Below, piece after piece: positions 1-64,000 of a stretch of 64,000 bases of DNA. A program made the translations under genes and the position numbers. A model generated the notes under the pieces. The model was not told the DNA's origin and did no database searches. It was given only the letters and a program-made list of their open reading frames with translations. How positions within the stretch are numbered: the first letter of the stretch is position 1; every line of letters begins with the position of its first letter. The DNA is taken from NCBI RefSeq assembly GCF_009834915.1, contig NZ_WVHS01000003.1:1-64000 (forward strand). The letters are read 5' to 3'. Source of the DNA: Hufsiella ginkgonis. GTDB taxonomy: Bacteria; Bacteroidota; Bacteroidia; Sphingobacteriales; Sphingobacteriaceae.

Positions 1-134
1 GCGAATTGCCGAAGGAGAATCGTAAGATCACATTGATGTGTCATCCCCAACCCTTTGCAAATCCCACCATTATACCCCCCTTGTAGCACTTTCCTAAAAG
101 TTCTCGTATTAGCTGTTATCCCGAACCATTCGCC

Positions 135-1145
135 ATGAACAATAAAAGATCCGTTTTTTTCATTGCCTGTATCGCTTCGGCGCTGCTCATCTCCTGCGAT
201 AATGGGGCGCCGGCATCCGCCGTGAAGATCAAAACCATCGTGTTGTCTTCAAAGTTCCCGGAACCGCTTCAATCCGTGTTTTTCGTCGATGGCGAGATCG
301 GTTATGTATCCGGGAACAAGGGGGGTATCTATAAAACCGTCGATTCAGCGAAAAACTGGACACCCTTATCTTCCGGCGTAACCCTCCCCATATTCGGCCT
401 CTTTTTGTAAACCAGCAAAAGGGTTCGCTGTCGGCGGCGAAAGCAGCTGCGGGGGGACCGGGTGTACGCCTGCCGGCGGATTTATCCTGGAAACGCTCGA
501 TGGCGGGCAAACCTGGACAACGATTTACACGCCTGCGGCAAAGCAGGCGATCTCTTCCGTTTATTTTGTAAACCCCTTACTCGGTTTCTGCACCGGCGGG
601 AGTATCCTGCAGACCACCAATGGCGGAGCATCCTGGTCGCCCGTGCCGGTGGAGGCCAAGGTCGGCAAGATGTCGAACCGATGTTTATCGACGATAAAAA
701 GGGGTATATCCCCTGCTTAGGAGATAAGCTGCTGAAAACTACCGATGGCGGTGCAAGCTGGCAGGTGGCTGCCCCTGGCTTTGGATCAGGGTATTATGCG
801 GCGGGCAGCGGCGCTTCGCCCTATGTTTCGGGGCAGGATAAAGTAATCCGCTCTGTGGATGATGCCAGCTCGTGGACAATGTCAATTGATGCGCCGCGCG
901 ATACCTTCTCGATGCATTTCTGGGATGCAAAAGCGGGCATCGCACTCGGCAGGAGCGATTACACCGGAGGCGATATCGGCTACGCACGTTCCTCTATCTA
1001 CGTTACTGGCGACGGCGGTGAGCACTGGGAGGGCTCTTCGGCGATAGAATCAACCACGGGGGTTATCCTGGGAAGCAGTTTTCCGGGTCTCACAGGCTAC
1101 GCGGTGAACCCGGCCAGCGTGATCCGGGTAAAGAGAATACGGTAG
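135..1145 (+). pseudogene. YCF48-like beta-propeller lipoprotein, frameshifted
   Basis: The start encodes a lipoprotein signal peptide ending in LLISC, followed by repeats of the type 'GYVSG..GGIYKTVDSAKNW', 'GGFILETLDGGQTW', 'GSILQTTNGGASW' and 'DKLLKTTDGGASW'. This is the pattern of the YCF48/photosystem II stability factor (HCF136-like) propeller family. No single frame spans the gene. Frame 0 runs from 135 to about 402. The homologous reading then moves to frame +1 from about 409 to 675, and returns to frame 0 from about 681 to the stop at 1145. The pattern fits three single-base losses: a T in the T-run near 402-406, a C near 412, and one base near 675-681. Their sum restores the frame. 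The gene is either a recent pseudogene or an intact gene of about 337 codons carrying sequencing indels. Confidence 0.72.
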
Positions 1146-1213
1146 TTAACATTTCTCTCAACAGTGCAGGCTAATAGTTGTTAAGCATTTCACCGGTAAC
1201 CCGGAATAACGAA

Positions 1214-1975
1214 ATGGACAACGATCAGGAAGTCAATTATTACTCAGGAACCAGCGGGCTGGTGCTGCCCGTACCCAACAAGCTGTCCTACCCGCCGGAG
1301 TTTAGGGACAAAACACGACTTACTTACTACGCATCGCTGTTTAACAGCATCGAAATAAACAGCTCTTTTTATAAGGTGCCTATGGGTTCGACCATGCGGA
1401 AGTGGGCCACAGAAGTCCCGGCCGGCTTCAGGTTCAGCTTTAAGCTCTGGAGGGAGATCACCCATCAGAAAGAACTGGTTTACGACCCCGACGAAGTCGC
1501 ACGGTTTATGAGCGTGATTAACAATGTGGGCGAGAAGAAAGGCAGCCTGCTGGTACAGTTTCCACCCTCCATTACGAGCTATTATGCCCGGCAGGTCGGG
1601 AACCTGGTCCGGCTGATCCGCGCGGCAGATCCGGGAAACGAATGGCAAACTGCATTGGAATTTCGCAGCCGGTCATGGTACCAGCCGGAAACTTATGATT
1701 TGCTCGATGAATACGGAATGGGATTGGTGCTGCATGACATGCCGGCGTCCGGTACCAGCTTCCAGGAGCTGCATGCGCCGTTTACTTACCTCAGGTTTCA
1801 TGGCCTGGCAGGCGATTATCGCGGGGGCTACCCAGATGATATGCTATACGAATACGCGCAGTACATCCGCGACTGGCTGGCAGCGGGCAGAACCGTTTAC
1901 ACCTACTTTAACAATACCGTAGGGGATGCCGTTAAGGACCTCGCCAAACTGAACAGTTACGTAACGGCGGGGTAG
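1214..1975 (+). CDS. DUF72 (YecE-like) family protein
   Basis: A 253-residue protein of the DUF72 family, which has a TIM-barrel-like fold and no firmly known biochemical role. Family hallmarks are visible: an N-terminal 'YYSGTSGL' segment, 'YASLFNSIEINSSFYKVP' early in the protein, 'FRFSFKLWREITH' in the middle, 'LLVQFPPS', and 'TYLRFHG' followed by a C-terminal 'YTYFNNT' segment. The ATG at 1214 is preferred over an in-frame TTG at 1178 because the family motif begins shortly after it. It stands alone, downstream of the broken propeller gene and in the same direction. The family assignment is firm; the function is not. Confidence 0.88.
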   Translation: MDNDQEVNYYSGTSGLVLPVPNKLSYPPEFRDKTRLTYYASLFNSIEINSSFYKVPMGSTMRKWATEVPAGFRFSFKLWREITHQKELVYDPDEVARFMSVINNVGEKKGSLLVQFPPSITSYYARQVGNLVRLIRAADPGNEWQTALEFRSRSWYQPETYDLLDEYGMGLVLHDMPASGTSFQELHAPFTYLRFHGLAGDYRGGYPDDMLYEYAQYIRDWLAAGRTVYTYFNNTVGDAVKDLAKLNSYVTAG

Positions 1976-2118
1976 AACCTTTCCCCGCCCTCCCCATTTG
2001 TCGTTCCGAAATTGTTTGCAGAATTCTCCCTGGGCGGTTCATACCCTGCAATTATTTTTTGATGAAACCGCTGAGTACCCAAATTCCGTAGATTGTTTTG
2101 ATTAAGTCATGACAGCCT

Positions 2119-2454
2119 ATGATCATTTTTCTTAAGGTACTTTTTAGCGTGGTTCTCTTGTGGATGTGCTACATCGTGATCGGCACTTCTATTGCCCATA
2201 ATCTTTTTACAGAATGGGATCACCTGGCCTCCATCGCCTGGATGCGCGCCACGCTTTGGGATTTTTATGCCAACATCCTGGTGATCTATTGCTGGGTATG
2301 CTATAAGGAGCGGAATTGGTGGCTTAAGGGATTATGGCTGGTATTGTTAGTCACGTCAGGCAGTATTGCTGCCGCTGTTTTTATGCTCATCCAGCTATTC
2401 AGGCTAAACCCTGCTGAAGGGTTAAAAGAACTTTTTTCGAAGCGATATGGGTAA
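2119..2454 (+). CDS. DUF1475 small membrane protein
   Basis: A 111-residue integral membrane protein with about three hydrophobic segments (roughly residues 3-23, 48-68 and 72-92) and a short charged C-terminus. The composition and the 'EWDHLASIAWMRATLWDFYANIL' region suggest the DUF1475 family, whose function is unknown. Its last 8 bases overlap the next gene, a DUF1295 membrane reductase-like protein, so the two are almost certainly translationally coupled. The pair opens the lipid-modification locus that runs to 9.05 kb. Confidence 0.75.
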   Translation: MIIFLKVLFSVVLLWMCYIVIGTSIAHNLFTEWDHLASIAWMRATLWDFYANILVIYCWVCYKERNWWLKGLWLVLLVTSGSIAAAVFMLIQLFRLNPAEGLKELFSKRYG

Positions 2455-3241
2455 TTATTCGGTTTGGTGGCTGGTTCTGATCAGCCTGGTGGCTTGCTGT
2501 GGCATCATGGCGCTGGTTTGGCTCTGGGCGCATAAGATCAGGAATGCGGGTGTGGTCGACATTTTCTGGTCATATAATTTCCCGGTCATTGGCATTATCC
2601 TGCTGCTGCTGGCGCCAGGATTTGAAACCCGTAAATGGCTCATTTGCGGGATGACGATCGTTGCCGGGTTGCGGCTGGGAACCCATTTGTCCGCCAGGAT
2701 CATCAGCCATCTTGACGAAGAGGAAGGCCGTTACCGGCAGCTTCGCAAGGAGTGGGCGCCGTCAGCGGAGCGGAAGTTTTTCTTTTTCTTCCAGCTCCAG
2801 GGAATTTCGAATGTATTGCTGGCGGCCCCGTTCTTTGTAATTACCATGAATACGGAACCCCGGCTATCTGCTTTTGAATACGCCGGCTTTATATTATGGC
2901 TTATTAGCGTTTCGGGCGAAGCCCTTGCAGACCGGCAACTGGCGGCGTTCAAAAAAGACCCGGATAAAAAAGGCAATGTATGCGATACGGGCTTATGGCA
3001 TTATTCGCGTCACCCGAATTACTTCTTCCAGTGGATGATGTGGATGTCGTACTTCGTATTCGCCCTGGCATCGCCCTATGGCTGCGTGGCGGTGATCAGC
3101 CCCGCCGTTATTCTTTACCTGCTGTTGAAGGTTACGGGTATCCCGGCGACTGAAGAGCAGTCGCTGTGCTCAAAAGGAGCGGCATTTAAGAGGTACCAGG
3201 AGAAAGTGAGCGTATTTGTTCCGTGGTTTCGAAAGGGTTAA
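2447..3241 (+). CDS. DUF1295 / steroid 5-alpha-reductase-like membrane protein
   Basis: A 264-residue polytopic membrane protein with about six to seven hydrophobic segments. Near residues 186-196 it carries YSRHPNYFFQW, the Arg-His-Pro-Asn-Tyr motif shared by DUF1295, steroid 5-alpha-reductase and isoprenylcysteine methyltransferase families. That motif lies in the cofactor-binding part of those enzymes. DUF1295 members are presumed NADPH-dependent reductases of lipid double bonds, but the substrate here is unknown. It overlaps the DUF1475 gene by 8 nt and precedes a run of fatty-acid-modifying enzymes, which supports a lipid substrate by context. Confidence 0.87.
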   Translation: MGNYSVWWLVLISLVACCGIMALVWLWAHKIRNAGVVDIFWSYNFPVIGIILLLLAPGFETRKWLICGMTIVAGLRLGTHLSARIISHLDEEEGRYRQLRKEWAPSAERKFFFFFQLQGISNVLLAAPFFVITMNTEPRLSAFEYAGFILWLISVSGEALADRQLAAFKKDPDKKGNVCDTGLWHYSRHPNYFFQWMMWMSYFVFALASPYGCVAVISPAVILYLLLKVTGIPATEEQSLCSKGAAFKRYQEKVSVFVPWFRKG

Positions 3242-3455
3242 TATTCACGTAAAAGGGTTTTCGTAAGGGGCGCTAAAAGTAGTCCTGCTTCGCGCCCTTG
3301 GCGTGAGCCCTCAATAATCAGCATCGGCGCTTTATGAACCGGTAAACGGGCCCACTGCGCATAAGAATAATTGAAAACTAATTGCCGCCAAATCCGGATG
3401 GACTTAAATCACGTAATCCTGGTACATAGAATGTTAACCCAGCCTTATACAAGTT
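3242..3455. other. Intergenic gap with weak GC hairpin
   Basis: This 214-nt gap between the DUF1295 gene and the next methyltransferase has no convincing coding potential. GGGCGC (3268-3273) pairs with GCGCCC (3292-3297) to form a stem with an 18-nt loop and a short T tail, possibly a weak terminator. No clear TAnnTTTG promoter was found for the downstream gene. Confidence 0.4.
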
Positions 3456-4490
3456 ATGTGGTACGATAAATTGATTGAACAAAATAAGGTTCCCGACCTG
3501 GTCCTTCGCAAAGGCATACGCAGGCGCTTAAAGCAGCGGCTGAGCGACGAGAACAAGGGCAGTGTTGAGCACCAGCAGGCACACCTGATGCAGCTGATCG
3601 GCAAGCTGAAAGTATCGCCGATCGCCGTGAACACCGCTGAAGCAAACGAGCAGCATTACGAGGTACCCGCACAGTTTTACCGGTACTGTCTCGGGAAGAA
3701 CCTCAAATACTCATCAGGTTACTGGAAAAATGGGGTTACCGATATCAATACTTCAGAAGATGACATGCTTGCGCTCACCTGCCAGCGTGCCGAGCTTACA
3801 GACGGGCAGGATGTGCTTGAACTGGGGTGCGGCTGGGGATCATTATCGTTGTACATGGCAACTAAGTTCCCGGGGAGCCGGTTTAAAGTAGTTTCCAACT
3901 CGCGGACGCAGAAGGAGCACATCGACGGACAGGCAGCGGCGAGAGGCATCACCAACCTTAAGGTGATCACGGCGGATATGAACACGTTTACCGTCGACGA
4001 ACAGTTCGACCGTGTGGTATCTGTCGAAATGTTCGAGCACATGCGCAACTACCAGCTGTTGCTCGCCAGGATAGCTTCCTTCCTCAGGCCTGATGGAAAG
4101 TTATGGATCCACATCTTTACTCATAAAGAATATGCTTATCTTTTCGAAGTGATCGATGATACCGACTGGATGAGCAAGTACTTCTTCACCGGGGGGATCA
4201 TGCCCAGCGACGACCTGGTCCTTTATTTTAACGACGACCTCGTGGTCGAAAAGCACTGGCACGTGAGCGGGTCTCATTATGGGAAAACCGCTGAAGCCTG
4301 GCTGCGCAATATGGACGCGCACAAGAAAGAGATCGTGCCGCTGTTCGAACAAACCTATGGCAGTGAAAACGCGCTGAAATGGTGGGTATACTGGCGGATC
4401 TTTTACATGGCCTGTGCGGAGCTCTGGAATTACAATAACGGCAACGAATGGTTCGTGAGCCACTATTTATTTCATAAAACAAACAAATGA
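3456..4490 (+). CDS. CFA-synthase-family SAM methyltransferase, coclaurine N-methyltransferase-like
   Basis: A 344-residue SAM-dependent methyltransferase of the cyclopropane-fatty-acid synthase family (COG2230). Visible motifs are YSSGYW (85-90), the SAM-binding LELGCGWG (121-128), VVSVEMFEHM (187-196) and WIHIFTHKE (217-225). From memory, the stretch from the EMFEH motif through 'YFFTGGIMPS', 'HWHVSGSHY' and the C-terminal 'YNNGNEW' follows plant coclaurine/tetrahydroprotoberberine N-methyltransferases more closely than E. coli Cfa. This points to the CNMT-like branch. The substrate is unknown: an amine headgroup or an acyl chain are both possible. The stop overlaps the next start (ATGA, 4 nt). 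Confidence 0.88.
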   Translation: MWYDKLIEQNKVPDLVLRKGIRRRLKQRLSDENKGSVEHQQAHLMQLIGKLKVSPIAVNTAEANEQHYEVPAQFYRYCLGKNLKYSSGYWKNGVTDINTSEDDMLALTCQRAELTDGQDVLELGCGWGSLSLYMATKFPGSRFKVVSNSRTQKEHIDGQAAARGITNLKVITADMNTFTVDEQFDRVVSVEMFEHMRNYQLLLARIASFLRPDGKLWIHIFTHKEYAYLFEVIDDTDWMSKYFFTGGIMPSDDLVLYFNDDLVVEKHWHVSGSHYGKTAEAWLRNMDAHKKEIVPLFEQTYGSENALKWWVYWRIFYMACAELWNYNNGNEWFVSHYLFHKTNK

Positions 4491-5620
4491 TCCGGTTCAT
4501 CCTGCTTCTATTGCTCTTCCTGTTTTCGTTGCTCACTGTTTTTAAGGCGTTTGAGTTTCACCTGTGGCTCATCGCTATTCTTGCGGGAGAGCTTTCGTGG
4601 GTATTCGCGCTGATCGCAGGAATAGTACTGGCCACCGGTTACCGCTTCGGAAAGTACCAGATGCCTGGAACGGTTTTGGGGATCCTGGCTGTTATCCTGT
4701 TTTTAACACCGGTCTTCAGGGGCTTGATGGTTGCCAATAAGTTATCAACAAAGTTCGGGGCGGCGTTCGGCCCCGGCACTGCAAATGTGGATAACGCGGC
4801 TGAAATGCCCTATAACCCGTTCAAATCACTGTATTACCGGCGTAAGGAGGTACCTTTTTCGTCGTTAACTTATGTGAATTACGGGAAAGAATCACTTAAT
4901 CTCGATTTTTATGCTTCACAGATCGCCGGCAAGCGGCCCTGCGTTATCGTAGTGCACGGTGGCTCCTGGAAGGGAGGCAACAGCAGGCAGATCCCGGAGC
5001 TGAATGGCTTGCTGGCCGAAAAAGGTTACCAGGTGGCGGCTATCAACTATCGTAAAGCACCCGCATACCGGTCGCCGGCCCCGGTAGAAGACGTAAGGGC
5101 CGCAATGGGTTACCTGCGCAGGCATGCCGACAGCCTGCAGATCGATACCGGCAGGTTCGTGCTCATCGGGCGGTCTGCCGGTTCGCAGATCGCGCTCCTG
5201 GCTGCCTATAGCCTGGCCGACCCCTCGATAAAAGGCGTGGTCGATTTTTATGGCCCTGCCGATATGGTCTGGGGATATTCGATTCCGTCGAACCCGCTGA
5301 TCATGGATTCGCGAAAAGTGATGAGCGATTACCTCGGCGGTCCGTATGAAAAGGTCCCCGGCAATTATGCGGCAAGCTCGCCGCTGGAGTTTGTAAGCAG
5401 GCGATCGCCGCCGACCCTGATTATCCACGGCGAAAATGACGTGCTGGTGGCCTATGAGCACAGTCGCCGGCTAAATGAGAAGCTGCAGGAGAACGGCGTT
5501 AAGCATTTCTGGCTGCAGTTACCCTGGGCTACACACGGGTTCGATTATATACAGAATGGTCCCGGCGGGCAGCTATCAAACTATGTGATCGAACGTTTTT
5601 TACGTTACGCAACGAAATAA
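4487..5620 (+). CDS. Membrane-anchored alpha/beta hydrolase (esterase/lipase type)
   Basis: A 377-residue protein with two or three N-terminal membrane segments (about residues 2-18, 26-50 and 60-82), followed by an alpha/beta-hydrolase domain of the Abhydrolase_3/BD-FAE type. The oxyanion-hole motif HGGSW is at 157-161, the nucleophile Ser230 sits in GRSAG, and Asp318 (GENDVLV) and His350 (THGFDY) complete the triad. It probably hydrolyses an ester at the membrane. It overlaps the preceding methyltransferase by 4 nt and precedes the FAD enzyme by 1 nt, so it belongs to the same operon and may act on the same lipid. Confidence 0.87.
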   Translation: MIRFILLLLLFLFSLLTVFKAFEFHLWLIAILAGELSWVFALIAGIVLATGYRFGKYQMPGTVLGILAVILFLTPVFRGLMVANKLSTKFGAAFGPGTANVDNAAEMPYNPFKSLYYRRKEVPFSSLTYVNYGKESLNLDFYASQIAGKRPCVIVVHGGSWKGGNSRQIPELNGLLAEKGYQVAAINYRKAPAYRSPAPVEDVRAAMGYLRRHADSLQIDTGRFVLIGRSAGSQIALLAAYSLADPSIKGVVDFYGPADMVWGYSIPSNPLIMDSRKVMSDYLGGPYEKVPGNYAASSPLEFVSRRSPPTLIIHGENDVLVAYEHSRRLNEKLQENGVKHFWLQLPWATHGFDYIQNGPGGQLSNYVIERFLRYATK

Positions 5621-5621
5621 T

Positions 5622-6881
5622 ATGCATAAAACGGCCATCATTGGCACCGGTATCGCCGGTATGGGTTGCGGTCACTTTCTTCACCGCGAAACAGATCTTA
5701 CGTTTTACGAACAGAATGATTACGTGGGCGGCCACACCAATACGGTAACGGTAGACGAAAACGGCAAACCGGTGTACATCGATACCGGCTTTATGGTATT
5801 TAACTACAAAACGTATCCAAACCTGTGTAAGCTGTTTACCGAGATCAACGCGCCGGTTAAAAAAACCGACATGTCTTTCAGCGTACAGCATGTGCCGAGC
5901 GGGCTCGAGTACAGTGGCTCGAGCGTAAATCACCTGTTCGCACAGCGGAAGAATATTTTTAATCTTTCCTACCTCCGGATGCTGCGGCAGATAAGCCGTT
6001 TCAATAAAGAAAGCGTCCGGATCCTCGATGATCCAAGGTATGCGGACTATTCGATCGGCCGGTACATTCGTGAATTTAATTTCGGGGAGGAAATGCTCTG
6101 GAAGTACCTGGTACCCATGAGCTCGGCGGTTTGGTCGACCCCGATGGAGCAGATGCTCGACTTTCCCGCCGTAACCCTGATCCGTTTTTTCCTGAACCAT
6201 GGCTTTTTAGGGCTCGATACACAGCACCAGTGGTATACGCTCGAAAAGGGCAGCCAATCCTACCGTGAGATCCTGATCCGTCCGTTTAAAGATAAGATCT
6301 ATTTAAACCGGGGGGCGGTAAAAGTTTCACGCGCCAACGGGAAGGCGGTCGTGCATGCGTCGGATGGCTCGCAGGAGGTGTTCGACCGCGTGATCCTGGC
6401 CTGCCACGCCGATCAGGCATTGGCATTGCTGGAACAGCCCTCCAATGAGGAGGATAGGCTGTTATCCACATTTAAGTACCAATACAATAAGGCGGTTCTC
6501 CACACCGACGAAAGCATTATGCCCAAATCAAAGCTGGCGTGGAGTAGTTGGAACTACCGGATCCGCGAAGAGAATGGCGCTTTACAACCGGGTACCATTT
6601 ATTGGATGAACCGCTTGCAGGGCGTATCAGGCAAAAAAAACTATTTCGTTTCCATCAACCCGCATAGCGACCTCGCCGGGAATAAGGTCCTGAAAGAATT
6701 GGATTACGAGCATCCGCTATTTGATGTGCCGGCCATAAACGCACAGGCGGAATTGAAAAAATTAAATGAAACAGGTCCTGTCTATTTCTGCGGCAGCTAT
6801 TTTAAATATGGGTTCCATGAGGATGCGTTTGCGAGCGCGGTGGAGTTGTGCAGGGGATTACCAGCGATCGGCTGCCAATGA
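5622..6881 (+). CDS. FAD-dependent amine-oxidase-like oxidoreductase (COG2907 type)
   Basis: A 419-residue flavoprotein. The N-terminal dinucleotide-binding motif IIGTGIAGMG (6-15) is followed by an acidic ribose-binding residue (Glu30) and GGHTNTV (36-42), as in COG2907 NAD/FAD-binding proteins. The C-terminus carries 'YFCGSYFKYGFHEDAF', the second FAD-binding element. Members of this group occur widely beside DUF1365 and CFA-family methyltransferases, as here. In alphaproteobacteria related clusters belong to photo-oxidative stress responses, and a flavin desaturase takes part in furan fatty acid synthesis. Oxidation or desaturation of an acyl chain is the likely role here, by inference. 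It overlaps the DUF1365 start by 4 nt. Confidence 0.9.
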   Translation: MHKTAIIGTGIAGMGCGHFLHRETDLTFYEQNDYVGGHTNTVTVDENGKPVYIDTGFMVFNYKTYPNLCKLFTEINAPVKKTDMSFSVQHVPSGLEYSGSSVNHLFAQRKNIFNLSYLRMLRQISRFNKESVRILDDPRYADYSIGRYIREFNFGEEMLWKYLVPMSSAVWSTPMEQMLDFPAVTLIRFFLNHGFLGLDTQHQWYTLEKGSQSYREILIRPFKDKIYLNRGAVKVSRANGKAVVHASDGSQEVFDRVILACHADQALALLEQPSNEEDRLLSTFKYQYNKAVLHTDESIMPKSKLAWSSWNYRIREENGALQPGTIYWMNRLQGVSGKKNYFVSINPHSDLAGNKVLKELDYEHPLFDVPAINAQAELKKLNETGPVYFCGSYFKYGFHEDAFASAVELCRGLPAIGCQ

Positions 6882-7738
6882 TCACTGACTTTAAAGCGCC
6901 AAGCCGGAACCGACAACCGATCCTGATGAAAGCCCTCCCCAACTCCTGCCTCTACAAAGCCCGGGTAATGCACCACCGGCTGTCGCCGAAGGAGCATAGC
7001 TTTCACTATGATATTTTTATGTTTTACCTGGATCTTGACGAGATCGATGGCTTGTCGGCACGATTACGGTTCATGAGCAGGAATCGCTTTAACCTCTTCA
7101 ATTTCAGGGATAAAGATCATCTGCAGTTGCCCCGGGAAAAACCGGAGACAAGTAAAACCACCAGGCAACATATCATCGGTTATCTTGCCGGGCAAGATAT
7201 TAACATCGGCAACGGCCGGATCATGGTGCTCACCAATTTATGTACGCTGGGATACCAGTTTAACCCGGTGTCGTTTTATTTCTGTTATGATGAGAAGGAG
7301 CGTCCGTTATGTGCGGTGGTAGAAGTATGCAACACGTTCCGGGAGATGAAGCCCTATTTGCTTGGCCTGGAAACAAGGAACGGTGATCACTTCCGGTTAA
7401 ATACTGCAAAGGACTTTTACGTTTCACCGTTCATTGACATGGATACCCGTTTCGATTTCGACCTGCAGGTACCCGGCCAGAAGCTGCGGATCCGGATCGA
7501 CGATTTTGACCAGGCCGGTAAACGTTTTTTTATCAGTACGTTAACGGGAGAAAGTGTGCCGTTGACCGATGCGAAGCTGCTAGCCTATTTCCTTAGCTTT
7601 CCGCTTATTACCTTAAAGGTGATCGGGCTTATCCATTGGCAGGCGTTGAAGTTGTGGCTTAAGAAGCTGCCTTTTCACAAGAAAGCCGATGATAAGCACC
7701 TTCAAAAAGACGTTTACCGCCCGTACAAGACGAAATAA
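6878..7738 (+). CDS. DUF1365 family protein
   Basis: A protein of about 286 residues of the DUF1365 family (COG3496). It shows the family signatures 'CLYKARVMHHRLSP' near the start, 'FHYDIFMFYLDLDEI', 'LGYQFNPVSFYFCYD' in the middle, and 'KDFYVSPFIDMD'. The family has no established biochemistry but accompanies COG2907 flavoproteins and CFA-like methyltransferases in many bacteria. The ATG at 6878 overlaps the upstream stop as ATGA. An ATG at 6926 is closer to the usual family start and cannot be excluded; a GTG at 6848 is less likely. Confidence 0.88.
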   Translation: MITDFKAPSRNRQPILMKALPNSCLYKARVMHHRLSPKEHSFHYDIFMFYLDLDEIDGLSARLRFMSRNRFNLFNFRDKDHLQLPREKPETSKTTRQHIIGYLAGQDINIGNGRIMVLTNLCTLGYQFNPVSFYFCYDEKERPLCAVVEVCNTFREMKPYLLGLETRNGDHFRLNTAKDFYVSPFIDMDTRFDFDLQVPGQKLRIRIDDFDQAGKRFFISTLTGESVPLTDAKLLAYFLSFPLITLKVIGLIHWQALKLWLKKLPFHKKADDKHLQKDVYRPYKTK

Positions 7739-7811
7739 TTTTACGATCGAAAAACTTTTCAGCAGGGAAAGTTCGTAGATAACGACAATTATATACCTAA
7801 CAGTCTGCTAC

Positions 7812-9050
7812 ATGGCTAACACGCTTACACTCGTTAGAAAAAGTGGTTTTTACCAGGATATTGTACTGAAAGTACTTGCCGGAATGAACAGGGGCAGGCT
7901 TTACCTTACCTTGCCCTGCGGCGAGAACATTACCATCGGGGATGGTAAGGGCACCGCTTTGGCCAGGATCACCATCGTAGACAACGAATTTTATAAACGC
8001 ATTATCCTTTACGGGGATATCGGTTTTGGCGAGGCTTATGTTGACGGGCTTTGGGAAACCGATAACATCACCGGCGTGATCAATTGGGTGCTGTACAATA
8101 TTGACAATACCCCGGTGGTTTCCGGCGGCAAATCGCGCTTTATTGCACTAAACCTGCTTAAGTGGTTCAACAAGCTTATCCATTCAAAAAGAGATAATAC
8201 ACTTTCCGGCTCCCGCCGGAATATTGCCGCCCATTACGACCTCAATAACGATTTCTTCACCAGCTTTCTCGACCCCACGATGACTTATTCGAGCGCTTAC
8301 TTTTTTAAAGAAGGCTTATCGCTCGAAGAAGCGCAGTATGCCAAATATGAGCGGCTCTGCCGACAGCTCCATCTTAAAGCGACAGACCATGTGCTCGAAA
8401 TAGGCAGCGGCTGGGGAGCGAACGCTATTTACATGGCCAAGAACTATGGCTGTAAAGTTACTTCGCTTACCATTTCCGAAGAACAGCTAAAGCTGGCCCG
8501 CGAACGCGTGAACGGGGAAGGTCTTGCTGGCAAGGTGGAGATCCTGCTGATGGATTATCGCCATATCCGGGGCCGGTATGACAAGATCGTGTCGGTAGAA
8601 ATGCTCGAAGCAGTTGGCTACAAACATCTCGACCAATATTTTAGGTGCTGCCACGAGCTCCTGAAACAGGAGGGGATCCTGGCGATACAGGTAATTACCA
8701 GCCCCGATTCGCGCTACCGGAGCTTACGGAACGGCGTCGACTGGATACAGAAACATATTTTCCCTGGATCGCTGCTGCCATCGGTTGCGGCCATCAACTC
8801 GGCCGTTAACCGCACCGGCGATATGACGCTGGTAGACCTCAAAGACCTCGGCCTCGACTATGCCGCTACCTTAAAGACCTGGTTCGAACAGTTTAATCAA
8901 AACCTGCAGAAAGTACATGCCCTGGGGTTCGACGATGCTTTTGTCCGCAAGTGGAATTATTACCTCTGCTACTGCGAGGCCGCCTTTACCATGCGTAATA
9001 TCAATGTGATGCAGCTGGTGTATAGCAGGCCCAATAATGTTGAGCGTTAA
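7812..9050 (+). CDS. CFA-synthase-like SAM methyltransferase with His-to-Gln change
   Basis: A 412-residue COG2230 enzyme with the full two-domain layout of cyclopropane fatty acid synthases. The N-terminal lipid-binding domain contains GFGEAYVDGLW (71-81). The catalytic domain has the conserved Met-x-Tyr-Ser segment (157-160), SAM-binding LEIGSGWG (195-202) and SVEMLEAVGY (261-270). Glu266 matches the E. coli Cfa glutamate that helps bind bicarbonate. The E. coli active-site histidine of the LLHTIG motif is Gln293 here (AIQVIT). That substitution is typical of the copies found next to DUF1365, and suggests simple methylation rather than cyclopropanation. It follows DUF1365 after a 73-nt gap. 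Confidence 0.9.
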   Translation: MANTLTLVRKSGFYQDIVLKVLAGMNRGRLYLTLPCGENITIGDGKGTALARITIVDNEFYKRIILYGDIGFGEAYVDGLWETDNITGVINWVLYNIDNTPVVSGGKSRFIALNLLKWFNKLIHSKRDNTLSGSRRNIAAHYDLNNDFFTSFLDPTMTYSSAYFFKEGLSLEEAQYAKYERLCRQLHLKATDHVLEIGSGWGANAIYMAKNYGCKVTSLTISEEQLKLARERVNGEGLAGKVEILLMDYRHIRGRYDKIVSVEMLEAVGYKHLDQYFRCCHELLKQEGILAIQVITSPDSRYRSLRNGVDWIQKHIFPGSLLPSVAAINSAVNRTGDMTLVDLKDLGLDYAATLKTWFEQFNQNLQKVHALGFDDAFVRKWNYYLCYCEAAFTMRNINVMQLVYSRPNNVER

Positions 9051-9061
9051 CGTACGACCTG

Positions 9062-10558
9062 CTAAAACTGTCCCTGATGCCGGTAATCGCCCGAGGGCCT
9101 TTTAATGGTCTTTTTTAACGGGATCTGCATGCCGTTCGTTTGTTCCAGCCAGTTGAAGAGCTCCCCGGCAAGTTGTTTCTGGATCCGCGTATAAGCGGTA
9201 TCCAGTACGAGGTTATGCATTTCCAGCGGGTCTTTTACCAGGTCGTACAGTTCGTGCGTATCCCAGATGCCCCAGGGCCTGATGTATTTGTACTGGTCGG
9301 TGCGCACACCGAAGATGGTGGGCGTCATCGGGAAATCGTACTCCCAGAAGTATTCATAAAAGATCTTGTCGCGCCAGCCGCTCTCGTCGCCGCGTAACAG
9401 TTGGCCGAACGATTTACCCGGCATGTAATCCGGTTTTTTCAGGCCGGCCCATTCCAGCACGGTGGGCGCGATATCGATGTTTTGTACCATCTTCGTGATC
9501 GTTTTCCCGCCGTTAAACAATTTTGGCGACCATACCAGGAAGGGAACTTTTACGGATTCTTCATAGAAATGGCGTTTATCGATCAGTCCGTGCTCACCCC
9601 AGCTGAACCCGTTGTCGCCCATATAAATTACCACGGTGTTTTTATCAAGGCCGGTTTCCTCCAGGTAGTTCATTACGGCACCTACGCTTTCGTCTACCGC
9701 GCCAAGTGTTTCGCAATATTTACGCACTAACTCATCAATGGGCTGGTGCGCGTGGTAGGGAAAATCTACGCCGTGCCAGCTGTAGCGCTGCTGTTTTACC
9801 CAGTCGGGCCAGCCATATTTTTTGTACTCGTCCGTTTGGGTCTGGAAAAAAGTTACGGGAAGGGCGTACTGCTTGCCGCTGTACATCCCTGCATGTCTTT
9901 TAGCGGGCTCCACGGGCGCATGTACGGCTTTATGGGATAAGTACAAGAAGAACGGCTTCTTTGGGTCACGTGCTTTTAACCAGGAGATGGCATGTTCGGT
10001 TAGCAGGTCGGTGATATAGGTGGAATCGGTATACTTTACCTGTTTGCCATCGATGTTTAGCTCCGGGTTCCAGTAAACGCCTTGTCCTTTAAAGCTTTCC
10101 CAGTGATCGAATCCCTTTCGCGGCTTGTCGTCGTCGTTGCCCATGTGCCATTTACCGAAAAAAGAGGTCTGGTATCCCGACCGTTGCAAGTATTGCGGGA
10201 AAACTAACAGGTTGGCAGGTTCGGGCGCCACGTTATCCACGATGGTATGTACATGCGAATACTGCCCGGTGAGGATCGAGGTACGGCTGGGAGAACAAAG
10301 TGAAGTGGTAACGAACGCATTCCTGAAATAAGCGCCATGGCTGGCCATGCGGTCCATGTTTGGCGTTTTTAACCAGGGGATCTTGCCGGTGAAACCCATA
10401 AAATCGTTCCGGTGATCGTCTGTGAGAATGAAAACGACATTCAGCCGGGGCGATGTCCTCGCTGATTTGGGAAGATCGGGCAATGTTTGCGCGGCAATAT
10501 TATTAACACCTGCCAGCTGGAACAGCACAAGGGCCACGTGGATAAATCTTTTTGCCAT
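9062..10558 (-). CDS. Exported type I sulfatase
   Basis: A 498-residue sulfatase of the alkaline-phosphatase superfamily. After a signal peptide (about residues 1-23, ending in IAAQ) come the metal-binding DD (47-48) and the sulfatase signature CSPSR. Its Cys88 would be converted to formylglycine by a maturation enzyme encoded elsewhere. 'GDNGFSWGEHGL' and 'KRHFYEESVKVP' further on match the glucosamine/heparan-type S1 sulfatases. The substrate is probably a sulfated glycan ester in the periplasm; the exact subfamily needs SulfAtlas placement. The ATG at 10558 is chosen because it begins the signal peptide. It converges on the CFA-like gene. Confidence 0.92.
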   Translation of the reverse strand: MAKRFIHVALVLFQLAGVNNIAAQTLPDLPKSARTSPRLNVVFILTDDHRNDFMGFTGKIPWLKTPNMDRMASHGAYFRNAFVTTSLCSPSRTSILTGQYSHVHTIVDNVAPEPANLLVFPQYLQRSGYQTSFFGKWHMGNDDDKPRKGFDHWESFKGQGVYWNPELNIDGKQVKYTDSTYITDLLTEHAISWLKARDPKKPFFLYLSHKAVHAPVEPAKRHAGMYSGKQYALPVTFFQTQTDEYKKYGWPDWVKQQRYSWHGVDFPYHAHQPIDELVRKYCETLGAVDESVGAVMNYLEETGLDKNTVVIYMGDNGFSWGEHGLIDKRHFYEESVKVPFLVWSPKLFNGGKTITKMVQNIDIAPTVLEWAGLKKPDYMPGKSFGQLLRGDESGWRDKIFYEYFWEYDFPMTPTIFGVRTDQYKYIRPWGIWDTHELYDLVKDPLEMHNLVLDTAYTRIQKQLAGELFNWLEQTNGMQIPLKKTIKRPSGDYRHQGQF

Positions 10559-10647
10559 AGTAAGTCTGATTGGCAGGATTCCTTCGGCAAGCTCAGGAAC
10601 TAACCCGCAGCGCAAACTTACCCCGAATGCTGGTAAGATAGTTAATC

Positions 10648-10791
10648 CTATTTATCCCTTTTTACTTTTTCGTATCCCTTTTTGGTGCGGATCTGTGCCT
10701 CGCGGAATTCGTCTTTTTCGGCCAGCGGCCGCTCTGTTTTTAATTTGGGATGCGTTGACTCCTTTTTGGCGCTTTCTTTTTTGTTTTCCAT
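10648..10791 (-). CDS. Small lysine/glutamate-rich protein, 47 aa
   Basis: A short frame on the minus strand reads MENKKESAKKESTHP..., is very rich in Lys and Glu, and ends in KVKRDK. It has no hydrophobic segment and no recognisable domain. It lies 89 nt upstream of the sulfatase in the same direction, and the coding composition looks protein-like. I infer a real small cytosolic protein of unknown function, but conservation has not been tested. Confidence 0.5.
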   Translation of the reverse strand: MENKKESAKKESTHPKLKTERPLAEKDEFREAQIRTKKGYEKVKRDK

Positions 10792-10958
10792 AACGATGTA
10801 ATTGTTTGTAAATGATCAGGACACTTTACAGATAACTTTTTAATAGCGGGGATCGTTTTAAAATTCTGATCTTTCATGTCGTCCAGGTCCGGTAAACTGG
10901 ATAGTATTTATCTTCGCCGTTGCCAAGTTGCTGCGAAGCGCTTGCTTAACCGATCGCC

Positions 10959-11171
10959 ATGAACCCCGAGATCTTAAAAAGCCTGGTAACCATGCCTATG
11001 CCTTACGGTAAGTATAAGGGAACCATCATTTGTAACCTGCCGGAGCATTATTTATCGTGGTACCAGCTCAAGGGTTTCCCTGCGGGGAAAATGGGCGAAC
11101 TGTTGTCCACTATGTACGAGATCCGGCTGAACGGGCTCGAGTACCTGCTTAAACCATTAAAAGATCGCTGA
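10959..11171 (+). CDS. DUF3820 family protein
   Basis: A 70-residue protein that matches the DUF3820 family: 'MPYGKYKGTIICNLPEHYLSW' is the family core, in which a P-x-G-K-Y-K-G segment leads into a leucine-rich C-terminus. Some members are annotated as putative quorum-sensing-regulated factors, but the function is not established. It ends 2 nt before the TTG start of the DUF92 gene, so the two probably share a transcript. Confidence 0.85.
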   Translation: MNPEILKSLVTMPMPYGKYKGTIICNLPEHYLSWYQLKGFPAGKMGELLSTMYEIRLNGLEYLLKPLKDR

Positions 11172-11173
11172 CG

Positions 11174-11899
11174 TTGATTTCGCCCGACGACCTGGTACCT
11201 GCAATTCCTGCATGCCTGCTGCTGCTGGCCGGCATGACCTGGAGCATACGGGCAAAGAAATTAACGGTAGCGGCTTCTGCCGTCGGGGCTTTACTCGGCG
11301 CATTGATCTTTGCAGCCGGCGGCTACCCGGCTTTGCTGTCGCTCACGGTGTTTTTTGTGATGGGTACCGCCGCTACGTCGTGGAAGAAAGAAGTGAAACG
11401 GCAGTATGCGCCGGAGCAGGACCACCAGGTGCGCAGAAACGCGTGGCAGGTGGTGGCCAATGCGGGAGTCGCCGGTTTGCTGGCGCTGGCCGCTTTTATC
11501 ACGTCGCGTCATGACCTGATGCTGCTTATGATGTCGGCGGCTATCGCTTCGGCAGCCGCTGATACGCTTTCATCGGAGCTTGGTACCGTTTATGGAAGGC
11601 GTTTTTATCATATTAACTCGTTCCGGCCGGGCAGGCGGGGGGCAGACGGCGTCATTAGCCTCGAAGGGAGCCTCATCGGCGTCCTTGGCGCTGCCGTAAT
11701 TGCCGTGACCCATTACCTGGGATATGGGCAGCTTGCCGCCATCCCGGTGATCATCATAGCCGGCACACTCGGCAATGCTGCTGACTCGGTGCTCGGCGCC
11801 ACCCTCGAGCGGCGCGGGATCATCGGCAATAACGTCGTTAACTTCTTAAATACGCTTGCGGCCGCCATCGCTGCTTGCCTCTTTGCGCCGTTCATGTAA
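11174..11899 (+). CDS. DUF92 family membrane protein
   Basis: A 241-residue polytopic membrane protein with about six hydrophobic segments. 'ADTLSSELGTVYGRR' near the middle and 'GNAADSVLGATLERRG' near the end are the conserved acidic motifs of DUF92 (COG1836). Some eukaryotic and archaeal relatives are annotated as phosphatidic acid or phytyl-phosphate kinases (VTE6-like), so a lipid or isoprenoid phosphate role is possible by homology only. The likely start is the TTG at 11174; no better in-frame ATG precedes the first membrane segment. Confidence 0.82.
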   Translation: MISPDDLVPAIPACLLLLAGMTWSIRAKKLTVAASAVGALLGALIFAAGGYPALLSLTVFFVMGTAATSWKKEVKRQYAPEQDHQVRRNAWQVVANAGVAGLLALAAFITSRHDLMLLMMSAAIASAAADTLSSELGTVYGRRFYHINSFRPGRRGADGVISLEGSLIGVLGAAVIAVTHYLGYGQLAAIPVIIIAGTLGNAADSVLGATLERRGIIGNNVVNFLNTLAAAIAACLFAPFM

Positions 11900-11907
11900 A
11901 TCCTTTA

Positions 11908-11960
11908 CGAAATTTCTTTGTATGAATTTAAGCGCCATACAGTACCACAAAGAAATTTCG
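11908..11960. terminator. 14-bp inverted repeat after DUF92
   Basis: CGAAATTTCTTTGT (11908-11921) is perfectly repeated in inverse orientation at 11947-11960, with a 25-nt loop. The position 8 nt after the DUF92 stop suggests a transcript-end hairpin. There is no T-run directly after the stem, so intrinsic termination is only likely. Confidence 0.5.
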
Positions 11961-11993
11961 CAAACGGCGCGAAGAGAAAACGCCGATCTTCAT

Positions 11994-12001
11994 TACCTTT
12001 G
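11994..12001 (+). promoter_or_regulatory. Possible -7 box of cupin gene
   Basis: TACCTTTG matches the Bacteroidota -7 consensus TAnnTTTG, 31 nt before the cupin start. A matching -33 TTTG at the usual spacing was not found. Confidence 0.35.
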
Positions 12002-12032
12002 ACTTGGAACGATAGTCGCCCAATTATAACTT

Positions 12033-12380
12033 ATGGACAATATCACGCAAAGCCTTCTTTACCAGTTCGAAAAAGAAACCCATTGGCATGACCTCGGGAA
12101 CGGTATCAAACGCCAGGTTTTCGGCTACGACGACAAGATCATGCTGGTTAAGGCTCTTTTTGAGAAAGAGGCCGTGGGCGAGCTGCATCAACATCCGCAT
12201 TCGCAGGTAACTTATGTGGAGAGCGGGGTTTTCGAAATGACGATCGGCGATGACGTTCGCCTGATCCGCGCAGGCGACGGCTATTACGTACCCCCGCACG
12301 TGATCCATGGATGCAGGTGCCTGGAACCGGGAATGCTGGTTGACGCTTTCAGCCCGATGCGCGAAGACTTTTTGAGTTAG
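12033..12380 (+). CDS. Cupin-domain protein (KdgF-like)
   Basis: A 115-residue single-domain cupin. The first metal-binding motif is visible as His52 and His54 (ELHQHPHSQ) with Gln58, and the second provides His92 (PPHVIHG). Size and motif spacing fit the small KdgF-type cupins, which linearise uronate-derived sugars in pectin or alginate breakdown. The substrate cannot be read from sequence. It is followed after 12 nt by a GntP-type sugar-acid permease, which supports a role in sugar-acid metabolism. Confidence 0.82.
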   Translation: MDNITQSLLYQFEKETHWHDLGNGIKRQVFGYDDKIMLVKALFEKEAVGELHQHPHSQVTYVESGVFEMTIGDDVRLIRAGDGYYVPPHVIHGCRCLEPGMLVDAFSPMREDFLS

Positions 12381-12392
12381 AAGATCCGACTC

Positions 12393-13709
12393 ATGACCTT
12401 CCTTATCATCCTGTTTTCCATCCTTATGCTCGTTGGGCTAGTTACCTGGGGAAAGATCAACGCCTTTATCGCGTTCATTATCGTTTCGCTCATGGCGGGG
12501 CTTTTATTGGGTATCCCGCTGGAGAGCGTCGCAAAATCTGTTTCCAAAGGAGTGGGCGATACCATCGGCGGAATTATCTGTATCATCGTGTTCGGCGCAA
12601 TGCTGGGCAAGCTGGTGGCCGAGAGCGGCGCCGCACAACGCATCGCCACCGTGATTATGGACCTGTTCGGGCGAAAGTATGTGCAGGCGGCCATGGTCAT
12701 CACCGGTTTCGTGATCGGGATCCCCTTGTTCTATAACGTCGGTTTTGTGCTCATGATCCCGTTGATCTTCTCCGTGGTCAGCAAGTATAAGATCCCGCCG
12801 GTATACATCGGGCTGCCTATGCTTTCTTCCCTTTCGGTGATGCATGGGTTCCTGCCGCCACATCCGTCGCCTACAGTGCTCGTTACGCAGTTCCACGCCA
12901 ATATGGGGCTTACTTTTTTATATGGCATTATCCTGGCGGTGCCCGTGATCATTATTGCCGGTCCCTTATACACCCGTACGTTAAAGAACATCGTTTCTGT
13001 GCCTCTTAAGTCATTTTATACCGATGACATCCCGGAAGAGCGGCTTCCCGGCGCTTTTAACAGCTTTTTTTCTTCGCTGCTCCCGGTAGTATTACTGATG
13101 GCGGTCACCGCTTTACAGTTCCTGTTGCCGGGAGTTAAGGGTATCTCGTCGTTATTGACATTTCTCTCCGAACCTTCGGTGATCATGCTGCTGGCCCTGT
13201 TGGTGGCCACCTTCACGCTGGGGGTTTCGGGCGGCAGGAGCATGAAGGAAGTGATGGCCGTTTACGGCGAGTCGCTGAAGGACATCATTATCATCCTGCT
13301 GATCATCGGCGGCTCCGGCGCGCTAAAACAAGTATTTGTGGATAGCGGCGTTAACGCGGAGATCGCAACGGCGCTTCGCGACCTGCACGTCCACCCGCTG
13401 ATCCTCGGCTGGCTGATCGCCGCCTTGATCCGCGTATGCCTCGGTTCCGCCACCATTGCCGGCCTTACCACTGCAGGTATTATGCTTCCGGTGCTGGCGG
13501 CCTCCGGTACAGACCCCAACCTGATGGTGCTCGCTATCGGCGCCGGCAGCCTGATGTTCTCCCATGTAAACGACCCCGGCTTCTGGATGTTTAAAGAGTA
13601 CTTTAACATCTCCGTAAAAGATACGCTACGTTCCTGGTCGATGATGGAAACGCTTGTATCCCTGGGGGGGATCGCAGGGGTGATGCTGCTGAATATGGTG
13701 ATACACTAG
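12393..13709 (+). CDS. GntP-family gluconate/sugar-acid permease
   Basis: A 438-residue inner-membrane transporter with about 12-14 hydrophobic segments. The family signature is seen in 'GLPMLSSLSVMHGFLPPHPSP' around residues 130-150 and in 'GSATIAGLTTAG' and 'FSHVNDPGFWMF' near the C-terminus, all typical of GntP proton symporters. Likely substrates are gluconate or related hexonates. It sits directly after the cupin gene and is probably co-transcribed with it. The gap after its stop holds a heptad-repeat element. Confidence 0.92.
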   Translation: MTFLIILFSILMLVGLVTWGKINAFIAFIIVSLMAGLLLGIPLESVAKSVSKGVGDTIGGIICIIVFGAMLGKLVAESGAAQRIATVIMDLFGRKYVQAAMVITGFVIGIPLFYNVGFVLMIPLIFSVVSKYKIPPVYIGLPMLSSLSVMHGFLPPHPSPTVLVTQFHANMGLTFLYGIILAVPVIIIAGPLYTRTLKNIVSVPLKSFYTDDIPEERLPGAFNSFFSSLLPVVLLMAVTALQFLLPGVKGISSLLTFLSEPSVIMLLALLVATFTLGVSGGRSMKEVMAVYGESLKDIIIILLIIGGSGALKQVFVDSGVNAEIATALRDLHVHPLILGWLIAALIRVCLGSATIAGLTTAGIMLPVLAASGTDPNLMVLAIGAGSLMFSHVNDPGFWMFKEYFNISVKDTLRSWSMMETLVSLGGIAGVMLLNMVIH

Positions 13710-13712
13710 AAT

Positions 13713-13775
13713 AAGTTACGTTATACGTGCCCGCATGGCGTGACAGGAAACGTATAACGTATAACCTCAAACGTT
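13713..13775. repeat. Heptad-repeat element, copy A (9 units)
   Basis: The gap after the GntP stop reads in register as nine 7-nt units: AAGTTAC, GTTATAC, GTGCCCG, CATGGCG, TGACAGG, AAACGTA, TAACGTA, TAACCTC, AAACGTT. The two halves are inverted: ACGTTATACGT and ACGTATAACGT are perfect reverse complements. The unit GTTATAC also occurs in copy C at 27819. Confidence 0.7.
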
Positions 13776-13780
13776 TTTAC

Positions 13781-13788
13781 TAGCTTTG
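13781..13788 (+). promoter_or_regulatory. -7 promoter box of lipoprotein gene
   Basis: TAGCTTTG fits the Bacteroidota -7 consensus TAnnTTTG, 6 nt before the ATG at 13795. Transcription would start at or very near the start codon. The -33 element is not obvious. Confidence 0.4.
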
Positions 13789-13794
13789 ACCATC

Positions 13795-14427
13795 ATGAAG
13801 AAAATTTCGTTTTTCATTGCAGCCGCGGCAGCGTCGCTGATGGCGTCGTGTGCCGGCGACGATAAAGGCAAGGTGGTGGCAGAGCAGGTGATTAAAGAGC
13901 CGGCGTTAACGGCGCCTTTCCGGTTTCATAAGGCCATTGAAGTAAAACCGGGACTTACGTTCGACGTGTTAAGCTGGGGGCGTGGCTCCGAATCCAGCGG
14001 TTCGTTCCTTATCCTTCGTTCTGATTCTACCCACCTCGAGTACCGGTCTACGGAAGGAAAGCTCGATGGCCGGGTAGAAGATGCCTGGAACATGGATATG
14101 GATTCTGACGGCAACCCCGAGATCTTTATCCAGTCGAAAGGCGAAGGGGAGGGCTCTTACCTGAACCTGTACGTATACGAATTTAATAATTCCGGCTCGG
14201 CACAACCACTTAAATTCCCGGAGCTGACCGCTGCCACGCGGAAGCTGTACCGCGGGATGGACTCCGTATACGTGAAAGACGGCAAGCTGCGCAGAGATTT
14301 CCCATTATTCGGTGAAAGCGATCCTGCCGGAAAACCCTCAGCAGGAAAGAAGCAGGTAGAATACAGCCTGCGCAACAATACGTTCACCATTAAAGAGGTC
14401 GAAAACGACACTACGCGCAGCAAATAA
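13795..14427 (+). CDS. Hypothetical lipoprotein
   Basis: A 210-residue protein with a lipoprotein signal peptide; the lipobox ends at Cys19 (LMASC). The mature part has no family I recognise. It contains 'FDVLSWGRGSESSGSFLIL' and a central 'DMDSDGNPEIFI' Asp-rich turn resembling VCBS/FG-GAP-like segments, and a basic tail. The start is the ATG at 13795, not the TTG at 13786. It is followed after 11 nt by the prephenate dehydrogenase-like gene, which has a good GGAGG ribosome site. Confidence 0.7.
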   Translation: MKKISFFIAAAAASLMASCAGDDKGKVVAEQVIKEPALTAPFRFHKAIEVKPGLTFDVLSWGRGSESSGSFLILRSDSTHLEYRSTEGKLDGRVEDAWNMDMDSDGNPEIFIQSKGEGEGSYLNLYVYEFNNSGSAQPLKFPELTAATRKLYRGMDSVYVKDGKLRRDFPLFGESDPAGKPSAGKKQVEYSLRNNTFTIKEVENDTTRSK

Positions 14428-14438
14428 CCGGAGGCATC

Positions 14439-15695
14439 ATGAAGATCGGTATTATCGGCCTCGGCGATATGGGCAAACTATATGCCCGCACTTTCAGTAA
14501 AGCAGGTTATGATACCCTGGGATGCGATTTGCCCGGTACGCGTGAGGCGTTGCAGCGGGAATTAGCGCCCGAGGGAATTTCGGTGCTCGAAAACGGCGCC
14601 GAGGTTTCGGCTGCGGCCGACTTCATCATTTATTCGGTAGAGGCCGAAAAGATCGCGGAAGTAGTGGCTGCCAGTGGTCATGCCACCAAAATGGGCGCCA
14701 TTGTGGGCGGACAAACCTCGGTGAAAACCCCCGAGATCGCCGCCTTTGAACGTTATCTCCCGCAACACGCACATATCGTTACCTGCCACTCATTGCACGG
14801 CCCCGCGTTTCCTACCGCGGGGCAGCAACTCATCGTTATCAGGCACCGGGCTACGGACGAAGCTTATGCCGCCGCGCTGGAGGTCTACAAGGCCCTGGGA
14901 TCGAAGGTGGCCGAGATCCCCGATTACCACCAGCACGACCAGATCGTGGCCGATACGCAGGCCCTCACCCACATGGGTTTCGAAAGCATGGGTACCGCCT
15001 GGAAGAACGCCGGTTTTTATCCCTGGGATAATGATTCTTATAATAACGGGGGGATCGATAATGTAAAGATCCTTACCACCCTGCGTATTTTTAGTTACAA
15101 AGCGCACGTATATGCGGGCCTTGCCATCCTAAATCCCTACGCCCGCAAACAGGTCAGGCAATATGCCGTATCAGAGTCAGAGCTCTTTAAAATGATGATC
15201 CGTGAAGACGAAGCCCCTTTCAGGGAACGGATCTATAAAGCACGCGACTTCGTTTTCCACGAAAGCCGCGAGCTGCTGATGCTCGACGACGCCATCATGA
15301 AAACCTATAAGCTTTCCGGTAACACCGGTGCAAGGCGGCCCAACTCCCACCTGAGCCTGCTGGCCATGGTAGACGCCTGGTATCACCTCGGCGTAAACCC
15401 TTATGATAACCTGATCTGCCAGACCCCGCCTTTTCGCCTGAGACTGGGTATTGCCGAATATCTTTTTAAAAACGAGGAATTGCTCGAGGAATCCATACAT
15501 ACGGCATTGTTCGACAAAGGTATTCGCGGCGATGACCTCGAATTTCACTCCGCCGTACGCGAATGGTCGTCTATTATCGGCTATGGTGATATGGAAGGCT
15601 ATAAAGCCCATTTCGAAGCCACTAAGGCGTTTTTCTCCCACCGTTTGCAGGATGGGCTGGCGCAGAGCGGGGAGTTGATCAGCCGGCTGATTTAG
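14439..15695 (+). CDS. Prephenate dehydrogenase, fungal TYR1-like
   Basis: A 418-residue NAD(P)-dependent dehydrogenase. The Rossmann motif GIIGLGDMG is at residues 4-12, followed by DFIIYSVEA (61-69), GAIVGGQTS (86-94), CHSLHGP (116-122) and ADTQALTHMGFESMG (171-185). From memory these, together with 'HVYAGLAILNP' and 'NSHLSLLAMVDAW', match yeast Tyr1 along nearly the whole length, which would make it an NADP-type prephenate dehydrogenase. It would convert prephenate to 4-hydroxyphenylpyruvate in tyrosine synthesis. It differs from the TyrA/chorismate-mutase type usual in Bacteroidota. Size agrees with the fungal family (about 440). Other members of the superfamily are less likely. Confidence 0.83.
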   Translation: MKIGIIGLGDMGKLYARTFSKAGYDTLGCDLPGTREALQRELAPEGISVLENGAEVSAAADFIIYSVEAEKIAEVVAASGHATKMGAIVGGQTSVKTPEIAAFERYLPQHAHIVTCHSLHGPAFPTAGQQLIVIRHRATDEAYAAALEVYKALGSKVAEIPDYHQHDQIVADTQALTHMGFESMGTAWKNAGFYPWDNDSYNNGGIDNVKILTTLRIFSYKAHVYAGLAILNPYARKQVRQYAVSESELFKMMIREDEAPFRERIYKARDFVFHESRELLMLDDAIMKTYKLSGNTGARRPNSHLSLLAMVDAWYHLGVNPYDNLICQTPPFRLRLGIAEYLFKNEELLEESIHTALFDKGIRGDDLEFHSAVREWSSIIGYGDMEGYKAHFEATKAFFSHRLQDGLAQSGELISRLI

Positions 15696-15872
15696 GTTAC
15701 GTAATGTGTTCGACTTTGTACCTTCTCACTCCTGCAAGGGGGATGCGTTCGTCAATCGGGTCATGGGTATAAACATGGGCATTTGCGGTAGATGGAACTA
15801 ACAACGTCCAACTATAAATTCCGGTTATTTTTTCTATCTTAATCCCAACTAAGATCCTCTTACTGCACCGAC
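15696..15872. other. Leader region of ethanolamine operon
   Basis: This 177-nt gap holds an AT-rich stretch ending in CTATCTTAA (around 15832-15842) that partly fits a Bacteroidota -7 box. No cobalamin riboswitch structure or box was recognised, although the downstream lyase needs adenosylcobalamin. Confidence 0.35.
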
Positions 15873-17201
15873 ATGTCCCAGCCCCTTAAACGCGCCCTTA
15901 CCGCCATTCACCTTTGGGCTATTGCGGTAGGCCTGGTGATATCGGGGGAGTATTTCGGGTGGAATTACGGCTGGGATGCGGCCGGCACCGTCGGGTTCCT
16001 GATCGCCACGTTACTGATCACGGTAATGTACGTCACGTTTATTTTCAGCTTCACGGAGCTTACCTCGGCCATTCCGCATGCCGGCGGCCCGTTCGCGTAT
16101 TCGTACCGGGCATGTGGCCCGTTGGGCGGCTTTATCGCCGGGTACGCCACCCTGGTTGAGTTTGTTTTTGCGCCGCCCGCCATCGCGCTTGCATTGGGGA
16201 GCTATGTGCATTTTCTTCACCCGGCGGCACCGGTATTGGCGGTAGCCTTCGGATGCTATGTCCTGTTTATCGTGATCAACCTGCTGGGGGTTAAGGAGTC
16301 GGCCATGTTTTCGCTGGCGGTTACCGTCCTGGCGGTGGCAGAGCTGCTGTTGTTTATGGGTATCGTGGCGCCCGCTTACGAGCACACCAACTTTATGGCC
16401 AATCCTATGCCACATGGCTGGCCGGGCGTATTTGAGGCCCTGCCCTTCGCCATCTGGTTTTATCTGGCCATAGAAGGTGTGGCCATGGTGGCCGAGGAGG
16501 TGAGGGATCCGGCACGCAACATCCCCAGGGGATATTTATGGGGAATGTTTACCCTGGTAGTGCTTGCCATGGGGGTAATGGTGCTTACCGGCGGCATTAC
16601 CGACTGGCGCCGGCTGAGCAGGATCGACTACCCGCTGCCCGAAGCCATCGGCATTGTATTGGGAAAGACCAGCAGCCTGACCAGGCTTTTTGCCGGGATC
16701 GGTCTTTTCGGGCTGATCGCTTCCTTTCATAGTATTATCCTGAGCTATTCGCGCGAGATCTATGCGCTGGCAAGAAGCGGGTACCTTCCCAGGTTCCTGT
16801 CGCAGGTGCATCCCAAAACCCGGGTGCCGCACTGGGCGCTCATTGCCGGCGGCCTGGTGGGCTGTATCTCGCTGCTTACCAATACTACCGGGCAGGTAAT
16901 TATCCTTTCGGCGATGGGAGCTGTGGTGATGTACATTACCAGTATGATCAGCCTGTTCGTGATCCGTAAAAAAGAGCCGGGGCTGCACCGGCCGTTTATC
17001 GCGCCGTTTTATCCGTTGTTCCCGGCCATTGCGTTGGTGCTGTCGGTGATTTCGCTGGCAGCCATCACCTGGTTTAACCCGCGCCTGGCCCTGCTATTCG
17101 TGGCCGGGATGGTATTGATGGGCGGGATCTGTTTCCTGGTGCCTGGTTCGGGGAAGACCCTTAACGGCGCGCACGTACCCGGAACCGGTTCGAACCCCTG
17201 A
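15873..17201 (+). CDS. Ethanolamine permease (APC superfamily)
   Basis: A 442-residue inner-membrane amino acid/polyamine/organocation transporter with about 12 hydrophobic segments. The N-terminal 'GLVISGEYFGWNYGW' and 'FTELTSAIPHAGGPFAYS' regions are characteristic of ethanolamine permeases. It lies 2 nt before eutB, and eutB overlaps eutC, giving a three-gene operon. The permease would import ethanolamine from degraded phosphatidylethanolamine. No shell, EutP, EutQ or EutR genes are present nearby. Confidence 0.92.
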   Translation: MSQPLKRALTAIHLWAIAVGLVISGEYFGWNYGWDAAGTVGFLIATLLITVMYVTFIFSFTELTSAIPHAGGPFAYSYRACGPLGGFIAGYATLVEFVFAPPAIALALGSYVHFLHPAAPVLAVAFGCYVLFIVINLLGVKESAMFSLAVTVLAVAELLLFMGIVAPAYEHTNFMANPMPHGWPGVFEALPFAIWFYLAIEGVAMVAEEVRDPARNIPRGYLWGMFTLVVLAMGVMVLTGGITDWRRLSRIDYPLPEAIGIVLGKTSSLTRLFAGIGLFGLIASFHSIILSYSREIYALARSGYLPRFLSQVHPKTRVPHWALIAGGLVGCISLLTNTTGQVIILSAMGAVVMYITSMISLFVIRKKEPGLHRPFIAPFYPLFPAIALVLSVISLAAITWFNPRLALLFVAGMVLMGGICFLVPGSGKTLNGAHVPGTGSNP

Positions 17202-17203
17202 TC

Positions 17204-18586
17204 ATGGCTTATAAATACAGCATCGGACACCTTACGTATACGTTTAACGACTTAAAGACCCTGCTTGCCCGTGCTACTCCTTTCCGGTCGGGAGATGCGC
17301 TTGCAGGTGTTGCGGCAACTACCTACCAGGAGCATGTAGCCGCACAGATCGCATTGGCGGATGTGCACCTCGACGTATTTCTCCGCGAAGCGCTTGTCCC
17401 TTACGAACAGGATGAAGTAACCCGCCTCATTATCGACTCGCACGATGCGGCGGCTTTCAAACCCATCGGCCATTTTACCGTGGGGCAGTTCCGCGATTGG
17501 CTGCTAAGCGACGCCTGCGATACAGCGGTGCTGAAGTCACTGGCAAACGGGATCACGCCCGAGATGGCCGCCGCAGTATCCAAGCTTATGCGGAACCAGG
17601 AGCTTATCGCGGCAGCAAAAAAATGCGAAGTGCTTACGTCTTTTCGTAATACGATCGGGTTAAGCGGGCGGTTGTCTACCCGGCTGCAGCCCAATCACCC
17701 TACAGACGACCCTGCCGGGATCTCCGCCAGCATTATTGATGGGATCCTGTACGGGAGCGGCGATGCGGTGATCGGTATTAATCCGGCGGGTGACAGCCCC
17801 GCCAACACACGCCGCCTCCTGGAGATGATCGATAATTTCCGGCGGCAGTTTGCCATACCCACGCAATCCTGTGTGCTTTGCCACGTAACCACCACGCTCG
17901 ACCTGATCGAGAAACATGCGCCCGTCGATCTTACTTTTCAATCGATTGCTGGTACCCAAAGCGCCAACGCCAGTTTCGGGATCAGCCTGTCGCTCCTGGA
18001 AGAGGCTTACCAGGCTACATTATCACTTAATCGCGGCACGATCGGCAATAATGTGATGTATTTTGAAACGGGACAGGGAAGTGCGTTATCCGCCAACGCC
18101 CATTACGGCATCGATCAGCAGACGTGCGAAACACGCGCCTATGCGGTGGCCCGCAAATTCAACCCGCTGCTGGTGAACTCGGTAGTGGGTTTTATCGGTC
18201 CTGAATACCTTTACAATGGCAAACAGATCATCCGCGCTGCGTTAGAAGACCATTTTTGTGCGAAGCTGCTCGGCCTTCCCATGGGGATGGATGTTTGTTA
18301 TACCAACCATGCCGAAGCCGACCAGGACGACATGGATACGCTGATCACGCTTCTCGGAGTATCCGGCTGTACTTTTATTATGGGCGTGCCCGGCGCAGAC
18401 GATGTGATGCTCAACTACCAGTCGACGTCATTTCACGACGCCCTCTACCTGCGCAGGACGCTTGGCTTGCGTCCCGCCCCCGAGTTTGAGGCCTGGCTGG
18501 TACAGCAGGGAATTATGGACAGGCAAGGTAACCAGCTGCCGGATGCCGGGACCTATACACGTTTGTTGGGAGGGATTGGTCAATGA
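17204..18586 (+). CDS. eutB: Ethanolamine ammonia-lyase large subunit
   Basis: A 460-residue protein, close to the usual length of EutB (about 453). Family segments include 'GEDALAG-like' text in the N-terminal part (GDALAGVAAT), 'LSTRLQPNHPTDDP', 'NPAGDSPANTRRLLE', 'FQSIAGTQSANASFG' and 'YFETGQGSALSANAH', which form the TIM-barrel active site. With EutC and adenosylcobalamin it splits ethanolamine to acetaldehyde and ammonia. It starts 2 nt after the permease stop, and its end overlaps eutC by 4 nt (ATGA). Confidence 0.96.
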   Translation: MAYKYSIGHLTYTFNDLKTLLARATPFRSGDALAGVAATTYQEHVAAQIALADVHLDVFLREALVPYEQDEVTRLIIDSHDAAAFKPIGHFTVGQFRDWLLSDACDTAVLKSLANGITPEMAAAVSKLMRNQELIAAAKKCEVLTSFRNTIGLSGRLSTRLQPNHPTDDPAGISASIIDGILYGSGDAVIGINPAGDSPANTRRLLEMIDNFRRQFAIPTQSCVLCHVTTTLDLIEKHAPVDLTFQSIAGTQSANASFGISLSLLEEAYQATLSLNRGTIGNNVMYFETGQGSALSANAHYGIDQQTCETRAYAVARKFNPLLVNSVVGFIGPEYLYNGKQIIRAALEDHFCAKLLGLPMGMDVCYTNHAEADQDDMDTLITLLGVSGCTFIMGVPGADDVMLNYQSTSFHDALYLRRTLGLRPAPEFEAWLVQQGIMDRQGNQLPDAGTYTRLLGGIGQ

Positions 18587-19353
18587 GCGGTGAAGAAAAG
18601 AACAGGCATCCTTACATCGTCAGCGATCATACCGCGGCGCTGAAACAATTTACGCGTGCCAGGATCGCCCTGGGGCGCACGGGCACTTCGGTACCCCATA
18701 AAGAAGCGCTCGCATTTAAGCTGGCGCATGCCGCTGCGCGTGATGCGGTATTTTCTATGCTCGACGTAAACGCGCTTCACGATGAATTAAAGCCGGCAGG
18801 TCTGCCGGTAATGCACCTGAAAAGCAAGGCTGCCGACCGCGACCAATACCTGCAGCGACCCGACCTGGGGAGAGAGCCCGATGAGCGCTCCGTCGCCCTG
18901 GTTAAAGCTTATGGATGTGATAGCTGTGACGTATGCATCATCCTGGCTGATGGTTTATCTTCGGAAGCCGTGAACCGGCATGCACCAGCGTTGGTGCGTC
19001 TGTTGGTAAACAGGCTGGCGCAGGCCGGGTTTACACTTGGCCCATTGATAATTGCCGAACAGGCCAGGGTTGCGTTTGCTGATCCTGTAGGGCAATTACT
19101 GGGGGCGGGGCTAAGCCTCATATTAATCGGTGAACGGCCCGGGCTCAGTTCGCCGCAAAGCATGGGCGCCTATATTACCTACCGGCCGATGCGCGGGCTT
19201 ACCGATGAGGGCAGGAACTGCGTGTCGAATATTCATCCCGCCGGACTTTCTATCGGCCAGGCGGCCGAAAAGATCGCCTACCTGGTACGGGAATCGCTGC
19301 GGCGCAAAGTATCCGGCATCGCCCTGAAAGACGAAACGGGATTGCTGCCTTAG
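18583..19353 (+). CDS. eutC: Ethanolamine ammonia-lyase small subunit
   Basis: A 256-residue EutC, slightly shorter than the E. coli protein (about 295), mostly for lack of an N-terminal extension. Recognisable segments are 'ARIALGRTGTSVPHKEALAFKLAHAAARDAV' near the start, 'LSSEAVNRHAP' in the middle and 'IGERPGLSSPQSMGAY' in the cobalamin-binding half. It forms the EutBC lyase with the preceding gene. Its stop overlaps the convergent lipoprotein gene by 4 nt (TTAG). Confidence 0.95.
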   Translation: MSGEEKNRHPYIVSDHTAALKQFTRARIALGRTGTSVPHKEALAFKLAHAAARDAVFSMLDVNALHDELKPAGLPVMHLKSKAADRDQYLQRPDLGREPDERSVALVKAYGCDSCDVCIILADGLSSEAVNRHAPALVRLLVNRLAQAGFTLGPLIIAEQARVAFADPVGQLLGAGLSLILIGERPGLSSPQSMGAYITYRPMRGLTDEGRNCVSNIHPAGLSIGQAAEKIAYLVRESLRRKVSGIALKDETGLLP

Positions 19354-19937
19354 TCCTTCGGTTTTACCTTGGTCTTGCCGTCTTCGGTTTTGATCTTCAC
19401 TTCGTCGGTTTTTACCTTGCTGTCTTCACCGTCAACTTTCTTTTTATAGTCGCCGTCTTTTTCTTTGGATTTATCACCGTCGGTTTTTAGCTTATAGTCG
19501 CCTTCTTTTACTTTCATTTTGTCGCCGTCGATCTTTATTTTGGTGTCGCCGTCTTTGATCTTGATTTTGTCGCCATCCACCTTCACCTTCGATTCGTCGA
19601 GGATCCACGTACCTGCATCAGACCGTACCACCGCGTTGTTCACCACCACGCCGGTTTTGTAGATCGTATCGCCGGAGTTGTCTATGTACAGCTCCACGGG
19701 TATACGGGCGATGCTGTCCATGGCATAACCTGTTTCCGGGTCTTTTACGATGTAAACCTGTTTTCCCGTATTGAGATCGGTATAAGAGCCGGCGGTGATC
19801 TGCGGCTCGTCTGACCCTGTAACCGCTTCTTCCGTTAGTACCGTATCGGTGTCAGCGTCTTTGTGCTCTTTGCTGTTGCAGCCGCTCAGCACGCCTGCCG
19901 TGAGCGCGGTGCCGATTAAAAAATGTATTGTCTTCAT
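19350..19937 (-). CDS. Lipoprotein with 16-residue Lys/Asp tandem repeats
   Basis: A 195-residue lipoprotein (lipobox Cys20, VLSGC). After a globular part (about 45-115) containing a repeated 'DLNTGKQVYIVKDPETGYA' strand, residues 117-195 consist of about 4.5 copies of a 16-residue unit. Each unit alternates KxKxDGDKx and KxKDGDx segments, for example KVKVDGDKI then KIKDGDT. Strict alternation of charged and small residues suggests a beta-strand or extended surface structure. I know no function. The ATG at 19937 is chosen for the signal peptide. Confidence 0.72.
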   Translation of the reverse strand: MKTIHFLIGTALTAGVLSGCNSKEHKDADTDTVLTEEAVTGSDEPQITAGSYTDLNTGKQVYIVKDPETGYAMDSIARIPVELYIDNSGDTIYKTGVVVNNAVVRSDAGTWILDESKVKVDGDKIKIKDGDTKIKIDGDKMKVKEGDYKLKTDGDKSKEKDGDYKKKVDGEDSKVKTDEVKIKTEDGKTKVKPKD

Positions 19938-20079
19938 AATAGGTGTTTTGTTATTTCGCAACAACAGATTTCATCAAAAGGTTTTATATTGCGCTTCGCT
20001 GCCGCGATACATCTGTACCTGTGAAATGTTTAAAAAATGAAAATGAAGTTTGTAACCTATTAAACAGGGCTATACAAGT

Positions 20080-20934
20080 ATGTTGGTATCAGAGAGACCA
20101 GGGCAATCCACCATTCTGATCATTGATCTTAATAAACCTAAACTGACCTCTGCCAGGGTCAAAACGAAGCACATTACCAGGGCAAAATATTACGTCACCT
20201 GTATCGTGGTTTCCGTGTTGAGTATGTTAGCGGCTACGGCCTTTTTATCACAGCGCAACCGCGAGAACGAAGAAAAACTGCGGCAGATGAACGTGCAGTT
20301 ATCGGCATTAAAGGCGCAGATCCCCGAACGGGCCGACACTTCGAAGCTCCGCGGATATATCGAGCACATCGAGAAAAAACTGAGCAGTATCAATAAAACG
20401 TTATTGAAAAGAGGCGTGCGCGGATTTTCGAAAGATGCAGCAGGCGGGGGCAGCGAAGTATTGTCGAGCCTGCCGCTGGTGGAGAATTATGCGCTGATGG
20501 ACCAGTATGTAAGCCGGGTGCTTTCAGGCATCTCGAATGTGCCGCTGGGGTATCCCGGGCAGCCGTCCGTGACCTCGCGTTTCGGTTTCAGGAACGATCC
20601 TTATGATTTTTCGAGAACGGAGTTTCATCCCGGCCTCGATTTCAGGGGCAACCAGGGCGATGCCGTTAAAAGCACCGCCGGAGGCAAAGTAGTGCGCGCA
20701 GGATGGTTTAGCGGCTACGGAAAGTGTGTGCGGGTAAAACACATCGCGGGCTACGAAACATTGTACGGACACCTGTCGAAGATAGTGGTAAGGGAAGGGG
20801 AGACCATTACGGCCGGTCAGCTGATCGGTAAAGTGGGATCTACCGGCCGCTCAACAGGAGCTCACCTGCATTACGAGGTGAGGCTGCATAATAAGCTCAT
20901 CAACCCGGTGAAATTTCTGAACCTTGTAAATTGA
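20080..20934 (+). CDS. M23 (LytM-type) peptidase, membrane-anchored
   Basis: A 284-residue protein with a cytoplasmic N-terminus, one membrane segment (about 38-56), a coiled-coil (about 60-108) and a C-terminal M23 metallopeptidase domain (about 160-282). Zinc and catalytic residues are visible: His183 and Asp187 (HPGLD), His231 (YGHL), and His262/His264 (AHLHYE). Such enzymes cleave peptidoglycan cross-links in the periplasm or regulate other hydrolases. In Bacteroidota this arrangement is commonly followed by a bactofilin gene; here only a remnant of one follows directly. Confidence 0.92.
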   Translation: MLVSERPGQSTILIIDLNKPKLTSARVKTKHITRAKYYVTCIVVSVLSMLAATAFLSQRNRENEEKLRQMNVQLSALKAQIPERADTSKLRGYIEHIEKKLSSINKTLLKRGVRGFSKDAAGGGSEVLSSLPLVENYALMDQYVSRVLSGISNVPLGYPGQPSVTSRFGFRNDPYDFSRTEFHPGLDFRGNQGDAVKSTAGGKVVRAGWFSGYGKCVRVKHIAGYETLYGHLSKIVVREGETITAGQLIGKVGSTGRSTGAHLHYEVRLHNKLINPVKFLNLVN

Positions 20935-21123
20935 CGTCGGGAAACATCCGCGCCAAAGCAGTGATCGTGCACGGCTCGTTACCGGGATATCCAGGCGGCG
21001 CACATCACCGTTAAGCGTTCGGGCAAAGTAAAAGGCGGGATCATAACGGGCAACCTGGTGGTTGAAAACGGTGCGGTTTACAATGGAAATCTATCGATGA
21101 GCGAACCTGCCGCGGCCAGGTAA
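20931..21123 (+). pseudogene. Bactofilin remnant, truncated and frameshifted
   Basis: Directly after the M23 stop, the frame GNIRAKAVIVHGSLPG (from 20940) and, one frame further, DIQAAHITVKRSGKVKGGI followed by GNLVVENGAVYNGNLSM to a TAA at 21121-21123, together match the C-terminal half of a bactofilin beta-helix. A single base appears to be lost near 20986-20990, and the N-terminal half is absent. No usable start codon precedes it. I infer a decayed bactofilin, because M23-bactofilin pairs are standard in this phylum. Confidence 0.7.
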
Positions 21124-21164
21124 AACTTGCTATAAATATTTCTTGAAAAATAACAAGCTCACTA

Positions 21165-21195
21165 TTTGACAATTAATTAATGTTTTCTATCTTTG
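21165..21195 (+). promoter_or_regulatory. Promoter of ribosomal operon (rplC)
   Basis: TTTG (21165-21168) and TATCTTTG (21188-21195) are separated by 19 nt, an exact match to the Bacteroidota housekeeping promoter (TTTG-N19-TAnnTTTG). A leader of about 70 nt precedes rplC. rpsJ is not upstream, so the operon starts at rplC here. Confidence 0.85.
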
Positions 21196-21269
21196 CCGTC
21201 CCTTTCGGGGGGTTAAAATGTCTTGAACGAAGCCCTACTGCTTCGATGGGCACAAAAGATTAAAAGAAA

Positions 21270-21887
21270 ATGTCAGGAATTATTGGAAAAAAAGTAGGAA
21301 TGACCAGCATTTTCGATGCCGACGGGAAGAACATCCCTTGTACGGTGATCGAAGCTGGGCCTTGTGTTGTAACACAGGTTCGTACGGTCGATAAAGACGG
21401 CTACGACGGCATTCAGTTAGCTTTCGACGAAAAGAAAGAAAAGAACACCACCGAACAGCTCAAAGGACATTTCGCAAAAGCAAACACTACTCCAAAGCGG
21501 AAGCTTGTGGAGTTTAAGACGTTTGAGGATGCGAAGGAATTGGGTTCAACCATCACAGTCGACATCTTTGCCGAAGGCGATTTCGTAGACGTAGTTGGCA
21601 CTTCTAAGGGTAAAGGTTTCCAGGGCGTGGTTAAACGTCACGGTTTTGGTGGTGTGGGTATGCAAACGCATGGCCAGCACAACAGGTTAAGGGCTCCTGG
21701 TTCACTGGGTGCGTCTTCATGGCCGTCACGCGTATTTAAAGGCATGCGCATGGCCGGTCGTACCGGCGGCGCCAGGGTGAAGATCCAGAATCTTCAGATC
21801 CTGAAAGTATATGCCGAGCAAAATTTACTGGTAGTGAGCGGTTCAATTCCGGGAGCTAAAGGTTCTTACGTAATTGTAGATAAATAA
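21270..21887 (+). CDS. rplC: 50S ribosomal protein L3 (uL3)
   Basis: A 205-residue uL3. The N-terminal '[13 protein letters not shown]' and the central '[13 protein letters not shown]' followed by '[15 protein letters not shown]' loop, which reaches toward the peptidyl-transferase centre, are typical. It assembles early on 23S rRNA domain VI. It is the first gene of the operon and follows its own promoter rather than rpsJ. The gap to rplD is 4 nt. Confidence 0.97.
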
Positions 21888-21891
21888 GGAG

Positions 21892-22521
21892 ATGGAAGTT
21901 AACGTATTCAATATAGCAGGCAAAGAAACAGGCGCTAAGGTGCAGCTTTCTGATGCGATATTCGGTATCGAGCCGAACGACCACGCTGTTTATCTGGACG
22001 TAAAGCAGTACCTCGCTAACCAGCGCCAGGGAACGCATAAATCAAAACAGCGTAACGAAATTGCAGGGTCAACCCGCAAATTATATAAACAAAAAGGTAC
22101 AGGCGGCGCCCGTGCAGGCAGCATCAAATCGCCGCTCTTTAATGGTGGCGGCCGTGTGTTCGGTCCGCAACCGCGCGACTATAGCTTTAAACTGAACAAG
22201 AAGCTTAAAGCCCTGGCCCGCAAGTCCGCCCTTACTTACAAAGCGAAGGACAACAACATTGTGGTGCTGGAAGATTTCACCTTCGATGCCGTAAAGACCA
22301 AGAGCTACATCAAGATGGTGACTGATCTGAACGTGGCAGGTGAGAAAACCTTACTGGTACTGCCAGCCGCAAATCAAACGGTTTATTTATCAAGCCGGAA
22401 CATAAAGAAAGCAAAAGTGATCACAGCCGACCAGTTGAATACCTACGATGTATTGAACGCAGGCAAGCTTTTACTGACCGCAGGTTCTGTTAAAACCCTG
22501 GAGGAGGCATTGTCCAAATAA
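21892..22521 (+). CDS. rplD: 50S ribosomal protein L4 (uL4)
   Basis: A 209-residue uL4 with the long extended loop '[28 protein letters not shown]' (about 48-75) that lines the peptide exit tunnel, and the globular C-terminal part. In E. coli L4 represses the S10 operon; whether it does so here is unknown. It overlaps nothing and is followed by rplW after 2 nt. Confidence 0.97.
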
Positions 22522-22523
22522 TT

Positions 22524-22814
22524 ATGGAAATCTTAAAGAAACCCATTTTAACAGAAAAAGCGTCCCTGCTTACTGAGAAGTTAAACAGGTACTCGTTCAA
22601 AGTGAATCCTAAGGCCAACAAATTGCAGATCAAACAGGCAATTGAGTCGATGTATAATGTGAGTATCGAATCGATCAATACCATCGTGGTTTCGGGGAAG
22701 AAGAAAACAAGATATACTAAAGCCGGATTTGTATCAGGTAATGCGCCTAAGTACAAAAAAGCGATCATTACGCTGAAAGAAGGTGAAACCATTGACTTTT
22801 ACAGCAATATTTAA
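22524..22814 (+). CDS. rplW: 50S ribosomal protein L23 (uL23)
   Basis: A 96-residue uL23 beginning 'MEILKKPILTEKAS', the family signature, with the basic 'GKKKTRYTKAGF' loop after the third strand. It sits at the exit-tunnel mouth, where trigger factor and SRP dock. It lies between rplD and rplB as in other bacteria. Confidence 0.96.
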   Translation: MEILKKPILTEKASLLTEKLNRYSFKVNPKANKLQIKQAIESMYNVSIESINTIVVSGKKKTRYTKAGFVSGNAPKYKKAIITLKEGETIDFYSNI

Positions 22815-22821
22815 TTAGATC

Positions 22822-23646
22822 ATGGCAGTAAGAAGATTTAAACCGGTTACTCCCGGTACCCGTTTCAGAGTAGGCGGTGATTATTCTGATGTTACGACTA
22901 ACGTTCCTGAAAAGTCGTTGGTAACATCCATTAAAAAATCCGGTGGCAGGAACCAGTCCGGTAAGATGACCATGCGTTACCTCGGCGGCGGCCATAAAAA
23001 GTCGTTCCGTATCATCGATTTCAAACGCGATAAGCATACCATTCCTGCAACTGTGGCAACGATCGAGTATGACCCTAACCGTACGGCACGTATCGCCCTG
23101 GTAAACTACGCGGACGGAGAGAAGCGTTACATTATCGCTCCCGAAGGACTGCAGGTCGGACAGGTGATCGTATCAGGCGAAGGTTCTGCTCCTGAAGTAG
23201 GGAACGCGTTGCCTTTAAAGAACATCCCGTTAGGTTCTATCATCCACAATATCGAGCTTAACCCGGGGCAGGGTGCATCTATCGCACGCAGCGCCGGAAC
23301 TTATGCGCAGCTTTCTGCACGCGACGGCAAATACGCCATCATAAAATTGCCTTCAGGCGAAACCAGGATGATCCTGGCTACCTGCATGGCTACGATCGGC
23401 ACCGTGTCTAACTCAGAGAAAGCGAACGAAGTATTGGGTAAAGCAGGCCGCAAACGCTGGCTGGGCCGTCGCCCGAGAGTAAGAGGTGTTGCAATGAACC
23501 CGGTAGATCACCCTATGGGTGGTGGTGAAGGAAGGGCTTCCGGAGGTCACCCACGTTCACGCAAGGGCTTACTTGCGAAAGGCTTCAAAACACGCGATAA
23601 GAAGAAAACATCCGATCGTTACATCATTGAGAGGAGAAAGAAATAA
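22822..23646 (+). CDS. rplB: 50S ribosomal protein L2 (uL2)
   Basis: A 274-residue uL2 of full length. The conserved C-terminal loop '[18 protein letters not shown]' (about 221-238) contains the His implicated near the peptidyl-transferase centre. N-terminal OB-like and SH3-like domains are intact. It starts 7 nt after rplW and is followed after 2 nt by rpsS. Confidence 0.97.
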
Positions 23647-23648
23647 CA

Positions 23649-23915
23649 ATGGCTCGTTCGATAAAAAAAGGACCCTATATTGACCACAACCTTGTAAAGA
23701 AGGTTGATACGATGAATGATAGCAGCAGGAAGACTGTTATCAAAACCTGGTCACGCAGATCGATGATCTCCCCGGATTTTGTTGGTCATACATTTGCAGT
23801 ACACAACGGTAACAAGTTTATCCCGGTGTATGTAACTGAGAACATGGTTGGACATAAATTGGGAGAATTTGCTCCTACCAGGACATTTAGAGGTCACTCT
23901 GAAAAGAAAAAATAA
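23649..23915 (+). CDS. rpsS: 30S ribosomal protein S19 (uS19)
   Basis: An 88-residue uS19 with '[12 protein letters not shown]' at the start and '[19 protein letters not shown]' then '[18 protein letters not shown]', the family core. It binds 16S rRNA in the head of the small subunit with S13. Confidence 0.97.
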
Positions 23916-23921
23916 CAGGTA

Positions 23922-24359
23922 ATGGAAGCAACAAACAAAATTAAAAGGTCTGTACTGATCAGACAACGCAAAGAGCAGGAGAAAGCTCAGACAGGCGGCG
24001 CTTCTGTTGCCACCCTGCAAAACTGCCCTACTTCTCCTCGTAAGATGAGATTGGTTGTCGATATGATCCGCGGAGAGCGTGTTGAAAAAGCATTAGCGAT
24101 CTTAAAGTTCACCAACAAGGAAGCTGCTGCGAGAGTGGAAAAATTGTTGTTCTCGGCGATCAAAAATTGGGAAGCTAAAAACGAGGGCCTAAAATATGAA
24201 GACCAGGAGTTGTATGTAAAAACAATCTCTGTAGGCGGTGGCCGTCAGCTTAAAAGATTACGCCCGGCCCCACAGGGACGCGGTTACAGGATCCGGAAGC
24301 GTTCGAACCACGTAACGCTTATCGTTGACAGCAAGAATATTGAATCTCAAGCTAAGTAA
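23922..24359 (+). CDS. rplV: 50S ribosomal protein L22 (uL22)
   Basis: A 145-residue uL22, longer than the E. coli protein (110) because of a charged N-terminal stretch of about 25 residues. The core '[21 protein letters not shown]' and the tunnel hairpin '[22 protein letters not shown]' are intact. The N-terminal addition is common in the phylum. Confidence 0.96.
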
Positions 24360-24364
24360 GGATA

Positions 24365-25252
24365 ATGGGACAAAAAGCACATCCAATAGGTAACAGGTTA
24401 GGAATCATCAAAGGTTGGGATTCTAACTGGTTCGGCGGAAACAACTACTCCGATAAATTAGTTGAGGACGAGAAAATAAGAAAATACCTGTCAGCCCGTA
24501 TTTCTAAGGGAGGTATCTCTAAAGTAGTGATCGAGCGTACCCTGAAGCGCATCACCGTAACTATTCATACTGCCCGTCCGGGTATCGTGATCGGTAAAGG
24601 CGGCCAGGAAGTTGATAAAGTGAAGGAAGAGCTGAAGAAGCTTACTAAGAAAGACGTTCAGATCAACATCTTCGAGATCAAACGCCCTGAGTTAGATGCC
24701 CAGCTGGTTGGCGAAGGTATCGCAAAACAGCTCGAAGCAAGGATCTCCTTCCGTCGTGCCATGAAAACATCTATCGCTTCTACCATCCGCATGGGTGCCG
24801 AAGGGATCAAGATCATGTGTTCAGGACGTTTGGGCGGCGCAGAGATGGCACGTACCGAGCAGTACAAAGAAGGAAGAATTCCTTTGCATACATTCCGTGC
24901 GGATATCGACTACGCGCTAGCTGAAGCACATACCACTTATGGTAAGATCGGTATTAAAGTATGGATCTGTAAAGGTGAAGTATACGGTAAACGCGATCTT
25001 TCTCCGAACATCGGCCAGACTACCGGCGTGAAAGGCAGAGGCGCTGAAGGCGCTGCGTCATTCGGTGGTGGCGATCGGAACGACCGTCGTGGCGGTGGCA
25101 ACGATCGTCGTCCGGGCGGCGACAGAAGGGGCGATAACCGCGGTGGCGGCCCGGGCCAGAATCGTGGTGGCGGTGGTCCAAACCGCAGTGGCGGCCCAGG
25201 CCAGAACCGTGGCGGTAACGCAGGTGGCGGCTTCAGGGGTGGAAAAAGATAA
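24365..25252 (+). CDS. rpsC: 30S ribosomal protein S3 with RGG-rich tail (uS3)
   Basis: A 295-residue uS3. Residues 1-220 are the normal KH-domain and C-domain protein ('[12 protein letters not shown]', '[15 protein letters not shown]', '[12 protein letters not shown]'). The last 75 residues (about 221-295) are low-complexity Gly/Arg/Asn with repeated RGG, DRR and GQNRGG units, resembling RGG-box RNA-binding tails. The tail is much longer than E. coli uS3 (233). It lies at the mRNA entry side, so it could contact mRNA or rRNA. A small hairpin, ATCGG-TTTT-CCGAT (25266-25279), follows the stop. Confidence 0.95.
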
Positions 25253-25293
25253 TTTTAGTACAGAAATCGGTTTTCCGATAAAAATATAAGAAC

Positions 25294-25716
25294 ATGTTAC
25301 AGCCAAAGAGAACGAAGTTCAGGAAGATGCAAAAGGGCAAAATGAAAGGCCTCGCCGGTCGCGGTGCGGAGCTTGCCTTTGGTTCTTTCGGAATAAAATC
25401 ATTAGAACCGGCGTGGATCACCAGCAGGCAGATTGAAGCTGCCCGTATTGCCGTAACGCGCTTTATGAAACGTGAAGGCCAGGTGTGGATCCGCATTTTT
25501 CCTGACAAACCGGTAACCAAAAAACCTGCCGAAGTACGTATGGGTAAAGGTAAAGGTGCCCCTGAGTACTGGGTAGCTGTTGTACGCCCGGGCAGGATGA
25601 TCTTTGAAGCTGAAGGTGTGCCTCTGGAAGTTGCCAAGGAAGCATTACGTTTAGCCGCTCAAAAATTACCGGTACAAACCAAATTCGTTATGCGTAGGGA
25701 TTACGTAGAAGCATAA
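25294..25716 (+). CDS. rplP: 50S ribosomal protein L16 (uL16)
   Basis: A 140-residue uL16 with '[16 protein letters not shown]' at the N-terminus and '[19 protein letters not shown]' near the middle, including the Arg-rich loop that contacts A-site tRNA. Spacing to rpmC is 57 nt, widened by a heptad-repeat element. Confidence 0.97.
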
Positions 25717-25726
25717 AAAGGCCGGT

Positions 25727-25768
25727 GGCTGATAGCTGATAGCTGGCAGCCAATAGCCGAAAGCTAGA
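25727..25768. repeat. Heptad-repeat element, copy B (6 units)
   Basis: Between rplP and rpmC six 7-nt units lie in register: GGCTGAT, AGCTGAT, AGCTGGC, AGCCAAT, AGCCGAA, AGCTAGA. The first base and the AGC core are nearly invariant. The last unit ends only 5 nt before the rpmC ATG, so it replaces the usual ribosome-binding region. Confidence 0.72.
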
Positions 25769-25773
25769 AAAAA

Positions 25774-26001
25774 ATGAAAAACTCAGAGATTTTAGGGCTA
25801 TCAACAGAGGAGATCGTGGCTCGCATTGGCGAAGAAAAGGCCAGCCTCACTAAATTAAAATTTGCACATACCGTTTCTGCGATTGAAAATCCTACCCGGA
25901 TTGCCAAAGTAAGAAAAGATATAGCACGTTTAAACACAGAATTGACCAAGCGCAAAGCGGAAGCGAAAGCATCTGCGGAGTCAGGGTCCGCTTCTGAATA
26001 A
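25774..26001 (+). CDS. rpmC: 50S ribosomal protein L29 (uL29)
   Basis: A 75-residue uL29 with the two-helix core 'LSTEEIVARIGEEKASLTKLKF' and 'IENPTRIAKVRKDIARLNTEL', plus a short Ala/Ser tail. It lies near the exit tunnel beside L23. Its ribosome site is only 'AGAAAAAA', downstream of the heptad element. Confidence 0.94.
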   Translation: MKNSEILGLSTEEIVARIGEEKASLTKLKFAHTVSAIENPTRIAKVRKDIARLNTELTKRKAEAKASAESGSASE

Positions 26002-26013
26002 CAATAAGTCGAA

Positions 26014-26268
26014 ATGGAAAGACAATTAAGAAAGACCCGTACCGGGTTGGTAGTAAGCAACAAAATGGATAAATCCATCGTAGTTGCCGTGGAAAGGAAA
26101 GTAAAACACCCGATCTATGGTAAGTTCGTAAAGAAAACTACCAAATTTAAGGCTCATGACGAAGAAAACACATGTGGTGTCGGAGATACCGTGTTAATTA
26201 TGGAAACTCGTCCGCTGAGTAAGACAAAAAACTGGCGTTTGGTTCAAATTTTAGAGAGGGCTAAGTAA
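26014..26268 (+). CDS. rpsQ: 30S ribosomal protein S17 (uS17)
   Basis: An 84-residue uS17 with OB-fold segments '[20 protein letters not shown]' and '[19 protein letters not shown]'. It binds 16S rRNA helices early in assembly. It is followed by rplN after 1 nt. Confidence 0.97.
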
Positions 26269-26269
26269 C

Positions 26270-26638
26270 ATGGTACAGCAGGAATCAAGACTCACTGTTG
26301 CAGACAACAGCGGAGCCAAAGAAGTTTTAGTGATCCGGGTGCTGGGCGGCACAGGCAAGCGTTATGCTTCCCTGGGCGACAAAGTAGTGGTTACCGTAAA
26401 AAGCGCGATCCCTTCCGGGAACGTGAAAAAAGGGACCGTCTCTAAGGCCGTGATCGTACGCACCAGTAAAGAAGTAAGACGTAAAGACGGTTCCTATATC
26501 CGTTTCGACGACAATGCGGCTGTATTGCTGAATGCCCAGGATGAGCCGCGCGGTACACGTATCTTCGGCCCGGTAGCCAGGGAGCTGCGTGAAAAACAGT
26601 TTATGAAAATTGTATCATTAGCACCGGAGGTACTGTAA
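26270..26638 (+). CDS. rplN: 50S ribosomal protein L14 (uL14)
   Basis: A 122-residue uL14 of standard length; '[21 protein letters not shown]' at the start and '[15 protein letters not shown]' with '[14 protein letters not shown]' near the end are typical. It contacts the small subunit in the inter-subunit bridge. It is followed after 1 nt by rplX. Confidence 0.98.
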
Positions 26639-26639
26639 A

Positions 26640-26978
26640 ATGAATAAAGAGACTAAAGTAGCCAAACTGAAGGTACGCAAAGGCGACCTGGTGAAGATCA
26701 TCGCCGGCGACTCAAAAGGCAAAGAAGGCAAGATCCTGGAAGTAATTACAAAAACCAACAGGGCAGTGGTAGAAGGTGCTAACATGGTATCTAAACACAC
26801 TAAGCCAAATGCGGCCAACCCTAATGGCGGCATCGTTAAGAAAGAGGCTTCATTGCATATTTCTAACCTGATGGTGATCGACCCTAAATCCGGTAAGCCT
26901 TCACGTGTAGGAATTAAAAAGGACGATAAAGGTAAACTGGTTCGTGTAGCTAAAAAATCCGGGGAGGAAATTAAGTAA
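26640..26978 (+). CDS. rplX: 50S ribosomal protein L24 (uL24)
   Basis: A 112-residue uL24 with the KOW motif '[20 protein letters not shown]' (about 14-33), an assembly initiator on 23S rRNA. Its stop overlaps the rplE start by 1 nt (TAATG). Confidence 0.97.
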
Positions 26979-27544
26979 TGACTTATATACCAAGATTAAA
27001 AACAAAATACAAAGACGAGATCCGCACCGCGCTTAAGGACAAGTTCCAGTATAAGAGCGTAATGCAGGTCCCGAAATTGGAAAAGATTGCCATTAACCAG
27101 GGTGTTGGTGCCGCAACTACAGATAAAAAACTGATCGAGCATGCGATCACCGAGCTGACCACCATTACCGGTCAGCAGGCGATCTCTACCCGTTCGAAGA
27201 AAGATATCTCGAACTTCAAGTTACGTAAAGGTATGCCGATCGGTGTACGTGTTACGCTTCGCGATAATACCATGTACGAGTTCCTCGACAGGCTGATCGC
27301 TGTGGCGCTTCCGCGTATCCGTGATTTCAAAGGCATCAATGACAAAGGATTCGACGGCCGTGGTAACTATACACTGGGTATTACAGAGCAGATCATTTTC
27401 CCTGAAATTAACATCGATAAGATTAACAAGATCATGGGAATGGATATTACCTTTGTAACCTCCGCGAAATCGGATGTAGAAGCACTGGAGTTATTAAAGC
27501 AATTTGGTTTGCCTTTTAAGAATCAAAATAACAACAATCAATAA
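26978..27544 (+). CDS. rplE: 50S ribosomal protein L5 (uL5)
   Basis: A 188-residue uL5; '[18 protein letters not shown]' and '[17 protein letters not shown]' mark the family. It binds 5S rRNA and the P-site tRNA. The stop overlaps the rpsN start (TAATG). Confidence 0.97.
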
Positions 27545-27813
27545 TGGCTAAAGAAGGTGTAAAAGCGCGTGAAGTAAAGCGTGCACGGTTAGTTGCCAAA
27601 TATGCTGAAAAGAGAGCAGCGCTTAAAGCTGCAGGCGAGTTTGAAGAGCTGGACAAGTTGCCAAAGAACTCTTCGCCCGTACGTCTCCACAATCGGTGCA
27701 AATTAACCGGCCGTCCGAGAGGATATATGCGTCAGTTCGGTATTTCACGTGTAACATTCCGTGAAATGGCGCTTGCGGGCAAGATCCCGGGAGTGAAGAA
27801 GGCGAGCTGGTAA
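27544..27813 (+). CDS. rpsN: 30S ribosomal protein S14 (uS14), zinc-free type
   Basis: An 89-residue uS14 of the long form without the CxxC zinc motif (only one Cys, in '[13 protein letters not shown]'). The C-terminal '[23 protein letters not shown]' is standard. It is followed by a 169-nt gap filled by a heptad-repeat element before rpsH. Confidence 0.96.
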
Positions 27814-27818
27814 TAAAA

Positions 27819-27916
27819 GTTATACGTTTAACGTTCGACGTTGTGCGTTCCCGGTCCGGCGCTTAGCAAGGCGCCTGGGGGAATGTACAACGTCAAACGC
27901 ATAACGTCCAACCCCA
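27819..27916. repeat. Heptad-repeat element, copy C (14 units)
   Basis: Between rpsN and rpsH a 98-nt stretch divides exactly into fourteen 7-nt units. The left half has GTTATAC, GTTTAAC, GTTCGAC, GTTGTGC, GTTCCCG; the right half has AATGTAC, AACGTCA, AACGCAT, AACGTCC, AACCCCA. The GTTnnnC units on the left and GTnnAAC words on the right are reverse complements, giving a long imperfect hairpin with a GGCGC/GCGCC core at the centre. Confidence 0.8.
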
Positions 27917-27982
27917 ATGAATTAACCGATGGAAGGTCGTCCCGATGGACGGGAAGGAAACCACCATCACAGATCAAATATA

Positions 27983-28381
27983 ATGAATACAGATCCAATA
28001 GCAGATTATCTTACCCGGGTAAGGAATGCGATCAAGGCGAACCACAGGGTGGTTGAGATCCCCGCTTCTAACCTGAAGAAGGAGATCACCAAAGTACTTT
28101 TCGACAAAGGGTACATCACAAACTACAAGTTTGAAGATTCAACCGTGCAGGGCACGATCAAGATCGCGTTGAAATATCACCCGATCACCAAGATCCCCGC
28201 GATCCGCACCATCACCCGCGTAAGCAGCCCGGGTTTAAGGCAATATGCCGGAATGGACAACATGCCGCGCGTACTCAACGGATTAGGCATCGCCATCCTC
28301 TCTACTTCTAAAGGTGTTATGACCGATAAAGAAGCCAGGAGCCTCAATATCGGCGGTGAAGTTTTATGTTACGTTTATTAA
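27983..28381 (+). CDS. rpsH: 30S ribosomal protein S8 (uS8)
   Basis: A 132-residue uS8. The ATG at 27983 gives the family start 'MNTDPIADYLTRVRNAIKANH'; an upstream in-frame ATG at 27929 would add an unusual His-rich extension and is rejected. 'LSTSKGVMTDKEA' near the C-terminus is the rRNA-binding signature. In E. coli S8 regulates the spc operon. Confidence 0.96.
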   Translation: MNTDPIADYLTRVRNAIKANHRVVEIPASNLKKEITKVLFDKGYITNYKFEDSTVQGTIKIALKYHPITKIPAIRTITRVSSPGLRQYAGMDNMPRVLNGLGIAILSTSKGVMTDKEARSLNIGGEVLCYVY

Positions 28382-28398
28382 CGATAGGAGATTAAGCG

Positions 28399-28956
28399 AT
28401 GTCAAGAATAGGAAAAGCGCCAATTGCGATCCCGGCAGGAGTTACCCTCTCTGTATCAGATAATAACCTGGTAACTGTAAAAGGACCAAAAGGAGAATTA
28501 ACCCAGCAGGTTGATTCGGATATAACCGTATCACAGGAAGATACCAATATTATCGTTAAAAGGCCATCTGAGCAGAAACGCCACAAAGCGCTTCACGGTC
28601 TGTACCGCTCACTGATCAATAACATGGTTAAAGGTGTAACCGAAGGGTACAAAACTACGCAGGAACTGGTAGGTGTAGGTTACCGTGCTACAAACACAGG
28701 TAATACACTTGACCTTGTTTTGGGCTACTCTCACCATTATGTTTTCGAGTTACCAAAAGAGATCAAAGTAACCACCACCGCGGATAAGGGTAAGAACCCG
28801 ACCATCATTTTAGAAAGCATTGACAAACAGTTGTTGGGCCAGGTAGCTGCAAAGATCCGCTCACTTCGTACACCTGAACCATATAAAGGAAAAGGTATCA
28901 AGTTCGCGGGTGAAGTATTGAGAAGAAAAGCAGGTAAATCAGCATCTAAAAAATAA
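28399..28956 (+). CDS. rplF: 50S ribosomal protein L6 (uL6)
   Basis: A 185-residue uL6 with '[15 protein letters not shown]' at the start and the C-terminal '[20 protein letters not shown]', the conserved rRNA-binding segment near the sarcin-ricin loop. Full length, followed by rplR after 5 nt. Confidence 0.97.
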
Positions 28957-28961
28957 TCATC

Positions 28962-29315
28962 ATGGCAGGAACAAAATCATCCCGCAGAGAGCGGATTAAA
29001 AAAGGGATCAGGAAAGTAATTTCTGGTTCAGCTGAGCGCCCCCGTTTATCAGTATACAGGAGCAACAAAGGCATTTATGCCCAGATCATTGATGATACCA
29101 CCGGAAAAACACTGGTTTCTACTTCTTCCCTGGCAAAAGATTTTTCTGTAAAAGGAACAAAGATCGAGCAGTCGAAAGAAGTCGGTAAAACAGTAGCTGA
29201 GAAAGCGATCGCAGCAGGGATCAGCAAAGTGGTCTTCGACAGGAATGGTTATTTATACCATGGCCGCGTGAAATCACTCGCAGAAGGTGCCCGTGAAGGC
29301 GGTTTAGATTTTTAA
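28962..29315 (+). CDS. rplR: 50S ribosomal protein L18 (uL18)
   Basis: A 117-residue uL18; '[20 protein letters not shown]' and '[25 protein letters not shown]' are diagnostic. It carries 5S rRNA to the ribosome together with L5. Confidence 0.97.
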
Positions 29316-29338
29316 TCACAGCTGAAAAAAATAAGAAA

Positions 29339-29857
29339 ATGTCAACAATCAATATAAAGAGAGTAAAATCAAGCGAGATCGAATTAAAAGACCGCCTGGT
29401 AAGTATTCAGCGTGTGGCTAAGGTTACCAAAGGGGGACGTACATTCAGTTTCTCGGCAATCGTGGTAGTAGGCGACGAGAATGGCGTAGTAGGTTACGGC
29501 CTGGGCAAAGCCAAAGAAGTAACGGAGGCGATTGCTAAAGGTGTGGACGACGCGAAAAAGAACCTGGTAAAGGTTCCTGTGATCAACGGTACCATCCCGC
29601 ACGAGCAGATCGGCAAATTTTCCGGTGGTTTCGTGTTCATCAAACCTGCAGCAAACGGTACCGGTGTTATCGCCGGTGGCGCGATGCGTGCAGTGCTTGA
29701 AAGTGCCGGCGTACATAACGTACTCGCTAAATCAAAAGGATCATCGAACCCGCATAACGTGGTTAAAGCAACTGTATCGGCATTATCGCAATTGCGCGAT
29801 GCATATACAGTAGCGCAGCACCGTGGTGTGGAATTGGGTAAAGTTTTTAACGGATAA
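29339..29857 (+). CDS. rpsE: 30S ribosomal protein S5 (uS5)
   Basis: A 172-residue uS5 with '[23 protein letters not shown]' and '[20 protein letters not shown]', the double-stranded RNA-binding domain, and '[23 protein letters not shown]', the C-terminal domain. It lies at the mRNA entry channel. Confidence 0.97.
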
Positions 29858-29861
29858 GACG

Positions 29862-30041
29862 ATGGCTAAGATCAAAGTAACACAGATTAAAAGCGTTATC
29901 GACAGAAGCGAGCGCCAGAAAAAAACCATGCAGGCATTGGGCTTGAATAAGATCAACCAGTCTGTAGAGGTGGAAGCCAGCCCGGCCATTATCGGGATGG
30001 TAAGGAAAGTTAATCATTTAGTGGCAGTAGAAAGTATCTAA
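29862..30041 (+). CDS. rpmD: 50S ribosomal protein L30 (uL30)
   Basis: A 59-residue uL30, start ATG at 29862 giving 'MAKIKVTQIKSVIDRSERQ' and ending in 'RKVNHLVAVESI'. An upstream in-frame GTG (29823) inside rpsE is not needed. It follows rpsE by 4 nt. Confidence 0.95.
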   Translation: MAKIKVTQIKSVIDRSERQKKTMQALGLNKINQSVEVEASPAIIGMVRKVNHLVAVESI

Positions 30042-30043
30042 TC

Positions 30044-30490
30044 ATGAACTTAAGTAACTTAAAACCTGCAGAAGGTTCTACAAAAAACAGGAAACGTATC
30101 GGTCGCGGTACGGGTTCCGGACGGGGTGGTACATCAACACGCGGACATAAAGGTGCCGGTTCACGTTCTGGTAATTCTACCAAGATCGGCTTTGAAGGCG
30201 GTCAGATGCCTTTACAGCGCCGCTTACCTAAGGTAGGTTTCAAAAATATCAACAGGGTAGAGTATGTAGGTGTTAACCTGGATGTGATCCAGGGCCTCGC
30301 TGAGAAATTCAACCTCGAAGCGGTTGATTTCGCCGTATTAAAGGAGCACGGTCTCGTATCGAAAAACGACCTGGTTAAGATCCTCGGAAGAGGCGAACTA
30401 AAAGCTAAACTGGAAGTTAAAGCACATGCTTTTACTGCAACCGCTCAAAAAGCTATCGAAGCAGCTGGTGGTTCTACAGTTAAATTGTAA
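30044..30490 (+). CDS. rplO: 50S ribosomal protein L15 (uL15)
   Basis: A 148-residue uL15 with the Gly/Arg-rich N-terminal arm 'KRIGRGTGSGRGGTSTRGHKGAGSRSG' and 'FEGGQMPLQRRLPKVGF'. It is followed after 3 nt by secY, as in most bacteria. Confidence 0.97.
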   Translation: MNLSNLKPAEGSTKNRKRIGRGTGSGRGGTSTRGHKGAGSRSGNSTKIGFEGGQMPLQRRLPKVGFKNINRVEYVGVNLDVIQGLAEKFNLEAVDFAVLKEHGLVSKNDLVKILGRGELKAKLEVKAHAFTATAQKAIEAAGGSTVKL

Positions 30491-30493
30491 CAG

Positions 30494-31837
30494 ATGAAGA
30501 AACTGATCACAACCTTAACCAACATCTGGAATATTGAGGACCTCAGGGCGCGGATCTTCTTCACACTGATATGTCTCCTGGTTTACCGGGCGGGATCTTA
30601 TATTACCCTTCCAGGTGTTGATGCGAATATCCTCGATCTGAAATCGGCTAAAGAAGCCAGTGGTCTTGTAGGCCTGATCAATATGTTTGCAGGGGGGTCG
30701 TTTTCCCGTGCATCTATCTTCGCCCTTGGCGTGATGCCGTATATCTCGGCATCCATCGTAGTTCAGCTGTTGGGTATCGCTGTCCCTTCTTTCCAGAAAA
30801 TGCAGAAAGAAGGAGAAAGCGGCCGTAAAAAGATCAACCAGATCACTCGTTACCTGACGGTGGCGATCACCCTGCTCCAGGGCGCGGCGTATGTTCGCTC
30901 AGGACAGATCCCCGTCGACGCGAAGATCTTGTCTGAACCGATGTTTACCATCTCTTCGATGTTCGTTCTTTCTGCCGGTACCCTCTTCGTGATGTGGCTG
31001 GGTGAAAAGATCACCGACAGGGGTATCGGTAACGGTATTTCCCTGATCATTATGGTTGGGATCATTGCCCAGCTGCCCCCGGCACTCCTTGGAGAGTTCG
31101 GCTCGAGAATGGCGGGTGAAGGTGCCGGCGGGCCTATTCCGTTCGTACTTGAGATCATCGCTTTGATCGCCGTGGTGATGTTCACTATCCTGATCGTTCA
31201 GGGTGTGAGAAAGATCCCGGTACAATATGCGAAGAAGATCGTTGGTAACAAGCAGTATGGCGGTGTGCGTCAGTATATTCCGTTGAAAGTAAATGCAGCC
31301 GGTGTAATGCCGATCATTTTCGCCCAAGCGATCATGTTCATCCCGACAACATTGGGCAGCATTTTCCCATCTGCACAAGGACCGGTATTGACCTCGCTGA
31401 GCAATTACACGTCGCTTCCGTATAACCTGGTGTTTGCATTCCTGATCATCGCTTTTACCTTTTTCTATACGGCCATTACCGTTAACCCGGTACAGATGTC
31501 TGATGATATGAAGAAGAACGGCGGATTTATCCCGGGTGTAAAGCCAGGAAAGTTCACCGGGGAGTACATCGATTCAGTGATCTCAAAGATCACGTTACCC
31601 GGTTCGGTATTCCTCGCCATCATTGCGATCCTGCCTTCCATGGCGGCCAAAGTTGGAATAAGCAGCCAGTTTGCGCATTTCTTTGGAGGTACTTCGCTAT
31701 TGATCCTGGTGGGTGTTGTGCTGGATACGTTACAGCAGATAGAGAGTCATTTATTAATGCGTCATTATGACGGGCTAATGAAGACTGGCAGGATCAAGGG
31801 ACGTACACCTGTTGCTGCAGGAGTTACGGGTAACTAA
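30494..31837 (+). CDS. secY: Protein translocase subunit SecY
   Basis: A 447-residue inner-membrane channel subunit with ten membrane segments. 'VDANILDLKSAKEASGLVGLINMFAGG' marks the first periplasmic/plug region and 'FFYTAITVNPVQMSDDMKKNGGFIPG' the large cytoplasmic loop that binds SecA and ribosomes. It exports signal-peptide proteins such as the lipoproteins and T9SS cargo in this window. It is followed by map after 3 nt. Confidence 0.97.
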   Translation: MKKLITTLTNIWNIEDLRARIFFTLICLLVYRAGSYITLPGVDANILDLKSAKEASGLVGLINMFAGGSFSRASIFALGVMPYISASIVVQLLGIAVPSFQKMQKEGESGRKKINQITRYLTVAITLLQGAAYVRSGQIPVDAKILSEPMFTISSMFVLSAGTLFVMWLGEKITDRGIGNGISLIIMVGIIAQLPPALLGEFGSRMAGEGAGGPIPFVLEIIALIAVVMFTILIVQGVRKIPVQYAKKIVGNKQYGGVRQYIPLKVNAAGVMPIIFAQAIMFIPTTLGSIFPSAQGPVLTSLSNYTSLPYNLVFAFLIIAFTFFYTAITVNPVQMSDDMKKNGGFIPGVKPGKFTGEYIDSVISKITLPGSVFLAIIAILPSMAAKVGISSQFAHFFGGTSLLILVGVVLDTLQQIESHLLMRHYDGLMKTGRIKGRTPVAAGVTGN

Positions 31838-31840
31838 ACC

Positions 31841-32650
31841 ATGCCTTCGAAGTCAAACATCTATTACAAATCTCCCGAAGAGGTTGAACTAATCAGAGAA
31901 AGCTCCTTACTGGTTTCCAGGACATTGGCCGAAGTGGCTAAGGTGATAGGACCGGGCATAAGGACCATTGAACTTAATACGCTTGCGGAAAGCTTTATCA
32001 GGGATAACGGCGGCGTGCCGGCCTTCCTTAATTATAACGGCTTTCCCTGGTCGCTCTGCATTTCGCTGAATGACCAGGTGGTACATGGCTTTCCCGGCCA
32101 ATATGCACTGAAAGAGGGTGATATCGTTTCCGTAGACTGCGGGGTGATCCTGAACAAGTTTTTCGGTGATTCGGCATATACCTTTCCTATCGGCGAGATT
32201 GACCCGGTTATTGGAAAGTTGCTTAGGGTCACCAAAGAATGCGTAGCCCTGGGCGCCGAGAAAGCGGTGGCGGGAATGCGGCTTGGCGATATTGGACATG
32301 CTGTGCAGGAACATGCAGAAAAGAACGGTTACGGTGTAGTTAAAGAACTTGTTGGGCATGGCGTGGGAGTAAAGCTCCATGAAAGCCCCGAAGTGCCTAA
32401 CTATGGCAAACGCGGTTCAGGCATGCTGCTCGAGGAAGGAATGGTACTTGCGATTGAACCTATGATCAACCAGGGAAGGGCATCGGTGAAGTTCTGGGAT
32501 GATGGCTGGACCGTAAGCACGGTCGATAAAAAGCCGTCGGCGCATTATGAGCATACGGTTGCGGTGAAAAAAGGAAAGTCCGACGTACTCTCTACCTTCG
32601 AATATATCGAAGAAGTATTGGGAAAGCGGACAGCGCCGGAAAATTTATAA
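31841..32650 (+). CDS. map: Methionine aminopeptidase, type I
   Basis: A 269-residue MetAP with the five metal ligands recognisable in context: Asp in 'VSVDCGVI', Asp in 'FFGDSAYTF', His in 'VGHGVGVKLHESPE', Glu in 'VLAIEPMI' and Glu in 'HYEHTVAV'. It removes initiator Met from nascent proteins. It has a short N-terminal addition before 'KSPEEVELIRESS'. It is coupled to secY. Confidence 0.97.
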   Translation: MPSKSNIYYKSPEEVELIRESSLLVSRTLAEVAKVIGPGIRTIELNTLAESFIRDNGGVPAFLNYNGFPWSLCISLNDQVVHGFPGQYALKEGDIVSVDCGVILNKFFGDSAYTFPIGEIDPVIGKLLRVTKECVALGAEKAVAGMRLGDIGHAVQEHAEKNGYGVVKELVGHGVGVKLHESPEVPNYGKRGSGMLLEEGMVLAIEPMINQGRASVKFWDDGWTVSTVDKKPSAHYEHTVAVKKGKSDVLSTFEYIEEVLGKRTAPENL

Positions 32651-32689
32651 AAAAAATCCTGGGAATATAAAATTTCGAAATTTTTTATT

Positions 32690-32697
32690 TAATTTTG
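32690..32697 (+). promoter_or_regulatory. Possible -7 box before infA
   Basis: TAATTTTG fits TAnnTTTG, 46 nt before infA, in an AT-rich 92-nt gap that also holds the palindromic AAATTTCGAAATTT. A -33 TTTG at 19-nt spacing is missing. It may give infA-rpmJ-rpsM an extra internal promoter. Confidence 0.4.
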
Positions 32698-32742
32698 CGT
32701 CCCCGTTTAACAGGGTAAATTAAGTAAAAATCAAGAAAATAT

Positions 32743-32961
32743 ATGGCTAAACAAGCCTCTATTGAACAGGACGGCATCATAAAAGAAGCATTATCAAACG
32801 CGATGTTCCGGGTAGAACTGGAAAACGGTCACGAGATAATTGCACACATTTCAGGTAAGATGCGGATGCACTACATCAAGATCTTGCCTGGGGATAAAGT
32901 TAAATTAGAAATGTCGCCTTACGATTTGTCAAAAGGCAGGATAACTTATAGGTATAAATAA
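32743..32961 (+). CDS. infA: Translation initiation factor IF-1
   Basis: A 72-residue IF-1 with the whole S1-like OB fold: '[41 protein letters not shown]' in the centre. It binds the A site of the 30S subunit during initiation. Standard length. rpmJ starts 1 nt later. Confidence 0.98.
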
Positions 32962-32962
32962 T

Positions 32963-33079
32963 ATGAAAGTTAGAGCATCCATCAAAAAGCGTAGTGCTGA
33001 TTGCAAGATCATTCGCCGTAAGGGAAAACTTTACGTAATTAACAAGAAGAACCCTAAATACAAACAACGTCAGGGATAA
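32963..33079 (+). CDS. rpmJ: 50S ribosomal protein L36 (bL36), zinc-free type
   Basis: A 38-residue protein starting [15 protein letters not shown] and ending KYKQRQG. It has one Cys instead of the CxxC...CxxxxH zinc set, as is typical of Bacteroidota bL36. The start is the ATG 1 nt after the infA stop. Confidence 0.95.
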
Positions 33080-33094
33080 GATAATTCAGATGGA

Positions 33095-33157
33095 CGATTT
33101 TCGGTTTACGGTTTCCAGTATGGCGTAAATCATCAATCGGAAATCGTAAATCGCTAA
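33095..33157. repeat. Heptad-repeat element, copy D (9 units)
   Basis: Between rpmJ and rpsM nine 7-nt units follow in register: CGATTTT, CGGTTTA, CGGTTTC, CAGTATG, GCGTAAA, TCATCAA, TCGGAAA, TCGTAAA, TCGCTAA. Units at the left (CGGTTTA) and right (TCGTAAA) are near reverse complements, forming a dyad about 33125. Confidence 0.75.
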
Positions 33158-33165
33158 ATAAAACT

Positions 33166-33543
33166 ATGGCAAGGATAGCAGGTATTGATTTACCAAGAAA
33201 CAAAAGGGGAGAGATCGGTCTTACGTACATTTTCGGTATCGGACGGTCTACCGCACAGAGCATTTTAGATCAGGCAGGAATCGGCTATGATGTAAAGGTA
33301 CAGGATTGGACTGACGAGCAGTTGTCGGCAATTCGTGGTATCATCAACGATCAGATCAAAGTTGAGGGCTCATTGCGCTCTGAAGTTCAGCTTAATATCA
33401 AGCGTTTGATGGACATCGGATGTTACCGTGGCTTACGTCACCGTAAAGGTCTTCCTGTTCGCGGACAGCGCACCAAAAACAATTCGCGTACCCGTAAAGG
33501 CAAGCGTAAGACAGTTGCAAACAAGAAAAAGGCTACTAAATAA
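33166..33543 (+). CDS. rpsM: 30S ribosomal protein S13 (uS13)
   Basis: A 125-residue uS13; '[26 protein letters not shown]' and '[27 protein letters not shown]' are diagnostic. It contacts the P-site tRNA and the large subunit. First gene of the alpha-operon part. Confidence 0.97.
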
Positions 33544-33555
33544 TACCGGATAGTA

Positions 33556-33945
33556 ATGGCTAAAACTAAAAAAGTAACCAAAAAGCGCATCGTAGTGGTT
33601 GAGCCCGTTGGGCAGGCGCACGTGAATGCGACATTCAATAATATCATCATCACGCTGACTAACAGCCAGGGACAAGCAGTGTCCTGGTCGTCTGCCGGTA
33701 AGATGGGTTTCAAAGGTTCTAAAAAGAACACTCCTTATGCCGCCGGACAGGCTGCTGCCGATTGCGGTAAAGTAGCGTACGACCTTGGATTACGTAAAGT
33801 AGAAGTGTTCGTAAAAGGCCCGGGCGCAGGTCGGGAGTCTGCAATCAGGACGCTTCAAACCACTGGGATCGAAGTAACCACTATCAGGGACATTACACCT
33901 ATGCCCCACAACGGCTGCCGCCCTCCAAAGAGAAGAAGAGTATAA
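33556..33945 (+). CDS. rpsK: 30S ribosomal protein S11 (uS11)
   Basis: A 129-residue uS11; '[42 protein letters not shown]' and the C-terminal '[16 protein letters not shown]' are standard. It lines the mRNA exit channel. Confidence 0.97.
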
Positions 33946-34024
33946 CTTCTTATAGTAAATTAATATAAATTTTAAAGCTAAGAGTCGGCAACTGCGGGTT
34001 GCATGATACTTTAAACAAACAAAA

Positions 34025-34633
34025 ATGGCAAGATACACAGGCCCAAAATCAAAGATCGCCCGTAAATTCAGGGAACCGATCTTTGGTCCGGACAAAGCAC
34101 TCGAAAGAAAGAACTACCCCCCAGGCATGCACGGAGCTTCAAAGCGTCGTGGAAAACAGTCGGAATACGCTGTTCAGCTGATGGAGAAACAAAAAGTTAA
34201 GTACACTTACGGGGTTTTGGAGAAACAGTTCGAGAACCTTTTCCATAAAGCGTCTTCAAAAGAGGGCATCACCGGTGAGAACCTTCTTAAGTTATTGGAA
34301 GCACGTTTAGATAACGCAGTTTACCGCTTAGGCATTGCCCTTACACGCTCAGGTGCACGTCAGCTGGTAAGCCATAAACACATTACCGTAAACGGTGAAG
34401 TGGTAAATATTCCTTCGTACTCTTTACGTGCCGGCGATGTAGTTGCCGTACGTGAGCGTTCGAAATCCCTGGAGTCTGTAACCAACTCGGTAGCAGGCCG
34501 GAAGATCAACAAGTTCAGCTGGCTGGAATGGGATGCTAGCTCGTTAACAGGTAAATTCCTCAACTATCCGAATCGCGATGAGATCCCGGAGAACATTAAG
34601 GAAAACCTGATCGTCGAGCTTTACTCTAAATAA
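34025..34633 (+). CDS. rpsD: 30S ribosomal protein S4 (uS4), zinc-free type
   Basis: A 202-residue uS4 with the S4 RNA-binding domain '[31 protein letters not shown]' in the middle. The N-terminus lacks the zinc-binding Cys set. It is a primary 16S rRNA binder and an alpha-operon repressor in E. coli. A hairpin follows the stop. Confidence 0.97.
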
Positions 34634-34649
34634 CAGCATAACATATACG

Positions 34650-34680
34650 CTGCCTGGTGGTTACCAGGCAGCTTTATTTC
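34650..34680 (+). terminator. Hairpin between rpsD and rpoA
   Basis: CTGCCTGG (34650-34657) and CCAGGCAG (34664-34671) form a perfect 8-bp stem with a 6-nt loop, followed by CTTTATTTC. It lies inside the operon, so it may be a partial terminator or attenuator that lowers rpoA relative to rpsD. Confidence 0.55.
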
Positions 34681-34701
34681 ATTTAACATTAATTAGATAT
34701 A

Positions 34702-35694
34702 ATGGCAATTTTAGCATTTCAGAAACCTGATAAAGTGATCATGCAAAAATCGACTGATTTTGATGGCACTTTCGAATTTCGTCCGTTGGAACCAGGTTTT
34801 GGGGTTACTATTGGTAATGCTTTAAGACGTATCCTGCTTTCCTCGTTAGAGGGATATGCAATTACGTCCGTTCGCTTTTCCGGAGTGTCGCATGAGTTCT
34901 CCACGATCCAGGGCGTTGTAGAAGACGTTACCGAGATCATTCTTAACTTAAAGCAGGTTCGTTTTAAAAAGACCGGCGATTCAGGAGATACTGAAAAGAT
35001 CTTCGTGATCATCAACGGGCAAGACCAGTTTAAAGCCGGAGATATCACCAAGTTTTCGAATAACTTCACTGTATTAAATCCTGAGCTGGTAGTTTGCAAT
35101 ATGGAAACTTCGGTTACGCTCGAAATCGAGCTTACCGTAAACAAAGGCCGGGGATACGTACAGTCGGAAGAGAATAAAAGCGCTGACGCCGTAGTAGGCG
35201 TGATCGCGATCGATTCTATCTATACGCCGATCAAGAACGTGAAATACACTATCGAGAATTATCGTGTAGAGCAGAAAACCGACTACGAGAAATTGGTGCT
35301 GGATATCACTACCGACGGATCCGTTCACCCGGAAGATGCGCTGAAAGAAGCAGCCAAGATCCTGATCCATCACTTCATGTTATTCTCTGACGAGAACATC
35401 ATGCTGGAAGCACAGGCGAAAGAGGAAACCAAGGAAGTTGACGAAGAGATCCTGCACATGCGCAAGATCCTGAAAACCGAGCTGGTTGATCTTGATCTTT
35501 CTGTACGTGCGTTGAACTGCCTCAAAGCCGCGGATATCCGCAGTCTTGCCGAGCTGGTTTCTTACGACGTAGCGGATATGCTTAAATTCAGAAACTTCGG
35601 TAAAAAATCGTTAACTGAGATCCAGGACCTGGTTAAATCTAAGGGACTGTCTTTCGGAATGAACCTGTCGAAATATAAACTCGACGAAGACTAA
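34702..35694 (+). CDS. rpoA: RNA polymerase subunit alpha
   Basis: A 330-residue alpha subunit. The N-terminal domain (about 1-235) holds '[25 protein letters not shown]', the dimerisation/assembly motif, and the C-terminal domain (about 255-325) holds '[37 protein letters not shown]', which contacts DNA and activators. Standard place and length. Confidence 0.98.
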
Positions 35695-35786
35695 GCAGCT
35701 AGCTGGTCGATAATTAATAAGCGACGTCTGCATAAATCCTCCTGCTAACTGTGCGGGAACGGTATGCAGGTGTAAATAAAAAGAAA

Positions 35787-36335
35787 ATGAGACACGGAAA
35801 AAAAATCAACCATTTAGGTCGTACAGACAGCCACCGGAAAGCGATGCTTTCTAATATGGCGTCATCGCTTATCTTACACAAACGCATCACCACTACGCTG
35901 GCAAAAGCTAAGGCACTGCGCACGTATATAGAGCCACTGATCACCAAATCGAAAAACGATACCACGCATTCACGTCGTACCGTGTTCAGCTACCTGAAAG
36001 ACAAAGAAACTACAGGTTTGCTGTTCCGCGAAATCGCTGAGAAAGTGGCTAACCGCCCGGGTGGTTACACCCGTATCATCAAGCTTGAAAACCGTTTAGG
36101 CGATAACGCCGAGATGGCGATTATAGAGCTGGTTGACTACAACACCGTTTATACCAAAGGCGGAGAAGCTGCGGTAGCGAAGAAATCAACACGTCGCCGT
36201 GGTTCTGGCAGCAAGGGTAAAGCGGTAACTGCTGCTCCGGCTGCAAAAGAAACAGCCGCTTTCACTGAAGAAGCGGCGCCTGCGGATCCCGCAGAAAACG
36301 CGGCTTCTGAAGAGAATGCAGAAAAAGGCGAATAG
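35787..36335 (+). CDS. rplQ: 50S ribosomal protein L17 with Ala/Glu tail (bL17)
   Basis: A 182-residue bL17 whose core (1-120) starts '[21 protein letters not shown]'. The last 50 or so residues form a low-complexity tail: first basic ([14 protein letters not shown]), then Ala/Glu/Pro-rich. The E. coli protein has 127 residues. ATG 35787 is chosen because it starts the family core; an in-frame start at 35751 is not needed. A strong terminator follows. Confidence 0.95.
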
Positions 36336-36349
36336 TTAGTAACGACTAC

Positions 36350-36393
36350 AAACAAAGAGGCTTCCTTCATTAGAGGGAAGCCTCTTTGTTTTT
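36350..36393 (+). terminator. Intrinsic terminator of ribosomal operon
   Basis: ACAAAGAGGCTTCC (36352-36365) pairs perfectly with GGAAGCCTCTTTGT (36376-36389), with a 10-nt loop, followed by a T-run. It lies 14 nt after the rplQ stop and marks the operon end. Confidence 0.9.
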
Positions 36394-36494
36394 ATGGCTA
36401 TCCTTATTTACGGGCTCTTAATTTCCTGCAGGAATATTATCTTTAGTCCACTAAACGGCGTCGGTTGCCGGACTATCCATCATTATTATATTTT

Positions 36495-39392
36495 ATGAAA
36501 AATTTCTTTACTGGAAGAAAGGCTGTTTTAACCTTGCTATTATTGCCGTTTCTGACATTGGCGCTCTATGCTCAGCAAAAGCCTGCAATAACATGGAAGG
36601 ACGTTTCCAGGTGGCGCTCCATTAAAAGTTTCTCCGACCAACTTTCACCTGACGGTAAATGGATGGCCTGGGTGACCGGCCCGACAGAAGGCGATCTCGA
36701 GGTGGTATTGAGGAGCACATCCGATACATTGACCAGGAAGTATCCTTGCGGAGCTGTTATAGCATCGGTATCGTTTTCAGGGGATTCCAGGTACTTCGCC
36801 TTTAAGGTGGCGCCGAAAGATGCCGAGGCAAAGGCCGCAAAGAAGATCAATAAACCCTTGTTTGATAAGCTGGCCATCATTTCGATCGCGGATAACAAAA
36901 AGACGGAGTTCGAAAAAGTAAAGACGTTTGCATTTCCCAAAGAGGCCTCTAACTGGGTTGCTATTCACTTTGCCGGATCCGCCCCGGCAGGCCCGCCCGC
37001 TCCGGATGCGGCTAAGGGGACCGACCTCCTGTTGTACAACGTAGTGAGCAAAAAAAGCTTTAATATCGGGAACGTGAGCGAATATTCCTTTAACAAGAAT
37101 GGAAACCTGCTCGCATACACCATTGATGCGGCGGGGCAGAACGGCAACGGTATTCTGCTTTACGATTTTAAAACCGGCATCGCATCCGCCATTGACAACG
37201 ATAAAGCCACGTATAAGTCTATCCGCTGGACGGACAACGGTGATGCGTTTGCCTTGTTAAAGTCTAATAAGAATGAGAAGTATAAATCCGACGTTTTCTC
37301 AGTGATTGGTGTGAGCAAACTGAACGGCGATCTTTCAGAGAAAACCATTTATTCAGGGATTGAAGACGAGACCTTTCCTAAGGGGATGGGCATCAGTACG
37401 AATAGCCGCCCGTATTGGTCTGATGACCTGGGTACCTTGTTCTTCGGGATAGATAAACTGGAAGCCAGCGACAAGAAGCCAGAAGGCAAAGCCGATTCTG
37501 CCAATAGATCCGCCACGAAAAGACCGGATTCTGCGGGGGTAAAAGCGCAGGGACCTTCCATGGCGGCTGCCGCTAAGAAAGACGATATCGAGAAACCGGA
37601 TATGATCATCTGGAACTGGCAGGATAAACGTTTGCAATCGGCGCAGCAGGTTCAGGAGATAACGGATAAGAATTATAGCTACCTGGGTATGTACCGGCCG
37701 CTGACAAAAAAATACACGCGCCTGGCCGACAGTACCCTGCGAAGCGTAGTGATCGCGCCGAAACAATTATACGCCATCGGTTACGATAATTCGAGCTATG
37801 AATTGATGTCGAATCTCGATGGACAAAGTTATACCGACATCTACCTGATAGACTTAAAAACCGGTAAAAAATCTATCCTGTTCAGCAAATTTTACCAAAC
37901 CGGCGCTGGAGGGATCAGTATGGCGCCAAACGGGAAAGCGGGCAGTTATTATAAAGATGGCACGTTTTATTCCATCAACTTTGCGACGGGCGAAAGCAAA
38001 CCGCTGACCTCGAAAATTAATGCGTCATTCGTTAACGAACTGGACGATCACAACGTTCTGAAGCCAGCTACCCGCAGTTTCGGTTGGACGGCAGATTCGA
38101 AGTATGTGCTCATTAAAGACAATTATGATTTGTGGAAAGTCAGTGCCGATGGAAGCGCCTTCACCGCCCTGACCAATAACTGGAAGGCAAAAAAACAAGA
38201 GGTTCAGGGGCGTTTCAGCGTTTATGAAAATGAAAAGGGCGCCGATCTCACCAGGACTCAATATTTTTCGGTATTCGACCGCGCTACTAAGAAACAGGGA
38301 ATCGGTATTTTGGAACCCGGCAAGAATTCTATCAACGTGTTGTTTATGGGCGACAATAGTTACGATAACCTGACCAGGGCAACTAAAGGAAACACGTTTG
38401 TTTTCTCAAAATCAAACAGCCTGAAATCGCCGGAATTCTATGTTGCCGGCCCGGCCTTAGCTTCGGCAACGCAAATTAGCCAGAACACGCCCGACCAGGA
38501 AAAATACGGTTGGTCATCCGGCGTGAAATTGATCAACTACGTAAGTGCAAACGGCGATTCGCTTCAGGCCGCGTTGTATCTCCCGGCGAACTATGAGCCG
38601 GGAAAAGCTTATCCTACGATCACGTACATTTATGAGCGTTTAACCGATGGCCTGAACGCATATACCATGCCGGCCTTCCCGGGAGGCGGCTTCAACAAAG
38701 CCGTGTACAACAGCAATGGTTACGCTGTACTGATGCCGGATATCACTTACAAATTAAATGATCCGGGAATGTCGGCGGTGGCTTGCGTGGTTCCGGCCGT
38801 GAAAGCGGCGATCGCCACCGGAATTGTGGACGGTAAGAACGTGGCTATTCACGGCCATTCATGGGGTGGGTACCAAACTTCGTTCCTGATCACTCAAACG
38901 AATATCTTTAAAGCTGCAGCGGCAGGCGCTCCATTAACTAACATGATCAGCATGTACAGCCTGATCTACTGGAACAGCGGTGGTACGAACCAGGCGATCT
39001 TTGAGGCAAGCCAGGGTCGTTTAACACCCGGTTATTGGGATAACTGGGATGCATTTGCACGCAATTCGCCGATCTATCACATCAAGAAAGTGAATACGCC
39101 TTTGCTTTTGTTGCACAATGATAAAGACGGGGCGGTCGACTTCACCCAGGGTGTTGAGTACTATAATGGCCTCCGCCGTTTAAACAAACCGGTGGTAATG
39201 ATCACTTATAAAGGCGAGAACCATGGCATCGTGAAGCTTCCCAACCGGAAAGATTACGCTGTTCGTATGCTCGAATATTTTGATTACCAACTGAAAGGCA
39301 AGCCGGCCCCCGATTGGTGGAGTAAAGGAGTGAATAAGCTGGATATGGAGAAATATATCGAAGCCAGGGCGTTTGAAGAAGCGGGGCAGTAA
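36495..39392 (+). CDS. S9-family (prolyl oligopeptidase-like) exported peptidase
   Basis: A 965-residue protein with a signal peptide (about 1-27, ending in LYAQ), a long beta-propeller part, and a C-terminal alpha/beta-hydrolase domain. The nucleophile lies in 'GHSWGGYQT' (GxSxGG), the Asp in 'LLHNDKDGAVD' and the His in 'YKGENHGI'. It probably cleaves peptides in the periplasm or at the surface. The propeller contains an Ala/Lys/Pro-rich insert near 'DKKPEGKADSANRSATK'. ATG 36495 is chosen to give the signal peptide. It converges with the AIM24-like gene. Confidence 0.93.
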   Translation: MKNFFTGRKAVLTLLLLPFLTLALYAQQKPAITWKDVSRWRSIKSFSDQLSPDGKWMAWVTGPTEGDLEVVLRSTSDTLTRKYPCGAVIASVSFSGDSRYFAFKVAPKDAEAKAAKKINKPLFDKLAIISIADNKKTEFEKVKTFAFPKEASNWVAIHFAGSAPAGPPAPDAAKGTDLLLYNVVSKKSFNIGNVSEYSFNKNGNLLAYTIDAAGQNGNGILLYDFKTGIASAIDNDKATYKSIRWTDNGDAFALLKSNKNEKYKSDVFSVIGVSKLNGDLSEKTIYSGIEDETFPKGMGISTNSRPYWSDDLGTLFFGIDKLEASDKKPEGKADSANRSATKRPDSAGVKAQGPSMAAAAKKDDIEKPDMIIWNWQDKRLQSAQQVQEITDKNYSYLGMYRPLTKKYTRLADSTLRSVVIAPKQLYAIGYDNSSYELMSNLDGQSYTDIYLIDLKTGKKSILFSKFYQTGAGGISMAPNGKAGSYYKDGTFYSINFATGESKPLTSKINASFVNELDDHNVLKPATRSFGWTADSKYVLIKDNYDLWKVSADGSAFTALTNNWKAKKQEVQGRFSVYENEKGADLTRTQYFSVFDRATKKQGIGILEPGKNSINVLFMGDNSYDNLTRATKGNTFVFSKSNSLKSPEFYVAGPALASATQISQNTPDQEKYGWSSGVKLINYVSANGDSLQAALYLPANYEPGKAYPTITYIYERLTDGLNAYTMPAFPGGGFNKAVYNSNGYAVLMPDITYKLNDPGMSAVACVVPAVKAAIATGIVDGKNVAIHGHSWGGYQTSFLITQTNIFKAAAAGAPLTNMISMYSLIYWNSGGTNQAIFEASQGRLTPGYWDNWDAFARNSPIYHIKKVNTPLLLLHNDKDGAVDFTQGVEYYNGLRRLNKPVVMITYKGENHGIVKLPNRKDYAVRMLEYFDYQLKGKPAPDWWSKGVNKLDMEKYIEARAFEEAGQ

Positions 39393-39429
39393 GACTTAAG
39401 GTACGAGGTACCCTGGCTTATTCGCATGT

Positions 39430-39466
39430 ACAAACGAGGCTTTCTCAAAAAGAGCGCCTCGTTTGT
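39430..39466. terminator. Hairpin between convergent genes
   Basis: ACAAACGAGGC (39430-39440) and GCCTCGTTTGT (39456-39466) form a perfect 11-bp stem with a 15-nt loop between the stops of the S9 peptidase and the AIM24-like gene. It could serve both strands, though T-runs are weak. Confidence 0.65.
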
Positions 39467-39477
39467 CGTTAAAGCGT

Positions 39478-40269
39478 CTAACGGCCATCGCCATCGAGCA
39501 GGTTGCCCAAACCGCCGAGGATACTGCCTTCTTCCCGGCGCGCACCGGTGCCGAAAGACAAGATCCTGCTGGCGAGCCTGCTGATAGGCAACGTCTGGAT
39601 CCATATTTTCCCTGGACCGCGTAACGTGGCGAAGAACACTCCTTCACCTCCAAATAGTGTGTTCTTTATTCCGCCAACAAATTGAATGTCGTAGCTAACC
39701 CCCTGTGTGAAGGCGACCAGGCAACCCGTATCGATCTTTAACAGTTCGCCTGGCTGAAGCTCTTTTTCGAAAACATGTCCCCCCGCATGGACAAATGCCA
39801 TCCCATCCCCTTCGAGCTTTTCCATGATAAAACCCTCACCGCCAAACAAGCCGGTCCCGAGGCGTCGCTGGAATTCGATGCTTACGCTGACCCCTTTAGC
39901 TGCGCAGAGAAACGCATCTTTCTGGCAGATGATCTTTCCGCCGAGCTGGAGCAGATCGAGCGCGATGATCTTGCCGGGGTAGGGCGACGCGAAGCTCACC
40001 CGTTTTTTGCCGTAGCCCATATTGGTAAAGGCGGTCATAAACAAACTTTCTCCCACCAACAGTCGTTTTCCGGCACTCATCAGCTTACCAAATATGCCGC
40101 CTGTTTGCTGGCTGCCGTCACCGAAAATGGTTTCCATCTGGATACCGTCATCCATCATCATAAATGCGCCTGGCTCAGCTACTACGGTTTCCTGGGGATC
40201 GAGCTCAATGCGGACATACTGCATTTCTTCACCGATAATGCGATAGTCTATTTCGTGGTTATTGATCAT
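39478..40269 (-). CDS. AIM24 / TIGR00266 family protein
   Basis: A 263-residue beta-rich protein of the TIGR00266/AIM24 family. Repeated motifs '[16 protein letters not shown]', '[22 protein letters not shown]' and '[23 protein letters not shown]' are characteristic. The biochemical role is unknown; yeast AIM24 is mitochondrial. No signal peptide is seen. It lies divergent to dnaK, with a 218-nt shared upstream region. Confidence 0.9.
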
Positions 40270-40349
40270 AATGTATAATTATTGCTGCAAATTAGTATCT
40301 CTGAAAGTCGATTACAAATTCGACAGTGGAAATGGCATTTTGTTACTGG

Positions 40350-40443
40350 CTGTCATCCTGTCATTTCTTGTTTCTATTCTCTGACGAAAACTAGGCAATA
40401 ACCTGTCATGACACCTTTAAATGGTATTGGCATAAGGCTTGTT
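40350..40443 (+). promoter_or_regulatory. dnaK upstream region: CTGTCAT repeats and -24/-12-like box
   Basis: CTGTCAT occurs three times (40350, 40358, 40403), the last inside the palindrome GTCATGAC (40405-40412). TTGGCATAAGGCTTGTT (40427-40443) resembles a sigma-54 -24/-12 element with the GG and the downstream TTG correctly spaced, but the -12 GC is GT. dnaK starts 45 nt later. A heat-shock control region is inferred. Confidence 0.45.
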
Positions 40444-40487
40444 ATGCTTGACTAGTAATCGAAAACTCTTAGAAAGGAAATATAAGC

Positions 40488-42407
40488 ATGTCAAAAATCA
40501 TTGGTATCGATTTGGGAACGACGAATTCCTGCGTAGCCGTAATGGAAGGGAATGAACCGGTTGTGATCGCAAACAGCGAAGGAAAAAGAACCACACCGTC
40601 AATCGTCGCGTTCGTCGATAATGGAGAACGCAAAGTTGGGGATCCTGCAAAGCGTCAGGCTATCACGAACCCCAAGAAGACCATTTATTCAATTAAGCGT
40701 TTTATGGGTAACCAGTACGGGGAGGTCTCTAAAGAGATCAGCCGCGTGCCTTACCAGGTAGTAAAAGGAGATAACAATACACCGCGTGTTGATATCGACG
40801 GAAGGAAATATACTCCGCAGGAGATTTCAGCAATGATCCTTCAGAAAATGAAGAAAACTGCTGAAGACTTTTTAGGACAGGAAGTAACGGACGCAGTGAT
40901 CACTGTACCCGCTTATTTTAATGATGCACAGCGCCAGGCAACAAAAGAAGCGGGTGAAATTGCCGGCCTCAATGTGAAACGTATCATTAACGAACCTACT
41001 GCTGCTGCGTTGGCTTACGGCCTTGACAAAGCACATAAGGATATGAAGATCGTAGTGTTTGACTGCGGTGGCGGTACACATGACGTTTCTATCCTGGAAC
41101 TTGGAGATGGTGTATTCGAAGTGAAATCAACCGATGGCGATACGCACCTTGGCGGTGACGATTTCGACCAGGTGATCATCGACTGGCTGTCTGACGAGTT
41201 TAAAAGCGAGAACGGGATGGACCTAGCCAAAGATCCGATGGCGCTTCAGCGTTTAAAAGAAGCGGCTGAAAAAGCGAAGATCGAACTTTCCAGCTCTACC
41301 CAGACTGAGATCAACCTGCCTTACATCACCGCTGATCAAAGCGGACCTAAACACCTTGTGCGTACCTTGTCGCGTTCTAAATTCGAGCAGCTGGCAGATA
41401 GTCTTATTAAACGTACGATCGAACCTTGCAGATCTGCTTTAAAAAATGCCGGCTTAAAAACTTCTGATATCGACGAGATCATCCTCGTAGGTGGTTCTAC
41501 CAGGATCCCTGCTATCCAGGATGCCGTGAAAAGCTTCTTTGGTAAAGAGCCTTCAAAAGGGGTGAATCCTGACGAAGTAGTAGCTATTGGTGCAGCCATC
41601 CAGGGTGGGGTACTTACCGGTGAAGTAAAAGACGTGTTACTGCTCGACGTTACCCCGCTTTCTTTGGGTATTGAAACCATGGGTGGTGTAATGACGAAAC
41701 TGATCGAGTCGAACACGACAATTCCTTCGAAAAAATCTGAGACATTCTCTACCGCTTCTGACAATCAGCCTACCGTGGAGATCCATATCTTACAGGGAGA
41801 AAGGCCAATGGCTAACCAGAACCGTACCATCGGCCGGTTCCACCTTGACGGGCTTCCTCCGGCACCGCGCGGTGTTCCGCAGATCGAGGTGACTTTTGAC
41901 ATCGACGCCAACGGGATTCTCCACGTAGCTGCTAAAGACAAAGCCACAGGCAAAGAGCAGAAGATCAGGATCGAGGCTTCTTCCGGTTTAACCGATGAGG
42001 AAATCAAGAAAATGAAGGATGAAGCGGAAGCCAATGCTGAATCAGATAAAAAGGCGAAAGAGGAGATCGACAAGCTGAATGCGGCGGATGCGCTCGTTTT
42101 TTCGACTGAAAAACAGTTGAAAGAATATGGCGAAAAGATCTCTGCTGACAAGAAATCGGCCATCGAGGATTCATTAAAGAAGCTCAAAGATGCGCATGCT
42201 TCTAAATCATTCGGCGATATCGAGTCTGCTTCGGCGGAATTACAGAATGCCTGGAATGCCGCTTCAGAGGAAATGTATAAAGCTACAGACGGTGGCGCTC
42301 CGCAAGGAGATGCCGGCCAGGATCCGCAAGGCGGTGGCGAACCCGCCGGTAACCCGGACAGCGTTACCGATGTAGACTTCGAAGAAATAAAGGACGATAA
42401 GAAATAG
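40488..42407 (+). CDS. dnaK: Chaperone DnaK (Hsp70)
   Basis: A 639-residue Hsp70. The ATPase domain (about 1-385) begins '[16 protein letters not shown]', includes '[17 protein letters not shown]' and '[21 protein letters not shown]', and is followed by the linker '[12 protein letters not shown]' and the substrate-binding domain. The C-terminal tail is Gly/Pro/Asn-rich and ends '[12 protein letters not shown]', close to the usual EEVD-like end. It folds and disaggregates proteins with DnaJ and GrpE. It is transcribed alone and ends in a terminator. Confidence 0.98.
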
Positions 42408-42425
42408 AACCTGTTATACTTCGAG

Positions 42426-42464
42426 AAAAAGGCCCGGCTGATCAAAACCGGGCCTTTTCTTTTT
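42426..42464 (+). terminator. Intrinsic terminator after dnaK
   Basis: AAAAGGCCCGG (42427-42437) pairs with CCGGGCCTTTT (42448-42458), loop 10 nt, followed by a T-rich tract. It lies 19 nt after the dnaK stop. Confidence 0.92.
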
Positions 42465-42479
42465 AGGCAGGACGGCTCG

Positions 42480-42890
42480 TTACTTGGTAAACGCCGGGTA
42501 TTCCTGGCCGTTATGGCAGGAGATACATGAGATAGCTTCCGAAGCTTCTCCCTTGTCGTTCACGTGATCTTTAAAGAACTGCTCGTTAATGGCTTTTGTC
42601 ATTTTCATCATATCGCGGGAAATCCTTTTGGCAGCTTTACTGTCGCTGGCATAATCGAGATCCTTTGGATTGTCTTTATTGATAGGGGAGTGGCAATAAT
42701 TACATTTTACGCCAAGCGCATCGTTGTAATTGTGCATAATGGTGTCCAGTGCACCTTCGCTGATGTCTTTTGGCAGGATGAGCAGGTTTTTAGGCCGCTC
42801 TTTCTGCTGTTGCTGAGCGGTAGAAGCGACGCCTAGGGCAATAAACACCAGGATGCAAAGCACAGTGGTGATCTTATTCTTTTTTAACAT
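42480..42890 (-). CDS. Exported dihaem c-type cytochrome
   Basis: A 136-residue protein with an N-terminal membrane/signal segment (about 7-26, ending in STAQ) and two CxxCH haem sites, CNYCH (63-67) and CISCH (122-126). The layout, '[11 protein letters not shown]' with an intervening Met-rich helix (residues 94-98), is that of the short photosynthetic-reaction-centre cytochrome-c-subunit-like family in Bacteroidota. It would carry electrons in the periplasm; the partner is unknown. It faces dnaK convergently. Confidence 0.85.
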
Positions 42891-43043
42891 ACGGATAGGT
42901 CGTTATCGGCCGGAAATAATATTACGAAGTAAAAATAAATCCGGTGTCATCAATCAAATAATTTACAATTATAGGCCATCAGTCGCTTCCATTAAAACTT
43001 CTTACTTTTATCCCCGTTACTTAACCAGTTAGGAGCCTCTTTG

Positions 43044-44810
43044 ATGGACCAATTTAATGATTTCCATAATGCGCAGGTCGCGTTATTACCGCGTCATCTG
43101 AGGCAATATATTGTCGACCAGCATTACGAACATTACACGGCCGCCGATCATGCCGTTTGGAGATACGTGATGCGCCAGAATTACAGTTACCTGAAGGATG
43201 TGGCTTATTATCCCTATATTCCCGGTTTAGAAAAAGCGGGCCTTACTATTGAGCGGATCCCCGACCTGCAGGAGATGAACGACGCCCTGGGCAAGATCGG
43301 GTGGGGCGCCGTAACCGTCGATGGATTTATCCCGCCGGCGGCATTTATGGAATACCAGGCTTATCGTGTATTGGTGATCGCTGCCGATATCCGGCAAATG
43401 GAGCACATCGAGTACACGCCTGCACCAGACATCATTCATGAGTCTGCCGGGCATGCCCCCATCATTGCGGAGCCGGATTATAACAAGTACCTGAGCTATT
43501 TCGGTAGCATCGGATCTAAGGCCATGTTTTCTTCGGCAGATTTTGAGCTGTATGAAACGATCCGGGAACTGTCTATCTTAAAAGAGATGCATGATGCCGA
43601 TCCGGAATCCATCCGGAGAGCCGAAGAACGTGTCGCCGCATGCCAGGACGCGACAAGCGAGCCTTCTGAAATGGCGCTGCTAAGCCGTCTCCATTGGTGG
43701 ACCGTGGAATACGGACTGATTGGTACACCCGAAGATCCAAAGATCTATGGAGCCGGTTTGCTTTCGTCGATCGGCGAAAGTGCGTCGTGTATGGACCCCG
43801 GCGTAAAAAAACTATGGTATACACCTGAGGCCGTGAATTACACGTATGACATCACCAAACCGCAGCCCCAGCTTTTTGTAACTCCGGATTTTGAGAACCT
43901 GATCACTGTACTGGAGCGTTTCGCCGAAGGGATGGCCTTCCGAAAAGGTGGCTCTGAAAGTGTACTTAAAGCAATTGAAAGCCGCCGGACAGCCACTGTA
44001 GTTTACAGTTCGGGATTGCAGGTTAGCGGTGTGGTGACCGACTTAAAAACAGATGAGTATGGTGAGCCCGCTTTTATACGTACGACCGGCCCCACTGCAT
44101 TGTCTTACGACGGCAGGGAACTGGCAGGGCATGGAAAGGGTATGCATATTAATGGTTTTTCGTCGGTGGTAGGCAAGTTGAAAGGCAGCGGCAAATTATT
44201 GGAAGACTTCGGCGACGACGACCTCAAATACGCGCTGCTGTCGCCCGGTGAGGATGTTACCCTTGAATTTGAAAATGGATTTACGCTAGCGGCAGAATTT
44301 TCGGGCAGTACCCGGATAGACGGGAAACTGGTGCTGCTCAGTTTTCGTGACTGCCTGGTAACAGATAAAGAAGGGACCGTTTATTTCGATCCGTCATGGG
44401 GCACTTTTGACCTCGCGATAGGGGAGCGGATCGTTTCTGTTTTCAGCGGCGCCGCGGACAAGGATGCATTTGAAGACATCGTGCCATTGTCGAAAACATC
44501 CACCCATCACCCGGTACACGACGAGCACACCAGGGCGTACCATGCGCTTTTTGCCCGGGTGAGGAACTGCCGGGAAGAACAGCGGCGCTATGATGAGTTG
44601 CCGGCGGTCTACCAGGAGTTATCTTTACATTTCCCGGCCGATTGGCTTTGCCGGTTAGAAATTCTCGAATTGCTTGAAAAAGAAAGCCTGATGCCCGATC
44701 TTGCGGACCATATCAGGAACGACCTTGCCGAAAAGCGTGTAAAAATGCCCGGGTATGCGAAACTGATTGCAGACGGGCTTCGGATGATCCCGGCCAGGGC
44801 AAAGTTATAA
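43044..44810 (+). CDS. Aromatic amino acid hydroxylase (phenylalanine 4-monooxygenase-like), extended
   Basis: A 588-residue pterin-dependent hydroxylase. The catalytic domain has the iron ligands His132 and His137 (HESAGH) and Glu222 (WWTVEYGL), with 'GWGAVTVDGFIPP' upstream. It would turn Phe into Tyr with O2 and a tetrahydropterin. The ordinary bacterial enzyme is about 260-300 residues; here about 290 further residues follow, with beta-rich text such as 'LEFENGFTLAAEF' and a helical end. ATG 43044 is used rather than the TTG at 43041. An SDR gene follows after 11 nt. Confidence 0.9.
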   Translation: MDQFNDFHNAQVALLPRHLRQYIVDQHYEHYTAADHAVWRYVMRQNYSYLKDVAYYPYIPGLEKAGLTIERIPDLQEMNDALGKIGWGAVTVDGFIPPAAFMEYQAYRVLVIAADIRQMEHIEYTPAPDIIHESAGHAPIIAEPDYNKYLSYFGSIGSKAMFSSADFELYETIRELSILKEMHDADPESIRRAEERVAACQDATSEPSEMALLSRLHWWTVEYGLIGTPEDPKIYGAGLLSSIGESASCMDPGVKKLWYTPEAVNYTYDITKPQPQLFVTPDFENLITVLERFAEGMAFRKGGSESVLKAIESRRTATVVYSSGLQVSGVVTDLKTDEYGEPAFIRTTGPTALSYDGRELAGHGKGMHINGFSSVVGKLKGSGKLLEDFGDDDLKYALLSPGEDVTLEFENGFTLAAEFSGSTRIDGKLVLLSFRDCLVTDKEGTVYFDPSWGTFDLAIGERIVSVFSGAADKDAFEDIVPLSKTSTHHPVHDEHTRAYHALFARVRNCREEQRRYDELPAVYQELSLHFPADWLCRLEILELLEKESLMPDLADHIRNDLAEKRVKMPGYAKLIADGLRMIPARAKL

Positions 44811-44821
44811 CTACGGATAAG

Positions 44822-45526
44822 ATGAACATCATAATCACCGGCGCCAGCAGCGGTATAGGCTTTGAAGCGGCATTAGAGCTGATCCTTAGCAATGACAATC
44901 ATGTGATCGCCCTCGCCCGTTCCGAGGACAAGCTGGAGAATCTTTACACGATCGCGAAGGGGCTTAACCCGGAATGCAACTTGTATCCTGCCAGGTTTGA
45001 CATCGTGGAAGACGATTATGAGACCGCATTTCTGCCGTTTGTCAGGCAGAGATTCAACAAAGTGGACATTCTTATCAATAACGCCGGCACATTGGTGAAC
45101 AAGGCTTTCCTGGAAACTTCGCCGCTGGATTTCGCCGGGATGATCCAATCAAATTTGTTGGGGCATGTGCAGATGATCCAGTCGATTGTTCCCATGATGT
45201 CTGCCCACGCACATATTTTAAACATCGGGAGCATGGGTGGTTTCCAGGGAAGCGTTAAATTCCCTGGTCTGTCTGCTTATTCAGCGAGCAAAGCCGCTCT
45301 CCATACATTAACAGAATGCCTGGCGTATGAGTTTGCAGAAAGGGGCATCCGTGTTAATTGCCTGGCGCTTGGCTCCGCTCAAACTGAAATGCTGGAAAAA
45401 GCGTTCCCGGAGTATCAATCGCCCGTGATGGCATTCGAAATGGGAAAATATGTAGCGGATTTCGCGTTAAACGGGCACCGGTTCTTTAACGGTAAGATCC
45501 TGCCGGTGGCAGTAACCACGCCATAG
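44822..45526 (+). CDS. Short-chain dehydrogenase/reductase
   Basis: A 234-residue SDR with TGASSGIG (6-13), NNAG (86-89) and the catalytic Tyr153 and Lys157 (YSASK). NADPH use is plausible. It follows the aromatic hydroxylase by 11 nt, so co-transcription is likely. A role in reducing a pterin cofactor (sepiapterin- or dihydropteridine-reductase-like) is an inference from this position. Its stop abuts the convergent ssb gene. Confidence 0.88.
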   Translation: MNIIITGASSGIGFEAALELILSNDNHVIALARSEDKLENLYTIAKGLNPECNLYPARFDIVEDDYETAFLPFVRQRFNKVDILINNAGTLVNKAFLETSPLDFAGMIQSNLLGHVQMIQSIVPMMSAHAHILNIGSMGGFQGSVKFPGLSAYSASKAALHTLTECLAYEFAERGIRVNCLALGSAQTEMLEKAFPEYQSPVMAFEMGKYVADFALNGHRFFNGKILPVAVTTP

Positions 45527-45874
45527 CTAGTCGGTTATCGCTTTTTTGTCCATCAATAGTACTTCGTGGACGACCACCTCGGTGATATACCGCTTAGTTC
45601 CCTCCTTGTCGGTATAGCTGCGGCTGGTCAGCTTTCCTTCGATAGCCACTTCACTTCCTTTATGAAGGAATTTTTCGGCCAGGGATGCTTGTTTGTCCCA
45701 CAAAACGAGGTTGTGCCATTGCGTTTCTTCTACCCGTTCTCCCTTTTCATTTTTGTAAGAGTCGTGTGTGGCAATTGATACGCGCACCACTTTTTTGCTG
45801 CTTCCAATGGATTTCGCTTCAGGCTCACTGCCGAGAAAACCGGCCAGGCGAACGCTGTTCCTAAGATTACTCAT
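45527..45874 (-). CDS. ssb: Single-stranded DNA-binding protein, short paralogue
   Basis: A 115-residue OB-fold SSB: 'NSVRLAGFLGSEPEAK', 'WHNLVLWDKQASLAEKFLHKGSEVAIEGKL' and 'YITEVVVHEVLLMDKK' are standard. It stops soon after the OB fold and lacks the long acidic C-tail that recruits partners in the main replicative SSB. I infer a secondary or specialised SSB. It is divergent to the zinc-ribbon gene across an AT-rich palindrome. Confidence 0.93.
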   Translation of the reverse strand: MSNLRNSVRLAGFLGSEPEAKSIGSSKKVVRVSIATHDSYKNEKGERVEETQWHNLVLWDKQASLAEKFLHKGSEVAIEGKLTSRSYTDKEGTKRYITEVVVHEVLLMDKKAITD

Positions 45875-45916
45875 ATTTATTGTGTTTAAATTAACTGATG
45901 TGCAATAATAAGATAC

Positions 45917-45946
45917 ATTATTTAATTTAATATTAAATTAAATAAT
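45917..45946. repeat. 30-bp all-A/T perfect palindrome
   Basis: Every position from 45917 to 45946 pairs with its mirror (positions sum to 91863), giving a perfect 30-bp palindrome made only of A and T (ATTATTTAATTTAAT and its complement). It lies in the 121-nt divergent gap between ssb and the zinc-ribbon gene, in a genome of about 50% GC. A shared operator or a cruciform are possible. Confidence 0.85.
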
Positions 45947-45995
45947 TATAATTGAAAGTAAATAATTATTTTACCAATCATTTATAAATAGCTAT

Positions 45996-46361
45996 ATGAT
46001 GTATTGCCATGAATGCGGCACCTTATTAAAAGGCAGAGCCGATAAGAAATTTTGCGATGAACACTGCCGTAACGCTTTCAACAACAGGAAGAATAAGACC
46101 ATTACCAATTTCGTGCGGAGGGTAGACGCCCATTTAAAGAAGAACAGGATCGTGCTGGAATCGTTACGAGGGGAAACGGACCGGCTGGTGCACAGAAGCG
46201 AGCTTTTACAGCGCGGATTTGAGCCAGGTTATTACACACATATTTGTGACCTGCAGAACGGGCAACCCTGTTTCTTTTGTTATGAATACGGGTTCAGGCA
46301 AGTGAATGACCGGGAGGTGCTGCTGCTGGCGGAACCCGTAGAAACATACCGGCCCGGTTAA
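45996..46361 (+). CDS. Zinc-ribbon protein (DUF2116-like)
   Basis: A 121-residue protein with an N-terminal zinc ribbon: Cys4 and Cys7 (CHECG) and Cys20/Cys24 (FCDEHCRN). This is followed by a basic helix and a C-terminal domain containing CFFCYEYGF. It resembles small Bacteroidota DUF2116-like proteins. A nucleic-acid role is suggested only by the basic helix and the position opposite ssb. Confidence 0.7.
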   Translation: MMYCHECGTLLKGRADKKFCDEHCRNAFNNRKNKTITNFVRRVDAHLKKNRIVLESLRGETDRLVHRSELLQRGFEPGYYTHICDLQNGQPCFFCYEYGFRQVNDREVLLLAEPVETYRPG

Positions 46362-46401
46362 TTTTCGATATCATTAAGCAAGCCGCCTCGCCGCGCTTTT
46401 G

Positions 46402-46409
46402 TACTTTTG
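46402..46409 (+). promoter_or_regulatory. Possible -7 box of HAD gene
   Basis: TACTTTTG fits TAnnTTTG but ends only 3 nt before the ATG at 46413, which would give a leaderless transcript. No -33 match was found. Confidence 0.25.
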
Positions 46410-46412
46410 TGC

Positions 46413-47018
46413 ATGATAAAAGCCGTAATATTCGATCTGGGAGCCGTATTGATAGACTGGAAACCAGAATATCTTTACCAGAAGATTTACCCTGATGAAA
46501 GTGAAATGAGGGAATTCCTTCGTTCCATCTGTACTTCTGAATGGAACGAGGAGCAGGATGCCGGGCGTTCGCTGAAAGAAGGGACCGACCTGCTGCTTGC
46601 CAGGTATCCCGAAAAAAAAACCGCGATCCGTGCGTTTTATGATCGCTGGGAGGAAATGCTGGGCGGCCCCATCCCGGGAACCGTAAAGATATTGGAAGAG
46701 CTTAAGGCAAGCGGGAAATTTAGGCTGTATGCACTGACCAACTGGTCGGCGGAGACCTTTCCAGTCGCGGAGCGTACATATGATTTCCTTGGTTGGTTTG
46801 ACGGGATCGTAGTATCGGGAGTGGAAAAAATGCGTAAACCCGCTCCGGAGTTTTACCGGCTGCTGCTGGACCGCTTTTCCCTGGAGGCAGGAGATGTGCT
46901 GTTTATAGACGACAATGCCCGGAATACCCATGCCGCGGAGCAGTTGGGAATCCGCAGTATTCACTTTACCGATGCCCGCCTGCTTCGCAGCGAGCTGGAG
47001 GAGATGAAAATACTTTAG
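46413..47018 (+). CDS. HAD-family phosphatase (YihX-like)
   Basis: A 201-residue HAD hydrolase. Motif I is FDLGAVL with Asp8 and Gly instead of the second Asp, as in YihX-type sugar-phosphate phosphatases. Motif II lies in 'LYALTNWS', motif III in 'GVEKMRKPAPEFY' and motif IV in 'VLFIDDNARN'. The substrate is probably a small phosphorylated sugar or nucleotide. The ATG at 46413 is used rather than the TTG at 46407. Confidence 0.9.
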   Translation: MIKAVIFDLGAVLIDWKPEYLYQKIYPDESEMREFLRSICTSEWNEEQDAGRSLKEGTDLLLARYPEKKTAIRAFYDRWEEMLGGPIPGTVKILEELKASGKFRLYALTNWSAETFPVAERTYDFLGWFDGIVVSGVEKMRKPAPEFYRLLLDRFSLEAGDVLFIDDNARNTHAAEQLGIRSIHFTDARLLRSELEEMKIL

Positions 47019-47134
47019 ACCAGGTTTCGCTGACATGACGGGTAGTTTATACACATCCCCGATGACATGTGAAGAAGTATATGCTTGAGTTCTTACCAGA
47101 AGTGCCTATAATTACATTTTAATATAGGATTATT

Positions 47135-47965
47135 ATGCGGCCGCTGTCCATCCCACCTTACATTCTTTCCTACTGGAATACGGAAACATTAACAGACGCG
47201 GTCTTTGAGTCGGTCCGCTCCGCGTATGGCAGGCTGCGCAAAGGCGATGGCGTGCCTGACGTGTCGATCGTAATCCCTGCCTATAACGAGGAAGCCAGTA
47301 TCGTAAAAACCTTGCTTTCCTTAAGTAACAATGTGACTTCGCGTTCGGTAGAGATCATTGTGGTTAATAATAACTCGAAAGACAGCACCCATGCGCTTGT
47401 AGAGAAATGCGGCGTAACCTGTATCCTGGAGACCACGCAGGGCATCACCCCTGCGCGTAATGCCGGGCTTGCCTATGCAAGCGGAAAATATATCCTCAAT
47501 GCAGATGCCGACTCGCTTTACCCGGATTGCTGGGTAGAAGAGATGGTATCGCCGCTGGCCAGCGACGAAAAAGTGGCTGCGGTATACGGTAAGTTTTCCT
47601 TTATCCCGGTGGGAAGTACCGGAAGGACCGTACTGTTTTTTTACGAGTATGCCGCCGATTTTATGCGGATGCTGAACCGGCGTTTCAAAGATGAAGCGGT
47701 GAACATGTATGGGTTTAATTCGGGGTTCAGGCGGGTGCAGGGGATTGAGGTCGACGGGTTTAACCATCCGCCTGCCACTAACGAAGACGGGTGGCTGGCC
47801 ACCAAACTCCGGGAGAAGTTTGGAAAGCTTTACCAGGTATCTGCTACGCGTGCGCTGGTTTGGACCACCGACCGTCGTATCCAGATGGATGGCGGACTGT
47901 GGAAAGGTACCGCGAAGAGAATGAAACGAATGCTTGGCTTGGAAGCTACCGTAGGAAGCTCATAG
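47135..47965 (+). CDS. Glycosyltransferase family 2
   Basis: A 276-residue GT-A enzyme: 'DVSIVIPAYNEEASIVKTLLSL' (about 41-62) is the nucleotide-binding start and 'LNADADSLYP' (about 122-131) holds the DxD metal-binding motif. No membrane anchor is obvious, so it acts at the cytoplasmic face. It is transcribed alone, 117 nt after the HAD gene. Acceptor and donor are unknown. Confidence 0.88.
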   Translation: MRPLSIPPYILSYWNTETLTDAVFESVRSAYGRLRKGDGVPDVSIVIPAYNEEASIVKTLLSLSNNVTSRSVEIIVVNNNSKDSTHALVEKCGVTCILETTQGITPARNAGLAYASGKYILNADADSLYPDCWVEEMVSPLASDEKVAAVYGKFSFIPVGSTGRTVLFFYEYAADFMRMLNRRFKDEAVNMYGFNSGFRRVQGIEVDGFNHPPATNEDGWLATKLREKFGKLYQVSATRALVWTTDRRIQMDGGLWKGTAKRMKRMLGLEATVGSS

Positions 47966-48259
47966 AAATGTGGAATTTAATACCCAATTTGAGGTGTAAG
48001 TGGGTGTTCTTAACGCTATTTTAGTATTTTTACTTACGATTTACCAGTCAGATTGTGAAAAATATTGATCTAATGATTAAAAAACAGGGGAGAGAATTAT
48101 GATTATCGTAACAAAACCGCCTGTTTTTTAGAATCATACTTTGAGGCATCTAAATTGTTAAGCTTAAACGAATAATCCGTTCACAGCGAGCGTGTGCGGT
48201 TATGGATGAGTTAGTCACTACAGATGTTTGCATAAAGTCAATCATATTATAAGATACCT
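47966..48259. other. Long leader before giant adhesin
   Basis: A 294-nt AT-rich gap. AAAAAACAGG (near 48079) and CCTGTTTTTT (48120-48129) can pair with a long loop, ending in a T-run; this may be the terminator of the GT2 gene. No sure promoter for the adhesin was seen. Confidence 0.45.
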
Positions 48260-51200
48260 ATGATAACATACTTACGTTATTGCGCTTTACTTTTAGCGAT
48301 TACCCTGTTCACGGGGAAAGCTTATGCACAGTTTCCCTACGAAGAGACTTTTAAAAACTCAACTGCGCAAGGAATCACTTTTGGCGGGGCTCCGGCGGCA
48401 TTTCTGACGGCAGCGGCGGGAATACATCCAGAAGGCCAGGGGTTTCTCCGGTTAACCAATAATAGCCAAAGCCAGAAAGGTTATATTATCAGTGACGCCT
48501 CATTTCCTTCGGCATTCGGTTTGAAAGTAAAGTATGAATATTTTGTTTATGGCGGCAGCGGCGCCGACGGTATTTCCTTCTTCCTTTTTGACGCTTCCGT
48601 ACCGACCAGCGCTTTCCAGATCGGGGGATTCGGCGGATCATTGGGATATGCACAGATCAATACCACCACACCGGCGTCTCCCGGGGTGAGCAAAGGATAT
48701 ATCGGGGTGGGCCTCGACGAGTTCGGGAACTTTTCTAACCCTACCGAAGGCAGGCAGTTAGGTACCGGTTTTCACCCGGGCTCGATCACGATCCGTGGTA
48801 AGGGTGATGGCGCAGCCTTTGTTCCGACCAATTACTCCTTCATAAAGACCGTGCGCGCGTTCGAAGACTTTGGCTTTCGTTTGTCGGACGGCGTAGCGCC
48901 GGCTACCGAAGAATCAGATCCGAATTACCGGCGGGTGGAGATTGACCTTGCACCCAACGGTCCGGGTTATAAGGTGTCGGTGAGGATCGTAGTGGGCGGT
49001 ACGCCTACCGTTACTTACCCGGTTATTACTGATGAGCCCTATAATGAGCCACCGCCTGCGATGTTGAGATACGGCCTGGCGTCGTCCACCGGTAACCAAA
49101 CCAACTTCCACGAGATCAGGAGCGTTTCGCTAAAGGTGTTTAACGATGGGATACTTGCAAGCCCCACTGCCTCGAACGATACATATGCACCCTGCCTGAG
49201 CACCCCGTTCACTTTTAACCCGTTAAGTAATGACAATGGCAGCGTAAACCAGAACGGTTCGATCAATACCAATACGATTGACCTGAACCCTTCGCTGGCA
49301 GGTACGCAAACTACCTATACGGTTCCCGGGAAGGGTACTTTTACCGTGGCCGATGCATCCGGTAATGTGACTTTCACGCCGCTTAATAGCAGCGTAACCG
49401 GACCGGTACAGGCAACTTACACCTTTAGGGATACCTATAACGCCGTTTCTACTACCGCGACCATTACGCTTAATGACGCGCCTGCAGGCCCTTCAAATAA
49501 CAATGGAGCAGGTCCCGACCAGATCGTAAACTCGCAGACCACGGGCGCCAGTGCGACATTGAACGCCAGCCCTCTTCCTTTAAATACAACCGGCGTCTGG
49601 ACCTTCGTGTCTAAGCCTGCAGGCGCTCCTGATCCTGTGATTGCCAATCCCACCAGTCCTAACACTACCGTATCGAATCTTTCGTTTGGAAATTATGTGT
49701 TCAGGTGGAGCTTATTCTCTCCCGGAACCTGCGGAACACCCGATGATATGAACCTGCAGGTGAACGCCATACCCACTGCGGTAAATGACACCTACCCGGC
49801 TGCGTTGAATACGGACCTGATCATGGACGTCACCTCCAACGATACGGACCCTGACGGAACGATCAATAAAACTACGGTCGTGGTCACGGTACAACCCACT
49901 AACGGTACTATTGTATTGGTAGACGGGGTTAACGGGAAAGTAACTTATCGTCCCAATATCGGTTTTACGGGTACGGATAACTTCCAGTATACGGTAAAAG
50001 ACAATAGCGGTGCGACTTCTAACAGCGCACAGGTGAACATCACGGTAAGTACGCGCCCGACAGGGGCCGATGACTCGTATACCACCACCACGAATCAGCC
50101 GTTGCCTATCAACGTTAAAACGAACGATCCGAGCAGCGTAGGAACGACGGCTGTTAAGCTTACCAACCCGGTGAACGGTGCAATTTCTACGTTAACCGCT
50201 TTTGGTACTACCACTTATACCCCGAATACCAATTTCCATGGGCTCGACTTCTTTACCTATGCCCTGGAAAACGCCTCGGGGCTGCAGTCTACGCCGATCA
50301 ATGTGCAGATCGTAGTGCGCCCCACGGGCGTGAACGACCTTGGGACTACATCTACCAATGTTCCCCTGCTGATCCCTGTGCTGGATAACGACCCTGGAAG
50401 GGTGGGAAGCACGATCGTACTTTCAGGGACCGCCTCGCATGGAAGCCTGGTCGTAAACTCGAATTCGGTGAGCTATACACCTGCCACGGATTATAACGGG
50501 CCCGACCAGTTTAAATACTTTCTTCGTGATGCAAATGGCTATGAGTCTGACCTGATTACGGTAGATGTGCAGGTAAGACCGGTAGGGTCTAACGATACTT
50601 ATACCACGAACCTGAACACCGCGACTTCACTGGCTGTGAAGCTTAACGACATAAGCAAAGACAACACTACGCTAGTGATTAAAACCAATCCCGGTGTTGC
50701 CGGCGCTACCGCGGTGGTAAACGGCGACCAGATCGTGTATACCCCGGCCAGCGGTTACCAGGGTACCGATGTGTTTACCTACGCGTTGAAAGGTGCTTCG
50801 GGCGGTCTCGAATCGGCCCCGATCACTGTAACGATGACCATTTTGCCAAGGCTGATCACCACCCCGGATACCAGGCTTACCAACCTGAATGTCCCGGTTG
50901 ACGTGGATGTGAAAGTGAACGACGCCAGCGCAGCAGGAGCCAACGCCATCGTAACTGTAGTACCACTCCATGGCACGGCGGCGGTAAACCCTGACGGAAC
51001 GTTGAGATACACACCGAGCCTTAATTATTACGGGCCTGATACCTTTAAATACATCCTGAGAGATGGAGGCGGCCTGGAGTCTGACCCGACCACCGTAACC
51101 ATCGGTGTTAATCCCGCCGGTACCAACGATACTTATACGGTAGCACTGAACAGCACTAACCAACTGACTGTAAAAGATAACGACGTAAGTAAAGTAGGAA

Positions 51201-54200
51201 CTACCCTGATCAAACAGGCGGAGGCGCTTCACGGTACGGTTACCGCCAATAATACAGACGGAACGATGGTTTATACGCCTGAAAATAATTACTCAGGCAC
51301 TGACCTGTTCAAATATGCTTTGCGGACAAGTGATAACCTGCAGTCCGAAGACATTACTGTAAACATTAACATCAGGCCTTTGGGTACGGCGGATGCAGGC
51401 GAAACCTTTATGAATACAGCGGTTTCCGTTCCGGTGAAGAATAACGACGTGAGCAAAACCGGTACTAACCCCATCGTGGTTACCCCACCTGTAAACGGGC
51501 AAGTGGTAGTTAATCCCGACGGAACGCTTACGTATACGCCAAACACCGGTTTCCACGGAAAAGATCCGTTTACCTACGCGTTAAAAACTACGGTGGGCGG
51601 CGTAGAGTCGTTACCGATCAGCGTAGATGTGAGTGTAAGACCTTCCGCCGCAGGCGATGTGAAATCTACTTCTGTAGGACTGCCGGTAGTTGCCAATATC
51701 AAGGACAATGACCCCGCGAAAACAGGAACTACCGTAGTGGTAGAAACGCTTCCGGTACATGGTATAATCTCGCTTAACCCGGATCAAACCATTACGTATA
51801 CGCCAAATGCGGCCTTTACCGGGCAGGATTTTATTACCTATACTTTATTAAACAGCGAAGGGCTTAAATCGAACCCGGTAATTCTTACCATCAACGTAAA
51901 ACCGTCCGGAACCAACGACGCCGTTACCACGCCTATGAATACGGCCGTCCCGATCCTGGTAAAAGACAACGACGCCAGCAAGGCGGTAACCACGGTTATT
52001 AAGAAAAGTGAACCGGCGCATGGTACCGCGTCGGCCCCTGCAGCGGACGGAACAGTTACTTATACGCCGGTTGCGGATTTTCATGGCAAGGATTCCTTTA
52101 CCTATAGCCTGCAAACGGTGGACCTTGTGGAATCTGACGTGATTACCGTCAACGTAACCGTGAAGCCCACCGGTTTGCCTGATAATGCTGCCACCACCGT
52201 TGGAACGCCTGCAAATGTTAAGGTAAAGCTTAACGATCCCGGCAAAACCAATACTACGATCGTAAAAAAATCTGAGCCTACCCACGGTACAGTTACTGTA
52301 AACCCCGACGGTACTTCGGTGGACTACACGCCGTCGCCCGGCTATACCGGTCCGGATGTCTTTACTTACATCCTTGTCGACCCCGACGGTGTGGAATCAG
52401 ACCCGATCACCGTTACCGTGAGCGTCAGGCCGGGTGGATCGAATGATGCTTATACCGTTGCTGTAAACAGCATCACCAACCTGCCGGTTAAGGATAACGA
52501 CATCAATAAAACGGGAACAACCTTGTTAAAAGGCGCTGATCCTTTACATGGCACCATTACCTTAAATGATGACGGAACGATCAGGTATGCGCCGTTCACC
52601 AACTATGCAGGCCTGGATAATTTCACCTACATTTTAAAGAATATAGCTGATAACCTGCTGTCGGACGCGATTACGGTGGCGATCACCGTACGTCCGCTGG
52701 GAACCAACGACGTTGCTTCGACACCCATGAATACGGCCGTCCCGATCATGGTTAAAGACAATGACGCGAGTAAAACAGGAACCATTGTTATACTGCAAAA
52801 CCTGCCTGCACACGGCACGGTAGACGTGAATGCGGCAGGCGTGGCGAGTTACACTCCGGCTACCGATTTCCACGGAAAAGACAGCTTTACTTACCTGCTG
52901 AAAACAGCCGACCTGGTTGAGTCGCTTCCGATCACGGTAGACGTGAGCGTTAAACCGGTTGCAGTTGCCGACGTTAAAACCACTGCGGGCGGTGTGCCGG
53001 CGGTGATCGCCGTTAAGGATAATGACCCCGGGAAAACAGGCAGTACACCGGTTAAAGAAACCAACCCGGCGCACGGTACGGTTGATTACAACCCGGCAAC
53101 ACAGGTATTTACTTATACTCCCGATCCAACTTATACCGGGTCAGATTCGTTTACCTATAGCCTGATTGATGCCGACCTGGTAAAATCAGATCCGGTGAGC
53201 GTAATTATCGGTGTGAAACCTTCGGGCACCAACGATGCAGCCGAAACGCCGATGAACGTTGCTGTTGCCGTATTGGTGAAAGACAACGATGCCAGCAAGG
53301 CAGTTACCTCCGTAATACTGGGCACATTACCAGGACACGGCATCGCCAAGTTAAATTCCGATGGAACGGTTACCTATACGCCCGATACCGATTTCCACGG
53401 AAAAGACACGTTCACTTACACCCTTAGAACAGTTGACGGGATTGAATCGGACCCGATCACCGCGGTAGTGAGTGTAAGGCCGACAGGAGTGACCGACAAT
53501 TCAAGCGGCGCCATTGGCGTACCGGTAACCATCAACGTAAAAGCCAATGACCCGGGTAAAAATAATACGGCCGTAATCCCTAAAACTCCGCCGGTACATG
53601 GCAGCATCGTGGTAAATCCCGACGGGACAATTACGTATACGCCGACACCCGGTTATGTTGGTCCTGATACCTTCACTTATGCGCTCGTGGATGGTGATAA
53701 TGTAGAATCGTTGCCCGTCACCGTTAATATCGGCCTCATCCCGGCCGGAACAAATGACGCGTATACCGTTCCGCTGAACGGCTCGTCGATACTTGCTGTA
53801 AAAGACAACGACGTAAGCAAAACAGGTACTACCGTGATCAGGCAAACCGATCCTTCGCATGGTGTCATCACCGTGCTGGCAGATGGTACGGTCACCTACA
53901 CTCCTACGCTTAACTACGCCGGTACCGACGAATTCAGGTACATCCTGAAGAACAACGATAACTTGCTGCAATCTGAACCGATCATCGTATCAATCACCGT
54001 GAAACCGGTGGGATCGGCAGACCTGGCAGCCACACCGATGGGTACCGCGGTGACAATTCCTATCAAGGATAATGATGCGAGCAAGGCGCTCACCACCGGG
54101 TTGAAGAAAACGGATCCTTTACATGGTACCGCTGTGCTTAATGCCGACGGATCTGTGGCCTCTTACACGCCCGCTTCAGGCTACTACGGAAAGGATACGT

Positions 54201-55552
54201 TCACGTATTCCATCAGGACACTTGACGGAATTGAGTCGGACCCGATCACCGTTACCGTTAATGTTAAGCCTACAGGAACTGCTGATGCGGCCATCACCGC
54301 ATCCGGAACACCAGCGGTGGTAAAGATCAAAGACAATGACCCGGGCAAAAACGGGACATCCATCGTTAAAAAAACGGATCCGCTTCACGGTACGGTAACC
54401 GTAAACCCCGATGGAACAGTTTCGTATACCCCGGCAGCAAGTTATGTAGGCCCTGATACCTTTACCTACAGCCTGCTTACCCCGGATGGTGTAGAATCTG
54501 ATCCGATCCCCGTAACGCTGGAAGTAAGGAACCTGCCGGTAGCAACACCTGACGTGATCACTACAGTTACCGGCCCGCCGGTGAAGATCAACGTGATCGG
54601 TAACGACCGCGGTGATGGTCCTATCGATCCCAAAACGGTGGTGATCACTACGCCGCCGCAGCATGGTACCATCTCGGTGGATCCGGTTACGGGCGAGATC
54701 ACTTATACACCGTTCCCTAACTACGGCGGTCCGGATAGCTTTACCTACACGGTAAAAGACGATAAGGGACTGGAGTCGAGACCAGGTACGGTGAATATCA
54801 ACATCGCCAGTCCGAAGATCGGTGTTGCCAAAAAGCTGCTGGAGGTAAAAGCAGGCTTGAACGGAACTTATGATATCAGGTATCTTTTCACAATAGTGAA
54901 TTATTCACCTTTCGTTCTTCGCAACGTTTCGCTGAAGGATGATCTCGCCGCGATCTTCACTGGAACAGAAGTGAAGGTAACCAGGGTATCGCACCAGGGA
55001 AGCCTTGTGGTGAATACCGGCTTTAACGGTTTGTCGAGCACAGACCTGCTGGTTCCGGCGTCGAGCACCATCAGTGCGATGGGAGAGGAGCAGGTAGAGC
55101 TTTTCATCAATGTTAAACTGGTATCGCGTGCGGGTGTATTCCAGAACACTTCTTACGTAGAGGCTACCAATGATGCGGGCACCAGGGTAACGGATCAGTC
55201 AACAGACGGTTTAAGGCCCGATCCGGTAATTGCCGGCGACGTAAGCCCATCGGCTACCACACCGGTAGACCTGAAGATCAACCCGCTGTTTATCCCGGGA
55301 GGTTTTTCTCCAAACAACGACGGTATTAACGATAAGTTCGTGATCCAGAACGCATTAGATAAAAAGATCAGCGTTGAGTTCTATAACAGGTGGAATAACC
55401 TGGTGTATAAGTCCAAAGATTACAAGAATGATTGGGAAGGCCAGGTAACCCAGGGTATCCACCTGGGCGATACCGTACCTGCCGGAACTTATTATTATAT
55501 AATTATTGTGGGTACAGACAAATACGTCGGATTTATAACTATCAACAGGTAA
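48260..55552 (+). CDS. Giant T9SS adhesin: lectin domain, 19 tandem cadherin/Ig-like repeats, type B sorting domain
   Basis: A 2430-residue exported protein. After a signal peptide (ending in AYAQ) comes an L-type-lectin-like domain (about 25-290, with 'YEYFVYGGSGADGISFFLFD' and 'GYIGVGLDEFGNF'). Next is an Ig-like linker, then 19 tandem repeats of about 87 residues. Each has the frame 'P.GTND..T..N..V.VKDND.SK.GTT....P.HGT...NPDGT.TYTP...F.G.D.FTY'. A DUF11-like domain and the CHU_C/type B T9SS sorting domain ('FIPGGFSPNNDGINDKF') finish it. It is a surface or secreted adhesin, like SprB. PorP/SprF and OmpA genes follow at once. Confidence 0.93.
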   Translation: MITYLRYCALLLAITLFTGKAYAQFPYEETFKNSTAQGITFGGAPAAFLTAAAGIHPEGQGFLRLTNNSQSQKGYIISDASFPSAFGLKVKYEYFVYGGSGADGISFFLFDASVPTSAFQIGGFGGSLGYAQINTTTPASPGVSKGYIGVGLDEFGNFSNPTEGRQLGTGFHPGSITIRGKGDGAAFVPTNYSFIKTVRAFEDFGFRLSDGVAPATEESDPNYRRVEIDLAPNGPGYKVSVRIVVGGTPTVTYPVITDEPYNEPPPAMLRYGLASSTGNQTNFHEIRSVSLKVFNDGILASPTASNDTYAPCLSTPFTFNPLSNDNGSVNQNGSINTNTIDLNPSLAGTQTTYTVPGKGTFTVADASGNVTFTPLNSSVTGPVQATYTFRDTYNAVSTTATITLNDAPAGPSNNNGAGPDQIVNSQTTGASATLNASPLPLNTTGVWTFVSKPAGAPDPVIANPTSPNTTVSNLSFGNYVFRWSLFSPGTCGTPDDMNLQVNAIPTAVNDTYPAALNTDLIMDVTSNDTDPDGTINKTTVVVTVQPTNGTIVLVDGVNGKVTYRPNIGFTGTDNFQYTVKDNSGATSNSAQVNITVSTRPTGADDSYTTTTNQPLPINVKTNDPSSVGTTAVKLTNPVNGAISTLTAFGTTTYTPNTNFHGLDFFTYALENASGLQSTPINVQIVVRPTGVNDLGTTSTNVPLLIPVLDNDPGRVGSTIVLSGTASHGSLVVNSNSVSYTPATDYNGPDQFKYFLRDANGYESDLITVDVQVRPVGSNDTYTTNLNTATSLAVKLNDISKDNTTLVIKTNPGVAGATAVVNGDQIVYTPASGYQGTDVFTYALKGASGGLESAPITVTMTILPRLITTPDTRLTNLNVPVDVDVKVNDASAAGANAIVTVVPLHGTAAVNPDGTLRYTPSLNYYGPDTFKYILRDGGGLESDPTTVTIGVNPAGTNDTYTVALNSTNQLTVKDNDVSKVGTTLIKQAEALHGTVTANNTDGTMVYTPENNYSGTDLFKYALRTSDNLQSEDITVNINIRPLGTADAGETFMNTAVSVPVKNNDVSKTGTNPIVVTPPVNGQVVVNPDGTLTYTPNTGFHGKDPFTYALKTTVGGVESLPISVDVSVRPSAAGDVKSTSVGLPVVANIKDNDPAKTGTTVVVETLPVHGIISLNPDQTITYTPNAAFTGQDFITYTLLNSEGLKSNPVILTINVKPSGTNDAVTTPMNTAVPILVKDNDASKAVTTVIKKSEPAHGTASAPAADGTVTYTPVADFHGKDSFTYSLQTVDLVESDVITVNVTVKPTGLPDNAATTVGTPANVKVKLNDPGKTNTTIVKKSEPTHGTVTVNPDGTSVDYTPSPGYTGPDVFTYILVDPDGVESDPITVTVSVRPGGSNDAYTVAVNSITNLPVKDNDINKTGTTLLKGADPLHGTITLNDDGTIRYAPFTNYAGLDNFTYILKNIADNLLSDAITVAITVRPLGTNDVASTPMNTAVPIMVKDNDASKTGTIVILQNLPAHGTVDVNAAGVASYTPATDFHGKDSFTYLLKTADLVESLPITVDVSVKPVAVADVKTTAGGVPAVIAVKDNDPGKTGSTPVKETNPAHGTVDYNPATQVFTYTPDPTYTGSDSFTYSLIDADLVKSDPVSVIIGVKPSGTNDAAETPMNVAVAVLVKDNDASKAVTSVILGTLPGHGIAKLNSDGTVTYTPDTDFHGKDTFTYTLRTVDGIESDPITAVVSVRPTGVTDNSSGAIGVPVTINVKANDPGKNNTAVIPKTPPVHGSIVVNPDGTITYTPTPGYVGPDTFTYALVDGDNVESLPVTVNIGLIPAGTNDAYTVPLNGSSILAVKDNDVSKTGTTVIRQTDPSHGVITVLADGTVTYTPTLNYAGTDEFRYILKNNDNLLQSEPIIVSITVKPVGSADLAATPMGTAVTIPIKDNDASKALTTGLKKTDPLHGTAVLNADGSVASYTPASGYYGKDTFTYSIRTLDGIESDPITVTVNVKPTGTADAAITASGTPAVVKIKDNDPGKNGTSIVKKTDPLHGTVTVNPDGTVSYTPAASYVGPDTFTYSLLTPDGVESDPIPVTLEVRNLPVATPDVITTVTGPPVKINVIGNDRGDGPIDPKTVVITTPPQHGTISVDPVTGEITYTPFPNYGGPDSFTYTVKDDKGLESRPGTVNINIASPKIGVAKKLLEVKAGLNGTYDIRYLFTIVNYSPFVLRNVSLKDDLAAIFTGTEVKVTRVSHQGSLVVNTGFNGLSSTDLLVPASSTISAMGEEQVELFINVKLVSRAGVFQNTSYVEATNDAGTRVTDQSTDGLRPDPVIAGDVSPSATTPVDLKINPLFIPGGFSPNNDGINDKFVIQNALDKKISVEFYNRWNNLVYKSKDYKNDWEGQVTQGIHLGDTVPAGTYYYIIIVGTDKYVGFITINR
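49784..54796 (+). repeat. 19 tandem repeats (about 87 codons each) in adhesin gene
   Basis: The internal repeats begin near the 'TAVNDTYP' segment and run to the DUF11-like domain. Three repeat types can be told apart: A ('NDTYTV.LN'), B ('TPMNTAVPI.VKDNDASK...FHGKD') and C ('NDPGK...YTGPD'). From the sixth repeat they follow the order A-B-C-B-C, A-B-C-B-C, A-B-C. A 21-nt identity links 51935-51955 and 52727-52747. Confidence 0.8.
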
Positions 55553-55554
55553 AA

Positions 55555-56496
55555 ATGAAAAGGCTTTTTGTATACAGTTTACTCGTAGTGGGGATGGGTC
55601 TGTCTGCCGGCAATGTTCGTGCACAGCAGGCGGCCATGTATTCGCAATATATGTTTAATGCATTGGCGGTTAACCCGGCCTATGCGGGAAGCAGGAACGT
55701 CCTTTCGGCGACAGCACTCTACAGAACCCAGTGGACGGGTATAAAAGGTGCCCCGCAAACCGGTTCTTTTACCATGGATGCACCATTTTACCGCAAACGC
55801 ATCGGCGCAGGGATCCAGATCTTTAATGACCAGCTCGGCATTACCAAAACAACCGGGGGCGTGGTTAGCGGTGCTTACCGCATCAGGCTCGATAAAGCGA
55901 CACTCTCTTTTGGCATGCAGGGAAGCGTAACACAGTACAGGGCGGCCTATTCGCAGGTAGAGCTTTCGCCGGGCGGTTCGCCCATTCCCGATCCGGCTTT
56001 TAGCGAGGATATCAATAAAGTGCTGTTTAACGCTGGCGCCGGTGTTTATTTCAATTCCGACAAGTTCTACCTGGGTATTTCGGTACCTGAGCTGCTGCGC
56101 AATAAGCTCACCAGCCAGAGCGTATCCGCCGGCGGCGAACTTTCCAGGCAGGCACTGCACCTGTTCGTGGCATCGGGCGTGGTTTTGCCGGTGGGCGATA
56201 GCTTTAAGCTCAAACCATCGTTCCTGTTCAAAGGGGTTGAAGGAGCGCCCTTGGAGGCTGATATCAACGGCACCATCTGGTTCAAAGATTTCATCGCTGT
56301 AGGAGCACAATACAGGACCAGCGCAGACATTTCCGCCATGGTAGAGTTACAGGCGACCCCGCAGATCAGGGTGGGCTACTCTTATGACCGTAGTCTTACC
56401 AGCCTGAGAAGTTATGGGTCCGGAAGCCACGAGGTCATGCTTCGCTACGAGTTTGGTTTCCAGCCCGATAAAGTATTATCACCGAGGTACTTTTGA
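55555..56496 (+). CDS. PorP/SprF-family T9SS outer-membrane protein
   Basis: A 313-residue protein with a signal peptide (about 1-21, ending in VRAQ) and the PorP/SprF signature 'QYMFNALAVNPAYAGSRNVLS' followed by a beta-barrel pattern ending in an aromatic residue (Phe). Members help surface attachment of type B sorting-domain cargo. It lies 2 nt after the giant adhesin, the same arrangement as sprB-sprF, so it likely serves that adhesin. ATG 55555 is chosen for the signal peptide. Confidence 0.94.
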   Translation: MKRLFVYSLLVVGMGLSAGNVRAQQAAMYSQYMFNALAVNPAYAGSRNVLSATALYRTQWTGIKGAPQTGSFTMDAPFYRKRIGAGIQIFNDQLGITKTTGGVVSGAYRIRLDKATLSFGMQGSVTQYRAAYSQVELSPGGSPIPDPAFSEDINKVLFNAGAGVYFNSDKFYLGISVPELLRNKLTSQSVSAGGELSRQALHLFVASGVVLPVGDSFKLKPSFLFKGVEGAPLEADINGTIWFKDFIAVGAQYRTSADISAMVELQATPQIRVGYSYDRSLTSLRSYGSGSHEVMLRYEFGFQPDKVLSPRYF

Positions 56497-56507
56497 TTTA
56501 TCGAATT

Positions 56508-58664
56508 ATGCAACGCAGACATACTATTAAAGCCGCTTTCCTTACGTTACTCATCGTTTCGCTGTGTGTAAGTATCGGCAGCGCGCAGCCTAAAACAAAA
56601 AAAACGCCGCCCATTTTAAAGAAGGCGCAGGACGAATACCGTCTCCTTCACTACGTGGCCGCCATCAAGCAGCTGGACGAAGTATTAAGGGTAGATTCTG
56701 ACAACGTAGCCGCACAGGAAATGATGGCAGACAGCTACCGCAAGATCAAGGATTACGACCAGGCATTGTTCTGGTACAAAAGGCTGAATAAACAGAAGGA
56801 CGCTAAACCCGAGTGGATCCTCTATTACGCCGAAGCGCTGGCAAATAAGGAGCAATACGAGCAATCTGAACAATGGTACCGTAAATTCATGGTTGCCGCT
56901 CCCGGCGACAGACGCGCCGGCAACTTTGTAAAGCTGGGCACGGGGATCTCGGGATTATCAGAAGACAAGGGAGATTGGAAGGTATCCTACACCAACATTA
57001 ACACGGCGGGCGCGGAATATTCGCCCATGTTCTATAAAAAGGGACTGGTGTTTAGCAGCAACCGAAGGATCGGGAAGGTCTCGAAAGATGTATTCGGATG
57101 GGATCAAACGCCCTTTACAGATCTTTACCTCATCGATGACCTTAAACGCATCGGCGAAGTAAGCAAAACCGATATGGAAGACATCGAGCGCCAGCGCGAA
57201 GGAAATGCCTACAAGATCAATGATGACGATACCGAGGAAGCAAGCAATGACAGCAAGACGCTTGGACAATACAGCACAAGGGTGCTGGTTGATCTTGCAG
57301 GAGAGCGCCTGGCGGCGGAAGTGAAAGCTGTCAAGCTCAGGAAAAAGATCAATTCCCGGTTCCACGAGGGGCCGTCGGTATTGCTCCCGGAAGGCTCGCT
57401 CATGTTTACCCGTAACAATTACTATAAAGGTAAAGCCAGCAAAAGTAAAAAAGGAGGCATCAACAAGCTGAAGCTCTTTACGGCGACAGGTCCGAATTGG
57501 AACCATATTCAGTCTTTCCCTTACAATGACAACGAGTACTCGGTGGGACATCCGGCAGTCACCAAAGACGGCTCCATCCTGGTGTTTGTTTCAGATATGC
57601 CCGGTGGTTACGGTGGTACGGACCTTTACTATAGCGTTAGGACCAGCGCCGAACGACAATGGAGCAAACCGGTTAACCTCGGCGCACGGATCAATACCGA
57701 GGGAAACGAGCAATTCCCCTATTTTGATAAAAATGGCAAGCTTTATTTCTCTTCAACAGGCTACGCAGGCCTGGGAGGGCTCGATATTTTCGAGGTGACA
57801 CTGAAAGATATGCGCCCGACAGGCGTCCCTCATAACCTGGGTGCGCCGCTTAACTCTTCAGGCGACGATTTTGGATTTATCAAAGCAGATGACGAACGCA
57901 GCGGCTACTTTAGCTCTAATCGCGGTGGCAACGACGATATTTACAAGTTCGAGCAAAGCAGTTATCGTGTGGCCCTTAAAGGGGTGGTAACCGATACCAG
58001 GACAAGGCTTCCGATTGCGGGTGCGCAGGTTTTACTTCGCCATTTCGGCGGAATAGATACCCTGGTAACCAACCGTGCCGGTGCTTTCCAGAAAGACCTG
58101 GCGAAGGAAACCGATTACGAGATCGTCGCACAGAAACCAGGGTACGTAACCAGCAATAACTTTTTCACCACAGCGGGCATCGATAAGGATACCACGCTGA
58201 ATGAACCGCTTAAGCTAGGCAGGGCCGAGCTCGGACAGCAGTTCGTACTCAATAAATGCGATTCACTGAAACGCGTGTTCGCAGTACAGAATATTTATTA
58301 TGACCTGGATAAATCATACATCAGGCCCGATGCTTACCCTGCGCTCGATCACCTCGTTATGCTGATGCGTGAGCACCCCGAAATAGAGATCGTAACGGCA
58401 AGCCATACCGATAGCCGCGCGTCCGACCAATACAATAAACGCCTGTCATTAATGCGCGGAAATGCAGCCAGGACCTACCTGATGTACCGGGGAATTGACG
58501 GCAAACGCATCCGCGTAGAGTACTATGGAAAAAGCCGTTTGACTAACCGTTGTTTTGACGGTGTTCCATGCTCCGAAGAAGAGCAGCAACTGAACCGCAG
58601 GACAGAGTTCGACATCATTGTGAACGGTGTTAACCTGAGCCAGCTGAATTGTGGAAATCCCTAA
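56508..58664 (+). CDS. OmpA-family protein with TPR and PD40 repeats
   Basis: A 718-residue outer-membrane-associated protein. After a signal peptide come TPR-like helices (about 35-145), a WD40-like PD40 beta-propeller ('LVFVSDMPGGYGGTDLYYS', 'LYFSSTGYAGLGGLDIF', 'GYFSSNRGGNDDIYKF'), a carboxypeptidase-regulatory-like beta domain (about 490-575), and an OmpA peptidoglycan-binding domain at the end ('IVTASHTDSRASDQYNKRLS'). It likely anchors the T9SS cargo complex to the cell wall. ATG 56508 is chosen over the TTG at 56493. Confidence 0.92.
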   Translation: MQRRHTIKAAFLTLLIVSLCVSIGSAQPKTKKTPPILKKAQDEYRLLHYVAAIKQLDEVLRVDSDNVAAQEMMADSYRKIKDYDQALFWYKRLNKQKDAKPEWILYYAEALANKEQYEQSEQWYRKFMVAAPGDRRAGNFVKLGTGISGLSEDKGDWKVSYTNINTAGAEYSPMFYKKGLVFSSNRRIGKVSKDVFGWDQTPFTDLYLIDDLKRIGEVSKTDMEDIERQREGNAYKINDDDTEEASNDSKTLGQYSTRVLVDLAGERLAAEVKAVKLRKKINSRFHEGPSVLLPEGSLMFTRNNYYKGKASKSKKGGINKLKLFTATGPNWNHIQSFPYNDNEYSVGHPAVTKDGSILVFVSDMPGGYGGTDLYYSVRTSAERQWSKPVNLGARINTEGNEQFPYFDKNGKLYFSSTGYAGLGGLDIFEVTLKDMRPTGVPHNLGAPLNSSGDDFGFIKADDERSGYFSSNRGGNDDIYKFEQSSYRVALKGVVTDTRTRLPIAGAQVLLRHFGGIDTLVTNRAGAFQKDLAKETDYEIVAQKPGYVTSNNFFTTAGIDKDTTLNEPLKLGRAELGQQFVLNKCDSLKRVFAVQNIYYDLDKSYIRPDAYPALDHLVMLMREHPEIEIVTASHTDSRASDQYNKRLSLMRGNAARTYLMYRGIDGKRIRVEYYGKSRLTNRCFDGVPCSEEEQQLNRRTEFDIIVNGVNLSQLNCGNP

Positions 58665-58670
58665 AACTGT

Positions 58671-58694
58671 GGAATTTCACTATAGATAAAATTC
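58671..58694. repeat. Short inverted repeat after OmpA gene
   Basis: GGAATTT and AAATTCC flank a short A/T-rich spacer soon after the OmpA stop, forming a weak stem upstream of the main terminator. Confidence 0.4.
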
Positions 58695-58739
58695 CCCACC
58701 GGTAAGGAAATTATTCCCCGTATTTTTAAGAGATTTTGA

Positions 58740-58782
58740 TCGGAAAGCTGCCTGGAAGATCCAGGGGGCTTTCCGGTTTTTT
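58740..58782 (+). terminator. Intrinsic terminator of adhesin operon
   Basis: CGGAAAGC (58741-58748) pairs with GCTTTCCG (58768-58775), with an inner CTGG/CCAG stem, followed by a run of six T. It ends the adhesin-PorP-OmpA unit. Confidence 0.85.
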
Positions 58783-58822
58783 GGAACAATATTAGCTTTA
58801 TACGCGCTATATTATTCAGTAT

Positions 58823-60934
58823 ATGAAACAGCCGATACTCTGGACTCTCCTGATCGCAACTTTGGCGGTCGTTTCTTGTAGCAAAGAAGCAACTGACGAA
58901 GTGGTTGATCCTACCGCTAAAACGATAGCAAACGGATTTAATTTCTCCACTACAAAAAGCGTTGAATTAAATCTTCGACTGCTCACGAACACCAATGCGC
59001 CTATGAAGGGCGTCGTGGTAAGCGTGCTTAAGCCGGGAACTACCGAGAAGGATGGTGTGCTGTTTAAAGCGGCTTCTGATGCCAACGGGTATATCAAGGG
59101 GTCGATGACCGTCCCGTCATACCTGGATACGCTGATGATCACGCCTAATTACCCTGGCCTGATCAACAACGCAAAAGTACTGATCTCCGGCAGCACCTTA
59201 ACGGCTACGCTTGGCGGTGTGAACGGTGCAAGCAGCAACGTGATCCCGGAACCGGTTGGCGTTAAGAAACGTTCTACCGGGTCGAAATTCCTGGCGGATC
59301 CCAATTATGTATACCCTGCACCTTACACCAATTCGCAGGATGCGGTCAGGACCGATGGCAATTATCGCCAATACATGGGGGTTCCAAAATTCATGTTACC
59401 GCAGGCTGACCCGATTCCGCAATCACTGTTAAATTATATCGATGCCTCGCTTCCGGAGCAGGTAGCCGTAGCTACTCATCACGCTTCTTACCTGGCTGAC
59501 CAGGCGATCTCGGTGCTGAGGGTTACGCAGGCCGCAGATATCTGGGTGACTTTCGTTTCCGAAGGCGCCAGCTACCAGAATTCCCTGGGCTACTATACGT
59601 ATCCGACAAACAACCCGCCGCAAACAAAAGACGACATCGGTACGGTCACTATGGTTTTCCCGAATGCTTCGGCACACGACTCTAAAGGGGAATTGTTTCC
59701 TGGCGACAAGATAAAGTTAGGTACCTTCAATGCCGGTACATCTATTGCTTTTGTACTGATCCAGGATGCATGGGTGAGCTTCGGTGAATATTGGGGCGTT
59801 GAAACCAGCAGGCTGAACTTCTTTACTCACAATGCACTGAACCCAGAAGTAGGAACATCAGCGCCTGATTATTTCAAAAGGCATTCTGTACTGCTGAATG
59901 ATAATGTTCACAACCTGTTCCTGGTTGGTTTCGAAGATATTCAGCGCCAGTTCGCTAACGGTTCGCTCAACAACGGCTGTGATAACGACTTTAACGACCT
60001 CGTGTTTTACGCAACCTCTAACCCGCTGAACAGCATCGATCCTGACCACGTAGAAGACGTAGATAAAGGCGGTGACGACGATGGTGACGGAATTCCCGTG
60101 CCGGCCGACGAATACCCTGGAGATCCAAACCGCGCATACAATGAGACCATGTATTGGAATACTTTGTTGTTCGAAGATCAGTGGCCTTTAAAAGGCGATT
60201 ATGACCTGAACGACGTAGTGATCCAATACCGTTACACGTATGTGAAGAATGCAGCTAACCAGGTCGTTGACCTGAAATGCGAGTACAAAACTCTTGCAGC
60301 GGGTGCAAATTTCAAAAACGGCTTCGGTGTTGAATTCCCATTTGCTTCAAGTCTCGTGGCCAGTGTAACGGGTCAGCGGTCGGTAAGCGGTTATATTACT
60401 TATGCCGGAAATGGTCTCGAGGCAGGGCAAGTAAATGCAACTATTATTCCTTTCGATAACCAGAACGCGGTGATCGGCAACGCGGGCGCCGGCCAGGTGA
60501 TCAACACCGAGATGAGCCAGCCTAAAGTGGAAGGCGACCAGGTTACCGTATTAATGACCTTTACTTCCCCGGTTTCACGTGCAACCATCGGCGACGGACC
60601 GTTCAATCCTTTCCTCATCAGCAACATGCAGCGGGGAGCGGAAGTTCATTTACCAGGTCATTTGCCAACTTCTAAGGCTAACCTTGGGCTTTTGGGCACA
60701 GCAGACGACGCTTCCGTACAAGGAACGCCATCAACTTATTACCTGTCGTCAGGGAAATGGCCATGGGCTATTCACATCGCAGGATCTTTTACTTACATGA
60801 CTGAAAGAAGCGCGATCCAGACGGGTTACCTTCACTTCCTCGATTGGGCGGCATCTTCAGGTGCGCTGTTTGAGGATTGGTGGAGTAATACCGGTTCAGG
60901 CTACCGCGAAACGCAGTTCCTGTACACCAAGTAA
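58823..60934 (+). CDS. LruC-domain lipoprotein
   Basis: A 703-residue lipoprotein (lipobox Cys19, 'AVVSCSKE'). The N-terminal part contains a short Ig-like/carboxypeptidase-regulatory segment, 'LRLLTNTNAPMKGVVVSVLKPG'. The centre holds 'DNDFNDLVFYATSNP' and a calcium-type 'DGDGIPVPADEYPGDP' motif, and the C-terminal LruC domain starts at 'FEDQWPLKGDYDLNDVVIQYRY'. LruC proteins are surface or matrix proteins of Bacteroidota with no known enzyme role. It follows the T9SS operon after a terminator, so it has its own promoter. Confidence 0.9.
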   Translation: MKQPILWTLLIATLAVVSCSKEATDEVVDPTAKTIANGFNFSTTKSVELNLRLLTNTNAPMKGVVVSVLKPGTTEKDGVLFKAASDANGYIKGSMTVPSYLDTLMITPNYPGLINNAKVLISGSTLTATLGGVNGASSNVIPEPVGVKKRSTGSKFLADPNYVYPAPYTNSQDAVRTDGNYRQYMGVPKFMLPQADPIPQSLLNYIDASLPEQVAVATHHASYLADQAISVLRVTQAADIWVTFVSEGASYQNSLGYYTYPTNNPPQTKDDIGTVTMVFPNASAHDSKGELFPGDKIKLGTFNAGTSIAFVLIQDAWVSFGEYWGVETSRLNFFTHNALNPEVGTSAPDYFKRHSVLLNDNVHNLFLVGFEDIQRQFANGSLNNGCDNDFNDLVFYATSNPLNSIDPDHVEDVDKGGDDDGDGIPVPADEYPGDPNRAYNETMYWNTLLFEDQWPLKGDYDLNDVVIQYRYTYVKNAANQVVDLKCEYKTLAAGANFKNGFGVEFPFASSLVASVTGQRSVSGYITYAGNGLEAGQVNATIIPFDNQNAVIGNAGAGQVINTEMSQPKVEGDQVTVLMTFTSPVSRATIGDGPFNPFLISNMQRGAEVHLPGHLPTSKANLGLLGTADDASVQGTPSTYYLSSGKWPWAIHIAGSFTYMTERSAIQTGYLHFLDWAASSGALFEDWWSNTGSGYRETQFLYTK

Positions 60935-61102
60935 TATAATAATCACGTTCTTAACAAAGGCTATCACGTAAAAAATGATGGCCTTTCGTTTTTTATATTC
61001 AAAAATTGCCCGCGTTGAGAAATGTGTAAATAAATGCCCATATTGCAGTGGAATGGGGTAATGAGGGCAGGTATGCCGCAGTTTTGTTTCAGTAATATCC
61101 CT

Positions 61103-61981
61103 ATGGAAGAAATTGGCCGGATAACTATCGTAACGGTTTGTGACAATCAATATGTTCGTTTTTTAGCGGCGCTTATCGTTTCGCTGCAGGCTAATCACCA
61201 TTCTGGTGAACCTATCGACCTGTATGTGATCGAAGACAAGATCAGCAAAGAGAATAAAGCAAAGCTGGCTGGTTCCATTAACAGGGAAATGGTTTCTGTG
61301 ACGTGGATGAAGATGTCGGACGTGATTGCATCAGCGAGTGATTTGCCGATGGATGACTCAACATTTCCGCTAAATATCTATGTGAGGTTGTTCATTCCGT
61401 GGTTTATACCTTCAGATATTACGAAAGTGCTGTACCTCGATGTGGATATGATCGTGGTTAAGGATGTTTCAGAACTTTGGACGATCGACCTCGAAGGCAA
61501 AGTAATTGGAGGGGTGCCGGACAGGGCCCAGGTAGTGAGCAATCCCTGGGGGGGAATCCGGAATTATAAAGAACTCGGCCTTGATGAGCAGACCAAATAC
61601 TTCAATAGCGGTATGTTGCTGATGGACCCGGTTCAATGGCGCGAACAGGATATTACGGCAAAGGTGATCCGCGCGGTCAACGAAAATTTACCGTCTGTTA
61701 CCTTCCCTGATCAATATGGCTTGAATGTTGTATTCGCAGACCAGTGGAAGGAAATCGATCACCGGTGGAATTGTTATGCAAATTCCGAAGACCCTGATCC
61801 GTTCATCATTCATTTTATCGGCGTTAAACCGATCTATAAATCGTATAAATATAACAAGGATTACCAGGCGCAATTTTACCGGTACCTGGGTTTAACGAAC
61901 TGGAAGAATGATAAACCGATAGGCGAGTTTTCGAGATACCTCAAGAAAATGTATAACAAGCTTTCAAAGAAATTTAAATAA
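61103..61981 (+). CDS. Glycosyltransferase family 8
   Basis: A 292-residue GT-A enzyme of family 8 (galactosyl/glucosyltransferase, LPS type). 'ITIVTVCDNQYVRFLAALIVSL' opens the domain, 'VLYLDVDMIVV' holds the DxD metal motif, and 'FNSGMLLMD' and the C-terminal 'HFIGVKPI' are typical. The start is taken as ATG 61103 because the family motif follows at once; an ATG at 61034 would add 23 residues without similarity. It begins the surface-polysaccharide group. Confidence 0.9.
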   Translation: MEEIGRITIVTVCDNQYVRFLAALIVSLQANHHSGEPIDLYVIEDKISKENKAKLAGSINREMVSVTWMKMSDVIASASDLPMDDSTFPLNIYVRLFIPWFIPSDITKVLYLDVDMIVVKDVSELWTIDLEGKVIGGVPDRAQVVSNPWGGIRNYKELGLDEQTKYFNSGMLLMDPVQWREQDITAKVIRAVNENLPSVTFPDQYGLNVVFADQWKEIDHRWNCYANSEDPDPFIIHFIGVKPIYKSYKYNKDYQAQFYRYLGLTNWKNDKPIGEFSRYLKKMYNKLSKKFK

Positions 61982-62024
61982 CCATTTTCGGATGCGATGT
62001 CGGATCTTATGTTTACACTGATCT

Positions 62025-62996
62025 ATGCCTAATAAATTTATACTTAAGTGCCTCGGTTTATACACCAAGATCCGTCATGCAAATGTGCCGGTTATATACA
62101 GGTATTTCTACAGGGATACTTACTATTGTCAGCTTAACCAGCTGAGGTATATTATTAAGGACTATATTATCAAAAAACCTTACAAGGAAATAGAAACGCA
62201 GGGAGAATTTGGCCAGGAGTTGATCTTTGTGCTTCCGTTCGCCTATTGGCATTATAAAAACGGTACATTAAAAAGTACCACGTCGTCCAACTACACCAAA
62301 GAGATCTATTTTTTTTCCCCGGATCACCGGGAGAAGTTTACGGTCCGTTCGAACGAGGGTAATTACAACTTTGAGATGCCGCGTATCCTGCATAGTCAAA
62401 ACTACGATATTGGCAAATGGGAACGGGTACCGCTGAAAGAAACCTATAAGAACGACATTTACGTATATGAAAAGCCTATCCTCATTATTGCCAATCGTTA
62501 CAATATGGAATGGGACGGACAGCCGGTGAGCTTCTTCAGCATACAATTGCTCGATTACATGATCGGTAAATTGAAGGACCACTTTACCATTATCTACAAC
62601 CGTCCGCAGGCCGCTAATATTACAAATGACAACAGCGATATCTTTAGCCTCGAAGAGTTCGACTGGCTTGCGCAGGAACACCCCGAGGTGATCCTGCTCG
62701 ATGATTTATATAAAGAGAATAAAGCGAATGCCACTAGTTTCAATCACCTGCAATTGATGGTATATGCCAATTGCGATCATTTTATTTCTACGCATGGCGG
62801 CACAGGAACACTTGCCAGTTATTTCGGGGGAATAAACCTGCTTCTTTCAAAACAAGGCGGGGAGCATTTCTTCGGGGATTTTGACACGGTGTTCCCGATG
62901 CTATCGGGTGCCCGGATCCTGCTCGCCAGGAATGATGAGGAAGTGATCGGCCACATAGAACGTACTTTTGTACCGCTTACGCAACAGTTTGATTAG
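62025..62996 (+). CDS. Unrecognised protein of polysaccharide cluster, glycosyltransferase-like
   Basis: A 323-residue soluble protein with no family I can name with confidence. The second half, 'ILIIANRYNMEWDG' then 'HLQLMVYANCDHFISTHGGTGTLASYFGG', looks like the nucleotide-sugar-binding half of a GT-B enzyme, and the 'STHGGTGTLASYFGG' loop recalls fucosyl- or DUF563-type transferases. It lies between a GT8 and a flippase gene, so a polysaccharide role fits. Confidence 0.65.
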   Translation: MPNKFILKCLGLYTKIRHANVPVIYRYFYRDTYYCQLNQLRYIIKDYIIKKPYKEIETQGEFGQELIFVLPFAYWHYKNGTLKSTTSSNYTKEIYFFSPDHREKFTVRSNEGNYNFEMPRILHSQNYDIGKWERVPLKETYKNDIYVYEKPILIIANRYNMEWDGQPVSFFSIQLLDYMIGKLKDHFTIIYNRPQAANITNDNSDIFSLEEFDWLAQEHPEVILLDDLYKENKANATSFNHLQLMVYANCDHFISTHGGTGTLASYFGGINLLLSKQGGEHFFGDFDTVFPMLSGARILLARNDEEVIGHIERTFVPLTQQFD

Positions 62997-63032
62997 CAGC
63001 GTAATTTATATAACGTATCGTAAACCAGGCAG

Positions 63033-64000
63033 ATGAAACTAAAAGAACAGTATTGGTTAAGTTCCGGGATAATTAACATCCTGCAAAACGTTACCAGCGT
63101 TTTTTTCTCGGTAGGAGCCTTCTTTATCCTGGTAAGGGTGTTAAGTACCTTCGACTACGGGGCGTGGGGTATTTTTATGGGTGCTGTTACCATTCTCGAG
63201 CTCACCAGGAACGGGTTGATCGAAAGCGCACTGATCAAGTTCATTGCTTCCAGCGAGAAAGAAAAGCACTCCGAGATCATTTCCGCATCGCTTGCCATAA
63301 GCATCACCTTAACGGTGATTTGTGTATTACTGAATTTATGCTTCGCAGGTTTTGCCGCACGGCTGCTGAAGACGCCTGAGCTGCAGTATATGTTTTACGT
63401 GTACAATATCACGTTCATCATCTCTGGGTTGCTTACCCAGTTCTGTTGTATCGAGCGCGCCAATCTTAAGTACACCGCCAATTTTGCGAGCAGTTTTATC
63501 AGGCAGGGCGTGTTCTTCGTGGTGTTGGCGGTGGTGTTTATTTTCAAGATTAAGATCGACCTTTATTGGCTGGTTTACCTTCACATGGCCTGCGTGATAC
63601 TAAGCGTTATTGTCGCCTGGTATTATGTGCGTCCTTTCCTGCATTACTCGTTCCGGTTTAATCTCAAGTGGATAAAAAGCATCTTTCATTATGGGAAGTA
63701 TGCTTTTGGAACCTCGCTCAGCGCACTTTTAGCAGGTACGGTCGATCAGTGGATGCTTGCTGCGATCCTCTCCACCAAGGAGTCGGGCGCGTTTCGTGTC
63801 GCCGTAAGTGTAATGAACCTGATCGATATCCCAACCAATGCCATCGCGGTGATCGTTTTTCCGCAAAGCGCGAAGAGATTGGCGTCGGGCGGTACGGAAG
63901 CCATCAAGTACCTATATGAAAAATCGGTTGGTACTATTGTCGCGATCCTGGTCCCTGCCGTCGTTTTCCTCTTTGTTTTTGACAAGTTCGTAATCCAGGT
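63033..64000 (+). CDS. Wzx-like polysaccharide flippase, truncated at window end
   Basis: An open frame of at least 322 codons running off the right edge. It starts 'MKLKEQYWLSSGIINILQN' and shows about nine hydrophobic segments with 'RVLSTFDYGAWGIFMG' and 'SLSALLAGTVDQWMLAAIL', typical of the MATE-like polysaccharide-transport (PST) family. It would flip lipid-linked sugar units across the inner membrane. The C-terminus is beyond the window. Confidence 0.88.
   Translation, partial: MKLKEQYWLSSGIINILQNVTSVFFSVGAFFILVRVLSTFDYGAWGIFMGAVTILELTRNGLIESALIKFIASSEKEKHSEIISASLAISITLTVICVLLNLCFAGFAARLLKTPELQYMFYVYNITFIISGLLTQFCCIERANLKYTANFASSFIRQGVFFVVLAVVFIFKIKIDLYWLVYLHMACVILSVIVAWYYVRPFLHYSFRFNLKWIKSIFHYGKYAFGTSLSALLAGTVDQWMLAAILSTKESGAFRVAVSVMNLIDIPTNAIAVIVFPQSAKRLASGGTEAIKYLYEKSVGTIVAILVPAVVFLFVFDKFVIQ

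Follow-up and report, generated by a model that had tools for sequence, protein, structure and literature searches.

The seven genes at positions 2,119-9,050 of the window (the whole 64,000-nucleotide stretch of Hufsiella ginkgonis DNA analyzed here) very probably form an operon whose end product is a dimethyl furan fatty acid (FuFA), predicted to serve as a scavenger of singlet oxygen. Four of them encode predicted orthologs of the enzymes FufM, UfaD, UfaO and UfaM, while the DUF1475, DUF1295 and alpha/beta hydrolase genes are accessories. An earlier note on this DNA had named the seven genes and their families, and these were borne out by the open reading frames, their strand and the Pfam matches, as well as by the recurrence of the gene group in other loci; its proposal of a fuller pathway making a methylated or branched acyl product can be sharpened to a dimethyl FuFA, the CNMT-like enzyme being the putative FufM.

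All seven ORFs lie on the plus strand. The DUF1475 and DUF1295 genes overlap by 8 bp and the FufM and hydrolase genes by 4 bp; the hydrolase and UfaD genes are 1 bp apart, UfaD and UfaO 44 bp, and UfaO and UfaM 73 bp, while the widest intergenic gap in the locus, about 215 bp (3,242-3,455), separates DUF1295 from FufM. The spacing before UfaO assumes a start at the ATG at 6,926, which is more likely than the GTG at 6,848 that opens the ORF, since the relatives of this protein begin just before the motif NSCLY. A DUF72 gene flanks the locus on one side and a convergent sulfatase gene on the other. The genome, of 5.2 Mb, has two CMAS genes over the family cut-off, both of them in this locus. Rfam and tRNA scans of the 64-kb window gave no matches.

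Lemke et al., 2020 (PMC7380195) worked out the reference pathway in Rhodobacter and Rhodopseudomonas: UfaM (CFA-like), UfaD (a FAD desaturase) and UfaO (DUF1365) convert 18:1 phospholipid chains to a monomethyl furan fatty acid, with the ring oxygen deriving from O2, and the FufM of R. palustris adds a second methyl, giving the dimethyl furan; for dimethylation in R. sphaeroides, FufM alone was sufficient. The COG2907-DUF1365-CFA trio that had been tied to methylated furan fatty acids is thus UfaD-UfaO-UfaM, the full monomethyl pathway (PMC7380195). These steps were demonstrated for the R. sphaeroides and R. palustris enzymes and are carried over to the window by orthology. The reference sequences used here are those of R. 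palustris JSC-3b, whereas the assayed strain was CGA009. In JSC-3b the genes are at two loci, fufM beside a DUF1295 gene and ufaD, ufaO and ufaM in a row; with a single DUF1365 gene and two strong CMAS genes in that genome, the assignment of orthologs is simple. Identities of the window proteins to their R. palustris counterparts are 44% for FufM, 40% for UfaM, 37% for UfaD and 34% for UfaO, values that would allow for a changed substrate. All four orthologous enzymes share residue signatures and tree positions with those of the reference pathway, and the ufaD-ufaO-ufaM order is common to the window and R. palustris; where R. palustris has two loci, however, the Bacteroidota have all four enzymes in one operon, and the window adds DUF1475 and the membrane hydrolase, with RpoE/ChrR not seen adjoining.

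In the Bacteroidota sample (294-297 genomes), DUF1365 (UfaO) is present in 9 of about 294, and FufM in exactly the same 9 (called at no less than 56% identity and 465 bits, with the next best match at 112 bits); the hypergeometric p of 2.5e-17 for this co-occurrence overstates the independent evidence, the genomes being related. These FuFA genomes represent eight genera in six families. Eight further Bacteroidota loci, spread over six families, retain the core order FufM-UfaD-UfaO-UfaM, and the same protein families are also found together in alpha-, beta- and gammaproteobacteria. Plasmids of Acinetobacter, Burkholderia, Rhizobium tropici, Cupriavidus, Mesorhizobium and Caballeronia carry the four enzymes together with DUF1295. 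In four other Bacteroidota loci (L010, L014, L017 and, by homology, L015) the first gene of the cluster encodes a desaturase; the window genome has two homologs of this desaturase elsewhere, with 57-69% identity. In the literature covered, no report of Bacteroidota synthesizing FuFA was found.

At the head of the window locus are the genes for two membrane proteins, a 111-aa DUF1475 protein (2,119-2,454; Pfam 7.8e-16, 59 bits, the match being confined to the profile's C-terminal half) and a DUF1295 protein that may belong, by its predicted fold, to the steroid/sterol-reductase class (2,447-3,241; Pfam 2.1e-63, 214 bits). DUF1475 was found in 9 of 294 Bacteroidota genomes, eight of which are FuFA genomes (p 6e-14). 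Of 80 loci, mostly alphaproteobacterial judging by their titles, 65 have DUF1295 no more than 250 bp from FufM, and in all ten of the plasmid loci examined it comes immediately ahead of FufM. Lemke et al. also constructed a delta-RPA0923 strain (PMC7380195); RPA0923 is probably the DUF1295 gene beside fufM. The DUF1295 tree is split (100/100) between the FufM-linked copies, which come from Bacteroidota (the window's included) and from alpha-, beta- and gammaproteobacteria, and the unlinked copies of Bacteroidota. In genome G099 the DUF1475-DUF1295 pair is kept but on a separate contig, and its DUF1295 (L134) groups with that of the window. A broader claim, that full-length DUF1295 co-occurs with all nine FuFA genomes, was dropped: the copies in G062, G120 and G156 are of the unlinked type by the tree, and the coupling is claimed for the linked clade alone. 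Genome G093 (L133), in turn, has the DUF1475-DUF1295 pair, and FufM and UfaO were not found there; together with the three FuFA genomes that have no linked DUF1295, this makes DUF1295 an accessory rather than a core step. The same two observations speak for the strongest of the alternatives, namely that the operon makes FuFA but that DUF1295 and DUF1475 carry out an unrelated membrane function (for example, modifying a pigment or a sterol-like lipid) under a shared stress response. We give that reading somewhat less than an even chance; against it, DUF1295 of the linked clade adjoins FufM across phyla. In the literature covered, from which Dufour 2008 and Lemke 2014 were missing, DUF1295 and DUF1475 are tied to FuFA only in a Chlamydomonas table, and the DUF1295-FufM coupling is described nowhere.

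The AF2 model of DUF1295 (pLDDT 95) has as its nearest folds delta14-sterol reductase and the steroid 5-alpha-reductases (SRD5A), followed by the ICMT methyltransferases; the best Foldseek matches, 4quv, 7c83 and 7bw1, have probabilities of 0.93-1.00 but E values of 0.04-0.09. The protein also matches Pfam Steroid_dh (1.1e-8). With this superfamily it has a C-terminal RHPNY motif in common and may share the predicted fold, though the matches are weak (E 0.04-0.16) and DUF1295 is a Pfam family of its own. Since FufM alone is enough for dimethylation, that step can do without DUF1295, and a reductase would, we infer, be more likely to act on the oxidized furan than in synthesis. One possibility, which the modeled fold brings to mind and which we regard as doubtful, is that the linked-clade DUF1295 acts in the membrane as a reductase of the ene-dione left after the furan quenches singlet oxygen, giving a 1,4-diketone. 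If so, the 1,4-diketone can re-close to the furan, and the antioxidant would be renewed in the membrane instead of being spent in a single use.

The methyltransferase tree, of 48 proteins with only two plant sequences among them, is split (100/100) into a FufM-like side, with the window product of 3,456-4,490 (CMAS Pfam, 131 bits), R. palustris FufM and the plant CNMT/PMT, and a side with the CFAs and UfaMs. On the latter, the product of 7,812-9,050 (CMAS Pfam, 292 bits), the predicted first-step acyl-chain C-methyltransferase UfaM, forms a 99/99 clade with R. palustris UfaM, apart from E. coli CFA and the ordinary CFAs of Bacteroidota. Around the bicarbonate site of CFA lie, in E. coli numbering, C139, E239, H266, I268 and Y317. 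UfaM sequences carry A240 and Q266 in 48 of 48 cases, with S or A at position 139; the window UfaM has S, E, Q and Y at 139, 239, 266 and 317, where the CFA set is C139, E239, H266 and Y317. Typical CFAs carry G236, H240 and H266, while the signature E236/E239/H240/H266/F268/Y317 is found in all 98 FufM sequences, the window product included; plant N-methyltransferases have E at 266 and I or H at 268 in place of the H266/F268 of FufM. Residues of this site thus set UfaM, FufM, CFA and the plant enzymes apart without exception (98 FufM, 48 UfaM).

These same data bear on the possibility that the products of both methyltransferases are cyclopropane or saturated methyl-branched fatty acids, with the flavoprotein and DUF1295 reducing or otherwise modifying them, as in 10-methylstearate synthesis. 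Both enzymes do belong to the CMAS family, and the modeled DUF1295 fold appears reductase-like. UfaM, however, retains E239 and Y317 of E. coli CFA but has both the CFA ligand H266 and C139 replaced, and the protein sits in a separate clade; this reading also leaves DUF1365 (UfaO) without a role despite its perfect co-occurrence with FufM, and we consider it very unlikely. Cyclopropane synthesis as such was rejected on the residues and the tree. The departure of UfaM from the usual bicarbonate site would fit a reaction ending by proton loss from the neighboring carbon, yielding an alkene rather than a cyclopropane.

The nearest solved relative of the window FufM, a predicted furan fatty acid C-methyltransferase, is coclaurine N-methyltransferase 6gkv, and the plant coclaurine and pavine N-methyltransferases, which act on alkaloids, are of similar length and about 36-41% identical to it over the aligned region; they fall outside the bacterial FufM group (window and R. 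palustris), though the separation has only moderate support (94/89), and the window enzyme does not lie inside the plant clade in this tree with its two plant sequences. That the CNMT-like enzyme works outside the lipid pathway, methylating a small amine or some other soluble compound (a case in which the earlier note would have been wrong), is highly improbable: its best solved relatives are indeed plant N-methyltransferases (41% identity to coclaurine N-methyltransferase), but in the tree it belongs with R. palustris FufM, it carries H266/F268 against the plant E and I/H, and is of a type found only in genomes with UfaO.

For the remaining enzymes of the predicted dimethyl FuFA pathway, the match of UfaD (5,622-6,881; Amino_oxidase Pfam, 62 bits), the putative FAD-dependent desaturase of the methylated acyl chain, to its R. 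palustris counterpart extends over 424 columns (288 bits), and its N-terminal FAD motif is GTGIAG. UfaO (DUF1365; 6,926-7,738; Pfam 6.9e-77, 259 bits), the predicted ring-closing oxygenase, keeps the key residues in 13-14 of 14 sequences. Its AF2 model is a beta-barrel (pLDDT 89) that resembles nitrobindin-like barrels (best E 2.4e-3, probability 1.00, TM 0.33/0.51), matches too weak for a cofactor to be named; a sequence-profile search with UfaO against solved structures gave no match. The alpha/beta hydrolase with a hydrophobic N-terminal region (4,487-5,620; BD-FAE/Abhydrolase_3 Pfam 9.2e-44, 150 bits) belongs to a type found near FufM in 24 of the compared loci, yet in only two of the nine Bacteroidota loci, the other seven being without it. 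The earlier note had placed DUF1295 and the hydrolase in the fuller pathway; DUF1295 is indeed linked to FufM, but both proteins are read here as accessories.

A connection with photo-oxidative stress, also proposed earlier, finds support in both bacteria and algae. Among the 80 FufM loci, mostly alphaproteobacterial, SigE is adjacent in 40 and ChrR in 32, RpoE/ChrR being the singlet-oxygen regulator pair that exerts control in R. sphaeroides; in the immediate neighborhood of the window locus, no ChrR or light-sensing regulator was recognized. Two Bacteroidota loci (L016 and L017) have nearby a MerR regulator with B12-binding domains, the architecture of the CarH/LitR light sensors. No such MerR/B12 sensor was found in the window genome, whose only B12-binding_2 match is a 1239-aa ORF, probably MetH. 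In Chlamydomonas, the SAK1-dependent response to singlet oxygen includes the induction of CFA1, a gene annotated as coclaurine N-methyltransferase, DUF1365 and DUF1295 (PMC4067076). The CFA-like, CNMT-like and DUF1365 families are shared between the window, this regulon and the plant lipid-droplet proteins AtUFAMD1, AtUFAO1 and LIME1/FUFM1, with DUF1295 listed for the Chlamydomonas regulon; these genes, unlike those of the window, are eukaryotic, and FuFA synthesis by the plant proteins has been proposed from homology.

As pictured from these orthologies, UfaM would methylate an unsaturated acyl chain of a membrane phospholipid to give a methylated trans-alkene, which UfaD would convert to a methylated conjugated diene; UfaO would then insert oxygen from O2 and close the furan ring, and FufM would add the second ring methyl. 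In several relatives the double bond is probably supplied by the desaturase whose gene stands first in the cluster. The furan would scavenge singlet oxygen at its own expense; that DUF1295 might reduce the oxidized furan (the ene-dione), and the hydrolase remove damaged chains, are guesses.

The pathway itself is known; its setting in the Bacteroidota, where it has hardly been noticed so far, is new, and DUF1295 and DUF1475 are two new candidate parts. The dimethyl step, known experimentally from one alphaproteobacterium, is here extended, as a prediction, to a compact Bacteroidota operon. Since DUF1295 also belongs to the singlet-oxygen regulon of Chlamydomonas, its role would bear on the making or upkeep of membrane antioxidants in bacteria, in algae and perhaps in plants.

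Two Bacteroidota FuFA loci are adjoined on the minus strand by a MerR regulator with B12-binding domains (5085-6032 in L016 and 4365-5348 in L017), an architecture like that of the CarH/LitR light sensors, and in both a DUF1295 gene of the type not linked to FufM lies close to the regulator. The pair of membrane-protein genes DUF1475-DUF1295, of the FufM-linked type, is also present at 8808-10097 of locus L133 in another Bacteroidota genome, G093, though neither FufM nor DUF1365 was found when that genome was searched. In the FuFA locus of genome G099 (L011), ufaD and ufaO are separated by two small genes in the reverse orientation, at 10212-10888; by eye, they resemble a toxin of the RelE/HigB type with its XRE antitoxin. 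Elsewhere in the window, at 15873-19353, a putative ethanolamine permease gene, judged by eye, precedes putative genes for both subunits of ethanolamine ammonia-lyase.

Alphaproteobacterial loci, L029 among them, repeatedly carry DUF2177 and DUF2147 beside the pathway, together with a lipocalin and, 3' of FufM, an unnamed protein; DUF2177 also belongs to the Chlamydomonas singlet-oxygen regulon (PMC4067076).

Plant benzylisoquinoline alkaloid N-methyltransferases neighbour bacterial FufM in the methyltransferase tree, so that alkaloid N-methylation may have originated from a furan fatty acid methylase. Complete FuFA loci are carried by plasmids (L005, L006 and others), some of which, in Acinetobacter and Burkholderia, are typed as mobilizable or conjugative, which suggests that the pathway passes from species to species.

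Follow-up and report, generated by a model that had tools for sequence, protein, structure and literature searches.

Degenerate heptad hairpins between the genes of a Sphingobacteriaceae bacterium, its relatives and phage contigs

Heptamer repeats of bacteria have been noted for years, and G-quadruplexes, translational control and polymerase slippage have been suggested in connection with them. They include the heptanucleotide repeats of Calothrix, called STRR. The Calothrix repeats, cited in Rehm et al. 2015 (PMC4692102), resemble the elements analyzed here in being bacterial 7-nt tandem repeats. The same study reported intergenic GGGAATC or (GGGANTN)n repeats in Xanthomonas, with 70-75 convergent heptamer pairs per genome, and GGGGA(C/T)T repeats in Nostoc; it gave special interest to G-quadruplexes and named polymerase contact length as a possible reason for the abundance of heptamers. 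TAACTGA direct repeats were described by MacGregor 2015 (PMC4679880) in Beggiatoaceae, cyanobacteria and five Bacteroidetes. The general kind of element is already known from other bacteria and is poorly explained. The original prediction was aware of no named family; this fails in that convergent heptamers (PMC4692102) and TAACTGA repeats (PMC4679880) have been described, and holds in that neither has an agreed name or function.

The window, that is, the whole stretch of DNA analyzed, runs from the start of contig C19 to 64 kb, in a genome of 5.21 Mb and 25 contigs, the SecY protein of which is closest to those of Daejeonella and Paradesertivirga, placing the host in the Sphingobacteriaceae. 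Four of its gaps carry the elements: A at 13.7 kb, where an ORF lies on either side, B between rplP and rpmC, C between rpsN and rpsH, and D between rpmJ and rpsM. Lag 7 gave the top short-lag identity in all four, bearing out the 7-nt periodicity first claimed for them. The values of 0.60 in B, 0.47 in C and 0.54 in D were not reached in 5000 dinucleotide shuffles of the complete gap, and that of 0.41 in A (13710-13785) was equalled in 16 of 5000; when any lag from 4 to 12 was admitted for A, 26 of 1000 shuffles were as high. RNA folding was stronger than in shuffled sequence (z of -2.2, -2.5, -7.3 and -3.9 for A to D). An unbroken division into 9, 6, 14 and 9 units had been overstated, since the ends were picked as multiples of seven and heptad words are absent from the central 20-35 nt of A, C and D. 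The inverted halves proposed to form hairpins in three copies are real in these same gaps, which are built as inverted arm, centre and inverted arm, and gap B is one array of a self-complementary AGC word.

In gap A the 5' arm (13715-13728, plus strand) reads GTTAC GTTATAC GT, with the word GTTnnAC, and pairs in the fold with the 3' arm AACGTATAACGTATAACCTCAAACGTT (13749-13775, minus strand), where the word is inverted and matched by pattern at C19:13749-13765 on the minus strand; the centre, GCCCGCATGGCGTGACAGGA (13729-13748), is by eye like the CAGT-class centre TTCCtgTAtGGCGcnnTAcaGGAA. The AGC-class array of gap B (25724-25765) consists of GGTGGCT GATAGCT GATAGCT GGCAGCC AATAGCC GAAAGCT in order. 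Gap C has a 5' arm of GTTATAC GTTTAAC GTTCGAC GTTGTGC GTT (27819-27849, plus strand), a centre that forms a further hairpin inside the first (CCGGCGCTTAGCAAGGCGCC; 27850-27884; fold of -50.9 kcal/mol, at the z of -7.3) and a 3' arm GTACAACGTCAAACGCATAACGTCCAAC (27885-27912, minus strand), the reverse complement of which is GTTGGAC GTTATGC GTTTGAC GTTGTAC. The word GTTATAC is indeed common to gaps A and C, as had been noticed. In gap D the 5' arm CGATTTT CGGTTTA CGGTTT (33095-33114, plus strand) and the 3' arm ATCGGAAATCGTAAATCG (33136-33153, minus strand; a related word occupies the same gap at Olivibacter locus L102) enclose the centre CCAGTATGGCGTAAATCATCA (33115-33135), which by eye has a GTATGGCGT-like core in common with gap A.

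These gaps belong to a family that is found throughout the DNA surveyed. Our census covered 2.0 of the 5.2 Mb in 20-kb stretches, with genes called by a dicodon model, and included 174 kb of intergenic DNA. It contained 112 intergenic segments self-similar at lag 7 (score of at least 10), compared with 3-12 at lags 4-6 and 8-13 and 2 in 174 kb of shuffled sequence, so that the 7-nt excess over shuffled intergenic DNA put forward as a check is present; periodic segments in coding DNA were chiefly of multiples of three. The pattern GTTNNACGTTNNACGTT matched 50 times in the genome and its reversed control 0 times, and CAGTNNTCAGTNNTCAGT 206 times against 4 for its control. After merging there were 75 elements in 2.0 Mb. 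The observation of a heptad hairpin family, phase-locked, confined to intergenic DNA and often hairpin-forming, is confirmed. Rfam covariance models gave no match at the gathering score, only sub-threshold chance matches, and a known RNA family was rejected.

In the commonest layout a centre of about 7-110 nt is flanked by two inverted arms; single arms and perfect palindromes also occur. The word classes of the genome are CAGTnnT, AGCYnnn, GTTnnAC, GAATAGn and CGATTTn, with a core and two nearly free positions: core positions are conserved at 0.87-0.99, and variable positions carry 1.6-1.9 bits with C at just 3-12%. In the CAGT class (n=329 units) the core letters reach 0.89-0.99 and the next two positions 1.6-1.7 bits with 5-8% C, and GTTnnAC units show a similar pattern. 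The innermost CAGT unit is often CAGTTCC. A search for solitary centres free of heptads found none that was convincing.

The arms are inverted with a strict polarity, the G-richer strand being the 5' arm and pointing toward the centre. CAGT arm pairs of the genome itself were inward in 15 cases and outward in 1, and G exceeded C in 84 of the 96 5' arms of lag-7 hairpins from this genome and from the ribosomal loci of 80 relatives, most exceptions being of the self-complementary AGC class. A pattern scan of IMG/VR, in which at least 120 stretches were chosen by word with orientation not a criterion, gave the same picture: among the matches listed, CAGT pairs with arms within 120 nt were inward 107 times and outward once, on 38 contigs, and CAGT stood in the 5' arm in 154 of 158 classed arms. 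These viral contigs had 459 segments at lag 7, compared with 30-33 at lag 6 or 8 (again among the matches listed); a reversed-word control was left out because its pattern overlaps CAGTGGT arrays. G+C is 57-70% in the 13 stretches examined, which are for that reason not close relatives of this genome, and several of the contigs are phage or prophage, with terminase, portal, tail and tape-measure proteins. In L376 and L383 the bases in elements (918 and 821) approach the noncoding bases (1076 and 1148), so an element must lie in nearly every gap. Neither drift nor slippage would readily produce the strict polarity and the steady depletion of C that the 5' arm shows at its variable positions.

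Gene context bears on whether these are ordinary terminators or mRNA-stabilising hairpins in which the repeats are incidental. Among the 75 elements, 52 lay between co-directional, 15 between divergent and 8 between convergent genes, compared with 596, 256 and 146 of 998 background gaps; enrichment between convergent genes was not found (8/75 against 146/998), and contexts were near the intergenic background. Ribosomal gaps are not usually of a few nucleotides in this family, as had been assumed, but of 70-200 nt with hairpins. Strong folds, with z down to -7, and locations inside ribosomal operons or between the structural genes of phages would suit such a role. However, elements are as common between divergent genes as the background nearly predicts, and selection for a hairpin alone leaves the common word, the strict 7-nt spacing and the polarity unexplained, which makes this account improbable.

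Comparison with relatives showed that the sites persist while their words change. We used 17 species of a sister genus at gaps B, C, D and rpsD-rpoA, some of them close kin, so that the counts are not independent. Lag-7 identity was 0.57, 0.49, 0.46 and 0.45 at these four gaps and 0.35 at the control gap rpsK-rpsD. The word is largely uniform inside an element and differs among species, being TAGT in G353, G369 and G347, AAGT in G374, G364, G359, G382 and G297, ACGT in G341 and, at gap B, CAGT in G311; G353 mixes words, with TAGT at gap B and ACGT at C and D. In these species the change of word is coordinated across units, usually in both arms, with unlike arms in few elements (gap D of G369 and G374). 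The centre of gap D is common to G353 and G382, the arms of which differ, and one arm in G382 is homogenised (AACGTAG three times). The same ribosomal gaps in other genera hold heptad hairpins of other words or none, and two Mucilaginibacter loci (L098, L104) have an 8-nt version of the repeat. Orthologous gaps are not fixed, as the original prediction required: B and D are without an element in G322, and B is only 25 nt long in Paradesertivirga (L093). Across the phylum CAGT arrays have a patchy distribution, with 70 of 248 genomes positive and exact tandem repeats in some other Bacteroidota (G276, G068, G125); within the family, 20 of 121 genomes have GTT arrays. When units of the sister genus were anchored on GT, agreement at positions 1-2 was higher inside one element (0.70) than from one element to another (0.53-0.59); position 5 showed no within-element excess (0.56 against 0.52), and at position 6 the excess was limited to units of the same arm (0.46, against 0.28 in the opposite arm and 0.35 in other elements). 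As a separate observation, the arms differ in having A or G at unit position 6 in line with the direction of transcription; this difference is present at two of the three ribosomal gaps, weak in the genome's own CAGT arms and absent from other classes.

Mobility, which had been suggested as one possibility, could be established for one subfamily only. The AGC-armed elements include a MITE of ~188 nt (about 177-194 nt) in about 20 copies, with the terminal inverted repeat (TIR) GGATCARGCTKAA and 8-bp target site duplications (TSDs) such as GTAACAGC, TTCGTACC and AATTAATG; one arm has 3, 4 or 5 heptads depending on the copy, so that lengths change by exactly one or two whole units. A full-length parent was not found among four single TIRs inspected, of which L303 and L315 had no transposase-like ORF by eye and the other two were viewed as sequence only. 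The likeness to MITEs ends with this subfamily, because the four elements of the window have no detectable TIR or TSD and are retained at orthologous sites. Flanking repeats of at least 6 nt were found at 0 of 22 CAGT, GTT and GAATAG hairpins, which rules against their transposition, and the same ribosomal gaps are occupied in many species. REP/BIME sequences are likewise many intergenic palindromes per genome, but REPs lack heptad arms, and the Y1 (RAYT-type) transposase (PF01797) had no match in this genome, while the control search was positive in 5 of 14 genomes; a RAYT/REP source was rejected. The hairpins could still be non-autonomous palindromes of REP or MITE type, moved by a transposase in trans for which the heptads are binding sites. 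The MITE itself, the related ~22-nt centre (TTCCtgTAtGGCGcnnTAcaGGAA) common to many CAGT elements at unrelated loci and the patchy counts among species speak for this reading. We consider it unlikely, given the missing target duplications, a genome with neither Y1/RAYT transposase nor RVT_1, and orthologous sites kept genus-wide with words changing in place.

No RVT_1 reverse transcriptase was found in the genome, and an origin by reverse transcriptase (DGR, retron or telomerase-like) was rejected. Telomerase-like templated extension, in which 3' ends receive G-rich heptads before being joined head to head, would account for the polarity, the fixed unit length, one word in both arms and the independent variable positions, but the lack of RVT_1, the partly conserved centres and the persistence of orthologous sites make it very improbable.

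A further alternative is a neutral satellite without function, in which slippage is favoured at 7 nt by the length of DNA that the polymerase contacts, and the hairpin arms are homogenised through template switching between them. It draws on the over-representation of heptamers among bacterial SSRs, for which polymerase contact length has been proposed as the cause (PMC4692102), on the whole-unit length changes among MITE copies, on the homogenised gap D arm of G382, and on the exact CAGT arrays of G276, G068 and G125, which fit a slippage prediction and count against the explanation that we prefer below. CAGT units at distance 2 are also identical more often (0.19) than background (0.05), so some slippage or exchange occurs, which again counts against it. 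However, identical adjacent units made up 0.06-0.10, compared with 0.04-0.11 for units from other loci; neighbours are thus barely more alike than units of other loci, and recent slippage is not their source, contrary to the simple slippage origin first suggested. Units opposed across the hairpin agreed at variable positions in 41% against a background of 36%, and therefore the arms are not copies of each other. Slippage would homogenise all seven positions alike, whereas the core is kept, and it predicts neither the polarity (107:1 among the matches listed) nor the depletion of C at variable positions. This account seems to us rather unlikely.

We tentatively prefer, at a little under even chances, a reading in which the elements are heptad palindromes fixed at their sites and evolving in place, their core kept for a putative reader, with a role like that of REP/BIME rather than transposition. 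The periodicity, the division into core and variable positions, the polarity, the changes by whole units, the turnover of words and the occurrence in other lineages and in phage contigs are all observed; selection on the core, the reader and an effect on neighbouring genes are what we infer. Each element is an intergenic hairpin with arms made of 7-nt unit arrays, in which a constrained core is combined with two weakly constrained positions. Elements stay for long at the same intergenic sites while complete 7-nt units come and go and the word shifts across units, usually in both arms, and because of this change of units and words in place orthologous elements conserve architecture and not sequence. 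The core is most likely retained because something reads it: this could be a nucleic-acid-binding protein, or the structure of the first-made, G-richer 5' arm before the hairpin closes. The elements may then act as mRNA or DNA structure between genes. Three RRM_1 proteins are encoded in the genome, and a cyanobacterium and a Bacteroides were the only genomes positive in the control search for this family; their presence and this distribution are the only reasons to regard RRM_1 proteins as a conceivable candidate reader. Against the preferred reading, the several words in one genome would require several readers or one loose reader.

The elements share with the Xanthomonas and Nostoc heptamers a 7-nt unit in which some positions are conserved and others vary, an intergenic location and enrichment of the 7-nt unit length only, and with those of Xanthomonas also the convergent arrangement with the G-rich strand inward and the recurrence, in related species, between the same pairs of genes, where length and sequence vary extensively. 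In contrast to the Xanthomonas and Nostoc words, which have G-tracts and form quadruplexes in vitro, the CAGT, GTTnnAC, AGC and CGATTT words lack any G-tract, and G4 formation therefore cannot be the common cause; moreover, several words coexist here and turn over among species within a single genus. Read on the other strand, TAACTGA becomes TCAGTTA, a CAGT-class unit of our genome, where it also occurs in tandem (gaps A-D of the window have other words), and both kinds are intergenic. The TAACTGA repeats are exact and direct, lie mostly just 5' of start codons in one orientation, and have rare related heptamers (PMC4679880), whereas the present elements are degenerate, mostly inverted pairs of several words, with no single position relative to genes. 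Within freely accessible papers (subscription journals and preprints lay outside the search), the word types, the fast turnover at fixed sites and the spread to phages are new. It is possible, though doubtful, that all these repeats form one widespread class across lineages and phages, defined by the 7-nt register, a core with two free positions and an inward G-richer strand, and acted on by conserved, unrecognised machinery, of which the Xanthomonas G4 repeats would be a special case.

Lastly, finding the same architecture with words that form no quadruplex, units too dissimilar from their neighbours for recent slippage and, in other lineages that include phage contigs, a polarity of 107:1 among the matches listed makes an old puzzle testable, and the question now posed is what reads the core or what makes the 7-nt step. 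As heptads occupy gaps of the ribosomal operons across a bacterial family, changes in their spacing or folding could alter the expression of essential genes.

In the heptad hairpins of the sister genus, the weakly constrained position 6 of the unit, with arms defined relative to transcription, was A-rich in the 5' arm and G-rich in the reverse-complemented 3' arm at both the rplP-rpmC and rpmJ-rpsM gaps, a difference that did not appear at the rpsN-rpsH gap of the same genus. The rplP-rpmC gap also holds other structures: two Mucilaginibacter loci carry octad (8-nt) hairpins of the form GTTGnAAn in place of heptads (L098, 5201-5321; L104, 5233-5373), and in seven loci of other Bacteroidota (L095, L099, L100, L102, L106, L122 and L149) the gap contains a different conserved structure with the core GCCGTTACC.

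Two further conserved blocks, both without a match in Rfam, directly precede ribosomal protein genes or lie 5' of them. The RNA-like block ATTAACCGATGGnAGGTC...GGAAACCACCATCA (window 27917-27983), directly 5' of rpsH, is present at the equivalent site in L091-L126 and in most of the 17 sister-genus species, and may be a ribosomal-protein leader of the S8 type. Upstream of rpsD, TTTAAAGCTAAGATTC-hairpin-TGATACTTTAAAA (window 33946-34024) is likewise kept in orthologous gaps, with a hairpin that varies, and is a candidate S4 leader.

Heptads were also found outside ribosomal loci. AGC-class units occur in the arms of a MITE of ~177-194 nt (G000, the Hufsiella genome, C1:57222-57409, and about 20 further places, L213-L233), which has the TIR GGATCARGCTKAA and 8-bp target duplications, and for which no parent transposon was found. 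Among the IMG/VR matches listed, eight contigs from GC-rich lineages, which are phage or carry a virus label (L376, L383, L400, L407, L370, L391, L394 and L399), have CAGT heptad hairpins in many, or almost all, of their intergenic gaps. Lastly, exact CAGT heptamer arrays (CAGTCCT, CAGTTAT, CAGTAAT) in the other Bacteroidota genomes G276 (several contigs), G068 and G125 look like recent slippage.
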